The notes under the pieces are model-generated. The model saw only the letters and a list, made by a program, of their open reading frames with translations, made no database searches and was not told where the DNA came from. From Chondrosia reniformis (taxonomy: Eukaryota > Porifera > Demospongiae > Chondrillida > Chondrillidae): a stretch of 64,000 nt of DNA. The DNA is taken from assembly GCA_947172415.1 (NCBI GenBank), contig OX359192.1, forward strand, positions 3,908,501-3,972,500, given 5' to 3'. Shown here piece by piece: positions 1 to 64,000 of the stretch (its first letter is position 1; every line of letters starts with the position of its first letter). The position numbers and the translations under genes were made by a program.

Positions 1-1253
1 ATGTAATAGGTGTTTACTAGTTATAAGTCCTAGTTTTATGTACTCGTTCTATGTACTAATAGTTGTATGAACTACTTGTATGTACTATGTTTATGTACTA
101 TTTATACGTACTAGTTATATTTTTATGTATTAGTTATATGTGGTAGATGTGTGTACTAGTTATATGTACTAATTGCAAGTACTAGTTGTATGTACTAGTT
201 GTATGGACTAGTACTAGGTATATTTACTAGTTGTAGATACTAGTTGTATGTACTAGTTGTATGTATATACTAGTTGTATGTACTAGCTATATACTGGTTG
301 TATGTTCTAGTTGTATGTACTAGTTGTATGTACAAATGGTAGGTTCTTTTACTAGTTATACCAGGTGCTAGGAAGGTACTAGTTGTATGTAGAAGATACT
401 AATTTTATGTACTACTTTTATGTACTAGTTGTATGTACTATTTATATTTACAAGGTATGTGTATTTACTAGTTATATGTAGTAGGTGTATGTGCTAGTTG
501 CATGTACTAGTTGTATGTAATAATTGTATGTACTAGTTGTATTCACTAGTTTTATGTACTAGTCTTAGTTATATTTAGTAGTTGTAGGTACTAGTTATGT
601 ACCTGTTGTATGTACTAGTTGTATGTCTATACTAGTTATAAATAATAGCTATGCACTAGTTGTATATACAAGTTTTACGTTCTAGTATTATGTACTCGTT
701 CTATGAACCAGTTGTATGTACTAGTTTATAGTCGTATGTACTTGTTGTATGTACTAATTGTATGTACTATGCGTATGTACTATTTTAAGTGCCAGTTATA
801 TATGTATTTACTGGTTATATGTTTGTTTACTAGTTATATGTACTAGTTGTATGCACCAGCTGTATGTACTAGTTGTATGTACTATATTCATAATAACTAG
901 GTATATGTGTATTTACTAGTTAAATGTAGCAGATGTATGTACTAGATATATGTCCTAGTTGTTTGTCCTAGTTGTATGGACTAGTTGAATGTACTAGTTT
1001 TATGTACTAATTGTATGTGCTAGGTGTGTGTACTATTTGGTATGTACAAGTTGTATGTACCATTTCTATGTACTAGTTATGTACCAGTTGTATATAATAG
1101 TTGTATCTATATACTAGCTGTTAATATTGTTTGTACTAGTTGTATGTACCAGTTGTATGTATATACTAATTGTAAGTACTAGGTATGTTCTAGTTGTATG
1201 TATATACTAGTTTGTTGTTTATGTAGTAGTTGTATATGCTAGCGTTATGTACT

Positions 1254-1358
1254 CACACTATGAAAAATCTAGGATACCATTTTCCTACGTGCTATATGCC
1301 TATTCTGTAAAAAGAGCCTATAGGGGAACTAAACCTAAAGAGAACTTTTGGTTACACT
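1254..1358 (+). repeat. 105-bp non-satellite marker, copy 1 of the higher-order repeat
   Basis: A block of about 105 bp unrelated to the 13-bp unit. It starts CACACTATGAAAAATC and ends GGTTACACTATG, and is flanked by satellite on both sides. A second copy lies 2,825 bp downstream and two inverted copies lie at 44,035 and 46,821. It shares ACCTAAAGAGA with the copy at 46,821-46,926, making that its mirror partner. No function is visible. Confidence 0.85.
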
Positions 1359-4078
1359 ATGTACAAGTTGTATGTACTAGTTATGTACAAGTTGTATGTA
1401 CAAGTTATGTACCAGTTGAACATACTAGTTGTATGTAGTTGCTATGTACTAGTTGTATATACAAGTTGTATGTTCTAGTATTATGCACTCTATGAACTAG
1501 TAGTATTTACTAGTTTCTAGTTGTAAGTACTAGTTATATGTACTAGTTGTATGTACTATGTGTATGTACCAGTTGTTGATTCTTGTACTAGTTATAATAT
1601 GTACTAGGTAAATATTATTTGTATGTACTAGATACTAGTTGCATGTACTAGTTGTATGAACTAGTTTTATGAATTAGTTGTGTGTACTCTTTATATGTAC
1701 TAGTTATATCTACCAGTTATATCTACTAGTTTTATGTACTAGTGGTATGTACTAGTTATATTTACTAGCTGTATGTACTATTTGTGTACTAATTGTATGC
1801 AATAATTGTATGTACTAGTTGTAGGTTCTAGTACTACTTAAACTAGGTACTAAGGAGGGACTATATAGTTATATGTACTAGAAACTACTTGTATGTACTT
1901 CTTATATAAAGTAGTTATATGACCTAGTTGTATATACCAGTTGTATGTCCTAGTTGTATGTACCAGTTGTTTGTCCTAGCTGATTGTACTATTTACTAGT
2001 TATATGTACTAATTTTATCTACTAATTGTATGTACAAGTTGCATGTACTAGTTGCATGGAAATGTTGTGCGTTCTAGTTCAATGTACTAGTTGTATGTAC
2101 TCGTTACTAGTTGTTAGTAGTAGTTGTATGTACTAGTTTTATGTACTAATTCCAGTTATATGTACTAGTTGCAAGTACGATTCGTATGTCCTATTTCTAT
2201 GTACTAGTTGTATGCACTAGTTAATAGTTGTATAGTCTAGTTGTGTGTACTAGTTGTATGTACTATTTGTATATACTAATTGAATGTACAAATTGTATAT
2301 ACTAGGTGTATGTAGTAGTTGTATGTTCTAATTTTTTGAACTAGTTCTATGTACTAATTGTATGTACTAGTTATGTACTAGTTATATGAATTAGTTTTAA
2401 GTCCTAGTTCTGGGCACCAGTTGTATGTACTAGTTTTATGTACAACTTTTATGTACTATTTGTATGTACTATTTGTATGTACTAGTCGTATGAACTAGTA
2501 ATATTAACTAGCTATATGTACTATTTGTGTGTACTACTTGTATGCACTAGTTGTATGTACTAGTTGTATGTACTCAATACTATTTGTATGTACTAGTCGA
2601 ATGTAGTAGTCATTTGTACTAGTTGAATGTATAAGTAGTGGGTAATTGTTGTATGTACTAGTTATATGTACTAGTTGTATGTAGTATTTGTATGTACCAG
2701 TTGTATGTATTAGATGTTTTAATTAGTTTTAAGTTCTAGTACAAGTTTTACTAGGTACTAGGAATGAACTAGTTCTAAGAACTACTTGTTTGTTTGTGTG
2801 AACTAGTTTTCTATACTAGTTGTATGTACTATATTTATGTACTAATTATATGTGTAGGTGCTAGTCATATGTAATAGTTATATGTACTAGTTATATGTAC
2901 TAGTTGCAAGTACTAGTCACATGTACTAGTAGTATATACTAATTGTAGGTTTTAGTCCGAATTATACTAGGGACTAGGGAGGTACTAATTGTATATACTA
3001 GACATTATTTGTATGTACTATTCATATGCACTAGTTGTATGTATATACTAGTTGTATATACTAGCCCTGTACTAGTTGTAGGTTCTAGTTGTATGTACTA
3101 GTTGTACATACTAGGTGTATGTACCAGTTATATTTACTATTTGTATGAACTATTTATATGTCTGGTTACTAGTTATATGTACTAGTTGTATGTACTATTT
3201 ACATTTACTAGGTATACGTGTATGTACCAGATATATGTAGTAGGTGTATGTACTAGTTATATGTCATAGTTGTATGTACTAGTTGCATGTACTAGTTGTT
3301 TGTACTAGTTGTATGTACTAGTCGTATGTACTAATTATATTTACTAGTTACTAATTTTATGAACTAGTGGTGCCTACGAATTTTATGTACTGCTTGTATG
3401 TACTAGTTGTATGTACTAGTTGTATGTATATACCAGTTGTATGTACTAGTTAAATGTAGTAGGTGTGTGAACTTGTTATATATACTAGTTGAAAGTACTA
3501 GTTGTATATATGTGCCAATTGTATGTACACATTGTGTGTACTAGTTGTATGTTTATACTAGTTGAATGTACTAGCTTTGAAATAGATGTATGTTCTAGTT
3601 GTATGTACTAGATACTAGTTGCATGTACTATTTGCATGTACTAGTTGTACGTCCTAGTTGTATGTTCAAGTTGTATTTACTATCTACATGTACTAGTTAT
3701 ATGTTTGTGTACTAGTTATATGTACTAGTTGTATGCACTAGCTGTATGTACTAGATGTACTATTTATATTTTCTAGGTATATGTGTATGTACTCGTTCTA
3801 TGAATTAGTTGTATGTACTAGTTTCTAGTTGTATATACTAGTTGTATGTAGTTTTTGTATGTACTAGTACTATGTACTGGTACTAGTTATAATTACTAGA
3901 TGTAGGTACTGGTTGTATGTAGTAGTTGGATGTGGTAGTTGTATGTACTATTTGTTAGTACTAGTTGTATGTACCAGTTGTATGTATATACTAATTGTAA
4001 GTACTAGCTATGTTCTAGTTGTATGTATATACTAGTTTGTTGTATATGAAGTAGTTGTATATGCTAGTTTTATGTACT

Positions 4079-4184
4079 CACACTATGAAAAATCTAGGAT
4101 ACCATTTTCCTACGTGCTATATGCATATTCTGTAAAAAGAGCCTATAGGGGAACTAAACGTTAAGAGAGCTTTTGGTTACACTA
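4079..4184 (+). repeat. 105-bp non-satellite marker, copy 2
   Basis: Second + strand copy of the marker at 1,254. It carries the diagnostic variant CGTTAAGAGAGC, which is otherwise found (as CGTTAAGACAGC) in the inverted copy at 44,035-44,139. That pairs the two as mirror partners. The 2,825-bp spacing from copy 1 gives the clearest estimate of the higher-order unit length in this arm. Confidence 0.85.
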
Positions 4185-7100
4185 TGTACAAGTTGTATGT
4201 ACTAGTTATGTACCAGTTGAACGTACCAGTTGTATGTATATACTAGTTGTATGTAGTTGTGTGTACTAGTTGTATGTACTAGTTGTATGTACGTTTTGTA
4301 TGTACGTTTTGTATGTACTTGTTGGTTGTACTAGGTGTATGTACTATTTTTAAATACTAGTTATATGTGTATGTACTGGTTATATGTAGTAGTTGTATGT
4401 AACTTTTGTATATACAAGTTGCCTGTACTACGTGTATCCACTAGCTGTATGTACTAGTTGTAGGTTCTAGTACTAGTTATATTAGGTACTAAGTAGGCAT
4501 TAGTTGTATGTACTAGTTGTTAGGACTATTTGAACATATTAGATGTATGTACTAGTTCTATGTACTAGTACTAGTAATATTAACTAGTTGTAGGTACTGG
4601 TTGTATGTAGTAGTTGGATGTAGTAGTTGTATGTACTAATTGTATGTATTAGTTGTATGCACTAGTTTTATGTATATACTAGTTGTATGTAGTAGCTATG
4701 TACTAGTTGTATGTACTAGTTTCCTCTTTATGTAGTAGTTGTATATACTAGTTGAATGTTCTAACTGTATATAGTAGTTGTACAAACTCGATACTGTGTT
4801 CCAATCAAATGTAGTATTTATATGTATTAGTTGTATGTATTAGTTGTATGTACTAGTGACTAATTGTATGTACTAGTTGTATGTACTAGTTTTTTGAACT
4901 AGTTGTAGAAGCTATACTAGGAGCTAGGAAGGAACTTGTTCTATATACTACCTGTTTGTTTGTTTGCATTAGTTTTTTGTACTAATCGTATATACTAGTT
5001 GTATGTACTAGTTGTATGTACTAGTTGTAGGTTGAAGTCCTAGATACTAATTGTATGTACTAGTTGTATGTACCCTTGTATCTAATTGTACTAGTTGTAT
5101 GTATTATTTATATGTTTATGTGCTAGGTATATGTACTACTTGTATGTACTAGTTGGATGTACTAGTTGTATGTATTAGTTGTATGAACTAGATATGAACC
5201 AGTTGTAAGTACAAGATGTATGCACTAGTTGTTTGTACTAGCTATATAATAGGCTTTTGTATGTACTAGTTGTGTGAATTAGTTGTACATACTAATATTA
5301 TGTACTAGTTGAATGTACTCTTTGTATGTATATACAAGTTTTATGTCTAGTTAAATGTACTAGTGTTATATTTATACTCGTTGTATGGACTAGTTGCATG
5401 GACTAATTTCTTGTTGTATGTACTAGTTGTATGTACTATTTATATTTACTAGGTATATGTGTATGAACTAGTTGTATTTAGTAGGTGTATGTACTAGTTA
5501 TATATCCTAGTTGTTTGTACTCGTTGTATGTTCACGTTGAATGTACTATTTGTATGTACTATGTGTATGTACTATTTTTAAGTACCAGTTATATGTATGT
5601 AGTAGTTATATGTTTGTGAACTAGTTATATATACTAGTTGTATGCACTAGCTGTATGTACTAGTTGTATGTACTATTTATATTTACAAGGTATATGTGTA
5701 TTTACTAGTTATATGTAGTTGGTGTATGTACTAGTTATATATACTAGTTGTTTGTCCTAGTTGTATGTACTAGTTGAATGTACTAGTTATATGTACTAGT
5801 TGTATGGACTAGTTGTATGTACTCAATACTATTTATATGTACTAGTCGAATATAGTTGTAATTTGTACTAGTTGAATGTATAAGTAGTGTGTAATTGTTG
5901 TATGTACTTATTAAATGAATGAACTAGTTCTATGAGCTACTTGTTTGTTTGTGTGAACTAGTTTTCTGCACTAGTTGCATGTACTATATTTATGTGCTAA
6001 TTATTTGTGTATGTACTAGTCATATGTACTAGTTATATGTACTAGTTGTATGTACTAGTTGTATGTACTTGTGGTATATACTAGTTGTAGGTTCTAGTCC
6101 TAATTATACTAGGTACTAGGGAGGTACTAGTTGTATATACTAGACACTAGTTGTCTGTACTACTTGTATGTACTAGTTGTATGTACTAGTCGCATGTACA
6201 AGTTATATGTACTAGTTACTAGTTGTATGAACTAGGTGTACCTATTAATTTTATGTACTAGTTGGATGAACTAGTTGTATGTATATACCAGTTGTATATA
6301 CTAGCTAAATGTACTAATTTTATATATATACTAGTTGTATATATTAGTTTCCAGTTGTATTTACTAGTTTTATGTACTTGTTGTATGTACTATGTGGATT
6401 CACTATTTATTTGAACTAGTTATATTTTTATGCATTAGTTATAGGTAATAGGTGTGTGTACTAGTTATATGTACTAGAATTAGCTATATTTACTAGTTTT
6501 AGGTACTAGTAGTATGTATTAGTTGTATGGAGGAGTTGCATGTGCTAATTGTATGTACAAGTTCTGTGTACTAGTTGTATGTATATACTAGTTGTTATTA
6601 CTAGCTATGTACTAGTTGTATGTTCTAGTTGTATATACTAGATACTAGTTGAATGTACTAGTTGTAGGTACTAGTTGTATGTACTAGTTGTATTTACTAT
6701 TTGTATGTTCTATTTATATGTGTGTGTACTAGTTATATGTACTAGTTGTATGCGCTAGCTGTATGTAGTCATTGTATGTACTATTTACATTTACTAGGTA
6801 TACGTGTATGTACTAGATATATATAGTAGGTGTATGTACTAGTTATATGTCCTAGTTGTTTGTACTAGTTGTATGTTCTAGTTGTAAGTACTAGTTAAAT
6901 GCAGCAGATGTATGTACTATTTTTATCTACTGTTTATATATATGTGCTATGTGTATGTACAATATAAAAGTACCAGTTATATGAATGTAGTGGTTATATG
7001 TTTGTGAACTAGTTGTATGTACTAGTTGTATGCACTAGCTGTATGTACTAGTTGTATGTATTATTTATAATTATAAGGTACATGTGTATTTACTAGATAT

Positions 7101-10100
7101 ATATAGTTGGTGTATGTACTAGTTATATATCCTAGTTGTTTTTCCTAGTTGTATGTACTAGTTGAATGTACTAGTTATATGTACTAGTTACTAGTTGTAT
7201 GTACTGGTTATATGTACTAGTTAATGGTTGTGTGAACCAGTTGTACGACCTAATTGTAAATAGTATGTACTAGTTGGATGTACTATTCATAATTACTAGG
7301 TATATATGTATGTACTAGTTATATGTAGTAGATGTATGTACTAGTTATATTCCCTAGTTGTTTGTCCTAGTTATATGGACTAGTTGAATGTACTAGTTGT
7401 ATGTACTAATTGAATGGGCTAGGTGTTTGTACTATTTGGTATGTGTAGTTGTATGTACTATTTCTATGTACTAGTTATGTACCAGTTGTACGTAATAGTT
7501 GTATGTATATTCTAGTTGTTAATATTAGCTATGTACTAGATGTATATTCAAGCTCTATGTTCTATATAGTATTTTGTACTCGTTCTATGAACTAGGAGTA
7601 TTTTCTAGTTTCTAGTTGTATGTACTAGTTGTTAGTACTAGTTTTATTTACTATGTGTATGTACCAGTTGTTGATCCTTGTGCTAGTTATACTATGTACT
7701 AGGTAGGTTCTTTTTGTATGTACTAGATACTTGTTGTATGTGCTAGTTGTATGAACTAGTTTTATGAACTAGTTGTATGTACTGTTTATATGTACTAGTT
7801 ATATGTACCAGTTATATGTACCAGTTATATGTACTAGTAGTATGTACCAGTTATAATTACTAGCTTTATGTACTATTTGTGTGTATTAATTGTATGCACT
7901 TGTTGTATGTACTAGTTGTAGGTTCTAGTACTGGTTAAACTAGGTACTAGGTAGGTTCTTTATAGTTATATTTACTAGAAACTACTTGTATGTACTTGTT
8001 ATATAAAGTAGTTATATGACCTAGTTGTTTGTACCAGTTGTATGTCTTAGCTGATTGTACTATTTACTAGTTTTATGTACAAGTTGTGTGTAATAGTTCA
8101 ATGTAATAGTTGTATGTTTTCATTCCAATTTGTATGTACTAATTTTATCAACTAATTGTATGTACAAGTTGCATGTACTAGCTGCATGTACATGTTGTGC
8201 GTTCTAGTTCAATGTAATAGTTGTATGTACTCGTTAATAGTTGTTAGTAGTAGTTGTATGTTATAGTTTTATGTTTTAGTTCCAGTTATATGTACTAGTT
8301 GTAGGTACTAGTTGTATATATTAGTTGCAAGTACGATTCGTATGTCCTATTTGCATGTACCAGTTGTATGTACTAGTTAATACTTGTATAGTCTAGTTGT
8401 ATGTACTAGTTGCGTGCACTAGTTTAAAGTACTAGATGTATGTACTATGTGCGTGTTCCAGTTGTTGATTCTTGTACAGTTATACTATGTACTAGGTAGG
8501 TTCTAGTTGTATGTACTAAATACTTGTTGCATGTACTAGTTGTATGTACTAGTAGTATATACTAGTTCAAGGTTCTAATCCTAATTATACTAGGTACTAG
8601 GGAGGAACTAGTTGTATATACTAGACACTAGTTGTATGTACTAGTTATGTGTACTAGTTATATGTACTAGTTGTATGTACTAGTTGCATGTACTGTTTAT
8701 ATGTATAAGTTTTATATACTAGTTGTATGTACTACTTATATGTACTCGTTACATTTGTATGTACTGTGTGTGTGTACCAGTTGTTTGTACTAGTCATATA
8801 TACTAGTTGTACGTACTATTTATATATACTAAATATATGTGAATGTAATAGGTATATGTACTACTTGCATGTACAAGCTGTTGTAGCTGGCTGTATGTAC
8901 TAATTCTATGTACTAGTTGTATGTACTTGTTATATGTAGTAGATAGAACCAGATGTATGTACAAGATGTATGCACTAGTACTTTGTACTAGCTGTATACT
9001 AGTTTTAGGAACTAGTTGTATGTACTATGTGTTTGGACTAGTTGTATGTTCTAGTAGCATGTACTAGTTATATGTACTAGTTACTAGTTGTATGAACTAG
9101 CTGTAACTATTAAATTTATGTACTAGTTGTATGTACTAGTTAATAGTTGTATAGTCTAGTTGTATGTATTAGTTGTATGCACTAGATGTAAGTACTAGTT
9201 GTATGTACTATGTGTATGTACCAGTTGTTGATTCTTGTACTATTTATACTATGTATTAGGTAGGTTCTAGTTGTATGTACTAGACACTTGTTGCATGTAC
9301 TAGTTGTATGAACTAGTTTTATGAACTAGTTGGGTGTACTCTTTATATGTACTAGGTTTATGTACCAGTTATATGTACTAGTTGTATGTACTAGTAGTAT
9401 GTACTAGTTATATTTACTAGCTGTATGTACTATTTGTGTGTACTAATTGTATGCACTAGTTGTATGTACTACTTATATGTACTCGTTACAATTGTATGTA
9501 CTGGGTGTATGTACTAGTTGTTTGTACTAGTTATATATACTAGTTGTACGTACTATTTATATATACTATATATATGTGTATGTACTAGGCATATGTACTA
9601 CTTGTATGTACAAGCTGTATTAGCTGGTTGTAAGTACTAATTCTACATACTAGTTATATGTACTAGTTTTATATAGTAGATATGAACCAGTTGTTTGTAC
9701 AAGATGTATGCACTAGTTCTTAGTACTAGCTATATACTAGTTTTATGAACTTGTTGTATGTACTATGTGGATGTACTATTTATTTGAACTAGTTATATTT
9801 TTATGTATTATGTTATGTTTTATGTTATATGTACTAGTTGAAAGGACTAGTTGTTTGTACTAGTTGTAGGTACTAGAACTAGCTATATTTACTAGTTTTA
9901 GGTACTAGTTGTATGTATTCGTTGTATGTAGTAGTTGCATATGCTAATTGTAAGTACAAGTTCTGTGTACTATATAGTTGTATGTATATACTAGTTGTAT
10001 GTACCAGTTGTACGTACTAGTCGTATGTACCAGTTGTATTTACTATTTGTATATTCTATTTATATGTGTGTGTGTACTAATTATATTTACTTGTTGTAGC

Positions 10101-13100
10101 GCTAGCTGTATGTACTATTTGTATGTAATATTTACATTTACTAGGTATACGTGTATGTCCTAGTTATATGTCCTAGTTGTATGTACTAGTTGCAAGCACT
10201 AGTTGTATGTTCCAGTTGTATGTACTAGTCACATGTAAGAATTATATTTACTAGTTACTAATTTTAAAAACTAGTTGTACCTACGAATTTTATGTAATAG
10301 TTGTATGTACTCTTTGTATGTATATACTAGTTTTATGTACTAGTTAAATGTACTAGTGTTATATATATATTAGTTGTATGGACTAGGTTCTAGTTGTATG
10401 TACTAGTTTTATGTACCCGTTCAAGGTACTAGTTGTAAGGACTGTTTATAATTACTAGGTATATGTGTATGTACTAGTTGTATGTAGTAGGTGTATGTAC
10501 TAGTTATATGTCCTAGTTGTTTGTACTAGTTATATGTTCTAGTTGAATGTACTAGTTGTATGTACTAGTTGTATATTCTATTTGTGTGTATTGTTACGAT
10601 GTACTAGTTGTATGAACTAGTTCTATTTATATTTACTAGTTGTTATATGTTTGTGAACTAGTATTATATACTAGTTGTATGCACTAGCTGTATGTACTGG
10701 TTGTGTGTATATACTATTTATAATTACAAGGTATATGTATATTTACTAGTTATATGTAGTTGGTGTATGTACTAGTTATCTATCCTTGTTGTTTGTCCTA
10801 GTTGTATCTACTAGTTTAATGTACTAGTTATATGTACTCGTTAATAGTTGTATGTACTAGTTGTATGTACTAGTTGCATGTACTGGTTATATGTACTAGT
10901 TAATAGTTGTGTGAACTAGTTGTAAAACCTAGTTGTATGAACTAGTGTTTGTATATACTAGTTAAATGTACTAGTTTCTAGTTGCATGTACTAGTTTTAT
11001 GAACTAGTTATATATACTATATGGATGCACTATTCATATGTACTAGTTATATATTTATACTAATTTTATGTCGTAGGTGTGTACTAGTTTTAGGTCCTAG
11101 TTTTATTTACTACTTCTATGTACTAGTAGTTGTATGAACTACTTGTATGTACTATGTTAATGTACTATATATATGTGATAGTTATATTTTTAGGTATTAG
11201 TTATATGTGGTAGATGTGTGTACTAGTTAAATGAACAATTTGCAAGTACTAGTTGTATGTACTAGTTGTATGGACTAGTACTAGTTATATTTACTAGTTG
11301 TAGATACTAGTTGTATGTACTTGTTGTATGTATATACTAGTTGTATGTACTAATTGTATGTCCTAGGTGTGTGTACTAAATGGAATGTATTAGTTGTATG
11401 TATTCTTTGTATGTACTAGTTATATGTACTAATTTTATCTACTAATTGTATGTTCAAGTTGCATGTACTAGTTGCATGAACATGTTGTGCATACTACTTC
11501 AATGTACTAGTTGTGTGTACTCATTACTAGTTGTTAGTTGTAGGTGTAAGTACTAGTTTTATGAACTGGTTCCAGTTTTATGTACTAGTTGTAGGTACTA
11601 GTTGTATTTATTAGTTGCAAGTACGATTCGTATGTCCTATTTGCATGTACTAGTTGTATGTAATAGTTGTATGTACTAGTTTTAGATTCAAGTCCTAGTT
11701 ATATTAGATACTAGGGAGGTGCTAGTTCTATGTACTAGATACTAATTATATGTACTTATTGTTTGTACCAGTTGTGTGTAATTGTACCAGTTGTATGTAC
11801 TATTTGTATGTACGAGTTGTATGTACCAGTTGTATGTACTAGGTGTATGTAGTAGTTGTATGTTCTAATTGTTTGAACTAGTTCTATGTACTAATTGTAT
11901 GTACAAGATATGTACTAGTTACTAGTTTCTAGTTGTATGTACTATTTATAAGTACTAGTTGTATGTACTATGTGTATGTACCAGTTGTTGATTCTTGTAC
12001 TACTTATACTTTGTACTAGGTAGGTTCTAGTTGTATGTACTAGATACTTGTTGCATGTACTAGTTTTCTGAACTAGTTGTATGAACTAGTTGTATGTTCT
12101 GTTTATATGTACTAGTTATATGTACCAGTTATATGTACTAGTTTTATGTACTATTAGTATGTACAAGTAATATTTACTAGCTGTATGTACTATCTGTGTG
12201 TACTAATTGTATGCACTAGTTGTATGTACTAGTTGTATGTACTCAATACTATTTGTATGTACTAGTCGAATGTAGTAGTTATTTGTACTAGTTGAATGTA
12301 TAAGTAGTGTGTAATTGTTGTATGTACTAGTTATATGTACTAGTTGTATGTACTAGTTGTATGTACTAGTTGGATGTACTAGTTGTATGTACTAGATGTT
12401 TGAACTAGTTTTAGGTTCTAGCACAAGTTATACTTAGTACTAGGAATGAACTGGTTCTATGAACTACTTGTTTGTTGGTGTGAACATGTTTTTTGTACTA
12501 GTTGCATGTACTATATTTATGTACTAATTATATGTGTATGTACTAGTCATATGTACCAGTTATATGTACTAGTTGAATGTACCACTTTAGTGTAATTTTT
12601 GTATGAACTAGTTGTATGTACTACTTATATGTACCCGTTACATTTGTATGTACTGGGTGTATGTACCAGTTGTTTGTACTAGATATGAACCAGTTGTATG
12701 TACAAGATATATGCACTAGTTCTTTGTACTAGCTGTATACTAGTTTTATGAACTAGTTGTATGTACTAGTTGAATGTACTAGTTGTATGTACTAGTCGCA
12801 TGTACTAGTTATATGTACTAGTTACTAGTTGTATGAACTAGTTGTACCTATTAATTTTATGTACTGGTTGTATGGATATACCAGTTGTATGTACTAGCTA
12901 TGTACTAGTTGTATGTTCTAGTTTTATGTACTAGTTTCTAGTTGTATGTACCATGTGTGTGTACTATTCATATATACTAGTTATATGTTTATGTATTAGT
13001 TATATGTAGTAGGTGTTTGAACTTGTTATATGTACTAGTTGAAAGTACTAGATGTATGTGCTATTTGTAAGTACACGTTCTGTGTACTAGTTGTATGTTT

Positions 13101-15903
13101 ATACTAGTTGTATATACCAGCTTTGTACTAGTTGTATGTTCTAGTTGTATTAACTATTTGTATGTACTATTTGTATATTTGTGTACTTGTTATATGTACT
13201 AGTTGTATGCGCAAGCTGTATGTACTAGTTGTATGTATTATTTATATTTTCTAGATATATGTGTATGTGCTCGTTATATGTAGTAGGTGTATGTACTAGT
13301 TATATGTCCTAGTTGTTTGTGCTAGTTGTACATACGAGTTGAATGTACTAGTTGTATGTTCAAGTATTTTGTACTCGTTCTATGAATTAGTTGTATATAC
13401 TAGTTTCTAGTTGTATATACCAGTTGTATGTACTTTTTGTAAGTACTGGTTGTATGGACTAGGTGTATGTACTATTTTTATATAGTAGTTATATGTGTAT
13501 GTACTGGTTATATGTAGTTGTTGTATGTTACAGTTGGATGTACAAGTTGCCTGTACTACGTGTATGCGCTAGCTGTATGTATAAGTTGTAGGTGCTAGTA
13601 CTAGTTTTATTAGGTACTGAGTAGGAATTAGTTGTTTGTATTAGTTGTTAGGACTACTTTAACTTATTAGTTGTATATACTGGTTCTATGAACCAGTTTT
13701 AGTTAATAATTACTAGTTGTAAGTACTGGTTGTAAGTAGTAGTTGGATGTAGTGGTTGTATGTACTAATTGTGTGTGTTAGTTGTATGCACTATTTGTAT
13801 GTATATACTAGTTGTATGTAGTAGCTATGTACTAGTTGTATATACTAGTTTCCTGTTTATGTAGTGGTTGTATATACTAGTTGAATGTACTAGCTGTATA
13901 TACTACTTGTATGTACTCGATACTATTTGTATGTACCAATCAAATGTAATAGTTATACGTACTAGTTGTATGTATTAGTTTTATGTACTAGTCATAAATT
14001 CTATGTACTAGTTGTATGTACTAGTTGTAGGTTCAAGTCCTAGTCATATTAGGTAATAGCGAATTGCTAGTTGTATGTACTAGTTACTAATTGTATGTAC
14101 TAGTTGCATGTACCAGTTGTGTGTAATTGTACTAGTTGTTGGTACTAATACTAGTTATATTTCCTAGTTGTAGGTGCTAGTTGTATGTACTAGTTGTATG
14201 TTATAGTTGCATGTACTAGTTAGATGTACTAGTTACTAGTTGTGTGAACTAGTTGTACCTACTAATTCTATGTACTAATTGTATGTACTCTTTGTATGTA
14301 TATATTAGTTTTATGTACTAGTTAAATGTACTAGTGTTTATATATATACTAGTTGTATATACCAGTTTCTAGTTGAATATACTAGATTTATGTACTATTT
14401 GTAATTACTAGGTATATGTGTACGTACTAGTTATATGTAGTAGGTGTATGTACTAGTTATATGTCCTAGTTGTTTGTCCTAGTTATATGGACTAGTTGAA
14501 TGTACTAGTTGTATGTACAAATTGTATGTGCTAGGTGTGTGTACTATTTGGTATGTACTAGTAGTATATACTATTTGTATGTACTAGTTATGTACCAGTT
14601 GTACTTAATAGTTGTATGTACATACTAGTTGTTAATAATAGCTATGTACTAGATGTATATTCAAGTTGTATGTTCTATATAGTGTTTTGTACTCGTTCTA
14701 TAAACTAGTAGCATTTGCTAGTTTCTAGTTGTAAGTATTAGTTATAAGTACTAGTTGCATGTACTATGTGTATGTACCAGTTGTTGTACTAGTTATACTA
14801 TGTACTAGGTAGATTCTATTTGTATGTACTAGATACTTGTTTCATGTATTAGTTGTATGAACTAGTTTTATGTACAACTTGTATGGACTAGCTGTATGTA
14901 CTATTTGTATGTATTAGTTGTATGTACTAGATGAATGTTGTAGTTGTACGTTGTAATTGTTTGAACTAGTTCTGTGTACTAATTGTATGTACTAGGTATG
15001 TACTAGTCGCTAGTTTCTAGTTGTATGTACTAGTTGTATGTACTAGTTGTTAGCACCCAATACTATTTGTATCTACTAGTCGAATGTAGTAGTTATTTGT
15101 ACTAGTTGAATGTATAAGTAATGTGTAATTGTTGTATGTACCATTTTTATGTACTAGTTGTATGTACTAGTTGTATATACTAGATGTTTGAACTAATTTT
15201 AGGTTCTAGTGCAAGTGATACTAGGTACTAGGAATGAACTAGTTCTATGAACTACTTGTTTGTTTGTGTGAACTAGTTTTCTGTACTACTTGTAAGTACT
15301 ATATTTATGTGCTAATTATATGTGTATGTATTAGTCATATGTTATACCTATATGTACTAGTTATTTGTACTAGTTGCATGAACTAGTTGCTTGTACTAAT
15401 AGTATATACTAGTTGATGGTTCTAATCCTAATTATGCTAGGTACTAGGGAGGAACTAGTTGTATATACTAGACACTAGTTGTATGTACTAGTTATATGTA
15501 CTAGTTGTATTTACTACTTATATGTCTAGTTGTATGTACTAGTTGTATGTAATATGTATATGGACTCGTTACATTTGTATGTACTGGTTGTACGTACTAG
15601 TTGTTTGTACTAGTTGTATATACTAGTTTTACGTACTATTTCTATGTACTATATATATTAATACATGTACTAGGTACATGTATTACTTGTATATACTAGC
15701 TGTATTAGCTGGTTGTATGTACGAATTCTATATACTACTGGTATGTACTAGTTGTATTTACTAGTTGTATGTACTAGTCGCAAGTACTAGTTATATGTAC
15801 TAGTTACTAGTTGTATGAACTAGTTGTACCTATTAATTTTATGTACTAGTTGTATGTTCTAGTTGTATGTATATAGCAGTTGTATGTACTAGTTAAATGT
15901 ACT

Positions 15904-16174
15904 TATTAGGGGCTGTATTATGTATAATATGAGTTCATACTCAAGTTTTGTAACACTTAATTTATACGTCAATACCTTGTTTTTGCAAATGGCGGCGTTC
16001 AGGAAGCTTTGGTTAACGAAGCTTTTCCATCGTTATTTATAAAGTTCAGGACACTCAAGCGTCCTCAAATTTTAGTATTCCGAATGTATATATCAAATCC
16101 CAATGATGCGGCCAAGTAGTTTGAGTTAATTCGGGGGGCAGCAGCCCCAGGAGTTTTTAAACTCGAAACACTTC
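15904..16174 (+). mobile_element. Hairpin-ended element, copy A
   Basis: A 271-bp island starting TATTAGGGGCTGTATT. It ends with two adjacent hairpins: a GC-rich one (GGGG...GCCCC) and CGAGTTTTTAAACTCG. Related copies are B (21,503-21,892), C (inverted, 32,074-32,342) and the outer part of D (56,903-59,045). A conserved ATGGCGGCGTTCAGGAAG in the middle opens only about 16 codons, so it is probably not translated. Comparison with uninterrupted satellite (GTTAAATGTACTAGTTTTATATATA) places the insertion at the TACTAG core with loss of about 2 bp. The superfamily is uncertain; terminal hairpins without inverted repeats suggest a rolling-circle or fold-back type. Confidence 0.7.
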
Positions 16175-18629
16175 TTTTATATATATACTAGTTGTATGTA
16201 ATAGTTTCAAATTGTATTTACTAGTTGTATGTACTATGTGGATGCACTATGTATTTGAACTAGTTAAATTTTTATGTATTAGTTATATGTAGTAGGTGTG
16301 TACCAGTTATATATACTAGTTGAAAGTACTAGTTGTTTGTACTAGTTGTGTGTACTAGAACTAACTATAGTTATATGTACTATTTGTATGCACTAGTTTT
16401 ATGAACTAGTTCTATTTTATTCACTAGTTGTAGGTACTAGTTATATGTAGCAGATGTATGTACTATTTGTATCTATTATTTGTATGTACTATGGGCATGT
16501 ACTATTTATAAGTATCAGTTATATGTATGTAGTAGTTATATGTTTGTGATCTAGTTATATATAGTAGTTGTATGCACTATCTCTATGTACTAGTTGTATG
16601 TACTGTTTATAATTACAAGGTATATGTGTATTTACTAGTTATATGTACTAGTTGTTTGTCCTAGTTGTATGTACTAGTTGAATGTACTAGTTATATGCAC
16701 TAGTTACTAGTTGTATGAACTAGTTGTACTTACTAATGGTAAATACTAGTTGTATAAACTAAATGTGTGTACTAGTTATATGAACTAGTTGTATGTACTA
16801 GTTTTATGAACTAGTTGTATGTACTAGTTGAATGTACTAGTTGCATGTACTGGTTATATGTACTAGTTAATAGTTCTGGGAACTAGTTGGACGACCTAAT
16901 TGTAAATACTAGTTGTATGAACTAGTTGTTTGTATATAATAGTTGTATGAATTAGTTAAATAGTTTTATGTATATATTAGTTGAATGTACTAGTTTCTAG
17001 TTGCATGTACTAGTTTTATGTACTAGTTATATATACTATAAGGATGCACTATTCACATGTACTAATTATATGCAGAAGGTGTGTAGAAGGTGTGTACTAG
17101 TTATAGATCCTAGTTTTATGTACTCGTTCTATGTACTAGTAATTGTATGGACTTCTTGTTCGTAGTATGTTTATGTACTATTTATATGTACTAGTTGCAT
17201 TTTTATGTAATAGTTATATGTGGTAGATGTGTGTACTAGTTATATGAACTAATTTCAAGTACTAGTTGTATGTACTAGTTGTATGGACTAGTACTATTTA
17301 TATTTACTAGTAGTAGGTACTAGTTGTATGTACTAGTTTTATGTATATACTAGTTGTATGTACTATGTATGTACTGGTTTTATGTTCTAGTTATATGTAC
17401 TAGTTGTATGTACAAGCGGTAGGTTCTTGTACTAGTTACACTAGGTGCTAGGAAGGTACTAGTTATATGTAGTATATACAAATTGGATGTAATTGTTGTA
17501 TGTACTAGTTGTATGTACTATTTATAATTATTAGGTAAAAGTGTATGTACTAGTTATATGTAGTAGGTGTATGTACTATTTATATGTCCTACTTGTTTTT
17601 CCTAGTTGTGTGTAGTAGTTATGTACTAGTTGAATATACAAGTTGTACGTTCTAGAATTATGTACTCATTCTGTGAGCTAGTTGTATATACTAGTTTCTA
17701 GTTGTATGTACTAGTTGTAAGTACTAGTTTTATATACTGGTTGTATGTACTAGTTGTGTGTACTATTTATAATTACAAGGTATGTGTATTTACTAGCTAT
17801 ATGTAGTAGGTGTATGTACTAGTTATATGTCCTGGCTGTTTGTCGTAGTTGTATGGACTAGTTGAATGTACTAATTGTATGTACAAATTGTATATACTAG
17901 GTGTATGTAGTGGTTGTATGTTCTAATTGTTTTAACTCAGTTCTATGTACTAATTGTTGGTACTAGTTATGTACAAGTTGTATGAACCAGTTTTAAGTGC
18001 TATATATTTCTGGGCACTAGTTGAATGTACTAATTGTATGCACTAGGTATGTTCTAGTTACTAGTTTCTAGTTGTAAGTACTAGTTGTAAATACTAGTTG
18101 TATGTACTTTGTGTATGTACCAGTTGTTGATTCTTGTACTACTTATACTAAGTACTAGGTAGGTTGTAGTTGTATATACTAGATACTTGTTGCATGTACT
18201 ACTTGTATGAACTAGTTTTATGAACTAGTTGTATGTACTCAATACTATTTGTATGTACTAGTGGAATGTTGGAGTTATTTCTACTAGTTGAATGTATAAG
18301 TAATGGGTAATTGTTGTATGTACTAGTTATATGTACTAGTTGTGTGTACTCTTGTATGCATATAGTAGTTGTATGTACTAGATAGTTTTAGGTTCTAGTA
18401 CAAGTTATACTAGGTACTAGGAATTAACCAGTTCTATGAACTACTTGTTTGTTTGTTTGAACTAGTTTTCTGTACTAGTTGTATGTACTCTATTTATGTA
18501 CTAGTTATATGTGTATATACTAGTCATATGTATTAGTTATTTGTACTAGTTATATGTACTAGTTGTATGTACTACTTATATGTACTCGTTACATTTGTAT
18601 GTACTGGGTGTATGTGCTAGTTGTTTGTA
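16175..18629 (+). repeat. 13-bp satellite array, + orientation
   Basis: Same TACTAGTTGTATG array. It has no counterpart in the right palindrome arm, because the interval between elements A and B is missing there. No gene or other structure seen. Confidence 0.93.
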
Positions 18630-19777
18630 TAGTGCATTTCACCATAAATGTAAAATTTCCAATTGTATAGTGGGGTTCAAAACAGGGTGACAAAAGTGAT
18701 TAATGTTAGAAGTGAGTCTTTTTCAAACTTGCCACCAAAATAATTATGCTCAAGTAACCATGAAAACGGCAAGAAAAATTGCGACATTCGTTGGTATGGC
18801 AAAATTTTGATTGAAGAAGAAACAGAGAAGACCAAAACGCTGGCTTCTGGTAGCCCTTGTAAACACTCAAAAACCTAAGTAGCTTTTTTTAATAGGACAT
18901 TTTATAAGAAAGTTATTGCGTGTTTCCATATTTCCGTACCTTGAGGGCTTTTAATCGGCACTCCTTTCAAGTTAGTCTAATCGATACAGACTTTTAGTAT
19001 AAGAATATTTAAGAAATATACTAAATCTTTAAGTAGCCTTTTTGTAAGTTTCGCTCTTTGTGATGAGATGTAAAGGTTTGAATTTTCATAGTATATTTAA
19101 CAACACTTTCAACAACTAATGAAGTATATCTTTGGGATGGTACATCCTTCGACTTTTTGAGCGTTTAAAAAATGCAGTTGGTTTTTTCAATCCTTGGTCA
19201 AACGTTTCGACCCTGGGGGTCTTCCTCAGTGACTGATGGTTGAGTGGAAGAATTGCCTCTATTTATAGAGGATTTTTCCCGCCATTCCCACTTCCTGTCA
19301 TGTGACCCTCAGCAGAATGAGAAAAACAGGAAGTATGAATATTAAATCGTCTCCAGGCGTGATGGAACACAATACCTTAATCTAAATTCATTCTCACCTC
19401 ACTCCTCTGGATCAATTGGTAACAAGCGTATACGCCTCTAAAAAGCTTAAAATATGTAAGTGTTTATTTGTTTATTTGTTTATTTTTAGACATCCAATTT
19501 TCGATAATGGTTATACGCGGGAACGTTGCGTTGTAACTCGATTTCACCTTATTAATTATGCAAAAGTGACTGAATGAAGCCATTTGACTGGCTGAAATAG
19601 GTATCCTCTTTCAATAATGCCTATCTTCTAAACGATAGCTGCTATCGCAAAACCGAAAACAGGTACGGATTCCCTAGTGTTTCCTCTTTCATTTGATACC
19701 AAATTTAAAAATATACAGAGGATACTTTCCATAAAGCGCCTTAAAAGAAAATTTTACATTTATAGTGAAATGCACTA
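18630..19777. mobile_element. Non-autonomous TA-flanked TIR element (1,148 bp)
   Basis: Terminal inverted repeats of 29 bp (18,630-18,658 and 19,749-19,777) match at 28 positions and begin TAGTGCATTTCAC. They are flanked by a TA duplication (18,628-18,629 and 19,778-19,779), with satellite resuming directly on both sides. TA duplication is typical of Tc1/mariner-like elements. No transposase reading frame is present, so the element would depend on an enzyme encoded elsewhere. The interior holds unique AT-rich sequence, a hammerhead-like motif near 19,196-19,239 and a short inverted repeat (CCTCTATTTATAGAGG, 19,256-19,271). Only one copy occurs in the window, in the interval missing from the right arm. 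Confidence 0.85.
19196..19239 (-). ncRNA. Hammerhead-ribozyme-like core inside the TA element
   Basis: The minus strand reads CTGAGGA (the CUGANGA box), then a 5-bp stem GACCC/GGGTC closing a short loop, then GAAAC. This order matches the conserved core of minimal hammerhead ribozymes known from Penelope-like retroelements and retrozymes. Stems I and III and the cleavage-site UH are not convincingly visible, so this may be a decayed or minimal dimer-active form, or chance. No reverse transcriptase is present nearby. Confidence 0.35.
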
Positions 19778-21502
19778 TACTAGTTATATATACTAGTTGT
19801 ACGTACTATTTATATGTACTATATATATGTGTATGTGCTAGGTATATGTACTACTTGTAGGTACTAGCTGTATTAGTTGGTTGTATGTACTAATTCTATG
19901 TACTAGTTGTATGCAATAGTTGAATTTACTATTTGTATGTTCTATTTATATATGTGTGTACTAGTTCTATGTACTAATTGTTGGTACTAGGTGAGTACTA
20001 GTTACTAGTTTCTAGTTGTATGTACAAGTTGTAAGTACTAGTTGTATGAACTAGGTGTATGTACCAGTTGTTGATTCTTGTACTACTAATACTATGTACT
20101 AGGTAGTTTCTAGCTGTATGTACTAGATACTTGTTGCATGTACTAGTTGTATGAACTAGTTTTATGTACTGTTTATATGTACTAGTTATATATACCAGTT
20201 ATATGTACTCTATAGTTTTATGTACTAGTAGTATGTCCTAGTTTTATTTACTAGCTGTATGTACTATCCGTGTGTTCTAATTGTATGCACTAGTTGTATG
20301 TACTAGTTGTATGTATTCAATACTATTTGTATGTACTAGTCGAATGTAGTATTTTTTTCTACTAGTTGAATGTATAAGTAGTGGGTAATGTTTGTATGTA
20401 CTAGTTATATGTACTAGTTGTGTGTACTCTTTGTCTGTACTAGTTGTATGTACTAGTTGTATGTTCTATTGTCTAATTGTATGTACTAGTGTTATGTACT
20501 AGCTGTATTTACTAGGTGTATGTTGTAGTTGTATGTTCTAATTGTTGGAACTAGTTCTATGTACTAATTGTATGTACTAAGTATATACTAGTTACTAGTT
20601 TCTAGTTGTATGTACTAATTGTAAGTACTAGTTGTATGTACTATGTGTATGTACCAGTTGTTGATCCCTGTACTAGTTATACTATGTACTAGGTAGGTTG
20701 TAGTTGTATGTACTAGATACTTGTTGAATGTACTAGTTGTATGAACTAGTTTTATGAACTAGTTGTATGTACTGTTTATATGTACCAGTTATATGAACTA
20801 GTAGTATGTACTAGTTATAATTACTAGCTTTATGTACTATTTGTGTGTACTAATTGTATGCACTAGTTGTATGTACTAGTTGTATGTACTCAATACTATT
20901 TGTATGTACTAATCGAATGTAGTAGTTATTTGCACTAGTTTGTTGTACTATATTTATGTACTAGTTATATGTGCTAGTTGTATGTTATAGTTGTATGTAC
21001 TACTTATATATACTCGTTACATTTGTATGTACTAAGTGTATTTATGTTTTTGTATGTATTTATGTATTCCTAGTACTAGGTACTAGGTTCTAGAAATGAA
21101 CTAGTTCTATGAACTACTTGTTTGTTTGTGTGAAGTAGTGTTCTGTATTAGTTGTATGTACTATATTTATGTACTAGTTATATGTACTAGTTGTATGTAC
21201 TATTTGTATGTACTACTTATATGTACTCGTTACAATTGTATGTACAGGGTGTATGTACTAGTTGTATGTACTTTTTACATTTACTAGGTATACGTGTATT
21301 GTACTAGTTATATGTAGTAGGTGTATGTACTATTTACATGGCCTAGATGTATGTACTAGTTGCATGCACTAGTTGTATGGACTAGTTGTATATACTAGTC
21401 GCATGTACTAATTATATTTACTAGTTACTAATTTTATGAACTACTTGTAACTACTAATTTTATGAACTACTTGTAACTACGAATTTTATGTACTACTTGT
21501 AT
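19778..21502 (+). repeat. 13-bp satellite array, + orientation
   Basis: Same array, with the usual landmarks (CCAGTTGTTGATTC at about 20,056 and 20,653; GTTTGTTTGTGTGAA near 21,120). No genes. Confidence 0.93.
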
Positions 21503-21892
21503 ACCTTATATTGTTTTCATTTGCCGATTACGTTGTATGGCTTCATGTTACGGAAAGAGTATATATATATATATATATCTATATATATAATACAGGTTAA
21601 TACGCAACTATTATAACACTTATTTTATACGTCGATATTTGAATAATACTAGTTCATAAGCAACTATTGTAACACTTAATTTATACATCAATACATCGTT
21701 TTTGCAAATGGCGGCGTTCAGGAAGCTTTAGTTTACGAAGCTTTTCCAACGTTATTTATTAAGTTCAGGACACTAAATCGTCCTCAATCGTTAGTTTTAC
21801 GAATATATATATTAAATCCCAACAATGTGGCCAAGTTGTTCCAGTTAATGTGGGGGCGGTAGCCCCACGAGTTTCTAAACTCGAAATACTTG
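21503..21892 (+). mobile_element. Hairpin-ended element, copy B, with AT microsatellite
   Basis: The right ~240 bp match copy A, including ATGGCGGCGTTCAGGAAG and the terminal GC-rich and CGAGTTT/AAACTCG hairpins, at clearly lower identity than A shows to C. The left part differs: unrelated sequence (TTGTTTTCATTTGCCG), an AT microsatellite and a short local duplication (AACTATT-TAACACTTA twice). Its inner flank is the one shared with copy C. That makes B the second partner in the deletion inferred for the right arm. Confidence 0.7.
21560..21590. repeat. (AT)n microsatellite
   Basis: About 31 bp of alternating AT with one interrupting C, inside element B. Confidence 0.9.
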
Positions 21893-21984
21893 TTTGTACT
21901 AGTTGTATGTATATACCAGTTGTAGACTAGTTAAATGTACTAGTTTTATATATATACTAGATGTATATTCTAGTTTCTAGTTGT

Positions 21985-22807
21985 AGTATCTAGTACATAC
22001 AACTAGAACCTCCCTAGTACATAGTATAAGTAGTACAAGAATCAACAACTGGTACATACACATAGTACAAACAACTAGTACTTACAACTATTACATACAA
22101 CTAGAAACTAGTAACTAGTGCATACCTAGTACATACAATTAGTACATAGAACTAGTTCAAACATTTAGAACATACAACTAGTACAAAGCTAGTACATACA
22201 ACTCGTATAAACATACAACTATTACACCGAACGTATACTAACAATTAGCACATACAACTAGTACTTTTAACTAGTACATATAATAAGTTCACACACCTAC
22301 TACATATAACTAATATAACTAGTATATATGAATAGTACATACACATAGTACATACAACTAAAAACTAGTACATACAACTAGTATATATATAAAACTAGTA
22401 CCTTTAGCTAGTACATACAAGTATTACATAAATTTCGTAGGTACAACTAGTTCATAAAATTAGTAACTAGTAAATATAATTAGTACATGCGACTAGTATA
22501 TACAACTAGTCCATACAGCTAGTACATGCAACTAGTACATACAAATAGGCCATATAACAAGTACATACACCTACTACATATAACTAGTACAATACACGTA
22601 TACCTAGTAAATGTAAATAGTATCTAAAACTAGTACATACAGCTAGCGCATACAACTAGTACGTATAACTAGTACCCACACATATAAATAGTACATACAA
22701 ATAGTAAATACAAATAGTATATACAACTAGTACATAGACTTAGTACATACAACCAGCTAATACAGCTAGTACCCACAAGTAGTACATATACCTAGTACAT
22801 AAACATA
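21985..22807 (-). repeat. 13-bp satellite array, - orientation
   Basis: Orientation flips at about 21,985 inside TTGTAGTATCTAGTACATAC. From here the unit reads CATACAACTAGTA. The identical flip is found in mirror image at about 31,978. Confidence 0.93.
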
Positions 22808-23544
22808 TCAGGGAGTACGGTAGTACTCCCTATGTAGGGATGACATGTTTTTTCGCATTCCCCATACATCGGTATAGGAGCAAAATCCCGAAATAAGCCG
22901 AAAATTGACAAAATAAGGCTATGTATAGCTAAATATACAATATACATACTCTAAATAGACCTTAAAGGCAAGCGAATATGTCCTGCTGGCAAAATAATAA
23001 ACTTTAAAAATTCCCATTTTCGTCTTCTTCATATTATTCTTCTTATTATTCTTCTTCTTCGTCAGCCATAACTAAAAAACTAAATAACCTTTTGGACTAA
23101 TTGTTAAACGAAACTATTGCAAATTTTCCGAACTGTATTCTTTTGTAGAAGCGAGAGCGATAACGCTATTATTGAGTATTACGGTTTTCATGGCCCCAGA
23201 GGCAAGGCCTCAATAAAGTCGCCATTTTAATGACGTCATGATAAGTCGAAGATATCAAAACCAAAATGGGTTTTAATACAATCGAATTCCTAGCTTAGGC
23301 TCCATAAAAAGTAGAGAAACTAGAGAAAAATAAAAATTTTCTACAAAAATAGTGAAGATGTAGGAATGGCACAAAAAGTACATAAACAAGAAAGGGATGT
23401 TACACAGTGAAGTATTAGCAATGCATGAATCCTACAAGCAAGGGTGTTGTATGATTCATGCATATATAGCTATATAGTTTATGTGCTTTTTGTGCCATCC
23501 CTAAATCTTCACTATTTTTGTAGAAAATTTTTATTTTTCTCTAG
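22808..23544 (+). mobile_element. Helitron-like non-autonomous element, copy 1
   Basis: A 737-bp insert starting TC (TCAGGGAGTACGGTAGTA) and ending CTAG, lying exactly between A and T with no target duplication. The empty site (ACATA/TATATAGTACATATAAATAG) is visible at 38,495-38,530, about 49,950 and about 62,480. TC...CTRR ends and A^T insertion are the Helitron rules, but CTAG also occurs in every satellite unit, so the right end is less decisive. The left tip carries an 8-bp-stem hairpin (GGGAGTACGGTAGTACTCCC). The right tip is a long fold-back (23,320-23,544). No Rep/helicase is encoded. An inverted copy occupies 30,392-31,149. Confidence 0.65.
23320..23544. repeat. Terminal fold-back of Helitron-like copy 1
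   Basis: Arms of about 67 bp, starting CTAGAGAAAAATAAAAATTT and ending in its reverse complement. They enclose the GTAGGAATGGCACAAAAAG / CTTTTTGTGCCATCCCT pair. Compared with copy 2, the inner stem is partly deleted. Confidence 0.85.
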
Positions 23545-26500
23545 TATATAGTACATATAAATAGTACGTACAACTAGTATATATAACTAGTACAAAAAAC
23601 AAATACAACCCGTACATACAAATGTAACAAGTACATATAAGTAGTACATACAACTAGTACATATAAATAGTACATATAACTAATACATATAACTATTACA
23701 TATAACTAATACATACATCTAGTCTAGTATATACAACTGGTACCTCCCTAGTACATAGTACAATTAGGACTAGAACCTACAACTACTATATACTACTAGT
23801 ACATACAACTAGTACATGCAACTAGTGCATACAATTAGTACAAACGAACAGTACATACAACTAGTACTTACAACCAGTACATACAACTAGACTCTAGTAA
23901 TTCGTATATACTTAGTACATACAATTAGTACATAGAACTAGTTTAAACAATTAGAACATACAACTACCACACACACCTAGTACGTACAAATAGTATTTAA
24001 AACTAGTTCATATAACTAGTACATAACTAGTAAATTTCTAGTATATACAATTAGTATATAGAACTAGTTCAAACAATTAGAACATACAACTACTACATAC
24101 ACCTAGTAAATACTATTTGTACATACAATTAGTACATACAAATAGTACATGCAACTAGTACATAAAGCTAGACTATACAACTAATAACTAGTACATACAA
24201 CTAGTACATAGCTACTACTTACAACTAGTATATACATACAATTAGTGCATACAACTAATACAGACAATTAGTACATACAACTACTACATTCAACTACTAC
24301 ATACAACCAGAACCTACAACTAGTAAATATAAGTAGTACTAGTACATAGAACTAGTACATAGAACTAATTCGTTATAGTAGTACTTACAACTAGTGCGTA
24401 CAACTAATGCCTACTTAGTACCTTCTATAACTAGTACTAGAACCTACAACTAGTACATAGAGCTAGCGCATACACGTAGTACAGGCAATTTGTACATACA
24501 ACTGTTACATACAACTACTACATATAACCCGTACATACACATAAAACTAGTATATAAAAATAGTACATACACTTAGTACATACAACAAGTACATACAAAA
24601 CGTACATACATCTAGTACATACAACTAGTACACACAACTAGAAACTAGTACATACACCTAGTTCAAAGAACGAGTGCATAATACTAGAACATACAACTTG
24701 TATATACAACTAGTACATAGCAACTGCATACAACTAGTATATACATACAACTAGTGCGTACAACTGGTACATAACTACAACATACAACTTGTACATAACT
24801 AGTACATAGAACTTGTACATAGTACGAGTACATAAAACTGGCATATACAACTACTACATAAACAACAAACTAGTATATACACACAACTAATACATAGCTA
24901 GTATTTACAATTAGTATATACATCCAACTAGTACATAAAACTAGTACAAACAATTAGTACATACAACTACTACATCCAACCACTACATACAACCAGTACC
25001 TACATCTAGTAAATATAACTAGAACTAGTACATACAACTAGTACATTCAACTAGTACGTAAAAGTAGTCCTAACAACTAGTACATACAACTAAAGCCTAC
25101 TTAATACCTACTATAACTAGGACTAGAACCTACAATTAGTACATACAGCTAGCACATACAACAAGTACAGGAAACTAGTACAAACAAGTGGTACATACAA
25201 CTAATTCATAGAAAGAGTACATAATACTTGAACATACAACTAGTACATTCAATTCGTACATACAACTAGCACAAACAACTGGGTCATATAACTAATACAT
25301 ACACCTATTACATATAACGAGTACATACACATATACCTAGAAAATATAAATAGTTCATACAACTAGTACATACAGCTAGTGCATACAACTAGGACATGCA
25401 AATAGTACATGCAACTAGTATCTAGTAGATAAAACTTGTATAAACATACAACTAGTACACCAAACATGTACATGCAATTAGCAGATACAACTAGTACTTT
25501 TGAACTAGTACGTATCACAAGTTCACACACCTGCTACACATAACTAATACATAAATGGATAACTAGTATATATGAATAGTACATACACATAGTACATACA
25601 ACTAGAAACTAGAACATACAACTAGGATATATAAAAATAGTACATTTAACTAGTACATACAACTGGTATATACATACAACTAGGCCATATAACTAGTACA
25701 TACACCTACTACATATAACTAGTACATTACACGAATACCTAGTAAACGTAAATGGTACATATAACTAGTACATACAGCTAGCGCATACAACTAGTACATA
25801 TAACTAGTGCATAGAATTAGTACATACAACCAGCTAATACAGCTAGTACCTACAAGTAGTACGTATACCTAGTTCTTACACATAAATATAGTACATATAA
25901 ATAGTACGTACAACTAGTATATGTAACTAGTACAAACAACTAGTATATACACCCAGTATATACAAATGTAGCGAGTACATATATGTAGTACACACATCTA
26001 GTATATACAACAATTACACAAAACTGGTAAATACAACTAGTACATATAACTAGTACATATAACTAATACACACAACTAGTGTCTAGTATATACAACTAGT
26101 TCCTCCCTAGTACCTAGTATAATTAGGACTAGAACCTACAACTAGTATATACTACTAGTACATACAACTAGTACATGCAACTAGTACATATAAGTAGTAC
26201 ATAGAATTAGTACATACAACCAGCTGATACAGCTAGTACAAACAAGTAGTATATATACCTAGTACATACACAATAATATAGTACATATAAATAGTACGTT
26301 ACAACTAGTATATATAACTAGTACCAACAACTAGTATATACCCCCATTATATACAAATGTAACGAGTACATATAAGTAGTACATGCAACTAGTACATACA
26401 ACAATTACACAAAACTGGTACATACAACTAGTACATATAACTAGTACATATATCTAGTACAAACAACTAGTGTCTGGTATATACAACTAGTACCTCCCTA

Positions 26501-27380
26501 GTACCTAATATAATTAGGACTAGAACCTACAACTAGTTCATACTACTAGTACATACAACTAGTACATGCAACTAGTACATATGACTAGTACATATAACTA
26601 TTACATATGACTAGTACATAGACATATAACTAGTACATAAATATAATACATACAACTAGTGGAGAAAATTAGTTCACACAAACAAACAAGTAGTTCATAG
26701 AACTAGTTCATTCCTAGTACCTAGTATAACTTACTAGAACTAGAACCTAAAACTAGTTCAAACATCTAGTACATACAACTAGTACATACAATTAGGCAAT
26801 AGAACATACAACTAGTACAAACAACTAGTACATGTAACTAGTACATACAACAATTACACACTCCTTATATATTCAACTAGTACAAATAACTACTACATTC
26901 GACAATTACATACAAATAGTATTGAGTACATACACCTAGTTCATACAACTAGTGCATACAATTAGTACACACGGATAGTACATACAGCTAGTAAATATAA
27001 CTAGTACATACTACTAGTACATAAAACTATAGAGTACATATAACTGGTATATAACTAGTAGAAATAAACAGTACACACAACTAGTTCATAAAACTATATA
27101 GTTCATACAAATAGTACATGTAACAAGTATCTAGTATATACAACTAGAATCTACCTAGTACATTGTATAAATAGTACAAGAATCAACAACTGGTACATAC
27201 ACATAGTACATACAACTAGTACTTACAACTAGTACTTACAACTAGAAACTAGTAACTAGTACATACCTAGTACATACAATTAGAACATAGAACTAGTTGA
27301 AACAAATAGAATATACAACTACTACATACACCTAGTACATACACCTAGTACTTAGAACTAGTTCATATAACTAATACATA
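23545..27380 (-). repeat. 13-bp satellite array, - orientation
   Basis: CATACAACTAGTA array with the usual landmarks. The part after 24,294 has no direct mirror and forms the left portion of the palindrome spacer. No genes. Confidence 0.93.
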
Positions 27381-27635
27381 CAATGGAACCTGAGTAAGCG
27401 GTCACCTTATTAAAGTGGTCACCTCCCTTTTCCGGTCGCCAACGTATACTCCCGAACAATCCGCTATATTGAAGTATACATCGAGACCTTGTTAATGTGG
27501 TCACCTGCGTAATGCATATAGCGGTCGCCCTTCCGTGGCCCTGAAGGGATTTCTCTACTCTGTAATGCGGCCATACAGATTTGAAAGTACGTAAATGACA
27601 ACAATGTATCGATAAAATGTTCCAAAGAGTCTCCT

Positions 27636-27935
27636 TTACTCCTTCAGTGACTCTTGCAGCTTTCTTATAAAGTTCTGGTGTCCATCGAAATGATAGAAAC
27701 ATGGAACTTCCAGCCTGAGACCAACGCCACGATTCACAGGGCTGCCAGTGACCTCACACACAATCTGTTTCCCTTGTCTGAGGAGGAAAAAGTGAGTATA
27801 TCGAGCGAATGACCTTGGAACGTGACCTACAACCTGTCCGTTCTTATTTACCACCGTTGCCATTGGGTCATATGGGTTGGACGGCTCTGCTTCCACCTCT
27901 AAAACTTCTCCTTGCTCTGGTGTCCACACGTACAC
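27636..27935 (-). pseudogene. HIRAN-domain coding fragment (left arm copy)
   Basis: Open frame of 99 codons ending in TAA at 27,636, with no ATG at its start. The frame stays open upstream through LFHATVYVWTPEQGE. The order of conserved features matches a HIRAN domain: WTP..GEVL, EPSNPYDPMATVV, a GQVVGHVPRSFARY core, a C-terminal VTG turn and LEVPCFYHF. HIRAN domains bind 3' DNA ends in HLTF/Rad5-type remodellers and also occur in metazoan proteins of unknown role. Here it covers nearly the whole domain but has no partner domain, promoter or start. I read it as a captured or duplicated exon carried in the transposon arm, not a working gene. Codon pattern and intactness suggest fairly recent capture. 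Confidence 0.6.
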
Positions 27936-27959
27936 AGTTGCGTGAAAAAGCCATCAGTG

Positions 27960-28135
27960 GAGAACTGCCATCCAATAGCCATATCAAACTCGAGGATAAC
28001 AGTGAAGATGATGATGATGATGATGATGTAGGTAGTGAAAATGATACCCCAAGTGCAGAAGTGAACAATTACACCATCCACATGTTTGATGAAGCCATTA
28101 GAGTCTCACATGACTTGCTCCATTTTTTGACCACT
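27960..28135 (+). pseudogene. Possible acidic C-terminal tail of the pogo-like transposase (inverted)
   Basis: In a longer + frame (27,809-28,360), this part encodes a poly-acidic run (LEDNSEDDDDDDDVGSEND) followed by an amphipathic stretch (FDEAIRVSHDLLHFLTT). Pogo/Tigger transposases typically end with an acidic tail and a short helical segment like this. It lies opposite in orientation to the N-terminal fragment (28,569 to 28,144), so an internal inversion would be needed. The Asp run comes from a (GAT)n microsatellite and may mislead. The rest of the frame is antisense to the HIRAN and transposase sequences and is not coding. Confidence 0.25.
28007..28029. repeat. (GAT)n microsatellite
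   Basis: About eight GAT/ATG triplets in the centre of the pogo-like element. Confidence 0.9.
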
Positions 28136-28143
28136 ACTGCACT

Positions 28144-28569
28144 TTATACCTTGTCCACAGTTCCTTGGGGAACACTAGCTGACTCTCCACAAACTGTGAG
28201 CATTTTTAAATGGTGGAGAGCTTTGAATGACTGGAGCCAACCATTGGATGCCTTGAACCGGGAATTCTCGAGTCGTTCAGCAATCAAACAGGCCTCCTCC
28301 TGGAGCATTGGTCCTGATATGGGAATGTTCCTTTCCCGACCAAGACAGTACCATTTGTAAACAGCATCATCAATGTCCGGAAATTCAGCTTTTCTGTTCC
28401 TCTTCTTGTCTTCACTTCCATTCTTTTCAAAATCTTAAAGAATCTCCTCCTTGGCTTTCAAAATTGACTGAAAACGTTCTGCCAAAATTCGAGTTCCTTC
28501 TTTTGGGTGGCTCTTTTGGTACCTAATCACCTCCACACGTTGTTTCAATGTCAATTCTTTTCGAGGCAT
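28144..28569 (-). pseudogene. Pogo/Tigger (CENP-B-type) transposase, N-terminal DNA-binding fragment
   Basis: Read from ATG at 28,569, 141 codons precede a TAA at 28,144. It starts MPRKELTLKQRVEVIRYQ, an N-terminal helix-turn-helix of the Psq/CENP-B type (about residues 3-45), with a small gap after FQ where the family usually has a GKTQ-like motif. An in-frame TAA is at codon 45. After a basic linker (KNGSEDKKRNRKAEF) comes a Tc5/CENP-B HTH (about 60-125): AVYKWYCLGRERNIPISGP, LQEEACLIAERL, NGWLQSFK. The SGES-type motif (CGESASVPQGTVDKV) then leads toward the catalytic region. The DDE domain is absent, so the protein is dead. Family members bind their own terminal repeats and cut and paste at TA. 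Confidence 0.75.
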
Positions 28570-28690
28570 GTTAGAGGCACGAGCATAGCTATAACGAAAC
28601 GTGTTAGCGTGGGTGTATAGCAGCTGCTACCTAATCAAGCTTCGGTCGTATAGCTGCGAACGCCACTTCTGTATCTGTTTCTCACTTTAG

Positions 28691-29022
28691 CTACGCATCG
28701 TTTTTTAGTGGGTTCCATGATCATAAAGACTTGTGGACACCAGAGCCAGGAGAAGTTTTAGAGGTGGAAGCAGAGCCGTCCAACGCATATGACCCAATGG
28801 CAACGGTGGTAAAGAAGAACGGACAGGTTGTAGGTCACGTTCCAAGGTCATTTGCTCGATATACTCACTTTTCCTCCTCAGACAAGGGAACCAGATTGTG
28901 TGTGAGGTCACTGGCAGCCCTGTGAATTGTGGTGTTGGTCTCAGGCTGGAAGTTCCATGTTTTATCATTTCGATGGACACCAGAACTTTATAAGAAAGCT
29001 GCAAGAGTCACTGAAGGAGTAA
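28691..29022 (+). pseudogene. HIRAN-domain exon copy (right arm), frameshifted
   Basis: The frame reads SYASFFSGFHDHKDLWTPEP and continues GEVLEVEAEPSNAYDP and GQVVGHVPRSFARY, so it keeps the first HIRAN strand (GFHDHKDLWTP) that the left copy lacks. A run of T bases shortened by one near 28,869 shifts the frame; the corresponding run in the left arm (27,790s) keeps it open. The homologous TAA is at 29,020. Just upstream, TCTGTTTCTCACTTTAG (28,674-28,690) looks like a splice acceptor with polypyrimidine tract, which supports capture of a genomic exon. Having more of the domain, this arm is probably the older copy. Confidence 0.55.
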
Positions 29023-29252
29023 AGGAGACTCTTTGGAACATTTTATTGATAAATTGTTGTCATTTACGTACTTTCAAATCTGTATGGCCGCATTACAGAG
29101 TAGAGAAATCCCTTCAGGGCCACGGAAGGGCGACCGCTATATGCATTACGCAGGTGACCACATTAACAAGGTCTCGATGTATACTTCAATATAGCGGATT
29201 GTTCGGGAGTATACGTTGGCGACCGGAGAAGAGAGGTGACCGCTTTAATAAG

Positions 29253-30391
29253 GTTGAATGTAGTAGTTGTATGTACTAATTGTCTGTATTAGTTGTATGC
29301 ACTAGTTGTATGTATATACTAGTTGTAAGTAGTAGCTATGTACTAGTTATATTTACTAGTTATTAGTTGTATAGTCTAGCTTTGTGTACTAGTTGCATGT
29401 ACTAATTATATGTACTAATTGTATGTACAAATAGTATATACTAGGTGAATGTAGTAGTTGTATGTTCTAATTGTTTGAACTAGTTCTATATACTAATTGT
29501 ATATACTAGAAATTTACTAGTTTTGTACTAGTTATATGAACTAGTTTTAAATACTATTTGTACGTACTAGGTGTGTGTGGTAGTTGTATATTCTAATTGT
29601 TTAAACTAGTTCTATGTACTATTTGTATGTACTAAGTATGTACTAATTACTAGTTTCTAGTTGTATGTACTAGTTGTAAGTACTAGTTGTATGTACTGTT
29701 TGTATGTACTCAAAACTATTTGTATGTACTAGCTGAATGTTGGAGTTATTTGTACTAGTTGAATGTATAAGTAGTGGGTTATTGTTGTATGTACTACTTA
29801 TATGTACTAGTTGTATGTACTCTTTGTATATACTATTTGTATGTACTAGTTGAATGTACTAGTTGTATATACTATTGCCTAATTGTATTTACTAGTTGTA
29901 TGTACAAGATGTTTGAACTAGTTTTAGGTTCTAGTACAAGTTATACTAGGTACTAGGAATGAACTAGTCTATGAACTACTTGTTTGTTTGTGTGAACTAT
30001 TTTTTTGTACTAGTTGTATGTATAATATTTATGCACTAGTTATATGTATATGTACTAGTCATATGTACTAGTTATATGTACTAGTTATATGTACTAGTTG
30101 CATGTACTAGTTGTATGTACTAGTAGTATATAGTAGTTGTAGGTTCTAGTCCTAATTGTACTACGTACTAGGGAGGTACCAGTTGTATATACTAGACTAG
30201 ATGTATGTATTAGTTATATGTACTAGTTATATGTATTAGTTATATGTACTATTTATAAGTACTATTTGTATGTACTAGTTGTATGTACTACTTATATGTA
30301 CTTGTTACATTTGTATGTACTGGGTGTATGTACCAGTTGTTTGTACTAGTTATATATACTAGTTGTACATACTATTTATATGTACTATATA
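29253..30391 (+). repeat. 13-bp satellite array, + orientation
   Basis: Begins directly at the broken right end of the pogo-like element. The first several hundred bases are the reverse complement of satellite ending at 24,294. No genes. Confidence 0.93.
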
Positions 30392-30639
30392 CTAGAGAAA
30401 AATAATTTTTTTTACAGAAATAGTAAAGATGTAGGGATGGCACAAAAAGCACATAAACAAGAAAGGGATGTTACACAGTGAAGCATTAGCTATATATGCA
30501 TTAATCATACAACACCCTTGCTTGTAGGATTCCTGCATAGCTAATACTTCACTGTGTAACATCCCTTTCTTGTTTAAGTGCTTTTTGTGCCATCCCTGCA
30601 TCTTCACTATTTTTGTAGAAAATTTTTATTTTTCTCTAG
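30392..30639. repeat. Long terminal hairpin of Helitron-like copy 2
   Basis: A nearly perfect inverted repeat with stem of roughly 100 bp (CTAGAGAAAAAT... to ...ATTTTTCTCTAG) and a short loop around 30,497-30,530. A transcript would fold into a long hairpin like a small-RNA precursor. A 71-codon minus-strand frame across it is a by-product of the dyad. Confidence 0.88.
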
Positions 30640-31149
30640 TTTCTCTACTTTTTATGGAGCCTAAGCTAGGAATTCGATTGAATAAAAACCCATTGTGGTT
30701 TTGCAATCTTCGACTGATTATGACGTCATTAAAATGGCCAATTTATTGAGGCCTTGCCTCTGGGGCCATGAAAACCGTAATACTCAATAATAGCGTTATC
30801 GCTCTCGCTTCTACAAAAGAATACAGTTCGGAAAATTTGCAATAGTTTCGTTTAACAATTAGTCCAAAAGGTTATTTAGTTTTTTAGTTATGGCTGACAA
30901 AGAAGAATAATAATAATAATAAGATATGAAGAAGACGAAAATGGGAATTTTTAAAGTTTATTATTTTGCCAGCAGGACATATTCGCTTGCCTTTAAGGTC
31001 TATTTAGAGTATGTATATTGTATATTTAGCTATACATAGCCTTATTTTGTCAATTTTCGGCTTATTTCGGGATTTTGCTCCTATACCGATGTATGGGGAA
31101 TGCAAAAAACGTGTCATCCCTACATAGGGAGTACTACCGTACTCCCTGA
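30392..31149 (-). mobile_element. Helitron-like non-autonomous element, copy 2
   Basis: Inverted copy of 22,808-23,544, 758 bp, perhaps 95% alike by eye. It starts (on the minus strand) TCAGGGAGTACGGTAGTA and ends CTAG, again between A and T in the same satellite context. The insertion therefore predates the inverted duplication. It also contains an AAT/GAA-rich tract (30,900-30,935) and a conserved TGACGTCA-containing stretch (30,719-30,728, TATGACGTCA). It keeps a longer terminal fold-back than copy 1. No protein of its own. Confidence 0.65.
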
Positions 31150-31978
31150 TATGTTTATGTACTAGGTATATGTACTACTTGTGGGTACTAGCTGTATTAG
31201 CTGGTTGTATGTACTAAGTCTAATTACTAGTTGTATGTACTAGTTGTATTTACTATTTGTATGTACTATTTATATGTGTGGGTACTAGTTATATGTACTA
31301 GTTGTATGCGCTAGCTGTATGTACTAGTTGTAGATACTATTTACATTTACTAGGTATACGTGTATTGTACTAGTTATATGTAGTAGGTGTATGTACTTGT
31401 TATATGGCCTATTTGTATGTACTAGTTGCATGTACTAGTTGTATGGACTAGTTGTATATACTAGTCGCATGTACTAATTATATTTACTAGTTACTAATTT
31501 TATGAACTAGTTGTACCTACGAAATTTATGTTATACTTGTATGTACTAGCTAAAGGTACTAGTTTTATATATATACTAGTTGTATGTACTAGTTTTAGTT
31601 GTATGTACTATGTGTTTGTACTATTCATATATACTAGTTATATGTTTATGTATTAGTTATATGTAGTAGGTGTGTGAACTTGGTATAAGTACTAGTTGTA
31701 TGTGCTAATTGTTTGTATACGGTCGGTGTAATAGTTGTATGTTTTTACTAGTTGTATGTACTAGCTTTGTACTAGTTGTATGTTCTAATTGTTTAAACTA
31801 GTTCTATGTACTAATTGTATGTACTAGGTATGTACTAGTTACTAGTTTCTAGTTGTATGTACTAGTTGTAAGTACTAGTTGTAAGTACTAGTTTTTTGTA
31901 CTATGTGTATGTACCAGTTGTTGATTCTTGTACTACTTATACTATGTACAAGGGAGGTTCTAGTTGTATGTACTAGAT
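31150..31978 (+). repeat. 13-bp satellite array, + orientation
   Basis: Mirror of 21,985-22,807. It ends at the flip TACTAGATAC/TACAACTAGA. Confidence 0.93.
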
Positions 31979-32073
31979 ACTACAACTAGAAACTAGAATA
32001 TACATCTAGTATATATATAAAACTAGTACATTTAACTAGTCTACAACTGGTATATACATACAACTAGTACAAA
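31979..32073 (-). repeat. 13-bp satellite, - orientation, short link
   Basis: Mirror of the 21,893-21,984 satellite, nearly identical to it in reverse complement. It leads into element C. Confidence 0.9.
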
Positions 32074-32342
32074 CAAGTATTTCGAGTTTAAAAACTCGTG
32101 GGGCTACCGCCCCCGCATTAACTCAAACTACTTGGCCGCATCATTGGGATTTGATATATACATTCGGAATACTAAAATTTGAGGACGATTTAGTGTCCTG
32201 AACTTTATAAATAACGATGGAAAAGTTTCGTAAACTAAAGCTTCCTGAACGCCGCCATTTGTAAAAACCATGTATTGACGTATAAATTAAGTGTTACAAA
32301 ACTTGAGTATGAACTCATATTATACATAATACAGCCCCTAAT
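32074..32342 (-). mobile_element. Hairpin-ended element, copy C (A/B chimera)
   Basis: Inverted relative of A and B. Its outer end and outer flank (TAGGGGCTGTATTATG..., AGCAGTTGTATGTAC) match A. Its inner end and flank (CGAAATACTTGTTTGTAC) match B. Internally it alternates: CTTTAGTTTACGA and CTAAATCGTCC as in B, CCGAATGTATATATC and TGATGCGGCCAAG as in A, GGGGCGGTAGCCCC as in B. This is the pattern expected from recombination or conversion between an A-type and a B-type copy. Confidence 0.75.
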
Positions 32343-35300
32343 AAGTACATTTAACTAGTACATACAACTGCTATATACATACAACTAGAACATACAACTA
32401 GTTCATAAAATTAATAGGTACAACTAGTTCATACAACTAGTAACTAGTACATATAACTAGTACTTGCGACTAGTACATACAACTAGTAAATACAACTAGT
32501 ACATACCAGTAGTACATAGAATTCGTACATACAACCAGCTAATACAGCTAGTATATACAAGTAATACATGTACCTAGTACATGTATTAATATATATAGTA
32601 CATAGAAATAGTACATAAAACTAGTATATACAACTAGTACAAACAACTAGTACGTACAACCAGTACATACAAATGTAACGAGTCCATATACATAGTACAT
32701 ACAACTAGTGTCTAGTATATACAACTAGTTCCTTCCTAGTACCTAGCATAATTAGGATTAGAACCATCAACTAGTATATACTCTTAGTACAAGCAACTAG
32801 TTCATGCAACTAGTACAAATAACTAGTACATATAGGTATAACATATGACTAATACATACACATATAATTAGCACATAAATATAGTACTTACAAGTAGTAC
32901 AGAAAACTAGTTCACACAAACAAACAAGTAGTTCATAGAACTAGTTCATTCCTAGTACCTAGTATCACTTGCACTAGAACCTAAAATTAGTTCAAACATC
33001 TAGTATATACAACTAGTACATACAACTAGTACATAAAAATGGTACATACAACAATTACACATTACTTATACATTCAACTAGTACAAATAACTACTACATT
33101 CGACTAGTAGATACAAATAGTATTGGGTGCTAACAACTAGTACATACAACTAGTACATACAACTAGAAACTAGCGACTAGTACATACCTAGTACATACAA
33201 TTAGTACACAGAACTAGTTCAAACAATTACAACGTACAACTACAACATTCATCTAGTACATACAACTAATACATACAAATAGTACATACAGCTAGTCCAT
33301 ACAAGTTGTACATAAAACTAGTTCATACAACTAATACATGAAACAAGTATCTAGTACATACAAATAGAATCTACCTAGTACATAGTATAACTAGTACAAC
33401 AACTGGTACATACACATAGTACATGCAACTAGTACTTATAACTAATACTTACAACTAGAAACTAGCAAATGCTACTAGTTTATAGAACGAGTACAAAACA
33501 CTATATAGAACATACAACTTGAATATACATCTAGTACATAGCTAATATTAACAAGTAGTATGTACATACAACTATTAAGTACAACTGGTACATAACTAGT
33601 ACATACAAATAGTATATACTACTAGTACATACCAAATAGTACACACACCTAGCACATACAATTTGTACATACAACTAGTACATTCAACTAGTCCATATAA
33701 CTAGGACAAACAACTAGGACATATAACTAGTACATACACCTACTACATACAACTAGTACGTACACATATACCTAGTAATTACAAATAGTACATAAATCTA
33801 GTATATTCAACTAGAAACTGGTATATACAACTAGTATATATATAAACACTAGTACATTTAACTAGTACATAAAACTAATATATACATACAAAGAGTACAT
33901 ACAATTAGTACATAGAATTAGTAGGTACAACTAGTTCACACAACTAGTAACTAGTACATCTAACTAGTACATGCAACTATAACATACAACTAGTACATAC
34001 AACTAGCACCTACAACTAGGAAATATAACTAGTATTAGTACCAACAACTAGTACAATTACACACAACTGGAACATGCAACTAGTACATACAATTAGTAAC
34101 TAGTACATACAACTAGCAATTCGCTATTACCTAATATGACTAGGACTTGAACCTACAACTAGTACATACAACTAGTACATACAATTTATAACTAGTACAT
34201 AAAACTAATACATACAACTAGTACATATAACTATTACATTTGATTGGTACATACAAATAGTATCGAGTACATACAAGTAGTATATACAGCTAGTACATTC
34301 AACTAGTATATACAACCACTACATAAACAGGAAACTAGTACATACAACTAGTACATAGCTACTACATACAACTAGTATATACATACAAATAGTGCATACA
34401 ACTAACACACACAATTAGTACATACAACCACTACATCCAACTACTACTTTCAACCAGTACTTACAACTAGTAAATATTAACTAATACTGGTTCATAGAAC
34501 CAGTATATACAACTAATAAGTTAAAGTAGTCATAACAACTAGTACAAACAACTAATTCCTACTCAGTACCTAATAAAACTAGTACTAGCACCTACAACTT
34601 ATACATACAGCTAGCGCATACACGTAGTACAGGCAACTTGTACATCCAACTGTAACATACAACAACTACATATAACCAGTACATACACATATAACTACTA
34701 TATAAAAATAGTACATACACCTAGTCCATACAACCAGTACTTACAAAAAGTACATACAACTGGTATATACAACTAGAAACTAGTATATACAACTAATTCA
34801 TAGAACGAGTACAAAATACTTGAACATACAACTAGTACATTCAACTCGTATGTACAACTAGCACAAATAACTAGGACATATAACTAGTACATACACCTAC
34901 TACATATAACGAGCACATACACATATATCTAGAAAATATAAATAATACATACAACTAGTACATACAGCTTGCGCATACAACTAGTACATATAACCAGTAC
35001 ACAAATATACAAATAGTACATACAAATAGTTAATACAACTAGAACATACAACTAGTACAAAGCTGGTATATACAACTAGTATAAACATACAACTAGTACA
35101 CAGAACGTGTACTTACAAATAGCACATACATCTAGTACTTTCAACTAGTACATATAACAAGTTCAAACACCTACTACATATAACTAATACATAAACATAT
35201 AACTAGTATATATGAATAGTACACACACATGGTACATACAACTAGAAACTAGTACATAAAACTAGAACATACAACTAGTACATAGCTAGTACATACAACT

Positions 35301-38300
35301 AGTACATTCAACTAGTACATACAACTAGTTCATAAAACTAGTATACAGCTAGTACAAAGAACTAGTGCATATATCTTGTACATACAACTGGTTCATATCT
35401 AGTACAAACAACTGGTACATACACCCAGTACATACAAATGTAACGGGTACATATAAGTAGTACATACAACTAGTTCATACAAAAATTACACTAAAGTGGT
35501 ACATTCAACTAGTACATATAACTGGTACATATGACTAGTACATACACATATAATTAGTACATAAATATAGTACATGCAACTAGTACAAAAAACATGTTCA
35601 CACCAACAAACAAGTAGTTCATAGAACCAGTTCATTCCTAATACTTAGTATAACTTGTGCTAGAACCTAAAACTAGTTCAAACATCTAGTACATACAACT
35701 AGTACATCCAACTAGTACATACAACTAGTACATACAACTAGTACATATAACTAGTACATACAACAATTACACACTACTTATACATTCAACTAGTACAAAT
35801 AACTACTACATTCGAATAGTACATACAAATAGTATTGAGTACATACAACTAGTACATACAACTAGTGCATACAATTAGTACACACAGATAGTACATACAG
35901 CTAGTAAATATTACTTGTACATACTAATAGTACATAAAACTAGTACATATAACTGGTACATATAACTAGTACATATAAACAGAACATACAACTAGTTCAT
36001 ACAACTAGTTCAGAAAACTAGTACATGCAACAAGTATCTAGTACATACAACTAGAACCTACCTAGTACAAAGTATAAGTAGTACAAGAATCAACAACTGG
36101 TACATACACATAGTACATACAACTAGTACTTATAAATAGTACATACAACTAGAAACTAGTAACTAGTACATATCTTGTACATACAATTAGTACATAGAAC
36201 TAGTTCAAACAATTAGAACATACAACTACTACATACACCTAGTACATACAACTGGTACATACAACTCGTACATACAAATAGTACATACAACTGGTACAAT
36301 TACACACAACTGGTACAAACAATAAGTACATATAATTAGTATCTAGTACATAGAACTAGCACCTCCCTAGTATCTAATATAACTAGGACTTGAATCTAAA
36401 ACTAGTACATACAACTATTACATACAACTAGTACATGCAAATAGGACATACGAATCGTACTTGCAACTAATAAATACAACTAGTACCTACAACTAGTACA
36501 TAAAACTGGAACCAGTTCATAAAACTAGTACTTACACCTACAACTAACAACTAATAACGAGTACACACAACTAGTACATTGAAGTAGTATGCACAACATG
36601 TTCATGCAACTAGTACATGCAACTTGAACATACAATTAGTAGATAAAATTAGTACATATAACTAGTACATACAAAGAATACATACAACTAATACATTCCA
36701 TTTAGTACACACACCTAGGACATACAATTAGTACATACAACTAGTATATACATACAACAAGTACATACAACTAGTATCTACAACTAGTAAATATAACTAG
36801 TACTAGTCCATACAACTAGTACATACAACTAGTACTTGCAAATTGTTCATTTAACTAGTACACACATCTACCACATATAACTAATACCTAAAAATATAAC
36901 TATCACATATATATAGTACATTAACATAGTACATACAAGTAGTTCATACAACTACTAGTACATAGAAGTAGTAAATAAAACTAGGACCTAAAACTAGTAC
37001 ACACCTACGACATAAAATTAGTATAAATATATAACTAGTAGATATGAATAGTGCATCCATATAGTATATATAACTAGTTCATAAAACTAGTACATGCAAC
37101 TAGAAACTAGTACATTCAACTAGTATATACAAACACTAGTTCATACAACTAGGTTTTACAACTAGTTCACACAACTATTAACTAGTACATATAACCAGTA
37201 CATGCAACTAGTACATACAACTAGTACATACAACTATTAACGAGTACATATAACTAGTACATTAAACTAGTAGATACAACTAGGACAAACAACAAGGATA
37301 GATAACTAGTACATACACCAACTACATATAACTAGTAAATATACATATACCTTGTAATTATAAATAGTATATACACACAACCAGTACATACAGCTAGTGC
37401 ATACAACTAGTATATAATACTAGTTCACAAACATATAACAACTAGTAAATATAAATAGAACTAGTTCATACAACTAGTACATCGTAACAATACACACAAA
37501 TAGAATATACAACTAGTACATACAACTAGTACATTCAACTAGAACATATAACTAGTACAAACAACTAGGACATATAACTAGTACATACACCTACTACATA
37601 CAACTAGTACATACACATATACCTAGTAATTATAAACAGTCCTTACAACTAGTACCTTGAACGGGTACATAAAACTAGTACATACAACTAGAACCTAGTC
37701 CATACAACTAATATATATATAACACTAGTACATTTAACTAGTACATAAAACTAGTATATACATACAAAGAGTACATACAACTATTACATAAAATTCGTAG
37801 GTACAACTAGTTTTTAAAATTAGTAACTAGTAAATATAATTCTTACATGTGACTAGTACATACAACTAGAACATACAACTAGTGCTTGCAACTAGTACAT
37901 ACAACTAGGACATATAACTAGGACATACACGTATACCTAGTAAATGTAAATATTACATACAAATAGTACATACAGCTAGCGCTACAACAAGTAAATATAA
38001 TTAGTACACACACACATATAAATAGAATATACAAATAGTAAATACAACTAGTACATACAACTAGTACGTACAACTGGTACATACAACTAGTATATACATA
38101 CAACTATATAGTACACAGAACTTGTACTTACAATTAGCATATGCAACTACTACATACAACGAATACATACAACTAGTACCTAAAACTAGTAAATATAGCT
38201 AGTTCTAGTACCTACAACTAGTGCAAACAACTAGTCCTTTCAACTAGTACATATAACATAAAACATAACATAATACATAAAAATATAACTAGTTCAAATA

Positions 38301-41300
38301 AATAATACATCCACATAGTACATACAACAAGTTCATAAAACTAGTATATAGCTAGTACTAAGAACTAGTGCATACATCTTGTACAAACAACTGGTTCATA
38401 TCTACTATATAAAACTAGTACATATAACTAGTATGTAGAATTAGTACTTACAACCAGCTAATACAGCTTGTACATACAAGTAGTACATATGCCTTGTACA
38501 TACACATATATATAGTATATATAAATAGTACGTACAACTAGTATATATAACTAGTACAAACAACTAGTACATACACCCAGTACATACAATTGTAACGAGT
38601 ACATATAAGTAGTACATACAACTAGTGCATACAATTAGTACACACAAATAGTACATACAGCTAGTAAATATAACTAGTACATACTACTAGTACATACAAC
38701 TAGTACATATAACTGGTACATAAACCTAGTACATATAAAGAGTACACCCAACTAGTTCATAAAACTAGTTCATACAACTAGTACATGCAACAAGTGTCTA
38801 GTACATACAACTAGAACCTACCTAATACATAGTATAAATAGTACAAGAATCAACAACTGGTACATACACATAGTACATACAACTAGTACTTACATCTAGT
38901 GCATACAACTAATACATACAACTAGACTATACAACTATTAACTAGTACATACAACTAGTACATAAATTTAATAGTTACAGCTAGTTCATACAACTAGTAA
39001 CTAGTACATATAACTAGTACATGCTACTAGAACATACAACTAGTCCAAACACATAGTACATACAACTAGTTCCTAAAACTAGTATACAGCTAGTACAAAG
39101 TACTAGTGCATACATCTTGTACATACATCTGGTTCTATCTACTACATATAACAAGTACATACAACTAGTACATAGAATTAGTACATACAGCCAGCTACAA
39201 CAGCTTGTACATGCAAGTAGTACATATACCTATTACATTCACATATATTTAGTATATATAAATAGTACGTACAACTAGTATATATGACTAGTACAAACAA
39301 CTGGTACACACACACAGTACATAAAAATGTAACGAGTACATATAAGTAGTACATACAACTAGTATATAAAACTTATACATATAAACAGTACATTCAACTA
39401 GTACATACAACTAGTACATATAACTAGTACACATAACTAGTACATACAACTAGTGTCTAGTATATGCAACTAGTTCCTCCCTAGTACCTAGTATAATTAG
39501 GATTAGAACCTTGAACTAGTATATACTACTAGTACATACAACTAGTACATGCAACAAGTATTTAGTACATACAACTAGAACCTACCTAGTACATAGTATA
39601 ACTGTACAAGAATCAACAACTGGAACACGCACATAGTACATACATCTAGTACTTTAAACTAGTGCACGCAACTAGTACATACAACTAGACTATACAAGTA
39701 TTAACTAGTACATACAACTGGTACATGCAAATAGGACATACGAATCGTACTTGCAACTAATATATACAACTAGTACCTACAACTAGTACATATAACTGGA
39801 ACTAAAACATAAAACTATAACATACAACTACTACTAACAACTATTAACGAGTACATACAACTATTACATTGAACTAGAACGCACAACATGTACATGCAGC
39901 TAGTACATGCAACTTGTACATACAATTAGTTGATAAAATTAGTACATATAACTAGTACATACAAATTGGAATGAAAACATACAACTATTACATTGAACTA
40001 TTACACACAACTTGTACATAAAACTAGTAAATAGTACAATCAGCTAAGACATACAACTGGTACAAACAACTAGGTCATATAACTACTTTATATAACAAGT
40101 ACATACAAGTAGTTTCTAGTAAATATAACTATAAAGAACCTACCTAGTACCTAGTTTAACCAGTACTAGAACCTACAACTAGTACATACAACAAGTGCAT
40201 ACAATTAATACACACAAATAGTACATAAAGCTAGTAATTATAACTGGTACATACTACTAGTACATATAACTGGTACATATAACTGGTACATATAACTAGT
40301 ACATATAAACAGTACATACAACTAGTTCATAAAACTAGTTCATACAACTAGCACATACAACAAGTATCTAGTACATACAAAAAGAACCTACCTAGTACAT
40401 AGTATAACTAGCACAAGGATCAACAACTGGTACATACACATAGTAAATAAAACTAGTACTAACAACTAGTACATACAACTAGAAACTAGAAAATACTCCT
40501 AGTTCATAGAACGAGTACAAAATACTATATAGAACATAGAGCTTGAATATACATCTAGTACATAGCTAATATTAACAACTAGAATATACTTACAACTATT
40601 ACGTGCAACTGGTACATAACTAGTACATAGAAATAGTACATACAACTACACATACCAAGTAGTACAAACACCTAGCCCATTCAATTAGTACATACAACTA
40701 GTACATACAACTAGTCCATATAACTAGGACAAACAACTAGGAAATATAACTAGTACATACATCTACTACATATAACTAGTACATACATATATACCTAGTA
40801 ATTATGAATAGTACATACAACTAGTACATACTATTTACAATTAGGTCGTACAACTGGTTCACACAACCATTAACTAGTACATATAACCAGTACATACAAC
40901 TAGTAACTAGTACATATAACTAGTACATTCAACTAGTACATACAACTAGGAAAAACAACTAGGATATATAACTAGTACATACACCAACTATATATAACTA
41001 GTAAATACACATATACCTTATAATTATAAATAATACATACAACTAGTACATACAGCTAGTGCATACAACTAGTATATACAACTAGTTCACAAACATATAA
41101 CCACTACATTCATATAACTGGTACTTTTATATTGTACATACACATAGCACATATATATAAACAGTAGATAAAAATAGTACATACATCTGCTGCATTTAAC
41201 TAGTACTTACAACTAGAACATACAACTAGTACAAACAACTAGGACATATAACTAGTACATACACCTACTATATATATCTAGTACATACACGTATACCTAG

Positions 41301-44034
41301 TAAATGTAAATAGTACATACAATGACTACATACAGCGCATACAACTAGTACATATAACTAGTACACACACATATAAATAGAACATACAAATAGTAAATAC
41401 AACTAGTACATTCAACTAGTATCTAGTATATACAACTAGAACATACAACTAGTACATAGCTAGTAATAACAACTAGTATATACATACAACTAGTACACAG
41501 AACTTGTACATACAATTAGCACATGAAACTCCTCCATACAACTAATACATACTACTAGTACCTAAAACTAGTAAATATAGCTAATTCTAGTACATATAAC
41601 TAGTACACACACCTATTACATATAACTAATGCATAAAAATATAACTAGTTCAAATAAATAGTGAATCCACATAGTACATACAACAAGTACATAAAACTAG
41701 TAAATACAACTGGAAACTAATATATACATACAACTAGTATATATATAAAATTAGTACATTTAGCTAGTATATACAACTGGTATATACATACAACTAGTTC
41801 ATCCAACTAGTACATAAAATTAATAGGTACACCTAGTTCCTACAACTAGTAACTATATAGTACATATAACTTGTACATGCGACTAGTACATACAACTAGT
41901 ACATACAAGTAGTACAGACAACTAGTGTCTAGTATATACAACTAGTACCTCCCTAGTACCTAGTATAATTAGGACTAGAACCTACAACTAGTATATACCA
42001 CAAGTACATACAACTAGTACATACAACTAGTACATATAACTAGTACATATGACTAGTACATACACAAATAATTAGCACATAAATATAGTACATGCAACTA
42101 GTGCAGAAAACTAGTTCACACAAACAAACAAGTAGCTCATAGAACTAGTTCATTCATTTAATAAGTACATACAACAATTACACACTACTTATACATTCAA
42201 CTAGTACAAATTACAACTATATTCGACTAGTACATATAAATAGTTTTGAGTACATACAACTAGTCCATACAACTAGTACATATAACTAGTACATTCAACT
42301 AGTACATACAACTAGGACAAACAACTAGTATATATAACTAGTACATACACCAACTACATATAACTAGTAAATACACATATACCTTGTAATTATAAATAGT
42401 ACATACAACTAGTACATACAGCTAGTGCATACAACTAGTATATATAACTAGTTCACAAACATATAACTACTACATACATATAACTGGTACTTATAAATAG
42501 TACATACACATAGTACATACAAATAGTACATTCAACGTGAACATACAACGAGTACAAACAACTAGGATATATAACTAGTACATACACCTACTAAATACAA
42601 CTGGTTCATACACATATACCTAGTAAATATAAATAGTACATACAACTAGTACATACAACAAGAAATTAGTCCATACAACGAGTATATATATAACACTAGT
42701 ACATTTAACTAGACATAAAACTTGTATATACATACAAAGAGTACATTCAACTAGTACATACTATTAGTATGTGCAACTAATTCACACAACTAGTACATAC
42801 AAAAACCTATTATATAGCTAGTACAAACAACTAGTGCATACATCTTGTACTTACAACTGGTTCATATCTAGTTCATACAACTAATACATACAACTAGTAC
42901 ATCCAACTAGTACATACAATTAGTACATACAACTACCACATACAACTTGTACATACAACTAGCACCTAGAACTAGTAAATATAACTAGTATTAGTACATA
43001 CAACTTGTAGATAGAATTAGTACATACAACCAGCACATACAGCTAGTACATACAAGTAGTACATATACCTAGTACATAAACATATAAATAGTACATACAA
43101 CTAGGACAATTAGATACAAGGGTACATACAACTAGTACATACAATTAGTATCTAGGACTTCAAACTACAACTAGTACATACAACTAGTACATACAACTAG
43201 TATATACGATTAGTACAAAAAACTAATTCAAACAAACAAACAAGTAGTATATAGAACAAGTTCCTTCCTAGCTCCTAGTATAGCTTCTACAACTAGTTCA
43301 AAAAACTAGTACATACAACTAGTACATACAATTAGTCACTAGTACATACAACTAATACATACAACTAATACATATAAATACTACATTTGATTGGAACATA
43401 GTATCGAGTTCGTACAACTACTATATACAGTTAGAACATTCAACTAGTATATACAACTACTACATAAAGAGGAAACTAGTACATACAACTAGTACATTGC
43501 TACTACATACAACTACTATATACATAAAACTAGTGCATACAACTAATACATACAATTAGTACATACAACTACTACATCCAACTACTACATACAACCAGTA
43601 CCTACAACTAGTTAATATTACTAGTACTAGTAAATAGAACTAGTACATACATCTAATATGTTCAAATAGTCCTAACAACTAGTACATACAACTAATGCCT
43701 ACTTAGTACCTAATATAACTAGTACTAGAACCTACAACTAGTACATACAGCTAGTGGATACATGTAGTACAGGCAACTTGTATATACAAAAGTTACATAC
43801 AACTACTACATATAACCAGTACATACACATATAACTAGTATTTAAAAATAGTACATACACCTAGTACAACCAACAAGTACATACAAAACGTACATACAAA
43901 ACGTACATACAACTAGTACATACAACTAGTACACACAACTACATACAACCAGTATATACATACAACTAGTATGTTCAACTGGTACATAACTTGTACATAC
44001 AACTTGTACATAACTAGTACCTACAACTTGTACA

Positions 44035-44139
44035 CAGTGTAACCAAAAGCTGTCTTAACGTTTCGTTCCCCTATAGGCTCTTTTTACAGAATAGGCATAT
44101 AGCACGTAGGAAAATGGTATTCTAGATTTTTCATAGTGT
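44035..44139 (-). repeat. 105-bp non-satellite marker, inverted copy (partner of 4,079)
   Basis: Reverse complement of the marker, with the CGTTAAGACAGC variant that links it to the copy at 4,079-4,184. Confidence 0.85.
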
Positions 44140-46820
44140 GAGTACATAAAACTAGCATAAACAACTACTTCATATACAACAAACTAGTATATACATACAA
44201 TTAGAACATAGCTAGTACTTACATTTAGTATATACATACAACTGGTACATACAACTAGTACTAACAAATAGTACATACAACTACTACCAGTACATAGTAC
44301 TAGTACATACAAAAACTACATACAACTAGTATATACAACTAGAAACTAGTACATACAACTAATTCATAGAACGAGTACATACACATATACCTAGAAAATA
44401 TAAATAGTACATTCAACTAGTACATACAGCTAGTGCATACAACTAGTACATATAACTAGTACACAAACATATAACTAGTACATGTAGATAGTAAATACAA
44501 CTTGAACATACAACTAGGACGTACAACTAGTACATGCAAATAGTACATGCAACTAGTATCTAGTACATACAACTAGAACATACATCTATTTCAAAGCTAG
44601 TACATTCAACTAGTATAAACATACAACTAGTACACAGAACGTGTACATACAATTGGCACATATATACAACTAGTACTTTCAACTAGTACATATAACAAGT
44701 TCACACACCTACTACATTTAACTAGTACATACAACTGGTATATATATACATACAACTAGTACATACAACTAGTACATACAAGCAGTACATAAAATTCGTA
44801 GGCACCACTAGTTCATAAAATTGGTAACTAGTAAATATAATTAGTACATGCGACTAGTACATACAACTAGTACAAAAAACTAGTACATGCAACTAGTACA
44901 TACAACTATGACATATAACTAGTACATACACCTACTACATATATCTGGTACATACACGTATACCTAGTAAATGTAAATAGTACATACAACTAGTACATAT
45001 AACTAGTAACCAGACATATAAATAGTTCATACAAATAGTAAATATAACTGGTACATACACCTAGTGCGTACAACTAGTACAGGGCTTGTATATACAACTA
45101 GTATATACATACAACTAGTGCATATGAATAGTACATACAACTAATGTCTAGTATATACAATTAGTACCTCCCTAGTCCCTAGTATAATTCGGACTAAAAC
45201 CTACAATTAGTATATACTACTAGTACATGTGACTAGTACTTGCAACTATTACATATAACTAGTACATATAACTATTACATATGACTAGCACCTACACATA
45301 TAATTAGTACATAAATATAGTACATACAACTAGTACAGAAAACTAGTTCACACAAACAAACAAGTAGTTCTTAGAACTAGTTCATTCCTAGTACCTAGTA
45401 AAACTTGTACTAGAACTTAAAACTAATTAAAACATCTAATACATACAACTGGCACATACAAATACTACATACAACTAGTATATATAACTAGTACATACAA
45501 CAATTACCCACTACTTATACATTCAACTAGTACAAATGACTACTACATTCGACTAGTATATAAAAATAGTATTGAGTACATACAACTAGTACATACAACT
45601 AGTGCATACAAGTAGTACACACAAATAGTACATATAGCTAGTTAATATTACTAGTTCATACGACTAGTACATACAAATAGTACATACAAATAGTACATAA
45701 AAGTTGTATATAAAACTAGTACATACAACTGGTGCCCAGAACTAGGACTTAAAACTATATTCATATAACTAGTACATAACTAGTACATACAATTAGTACA
45801 TAGAACTAGTTCAAAAAATTAGAACATACAACTACTACATACACCTAGTATATACAATTTGTACATTCAATTAGTATATACAAATAGTACATACAACTAG
45901 TTCACACAACTAGACTATACAACTATTAACTAGTACATACAACTAGTACATAGAAATAGGACATACGAATCGTACTTGCAACTAATAAATACAACTAGTA
46001 CCTACAACTAGTACATATAACTGGAACTAGTACATAAAACTAGTACATACAACTACTACTAAGAACTAGTAATGAATACATACAGCTAGTACATTGAACT
46101 AGAACACACAACATTTCCATGCAACTAGTACATGCAACTTGTACATACAATTAGTAGATAAAATTAGTACATATAACTAGTAAATAGTACAATCAGCTAG
46201 GACAAACAACTGGTACATACAACTAGGACATACAACTGGTATATACAACTAGGTCATATAACTACTTTATATAAGAAGTACATACAAGTAGTTTCTAGTA
46301 CATATAACTATATAGTCCCTCCCTAGTACCTAGTTTAAGTAGTACTAGAACCTACAACTAGTACATACAATTATTGCATACAATTAGTACACAAATAGTA
46401 CATACAGCTAGTAAATATAACTAGTACATACCACTAGTACATAAAACTAGTAGATATAACTGGTAGATATAACTAGTACATATAAAGAGTACACACAACT
46501 AATTCATAAAACTAGTTCATACAACTAGTACATGCAACTAGTATCTAGTATATACAAATAATATTTACCTAGTACATAGTATAACTAGTACAAGAATCAA
46601 CAACTGGTACATACACATAGTACATACAACTAGTACATATAACTAGTACTTACAACTAGAAACTAGTTCATAGAGTGCATAATACTAGAACATACAACTT
46701 GTATATACAACTAGTACATAGCAACTACATACAACTAGTATATACATACAACTAGTATGTTCAACTGGTACATAACTTGTACATACAACTTGTACATAAC
46801 TAGTACATACAACTTGTACA

Positions 46821-46926
46821 TAGTGTAACCAAAAGCTCTCTTTAGGTTTAGTTCCCCTATAGGCTTTTTTTACAGAATAGGCATATAGCACGTAGGAAAA
46901 TGGTATCCTAGATTTTTCATAGTGTG
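46821..46926 (-). repeat. 105-bp non-satellite marker, inverted copy (partner of 1,254)
   Basis: Reverse complement of the marker with the ACCTAAAGAGA variant of copy 1. It lies 2,786 bp from the other inverted copy, close to the 2,825 bp between the + copies. Confidence 0.85.
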
Positions 46927-48629
46927 CGTACATAACACTAGCATATACAACTACTACATAATCAACAAACTAGTATATACATACAACTAGAACATACCTA
47001 GTACTTACAATTAGTATATACATACAACTGGTACATTCAACTAGTACAAACAATATTAACAGCTAGTATATAGATACAACTATTATATACAACTGGTACA
47101 TAACTAGTACATAGAAATGGTACATACAACTTGTATATACCAAATAGTACACACACCTAGCACATACAATTAGTACATAAAACTAGTACATTCAACTAGT
47201 CCATACAACTAGGACAAACAACTAGGACATATATCTAGTACATACATCTACTACATTTAACTAGTAAATACACATATACCTAGTTATTATGAATAGTACA
47301 TACAACTAGTACATACAGCTGGTGCATACAACTAGTACATATAACTAGTAAACAAACATATAACCAGTAAATACATATATAACTGGCACTTAAAAATAGT
47401 GCATACGCATAGTACATACAATTAGTACATACAACAAGTACATACAACTATAAACTAGTACATACAACTGGTTCATAGAACGAGTACATAATACTAGAAC
47501 GTAAAACTTGTATATACAACTAGGGCATAGATATTATTTATAACTAGTATAGACATACAACTAGTACATACAACAGGTACATAACTAGTACCTACAACTA
47601 CTAAATATAACTAAGACTAGTACATAAAACTAGTGAATACAACTAGTACATACAATTATTACATACAACTAGTACATGCAACTAGCACATACACCTACTA
47701 CATATAACCAGTAAATACACATACTTTGTAATTATAAATAGTACATACAACTAGTACTAAAAGTAGTACATAAAATTAGTATCTTCTACATACAACTAGT
47801 ACCTTCCTAGCACCTGGTATAACTAGTAAAAGAACCTACCATTTGTACATACAACTAGTACATACAACTCGAACATACAACCAGTACATAGCTAGTACAT
47901 ACAACTAGTATATACATACAACTAGTACATACAACTAGTATCTACAACTAGTAAATATACCTAGTACTAGTCCATACAACTAGTACATACAACTAGTACT
48001 TGCAATTAGTACATATAACTAGTACACACATCTACCACATATAACTAATACATAAAAATATAACTAGTACGTATAAATAGTACATAAACATAGTACATAC
48101 AAGTAGTTCATACAACTATTAGTACATAGAACGAGTACATAAAACTAGGACTTATAACTAGTAAACACCTATTACATATAATTAGTACATAAATATATAA
48201 CTAGTACATATGAATAATGCATCCATATAGTATATATAACTAGTACATAAAACTAGTATATGCAACTAGAAACTAGTATATACAACTAGAAACCAGTACA
48301 TACAACTAATATATACATAAAGCTAGTACGTTTAACTAGTTCATACAACTATTATATACAAACAACTAGTTCATACAGCTAGTATTTACAATTAGGTCGT
48401 ACAAGTAGTTCACACAACTATTAACTAGTACATATATATAACCAGTACATGAAACTAATACATACAACTAGTATATACATACAACTAGTTCATACAACTA
48501 GTATTCACAATTAGTACTTTCAATTAGTCCATACAACTAGGACAAAAAACTAGGATATATATCTAGTACATACACCAACTACATATAACTAGTAAATAAA
48601 CATATACCTAGTACTTATAAATTGTACAT

Positions 48630-49190
48630 ATACTGGTTAAATATACTAGTTTTATATATATACTAGTTGTATGTACTAGTTTCTAGTTGTATGTACTATT
48701 CATATATACTAGTTATAACAACTTGTATGTGGTAGTTGTAATTAGTAATAATTGTAGGTACTAGTTGCATGTACTAGTTGTATGTACTAGTTGTATGTAC
48801 TAGAAATGAGCCTGTTGTATGTACAAGATGTATGCACTAGTTGTTTGTGCTAGCTGTATACTTGTTTTATGAAGTTATTGTATGTTCTAGTTGTATGTGC
48901 TAGTTGTATGTAATATTCGCATGTACTAGTTATATGTACTAGTTACTAGTTGAGTGAACTAGTTGCATGTACTATTTATAATTACTAGGTATATGTGTAT
49001 GTACTAGTTGTATGTAGTAGGTGTATGTACTAGTTATATGTCCTAGTTGTTTGTACCAGTTCTATGTTCTAGTTGAATGTACTAGTTGTATGTACTAGTT
49101 GTAAGTACTATTTGTGTGTACTATTAGGATGTATTAGTTTTATGTACTAATTGCATGTACTAGTTGTATGCACTAGTTGTATAAAATTGG
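48630..49190 (+). repeat. Short + orientation satellite block
   Basis: Satellite switches from - to + near 48,630 (TTGTACATA/TACTGG) and back to - at about 49,182-49,201 (GTTGTATAAAATTGG). Re-inverting it does not restore neighbouring higher-order sequence as neatly as for 59,214-60,019. It may be an inversion with end loss or a fold-back insert. Confidence 0.85.
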
Positions 49191-52100
49191 TATCTATATA
49201 CAACTAGTGCATACATCTAGTATATACAAGTAGTACATAAAATTCGTAGTACAACTAGTTCATAAATTAGTAACTAGTAAATATAATTAGTACATGCGAC
49301 TAGTACATACAACTAGGATATATAACTAGTAGATAAAACTTCTACATATAACTAGTACACCCACGTATACCTAGTAAATGTAAACAGTAAATACATCTAG
49401 TACATACAGCTAGTACCTTCAACTAGTATCTAGTACATACAACTAGAACATACAACTAGTATATAGCTAGTACATACAACTAGTATATATATACAACTAG
49501 TACACAAAGCTTGTACACACAATTAGCACATGCAACTACTACATACATCTAATACATACAACCAGTACCTAAAACTAGTAAATTAAGCTAGTTCTAGTAC
49601 ATACAACTAGTACATACAACTAGTACTTTCAACTAGTACATATAACTAGTACAAACATCTACTACATATAACTATTACATAAAAATATAACTAGTTCAAA
49701 TAAATAGTGCATCCACATAGTACATACAACTAGCACATAAACGTAGTAAATACAACTAGAAACTAGTAGATACAATAAGTATATATATAAAATTAGTACA
49801 TATAACTAGTACATACAACTGGTATATACATACAAGTAGTACATGCAACTAGTACATAAAATTAATAGGTACAACTACTTTATACAACTAGTAACTAGTA
49901 CATATAACTAGTACATGTGACTAGTACATAGAAGTAGTACATATACCTAGTACATACATATATATATAGTACATATAAATAGTACGTACAACTAGTATAT
50001 ATAACTAGTACAAACAACTAGTACATACACCCATTACATACAAATGTAACGAGTACATACAAGTAGTACATACAACTAGTACATATAACTAGTACATATA
50101 AATAGTACATACAACTAGTACATACAACAATTACACAAAACTGGTACATACAACTAGTACATATAACTAGTACATATGACCAGTACATACACATATAATT
50201 AGTACATAAATATAGTACATACCACTAGTACAGAAAACTAGTTCACACAAACAAACAAGTAATTTATAGAACTATTTCATTCCTAGTACCTAGTATAACT
50301 AGTACTACAACCTAAAATTAGTTTAAACATCTAGTACAAACAACTAGTACATACAATTAGGCAATAGTACGTATAACTAGTACACACAACTAGTACATAC
50401 AACTAGTACATAAAACCAGTACATATAACTAGTACATACAACAATTACCCACTACTTATACATTCAACTAGTACAAATAACAACTACATTCGACTAGTAC
50501 ATACAAATAGTATTGCGTACGTACAACTAGTACATACAACTAGGACAAACAACTAGGACGTATAACTGGTACATACATCTACTACAAATAACTAATAAAT
50601 ACACATATACCGAGTAATTATGAATAGTACATACAACTAGTACATACAGCTAGTGCACACAACTAGTACATATAACTAGTACACAAACATATTACCCGTA
50701 AATACACATATAACTGGCACATATAAATAGTACATACAAATAGTTCATACAATAACTACATACAACTAATACATACAACTATAAAATAGTACATATAACT
50801 AGTTCATAGAACGAGTACATAATACTAGAACGTACAACTTGTATATACAACTAGTGCATAGCTATTATTTATAACTAGTATATACATACAACTTATACAT
50901 ACAACTGGTATATAACTGGTACATACAACTAGTATATACAAATAGAACAAACAATTAGTACATACAACTATTACATGCAACTTTTACATACAGCTAGTAC
51001 CTACAACTACTAAATAGAAGTAGGTCTAGTAAATAAAACTAGTCCATGCAACTTGTACCTACAACTGGTAAATATAACTAGTACTAGTCCATACAACTAG
51101 TACATACAACTAGTACTTGTAATTAGTACCTATAACTAATACACAATCTACCACATATAACTAATACAGAAAAATATAACTAGCATGTATAAATAGTACA
51201 CACAAGTAGTTCAATCAACTACTAGTACATAGAAGGTGTAGAAAAAACTAGGACCTATAACTAGTACACACCTACTACATATAAATAGTATATAAATATA
51301 TAACTAGTACATATGAATAGTGCATCCATATGGTATATATCACTAGCACATTTAACTAGTTCATACAACTGTTATATACAAATAACTAGTTCATACAACT
51401 AGTAATTACAATTAGGTCGTACAACTAGTTCACACAACTATTAACTAGTACATATAACTAGTACATTCAACTAGTACATACAACTAGGACAAACAACTAG
51501 GATATATAACTAGTACATACACCAACTACATATAACTAGTAAATACACATATACCTTGTAATTATAAATAGTACACACAACTTGTACATACAGCTAGTGC
51601 ATACAACTAGTATATATAAGTAGTTCACAAATATAACTACTACATACATATAACTGGTACTTATAAATAGTACATACACATAGTACATACAAATAGAACT
51701 ACTTCATAAACCTTGTGAATACAACTAGTACATGCAATTAGTACACACAACTAGTACATCCTAACAGTACACACAACTAGTACATACAACTAGTGCATAC
51801 AACTAGTACAATCACCTAGAACATACAACTAGTACAATCCAACTAGGACATATAACTAGTACATACACCTACTACATACACATATACCTAGTAATTATAA
51901 ATAGTACATACAAAGAGTACATAGAACGGGTACATAAAACTAGTACACACAACTAGAAACTAGTCCATACAACTAGTATATATATAACACTAGTACATTT
52001 TACTAGTACATAAAACTAGGATATACATACAAAGAGTACATACAACTAGTACATAAAATTAGTAGGTACAACTAGTTCACACAACTAGTAACTAGTACAT

Positions 52101-54876
52101 ATAACTAGTACATACAACTAGTGTCTAGTATATACAACTAGTAACTCCCTAGTTCCTGGTATAATTAGGAATAGAACCTACAACTAGTATATACTATTAG
52201 TAAATACAACTGGTACATGCAACTAGTACATATAATTAGTACATAAATATAGTACATACAACTAGTACAGAAAACTAGTTCACACAAACAAACAAGTAGT
52301 TCGTAGAACTAGTTCATTCCTAGTACCTAGTATAAGTTGTATTAGAACCTAAAACTAGTTCAAACATCTTGTACATTCAACTAGTACATACAATTAGGCA
52401 ACAGTACATACAACTAGTACATACAACTAGTACATCCTAACAGTACATACAAATAGTACATACAACTAGTGCATACAACTTGGACATATAACTAGAACAA
52501 ACACCTACTATATATAAATAATACATAAAAATGTAACTAGTTCAGTAGTGCATCCACATAGTACATACAACTAGTACATGAAACTAGTAAATACAACTAG
52601 AAACTAGTACATAGAACTAGTATATATATAAAATTAGTACATTTAACTAGTACATACAACTCGTATATACATCCAACTAGTACATAAACTTAATAGGTAC
52701 AACTAGTTCAAACAATAAGTAACTAGTCCATATAACCAGTACATGCGACTAGTATATACAAATAGTACATACAACTAGTACATACAACTAGTTCATAAAA
52801 CTAGTATATAGTTGTACCAAGAACTAGTGCATACATCTTGTACATACAACTAGTACATACAAATAGTACATTCAACTAAACTTTACAACTATTGACTAGT
52901 ACATACAACTGGTACATGCAACAAGTATCTAGTACATACAAATTAAACCTACCTAGTACATATACAACTAGTACAAGAATCTACAACTGGTACATGCACA
53001 TAGAACATACAACTAGTACTTACAACTAGTACCTATAACTAGAAACTAGTAAATACTACTAGTTCATAGAACGAGTACATAATACTATATAGAACATACA
53101 ACTTGAATATACATCTAGTAAATAGCTAATATTAACAACTAGTATATATGTACAACTATTACAAACTACTGGTGTATAACTAGTACATACAAATTGTACA
53201 TACAACTAGTACATACCAAATAGTACACACACCTAACACATACAATTAGTACATACAACTATTACATTCAACTAGTCCATACAACTAGGACAAACAACTA
53301 GGACATATAACTAGTACATACATCTACTACATATAACTAGTAAATACACATATACCTAGTATTTATGAATAGTACATACAACTAGTACATACAGCTAGTG
53401 CATACAATTAGTACATACAATTAGTACATACCAAATAATACCCACAACTAGTACATACTATTTAGTACATACAACTAGTACATTCAACTAGTCCATACAA
53501 CTACGACAAACAGCTAGGACATATAATTAGTACATACACCTACGACATATAACTAGTAACTACACATAAATTGTAATTATAAATAGTACACACAACTAGA
53601 ACACTCAACCAGAAACTAGTATATACAACTAGCTCACAGAATGAGTACATAATACTAGAACGTCCAACTTGTATATTCAACTAGTACATAACCACTACAC
53701 AAAACTAGGAAAAAACAACTAGGACATATAAATGGTACATACACTTTTATTTAATAATCATAATTAGTACATACGACTAGTACACACATCTACCAGGTAT
53801 AACTAAAACAGAAATATATAACTAGTACATAAACATAGTACATACAAGTAGTTCATGCAACTACTAGTACACAGACCGAGTACATAAAACTAGGACCTAT
53901 AACTAGTAAACACCTACCACATATAATTAGTACATAAGTATATAACTAGAACATATGAATAGTGCATCCGAATAGTACATATAACTAGTACATAAAACTA
54001 GTGCATTTAACTAGTTCATACAACTATTATATACAAACAACCAGCCAAAATACAACTAGTATTTACAATTTGGTCGTACAACTACACACAACTATTAACT
54101 AGTACATATAACCAGTATATGCAACTAGTACATACGACTGGAACATACAACTAGGTCATACAACTAGTAACAAGTACATATAACTAGTACATTCAACTAG
54201 TACATACAACTAGGACAAACAACTAGGATATATAACTAGTACATCCACCAACTACATATAACTAGTAAATACACATATACCTTGTAATTATAAATAGTAC
54301 ATACAACTAGTACATACAGCTAGACCATACAACTAGTCTATATAACTATTTCACAAACATATAACTACTACATACATATAACTGGTACTTATAAATAGTA
54401 CATACACATAGTACATACAAATAGTACATACATCTGCTACATTTAACTAGTACCTACAACTAGTAAATAAAAATAGAACTACTTCATAAAACTAGTGCAT
54501 ACAACTAGTACAAGCAATTAGTACATACAACTAGTACATCCTAACAGTACACACAAACAGAACATACAACTAGTACATACAACTAGTACATTGAACTAGA
54601 ACATACAACTAGTACAAACAACTAGGACATATAACTAATACATGCATCTACTACACACAACTAGTAAATACACATATACCTAGTTATTATAAAAAGTACA
54701 TCCAACTAGTACATAGAACGGGTACATAAAACTAGTACATACAACTAGAAACTAGTCCATACAACTAGTATATATATAACACTAGTACATTTAACTAGTA
54801 CATAAAACTAGGATATACATACAAAGAGTACATACAACTAGTACATAAAATTAGGAGGTACAACTAGTTCCCACAA
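49191..54876 (-). repeat. 13-bp satellite array, - orientation
   Basis: CATACAACTAGTA array with higher-order recurrence. For example, the ACATAGTACATACAACTAG...TATATATAAAATTAG module recurs near 49,740 and 52,570, about 2.83 kb apart. No genes. Confidence 0.94.
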
Positions 54877-55709
54877 CTAGTCTACAAGTAAATAAAAACA
54901 TTTAAAAAATGAAATGAGAAGTTGGGATGGCAGTCCCTGCAACAGTATCTATCACATCTAGAAAAAGTAACGAAACAAGAAAGGGATCATATGGTAAGGC
55001 TAACATTGCAGAAGTGGCATACTGAAACTTAACTATGCACATCACTTCTATGTTTGGGCGCATCATGGATATACTAGAAGTAGGGATTGATGCGCCCAAA
55101 CATAGACTGCCATTCCTACTTCTCATTTCATTTTTTAAATGTTTTTATTTACTTGTATTCCTTTTTAATTTGTAATATTATATAATTATTAAAATTAGTT
55201 TTGTAATTTTTTTGGCGAAAACTCGAAATAAAACGTCGTAGTCGAAGGCAATCAGGAGATGACCAAGAACTCCTAATTGGAAAATGGTGACAAAGGCTCC
55301 AATTTCCTTATGCGACACAGAAAACCGTCTTTGCACAAATCGTTTGAAGACAGATTGGTAGCTATTCCCTAGTTTCTAAAACTTTTAGACAATATGCCCC
55401 TAAAATGTATTTATCTACAAGCGCGTTTATGCATTAGCGTGAAATAAAAGGAAGAATAATAAGAAGAAGAAGAAGAAAATGAGGAAAACCAGAAGTAGGC
55501 CTGAAACCGATTTACAAACTTGGAGCCTTTATGCACTCTTGAAAACAGCTTCCCTCAATTGAAATCGTACAAAAAAGACACATTATGAGTTTAAAAAAGG
55601 TAAAAACGCATTAGCTGCCTACTTATAAGGTGTTAACCCGTAATACATTGAATACAGCATCCATTTTTTCGGGCCATCCCTACTTAGAGAGTACTACCGT
55701 ACTCTGTGA
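54877..55709 (-). mobile_element. Helitron-like hairpin element, divergent third member
   Basis: Shares its architecture and short motifs with 22,808-23,544 and 30,392-31,149. On the minus strand it starts TCACAGAGTACGGTAGTACT, a mutated form of the same tip hairpin, followed by AAGTAGGGATGGC. It has an AAT/GAA-rich tract in the equivalent place (55,450-55,485) and ends in a terminal fold-back beside CTAG. Most of the body cannot be aligned by eye. The left boundary is ambiguous by a few bases because the satellite also contains CTAG. Flanks match the satellite module TAGCTAGTACAAAGAACTAG. No protein is encoded. Confidence 0.55.
54883..55157. repeat. Nested terminal hairpin of third Helitron-like element
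   Basis: Outer stem of 53 bp (54,883-54,935 with 55,105-55,157, few mismatches). Inside it is a second 18-bp perfect stem, CTATGTTTGGGCGCATCA (55,048-55,065) with its reverse complement at 55,088-55,105. The minus-strand open frame 54,902-55,126 is a shadow of this dyad. Confidence 0.85.
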
Positions 55710-56902
55710 TAGCTACTACAAAAAACTTGTGCCCATATCTTGTACATACAACTTGTTCATATCTAGTACACACAACTAGAACATACAACTAGTACATCCA
55801 ACTAGTACATAAAATTAGTACATACAACTACCACACACAACTTGTACATACAACTAGCACCTACAACTAGTGAATATAACTAGTATTAGTACATCCAACA
55901 AGTACATACAACTAGTCCATACAACTAGTACATACAATTAGTATATAAAACTAGTTCAAACAAACAACACAAGTAGTATAGAGAACGACTTCCTTCCTAG
56001 TTCCTAGTATAACTTGTACCAGAACCTACAACTAATTCAAAAAACTAGTACATACAACTAGTACATACAACTAGTACAAAGCTAGTACCTACAACTAAAA
56101 TAAACATACAAATAGTATAAACATGCAACTAGTACACAGAACATGTACATACAATTAGCAGGTACAACTAGTACTTTCAACTAGTACATGTAACAAGTAC
56201 ACACACCTACTACATATAACAAGTACACACACCTACTACATATAACTAATGCATAAACATATAACTAGTATATGTGAATAGTACATGCACTTAATACATA
56301 CAACTAGTATACATATAAAACTAGTAGATTTAACTAGTACATACAACTGGTATATACATACAACTAGTACAGACAACTAGTACATACAAGTAGTACATAA
56401 AATTCTTAGGTAAAACTAGTTCATAGAATTAGTAACTAGTAAATATAATTAGTACATGTGACTAGTACATACAACTAGTACATACAACTAGTGCATGCAA
56501 CTAGTACATGCAACAAGAACATATAACTAGTACACACAAGTATACCTAGTAAATGTAAATAGTACATACAATTAGTACATACAGCTAGGGCTACAACTAG
56601 TACATATAAGTAGTGCAAAGATATATAAATAGAACATACAAATAGTAAATACAACTAGTAGGTACAACTTGTACGTACAACTAGTACATCCAACTAGTAT
56701 ATACATACAATTAGTACACAGAACCTGTACATACAATTACTACATGCAACTACTACATACAACTAATACCCCCAACTAGTACCTAAAACTAGTAAATATA
56801 GCTAGTTCTAGTACATACAACTAGTACCTATATACAACTAGTACTTTCAACTAGTACTTTCAACTAGTACATATAATTAGTACACGCACCTACTACATAT
56901 AA
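55710..56902 (-). repeat. 13-bp satellite array, - orientation
   Basis: CATACAACTAGTA array. No genes. Confidence 0.93.
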
Positions 56903-57210
56903 CTAATATATTAAACAAGTATTTCGAGTTTAAAAACTCGTGGAGCGCCGGGCGCCCCTAAGTAAACTCGAACTACGTGGCATGTTCCCATAGATAGCCG
57001 GTTAACTGATTTCCGATCGACTCTTGTTGGTTGTCAATTTTTCAAGGCCATATCTCGTAGAAAACGTTTTTTGCAAGCTTCACTTTACATAGTATTAGTA
57101 AGGGTGGTTTTTAAGTCCATTCTGTTTGTTCAATGTTCTACGCTAAGGAAGAGAAAGCTAATTTTAAGCTAGAAAACGGAAGCTAGCCGAACGTCCGCCA
57201 TTTTTTGACA

Positions 57211-57232
57211 GATATATATATATATATATATA
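57211..57232. repeat. (AT)n microsatellite at nested insertion site
   Basis: Alternating AT run directly before the nested element. Its TA dinucleotides supply the target site. Confidence 0.85.
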
Positions 57233-58250
57233 ATAAAACTTTGGTAATTGAAGCTCTGTCTTCTCTTCTTACGCTTTTTGTTCATATTTTTACTTGTCCA
57301 TGTGTAAGAATTAGGAGTGTTTGTTGCGATCATTATGAGAATAAAGCCTTGTTGAGCTTCAGGAACACGAATTTACTAATTTACTACTTGATATTCCCTT
57401 TCCTGTATTACTGATGAAGACTTCCGGGTTAAAACTTCCAGAAGTAGTAAATTTATGTTACTGATGTTCAACAAGGCTTTATTCTTATCCATGTGTGTAT
57501 GTTTTCCATGTGTACAGTAGAATCTCATAACAAAATTGCTCATAGTGAATGTCTTAAGTATAGTGAGGCTAATTACACTCAAGTACACTACACAGTGAAA
57601 GTTACTGGAAATATTAAAATTACTATCAAATACTACACAGTACAAGTTACAAATTTAAGAGGGCCAAGTGACTATACAATATTAAAATTACAATCAAGTA
57701 CTAGCTACACATGCAGTGCAAGTTACAAATTTAAAGAGATCCAAGTGACCCTAGGATAATCAGTATTTTAAACAGCACAAGACTTTAGTCACACTAGTAC
57801 TGTTGCAGGTTTTGAAATCCTCAACTACTGCATAGAGAGTAGTAGTTGATACAGATCATCCAATTGCAAGGTAGAACACATGGCCTACCAATTACCTTTT
57901 CACACCTTAGTATAGACTGAAGATGATGCATCTGCATGCCATATATCAACAAAGGCTCCAGTATTAAAGGGGTCTCAGCTAATAGCCACAGCAGATTTGA
58001 TTTGCCTTGTGAGGGAGCTAAGAACACCGATGGTTGGTTGCATGCATTGGCATAATCAACAGGGTTAGAAACTATTTTGTAACTTGTACACAAGGGACAT
58101 AAAAGGCCAAGGCCTTTATATACGTATATGATGTCCCTTGTGTACAAGTTACAAAATGGTATTGGTATGATATGGCTACACATGGACAAGTAAAAATATG
58201 AACAAAAAGCGTAAGAAGAGAAGACAGAGCTTCAATTACCAAAGTTTTAT
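57233..58250. mobile_element. Nested TIR element with perfect 74-bp termini (1,018 bp)
   Basis: Termini at 57,233-57,306 and 58,177-58,250 are perfect inverted repeats of 74 bp beginning ATAAAACTTTGGTAATTG, flanked by TA on both sides (57,231-57,232; 58,251-58,252). Two further internal dyads are present: 57,338-57,378 with 57,445-57,487, and a 26-bp stem around 58,073-58,157 (ATTTTGTAACTTGTACACA...). Perfect termini imply recent movement. The interior has no recognisable transposase. A 122-codon minus frame (57,821-58,189) and an 88-codon plus frame (57,493-57,759) show no motif I recognise. Confidence 0.75.
57595..57753 (+). repeat. Short imperfect tandem repeat (~78 bp, two copies)
   Basis: Two copies of an AATATTAAAATTAC-AATCAA ... 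AGTACAAGTTACAAATTTAA ... CCAAGTGAC module inside the nested element. In the plus frame it reads like a beta-strand-rich peptide, but the pattern follows the DNA repeat, so coding is not supported. Confidence 0.55.
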
Positions 58251-58333
58251 TAAGGTCGACTAAACGAATTTCTTTTGCATCAATATAGGGACAATTCTGC
58301 CTCAAACTTAACGGAAACGTACACAAATACACT

Positions 58334-58483
58334 TTATCTAACCTTCGCTACAACTCGTTTATTCCGTAGCTCCTTCTCGTAGTAGAGCGTCAACTTGTCA
58401 TAGCCGTTCTCGAAAGGATGATCTTCTTTTGCAACGAGTCGTGACGTTTTCCCAACGTCACATGATAATCCATTAAATATGTA
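58334..58483 (-). pseudogene. Short coding-like fragment of unknown origin in island D
   Basis: A 49-codon open stretch on the minus strand ends in TAA at 58,334 and starts after a stop, with no ATG. Its last ~30 residues (KEDHPFENGYDKLTLYYEKE, then LRNKRVVAKVR) have ordinary protein-like composition and codon use, unlike the AT-rich surroundings. I do not recognise the family. It could be a captured host exon end or chance. Confidence 0.25.
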
Positions 58484-58880
58484 TCATACGAGGTGTTGGT
58501 GACTCACTAGGGAAACATCATAATACATCACCAGATTCCACAATTGTAAACTTGCATTCTTCATTATATCTTGATTGTGTTGCAATTTTAATTAAGCAAA
58601 ACTTCGCCAGACGTTTGTCATACACATGTACCATGATATATATCGGTTTCACAGTGATTTGATCAATTGATAATTTTTATTAATATAACACTTGGTTTCA
58701 ATATAAATTTCACATAGGTTTTCTATAGTCCTATGGCTTTTTATATACAGATTTTGTCCTCCGTTTTCTACCAAACCGAGACCTAAATAAAAAATCCTTT
58801 AATTAAAAATGAGTTTTATACCCTAAACTTTATGATACTATGCCCATTCTGTTGCTAGGTCCTTTCCTGGAGTCATATGA

Positions 58881-58924
58881 ATTATTTATATTATATTATA
58901 TTATATTATTTATTTATTTATATT
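58881..58924. repeat. (TATTA)n/(TTTA)n low-complexity tract
   Basis: About 44 bp of ATATT and ATTT repeats in island D. Confidence 0.85.
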
Positions 58925-59045
58925 AATTACCTTGGTATAGTGTAACTTGTACTGCATATATATATATATGTATACAAAACTACGAACAGGAAACCATACG
59001 TTAACATAATTTCTTAAAATAATATAGGGGAACCTGCGGCGCCCC

Positions 59046-59213
59046 AAAAATGTAACTAGTTCAAACAAATCATGCATCCACATAGTCCACACAACTAGTA
59101 CAAAACACTAGTAAATACAACTAGAAACTAGTACATACAATTATTATATACATACAACTGGTATATACATTCAACTAGTACATAAAATTAATAGGTACAA
59201 CTAGTTCATACAA
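59046..59213 (-). repeat. 13-bp satellite, - orientation
   Basis: Short block between island D and the inverted segment. It continues the higher-order module interrupted by D. Confidence 0.92.
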
Positions 59214-60019
59214 CTAGATGTATATTTAAGTTGTATGTTCTATATAGTATTATGTACTCGTTCTATGAACTAGTAGTAGTTACTAGTTGTATGTACTCAA
59301 TACTATTTGTATGCACTAGTCGACTGTAGTAGTTATTTGTACTAGTTGAATGTATGAGTAGTGTGTAATTGTTGTATGTACTAGTTATATATAGTAGGTT
59401 ATGTACTATTTTTAAGGAATAACTATATGTACTAGTTGTATGTGCTATTGCCTAATTGTATGTACTAGTTGTATGTACTAGATGTTTGAACAAGTTTTAG
59501 GTTCTAGTACAAGTTATACTAGGTACTAGGAATGAATTAGTTCTATAAATTACTTGATTGTTTGTGTGAACTAGTTTTCTGTACTAGTTTTTTTGTACTA
59601 TAGTTATGTACTAATTATATGTGTATGTACTAGTCATATTTAATAGTTATATGTACTATTTATATGTAATAGTTGCATCTTCTAGTTGCATGTACTAGTA
59701 GTATATACTAGTTGCATGTACTAGTAGTATATACTAGTTGTACGTACTATATATATGTACTATATATATGTGTAAGAACTAGGGATATGTACTACTCTTA
59801 TGTACTAGCTGTATCAGCTGGTTGTATATACTAATTCTATGTAATAATTGTATGTACTAGTTGTATGTACTAGATATGAACCATTTGTATGTATAAGATG
59901 TATGCACTAGTTCTCTGGACTAGCTATATACAAGTTTTATGAACTAGTTGTATATACTAGTTGTATATACTAGTTGTATATACTTTTCGCATGTACTAGT
60001 TATATGTACTAGTTACTAG
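59214..60019 (+). repeat. Simple 806-bp inversion within the satellite
   Basis: A + oriented block in a - array. Turning it around rebuilds both neighbouring modules. The left join becomes TTCATACAACTAG/TAACTAGTACATATAAC, as at about 41,850 and 52,690. The right join becomes ATATACATCTAG/TACATAGCTTATATTAAC, as at about 53,105. Both breakpoints lie in the palindromic core ACTAG(T). Confidence 0.85.
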
Positions 60020-61886
60020 TACATAGCTTATATTAACAACTACTATATACATACAACTATTATGTAAAACTATTACATACCAAATAATACCCGCAACTAT
60101 TACATACAATTAGTACATAAAACTAGTACATTCAACTAGTCCATACAACTACGACAAACAGCTAGGACATATAACTAGTACATACACCTACTACATATAA
60201 CTAGTAAATAAACATCCATTGTAATTATAAATAGTACATACAACTAGTAAATACAACTAGTAAATACAACTAGAAACTAGGATATACAACTAGCTCACAG
60301 AATGAGTACATAATACTAGAACGTACAACTCGTATAATCAACTAGTACATAACTACTACACACAACTAGGAAAAAAAACTGGGACTTATAAACAGTACAT
60401 ACAACTACTACATATAAATAGTATATAGACTTTTACCTAATAATTATAAATAGTACATACAACTAGTATCTACTACATAGAACTAGTACCTTCTTAGCCC
60501 CTAGTATAACTAGTACAAGAACCTACCACTTGTACATACAACTAGTACATACAACTAGAACATACAACCAGTACATAGCTAGTACATACAACTAGTACAT
60601 ACAACTAGAACATACAACCAGTACATAGCTAGTACATACAATTAGTATTTGCAATTAGTACATATAACTAGTACACACATCTACAACAAATAACTAATAC
60701 ATAAAAATATAACTAGTACATATAAATAGTACATAAACATAGTACATACAAGTAGTCCATACAACTACTAGTACATAGAACGAGTACATAAAACTAGGAC
60801 CTATAACTAGTAAATACCTACTACATATAATTACTACATAAATATATAAGTAGAACATATGAATAGTGCATCCATATAGTATATATAACTAGTACATAAA
60901 ACTAGTACATGCAACTAGAAACTAGTACATACAACTATTATATACAAACAACAAGTTCACACAACTAGTATTTACAACTAGTATTTACAATTAGGTCATA
61001 CAACTAGTTTACACAACTATTAACTAGTACATATAACCAATACATGTAAATTAGTGGGTACAACTAGTTTATAAAATTAGTAACTAGTAAATATAATTAG
61101 TACATGTGACTAGTACATACAACTAGTACATACAACTAGTGCATTCAACTAGTACATACAACTAGGACATATAACTAGTACATAAACCTACTACATATAA
61201 CTAGAACACACACCTATACCTAGTAAATGTAAATAGTACATACAACTAGTACATACAGCTAGCGCATACAACTAGTACATATAACTAGTACACACAAATA
61301 AATAGTACATAAAAATAGTAAATATAACTAGTACCTACAACTAGTACGTACAACTAGTATCTAGTAGATACAACTAGAACATACAACTAGTACATAGCTG
61401 GTACATACAACTAGCATATACATACAACTAGTTCACAGAACTTGTGTATACAATTAGCACATGCAACTACTACATAGAACTAATACATACAACTAATACC
61501 TAAAACTAGTAAATATAGCTAGTTCTCATTCATACAACTAGTACATACAACTAGAACTTTCAATAGTACATATAACTAGTACACACACCTACTACATAAA
61601 ACTAATACATAAAAATATAACTTGTTCAAAGATATAGTGCATCCACAGAGTACATAAAACTAGTATATAAAACTAGTAAATACAACTAGAAACTAGTACA
61701 CACAACTAGTATATATATAAAATTAGTACATTTAACTAGTACATACATCTGGTATATACATACAACTAGTACATACAGGTAGTACATTAAACTAAGTTCA
61801 TAAAACTATATAGTATATTGCTAGTACAAAGAACTAGTGCATACATCTTCTACATACAACTGGTTGATATCTATTACATACAACTA
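60020..61886 (-). repeat. 13-bp satellite array, - orientation
   Basis: CATACAACTAGTA array. It includes a local tandem duplication (ACATACAACCAGTACATAGC twice, about 60,551 and 60,611). No genes. Confidence 0.93.
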
Positions 61887-62394
61887 CAGTGCAGTCCACT
61901 TAATTCGAATCCGTTTTTGACGAAATTTCACCTATTTCGAATAGAACTCCGGTTCCCTGTACAGTCCAAGTATATCAATTTCTTTGGGAATTTTAGTTTG
62001 CTACGTAGAGAATATGGAAGTATTTCAACACAAATAAGCAAGCTCATAGTTATTAAGGAGGTAATCACACTTTTAACGGTTAAGAAATTTAGCTAAATTG
62101 TCATTAATCATTCTCAGTACAGTGTTATTCTCTAGGTATGCAACGTTCACTGTACCAATCACTTATTCTGGAACGAAAACTAGAAATTATCCATCTTGTG
62201 GACAACACTCCATCTGGAAGGAAAAAAAGGACAATGCTACTACTACTTGGCTGCATAATCTTCTCTTTTTCATTATATTTCAAATCTATATTTGGTGTTT
62301 AGACATCATTTTGCTATTTTGTACATAAACCTGATAATTCAAAATTCCTGTTATTTCAAATTCCCTAGAGATTCGAATTAGGTGGACTGCCCTG
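61887..62394. mobile_element. 508-bp TA-flanked MITE, pogo/Tigger-like ends
   Basis: The ends CAGTGCAGTCCACTTAATTC and (reverse complement) CAGGGCAGTCCACCTAATTC match over about 25 bp with few differences. They are flanked by TA (61,885-61,886; 62,395-62,396), with satellite resuming on both sides. Termini starting CAG and containing TTAATTCGAA resemble those of pogo/Tigger-type elements. Two short plus-strand frames (ending near 62,096 and 62,328) show no transposase motif. Non-autonomous. Confidence 0.8.
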
Positions 62395-62396
62395 TA

Positions 62397-64000
62397 GTAC
62401 ATACAACTAGTACATAGAATTAGTACATACAACCAGCTAATACAGCTAGTACATACAAGTAGTAAATATACCTAGTACATTCACATATATATAGTACATA
62501 TAAATAGTACGTACAACTAGTATATATAACTAGTACAAACAACTAGTACATACACCCATTACACACAAACGTAACGAATACATATAAGTAGTACATACAA
62601 CTAGCACATTTAAATAGTACACACAACTAGTACATACAACAATAACACAAAACTGGTACATACAACTAGTACATATAACTAGTACATATACAACTCATAC
62701 ATACAACTAGTGTCTAGTATATACAACTAGTACCTCCCTAGTACCTAGCATAATTAGGACTAGACCCTACAACTAGTATATACAACTAGTACATACAACT
62801 AGTACATGCAACTAGTACATATAACTAGTACATAAAACTATTACATATGACTAGTACACATACATCTAACTACTACATAAATTTAGTATATACAACTAGT
62901 ACAGAAAACTAGTTCACACAAAGAATCAAGTAGTTCATAGAACTAGTTCATTCCTAGTACCTAGTATAACTTGTATTAGAACCTAATATTAGTTCGAATA
63001 TCTAGTACATACAGCTGGTAAATACAATTAGGCAATAGTACATACAACTAATACATATAACAAGTACATACAACAATCACACACTACTTATACATTCAAC
63101 TACTACAAATAACTACTACATTCGACTAGTACATACAAATGGTATTGAGTACATACAACTAGTAAATAAAACTAGTGTATAAAATTAGTACACACAAATA
63201 GTAAATACAGCTGGTAAATATAACTAGTACATACTACTAGTACATATAACTGGTACATATAACTAGTACTTATAAACAGTACATAAAACTAGTTCATAAA
63301 ACTAGTTCATACAACTAGTACATGCAACAATTATCTAGTACATACAACTACAACCTACCTAGTACATAGTATAACTGGTACAAGAATCAACAACTGGTAA
63401 ATACACATTGTACATACAACAAGTACTTACAAGTAGGACATACAACTGGAAACTAGTAAATACTACTAGTTTTTAGAAGGAGTATATAATACTTTATAGA
63501 GAATACAACTTGAATATACATCTAGTATTTAGCTAATATTAACAATTGGTATATACATACAACTATTACGTTCAACTGGTACATAACTTGTACATACAAA
63601 TAGTATATACAACCAGTACATGCAACTAGTACATACAACTAGTACATACCAAATAGTACCCACAACTAGTAAATACAATTAGTACATTCAACTAGTCCAT
63701 ACAACTACGACAAACAGCTAGGACATATAACTATTACATACACCTACTACATATAACTAGTAAATACACATACCTTGTAATTATAAAAAGTACATACAAC
63801 TAGTACATACAACTAGAAAGTAGTATATACAACTAGCTCACAGAATGAGTACATAATACTAGAACATCCAACTTGAATATTCAACTAGTAAATAACTACT
63901 ACACACAACTAGGAAACACAACTAGGACATACAAATATTACATACACCTACCACATGTAACTAGAACATACACTTTTACCTAATAATAATAAATAGGACA
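62397..64000 (-). repeat. 13-bp satellite array, - orientation, to window end
   Basis: CATACAACTAGTA array including the landmark modules CAAACAACTAGTACATACACCC (about 62,535) and GAATCAACAACTGG (about 63,383). It continues off the right edge. No genes. Confidence 0.94.

What the first reader, a model, noticed from the sequence alone, without database searches (positions are those of the whole stretch)
1..48177. Giant inverted duplication built of satellite DNA
The left and right halves mirror each other over at least 48 kb: 1-16,174 against 32,074-48,177 and 21,503-24,294 against 29,253-32,342. Evidence is the shared order of unit variants, paired 105-bp markers with private variants, an identical 61-codon stretch (9,978-10,163 / 37,918-38,103), and inserted elements at equivalent sites. 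Long palindromes in a short-unit satellite, still close to base-by-base alignable, are unusual and imply a recent fold-back event or ongoing gene conversion between the arms.
Basis: partly seen in the sequence, partly recalled or inferred. Interest (0 to 1): 0.85.

Follow-up and report, generated by a model that had tools for sequence, protein, structure and literature searches.

The report
Fold-back palindrome in sponge centromere-like satellite
A stretch of repetitive DNA in the middle part of a kidney-sponge chromosome has been copied backwards next to itself to make an almost 90-kb mirror image, and the scar of the copying step is still readable; other mirrors lie nearby, and markers on another chromosome hint at one over a million bases long.

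Summary
Confirmed, and larger than reported. The window is C4:3.909-3.973 Mb of an assembly matching the kidney sponge Chondrosia reniformis. Aligned in register, arms 1-16,236 and 32,024-48,177 are 99.1% identical; BLAST's 93.8% was out of register. The palindrome runs on outside the window to -21.7 kb and 65.8 kb: arms 38 and 34 kb, spacer 15.8 kb. A 100-bp arm marker occurs exactly twice genome-wide, once per arm. Listed matches of the 13-bp satellite fall in one main interval on each of 14 chromosomes (plus a C3 patch), in both orientations on C1-C11, so it is probably (peri)centromeric. The right spacer boundary is a hybrid of two ~80%-identical inverted ~325-bp elements. There the window switches from matching another module copy's right flank to matching its left flank inverted. 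This indicates a fold-back or template switch between inverted repeats, with the left arm as donor. Divergence is uneven (0.3-1.6%), which fits later arm-to-arm conversion. C4 has a second, 167-kb palindrome. On C3, four marker pairs mirror each other about 3.69 Mb over 1.44 Mb. Reads, Hi-C and CENP-A data were not available. An inverted haplotype join is unlikely for the window but not excluded for C3.

The parts
1..16236 (+). Left (donor) arm A, 13-bp satellite TACTAGTTGTATG; continues upstream of the window to about -21,713
32024..64000 (-). Right (copied) arm A', inverted; 32,024-48,235 pairs with -57..16,236, 48,718-52,729 with -6,174..-2,362, 52,748-65,813 with -21,713..-8,732; runs past the window end to about 65,813
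15925..16200 (+). L-type copy of the ~325-bp element at the inner end of the left arm (approximate limits)
32024..32350 (-). Hybrid L/M-type ~325-bp element at the right spacer boundary: the junction of the inverted duplication
   Evidence: 38 diagnostic sites read L x23, M x5, L x7, M x3 (about the first 19 L sites are flank); 5 control copies have 0 or 1 L site each; matching switches flank here
16237..32023 (.). Spacer of the palindrome. Most of 14.5-33.4k matches, in blocks, the module copy at C4 about 3.7085-3.7327 Mb
20669..23820 (.). Left half of the older inner inverted repeat (module), pairs with 33,371-30,099
30099..33371 (.). Right half of the older inner inverted repeat
21520..21869 (+). 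M-type copy of the ~325-bp element
22823..23511 (-). 712-bp element with terminal inverted repeats, left copy (93% to the right copy)
30425..31134 (+). 712-bp element, right copy
27401..29236 (.). Foldback-type element at the module centre; 27,422-27,928 is inverted at 28,732-29,236 (97.4%); HTH_Tnp_Tc5 and HIRAN fragments

Best explanation
A real interstitial inverted duplication inside the probable (peri)centromeric 13-bp satellite domain of C. reniformis chromosome 4. Inferred sequence of events: a break or stalled fork at the right edge of a palindrome-prone module exposed an M-type ~325-bp element. It paired with the inverted, ~80%-identical L-type element at the inner end of the left arm, about 16 kb away. 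Synthesis then copied the left arm outwards for some 34-38 kb before rejoining. This left the module as spacer, a hybrid 325-bp element at the right boundary, and two arms about 1.3% diverged today. Later arm-to-arm conversion homogenised part of the spacer-proximal arm, and element insertions and 13-bp-register indels made the arms unequal. Shown: arms, extent, uniqueness, hybrid junction and flank switch, uneven divergence, module copies. Inferred: the break, the polymerase step, the conversion and the centromeric role.
For: Arms 0.90% and 1.31% diverged over 15,968 and 12,818 aligned bases. Marker found twice genome-wide. Hybrid boundary element: 38 diagnostic sites in 4 runs (1 of 10,000 shuffles as few). 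With the ~19 flank sites left out, 19 sites in 4 runs (232 of 100,000 shuffles); 5 control M-type copies show 0 or 1 L site each. The left boundary is unbroken in a module copy: -199,968..-196,749 matches 14,499..17,688 straight through 16,236. Right boundary: per 250-bp bin, 28-mers matching that copy's right flank number 43-176 from 28.25k to 32.25k and 0-22 beyond, while 28-mers matching its left flank inverted number 0 before 32.0k and 156-203 from 32.25k to 33.5k, where the fetched copy ends soon after. Uneven divergence. A third, older copy of the arm lies at 82.7-114k. Left-of-P1 and right-of-P1 share no match of 85% or more longer than 282 bp. Literature: human fold-back duplications have 766-70,466-bp spacers, and 3 of 21 sequenced junctions lie in ~300-bp inverted repeats 82-95% alike that form hybrids (PMC3907307, passages).
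Against: Arm divergence (~1.3%) may be of the order of that between the two haplotypes of a heterozygous animal, and I had no reads or depth. About 19 of the 23 first L-type sites lie in flank rather than in the homologous element. A plain BLAST of 32,360-33,400 gave a less clean contrast (86% to the left flank inverted, 76% best to the right-flank region). The anchor chain carries a direct block on to 33,397, though on sparse anchors only. The outer end of the copied arm is buried in a tandem triplication, so the second junction is unseen. The conversion claim rests on a twofold rate difference that rate variation or two events could mimic, and the innermost few kb are not the most alike.
Confidence: 0.74

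Rival explanations
1. Assembly artefact: the two haplotypes of one satellite block were joined head to head, so the 'arms' are alleles.
For: Arm divergence of ~1.3% could be haplotype divergence; the assembly report shows many haplotype-specific k-mers (primary 69.43%, combined 93.73% completeness) and four haplotypic duplications removed by hand (PMC12181767, part 1 of 5).
Against: No N in 314 kb. Symmetry stops at -21.7k/65.8k with flanks that share no match of 85% or more longer than 282 bp, whereas alleles should stay collinear. The spacer does not pair arm to arm as the arms do. The hybrid 325-bp element would have to be chimeric in the reads.
Confidence: 0.1
2. Palindrome made by reciprocal inverted recombination between sister chromatids (U-type exchange) followed by breakage-fusion-bridge.
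For: Many inverted copies at several scales suit repeated cycles.
Against: U-type exchange predicts no spacer (PMC3907307 passage), whereas here the spacer is 15.8 kb; a dicentric step in mid-chromosome would need rescue (inference).
Confidence: 0.08
3. Old palindrome kept alike only by gene conversion; the age of the fold-back is unknown and the hybrid element is itself a conversion product.
For: Uneven divergence; the mosaic L/M/L/M pattern also fits conversion.
Against: Conversion inside the element alone does not explain why the sequence beyond it is the left flank inverted, with the right flank gone.
Confidence: 0.2

Closest known systems
Fold-back inverted duplications in human genomes (PMC3907307, passages seen)
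   Same: Inverted arms round a kb-scale spacer; in 3 of 21 junctions inverted ~300-bp repeats 82-95% alike at the boundary, forming a hybrid repeat
   Different: Here interstitial, inside a 13-bp satellite, found at several nested scales, and part of a reference genome rather than a pathogenic variant
Inverted-repeat-associated centromeres of Candida tropicalis and Schizosaccharomyces pombe (PMC4741521, passages seen)
   Same: Mirror-image repeats flank a central domain; arms of one centromere are more alike than arms of different centromeres
   Different: There (C. tropicalis) a 2-5 kb non-repetitive core between 2-5 kb repeats, with kinetochore binding shown; here the spacers hold modules or ~250-bp tandem arrays, the arms are tens of kb or more of satellite, and no CENP-A data exist
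Ape Y-chromosome palindromes with arm-to-arm gene conversion (recalled; PMC11168930 seen only as listing and abstract start)
   Same: Long inverted arms about 99% alike
   Different: These arms are satellite with transposon fragments, in a probable pericentromere
DUP-TRP/INV-DUP and origin-dependent inverted-repeat amplification (recalled; PMC4689423 seen only as listing and abstract start)
   Same: Inverted repeats mediate an interstitial inverted copy
   Different: Triplication not shown here for the arm itself, apart from an older third copy at 82.7-114k

Membership tests
Fold-back / inverted-repeat-mediated inverted duplication | Two long inverted arms round a spacer | tested here: met
Fold-back / inverted-repeat-mediated inverted duplication | Inverted homology at the spacer boundary | tested here: met
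   ~325-bp elements at 15.9-16.2k and 32.02-32.35k in inverted orientation
Fold-back / inverted-repeat-mediated inverted duplication | Hybrid element at the junction | tested here: met
   with 5 control copies; flank switch
Fold-back / inverted-repeat-mediated inverted duplication | Spacer at normal copy number, no terminal loss | not testable with these tools
   no reads or arrays
Centromeric satellite | One main array per chromosome, same region of each | tested here: met
   listed 13-bp matches on C1-C14, at 23-59% of chromosome length on C1-C4 whose lengths are known; an extra patch on C3 at 6.98-7.16 Mb (all three listings are partial, C12-C14 only)
Centromeric satellite | CENP-A occupancy or Hi-C centromere signal | not testable with these tools
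   no ChIP or Hi-C data
Fission-yeast-like regional centromere | Inverted repeats flank the core | tested here: inconclusive
   C4 167-kb palindrome round ~250-bp arrays; C3 mirrored markers about 3.69 Mb; but it is not shown that the centre is a kinetochore core
Fission-yeast-like regional centromere | Non-repetitive core | tested here: not met
   the C4 centre holds ~250-bp tandem arrays and transposons
Fission-yeast-like regional centromere | Same plan on every chromosome | tested here: inconclusive

The most novel reading that the evidence does not exclude
Sponge centromeres are mirror-image domains. On chromosome 3 the central satellite domain (at least 2.98-4.42 Mb) is one 1.44-Mb palindrome, and on chromosome 4 there is a 167-kb one, each centred near ~250-bp tandem arrays that could be the kinetochore core. 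Repeated fold-back at foldback-element modules, followed by arm conversion, builds and maintains the symmetry. This would be an animal counterpart of inverted-repeat yeast centromeres at 10-100 times the scale.
Probability: 0.28. Interest if true: 0.92.

Novelty: new variant of a known kind. Interest (0 to 1): 0.66.

Why it matters
My searches of the open-access library found no paper describing a sponge centromere satellite. If the domain is centromeric, it shows that centromeres of an early-branching animal rearrange not only by tandem gain and loss but by repeated inverted copying whose junctions can be read. That makes a fold-back model of centromere evolution directly testable, because the hybrid junction, the nested ages and the mirrored markers each give predictions for reads, other individuals and CENP-A mapping.

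Tried and rejected
Three sharp blocks of high divergence inside the arms first looked like replacement by foreign satellite. One search showed that the two long ones match at about 94-98% at an offset of ~100-137 bp, so these were alignment artefacts, and I redid the P1 and one P2 arm figure. The dispersion figures (longest substitution-free run 1,110 against 172 expected) are inflated for the same reason and are not used.

A tRNA-like stretch suspected in the ~250-bp unit: ARAGORN found 0 tRNAs in 25 of 25 loci given and in the window. The Rfam gathering search found only 4 hammerhead matches in 11 loci and nothing in the window. Dropped.

Strand bias's listing was rejected: searches list exact places absent, and counts are balanced (2124/2225; 55/76).

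C3 mirror symmetry was first seen in listings. One of seven module clusters (2.767 Mb, no mirror partner) was left out of the Monte Carlo (fraction 0.0017), so that figure is post hoc. One of the five module pairs has both modules on the same strand, against a plain mirror. Two further markers have no copy in the C3 satellite interval and could not test it. A haplotype-join artefact was considered and kept as a rival.
Full report
WHERE IT IS. The window is G000:C4:3,908,501-3,972,500 of a 117,379,552-base, 15-contig genome. C15 is a 17,451-base contig with cox1. [quoted passage not shown] PMC12181767, abstract start, part 1 of 5 of the text). The identification rests on size, chromosome number and organelle length, not on a sequence match to a named record. 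The terms 'centromer', 'satellite' and 'telomer' do not occur in that paper's main text.

THE SATELLITE. The unit is TACTAGTTGTATG. A three-unit pattern with <=3 mismatches has 24,233 forward and 23,046 reverse matches genome-wide; with <=1 mismatch 2,124 and 2,225 (its complement as pattern); an exact four-unit pattern 55 and 76, of which the first 100 of 131 places (C1-C11) are listed. All three listings are partial. Over them the places fall in one main interval per chromosome: C1 3.8-4.3, C2 4.8-6.1, C3 2.2-4.9, C4 3.1-4.6, C5 2.9-3.6, C6 3.9-4.7, C7 3.3-4.2, C8 2.5-3.5, C9 2.9-3.6, C10 2.8-4.0 and C11 2.8-3.8 Mb. C12-C14 have only a few listed places, and C3 has an extra patch at 6.98-7.16 Mb. 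C1-C4 are 10.41, 10.29, 9.42 and 8.95 Mb long; there the interval lies at 23-59% of the length. One shared satellite interval per chromosome, away from the ends, is what a (peri)centromere looks like; this is inference. In one search, 7 of the 11 listed chromosomes (C3, C6-C11) switch orientation more than once, C5 switches once, and C1, C2 and C4 show one strand only; these three show the other strand.

THE PALINDROME (P1; negative numbers lie upstream of the window). A map of exact 28-mers over 314 kb (20 upstream and 5 downstream 10-kb stretches plus the window) shows collinear inverted blocks: -21,713..-8,749 with 65,786..52,766; -6,174..-4,497 with 52,729..51,092; -4,491..-2,362 with 50,854..48,718; and -38..16,130 with 48,189..32,117. 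So the left arm spans about 38 kb, the right about 34 kb, and the spacer about 15.8 kb. Anchored alignment gives 144/15,968 substitutions (0.90%) for the inner block and 168/12,818 (1.31%) for the outer block; 7 of 14 and 8 of 18 gaps of 6 bp or more are multiples of 13. BLAST values of 92-94% for the inner block were too low: one search shows that the two long, apparently diverged blocks match at about 94-98% once shifted by ~100-137 bp. A 100-bp arm marker has exactly two genome matches at <=3 mismatches, one in each arm.

UNEQUAL ARMS. A 2.6-kb stretch at -8,749..-6,174 is present only in the left arm. It holds a DDE_3 transposase fragment, and the right arm reads through the equivalent point as plain satellite. 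On the right, a unit of about 7.7-8.1 kb is repeated about three times (57.7-81.1k); an 885-base probe shows 0 differences among these three copies. A third, older copy of the arm, A'', lies at 82.7-114k in the left-arm orientation.

AGES. Three-way comparison: A-A' 1.1-1.6% in five of seven segments but 0.38% and 0.32% at 7.3-9.4k and 10.0-11.5k; A-A'' 1.4-2.6% in the three outer segments and 3.3-6.5% in the four inner ones. Within P1's inner block the distal 5,500 positions hold 74 substitutions and the proximal 10,468 hold 70 (Fisher p=3e-5; change-point scan reached by 1 of 2,000 permutations). Uneven divergence fits arm-to-arm conversion; two events of different age would also do. The innermost few kb are not the most alike, so there is no simple gradient towards the centre.

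THE MODULE. The spacer is not random. Most of 14.5-33.4k matches, in blocks, a stretch at C4 about 3.7085-3.7327 Mb in direct orientation. Its core is an older, nested inverted repeat: 325-bp element, 712-bp element, foldback-type element, inverted 712-bp element. The foldback element carries a Tc5-type DNA-binding domain and HIRAN fragments here, and a frame with HTH_Tnp_Tc5 plus DDE_1 in another copy. Its internal part matches full length in 15 places, 11 on C3 and 4 on C4; a split copy lies at C3 3.561 Mb, and partial copies on C2, C4, C10, C11 and C14 (44 matches, 40 of 42 candidates scored). The 712-bp element is more widespread (40 of 1,073 candidates scored).

THE JUNCTION. The inner end of the left arm carries an L-type ~325-bp element (15.9-16.2k), about 80% identical to the M-type copies of the modules. 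The copy at the right boundary (32.02-32.35k) is a mosaic: at 38 sites separating the L- and M-types it reads 23 L, 5 M, 7 L, 3 M (1 of 10,000 shuffles has as few runs). Five M-type copies scored the same way have 0, 0, 0, 1 and 0 L sites. About the first 19 L sites are in flanking sequence that is not homologous between the types; without them 19 sites in 4 runs remain (232 of 100,000 shuffles). The left boundary is unbroken in the other module copy (-199,968..-196,749 with 14,499..17,688). The right boundary is a switch point: counted per 250-bp bin, 28-mers matching that copy's right flank number 43-176 from 28.25k up to 32.25k and 0-22 beyond, while 28-mers matching its left flank in inverted orientation number 0 before 32.0k and 156-203 from 32.25k to 33.5k; the fetched sequence of that copy ends at the equivalent of about 33.7k. 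A plain BLAST showed the contrast less clearly (86% against 76%). The simplest reading is that the left side is ancestral and the right side is a copy made after pairing of inverted repeats. Human fold-back duplications show the same parts: spacers of 766-70,466 bp and, in 3 of 21 junctions, ~300-bp inverted repeats 82-95% alike forming a hybrid (PMC3907307, passages).

ARTEFACT CHECK. The 314 kb examined hold no N. If the right arm were the other haplotype joined backwards, sequence beyond 65.8k should continue to mirror sequence before -21.7k; between -60..-22k and 66..114k the longest match of 85% or more is 282 bp. Read depth was not available.

OTHER PALINDROMES. On C4, -189.9..-140.4k mirrors -23.1..-67.5k in several blocks (palindrome P2, about 167 kb, centre about C4:3.804 Mb). 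In one block divergence is about 1.1% over the first 6 kb and 2.6% over all 7,853 aligned bases, the last part being ~250-bp array. Between the arms lie ~250-bp tandem arrays, which also occur on C2, C3, C7, C10 and C14 among the listed matches (32 of 620 candidates scored). The stretch also holds transposase, reverse-transcriptase and kinase-like frames.

CHROMOSOME 3. From, ten of twelve module places on C3 pair about 3.69 Mb with coordinate sums of 7,379-7,395 kb; the two at 2.75 and 2.78 Mb do not. In four of the five pairs the two modules lie on opposite strands, as a mirror requires; in the fifth (3.206/4.177 Mb) they lie on the same strand. I had noted the prediction x to 7,378,800-x. 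A 1.4-kb arm marker from C4 then matched C3 at 3,575,087(+) and 3,801,948(-), sum 7,378,334, and at 3,220,579(+) and 4,164,486(-), sum 7,386,364; a fifth C3 copy at 2,768,635 has no partner; other copies are on C4 (3), C14, C7 and, in part, C2 (all 20 candidates scored). A 60-base satellite string from C3:3,141,133, searched for a mirror copy near 4.24-4.25 Mb (expectation not written down beforehand), has six matches: itself, C3:4,250,038 in opposite orientation with 0 mismatches (sum 7,391,230), a second mirrored C3 pair 2,978,176(-)/4,417,394(+) (sum 7,395,629), and one each on C11 and C14. So four pairs from two markers are mirrored over 1.44 Mb, the centre drifting by about 9 kb. Two other markers have no copy in this interval and test nothing.

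LITERATURE. Paper searches for sponge centromere satellites returned nothing on the subject; the Ephydatia muelleri paper mentions a centromere once in passing, and the passages shown of the ctenophore-sister paper estimate centromeres by Hi-C in unicellular relatives. Searches on palindromes or inverted repeats in centromere satellites (listings of 15 or fewer) brought up inverted-repeat yeast centromeres, human and yeast fold-back duplications, reviews and ape sex chromosomes, but no listed title on giant palindromes in an animal satellite domain. Candida tropicalis centromeres have a 2-5 kb core between 2-5 kb inverted repeats (PMC4741521, passages). Preprints and most subscription journals were not searchable.

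VERDICT. Each ingredient is known (inverted duplication, palindrome arm conversion, satellite centromeres); their combination at this scale in an animal satellite domain looks like a new variant. The bold reading, that such mirror domains are how this sponge builds its centromeres, is open and testable.

Noticed in passing
C4:3,837,303 onward (L024:8803 to L025), upstream of the window: A 359-bp tandem array carries type I hammerhead ribozymes (4 matches at the Rfam gathering score), resembling retrozyme-type repeats (that name is recalled).
   Followed up: no
C4 about 3.785-3.858 Mb (L019-L026): ~250-bp tandem satellite arrays, AT-rich with a conserved GC-richer stretch, on the minus strand left and plus strand right of about C4:3.80 Mb among listed matches; copies on C2, C3, C7, C10, C14.
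   Followed up: partly
window 57,745-64,000 continuing to 81.1k: A unit of about 7.7-8.1 kb repeated about three times with 0 differences over an 885-base probe, so very recent, or a copy-number error of the assembly.
   Followed up: partly
L015:44-820 (C4 about 3.7385 Mb): A frame with CENP-B_N and HTH_Tnp_Tc5 domains within the P2 arm; the module's foldback element also bears an HTH_Tnp_Tc5 domain.
   Followed up: no
L017:1244-2242 (C4:3.7597 Mb): A kinase-like open frame (PF00069) in the P2 arms; three C4 copies 97-99% alike and a diverged copy on C1.
   Followed up: partly
G000:C3:6,983,489-7,156,875: A satellite patch outside the main C3 interval, including a nearly pure run of the 13-bp unit at 7,003,506-7,003,622.
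   Followed up: no
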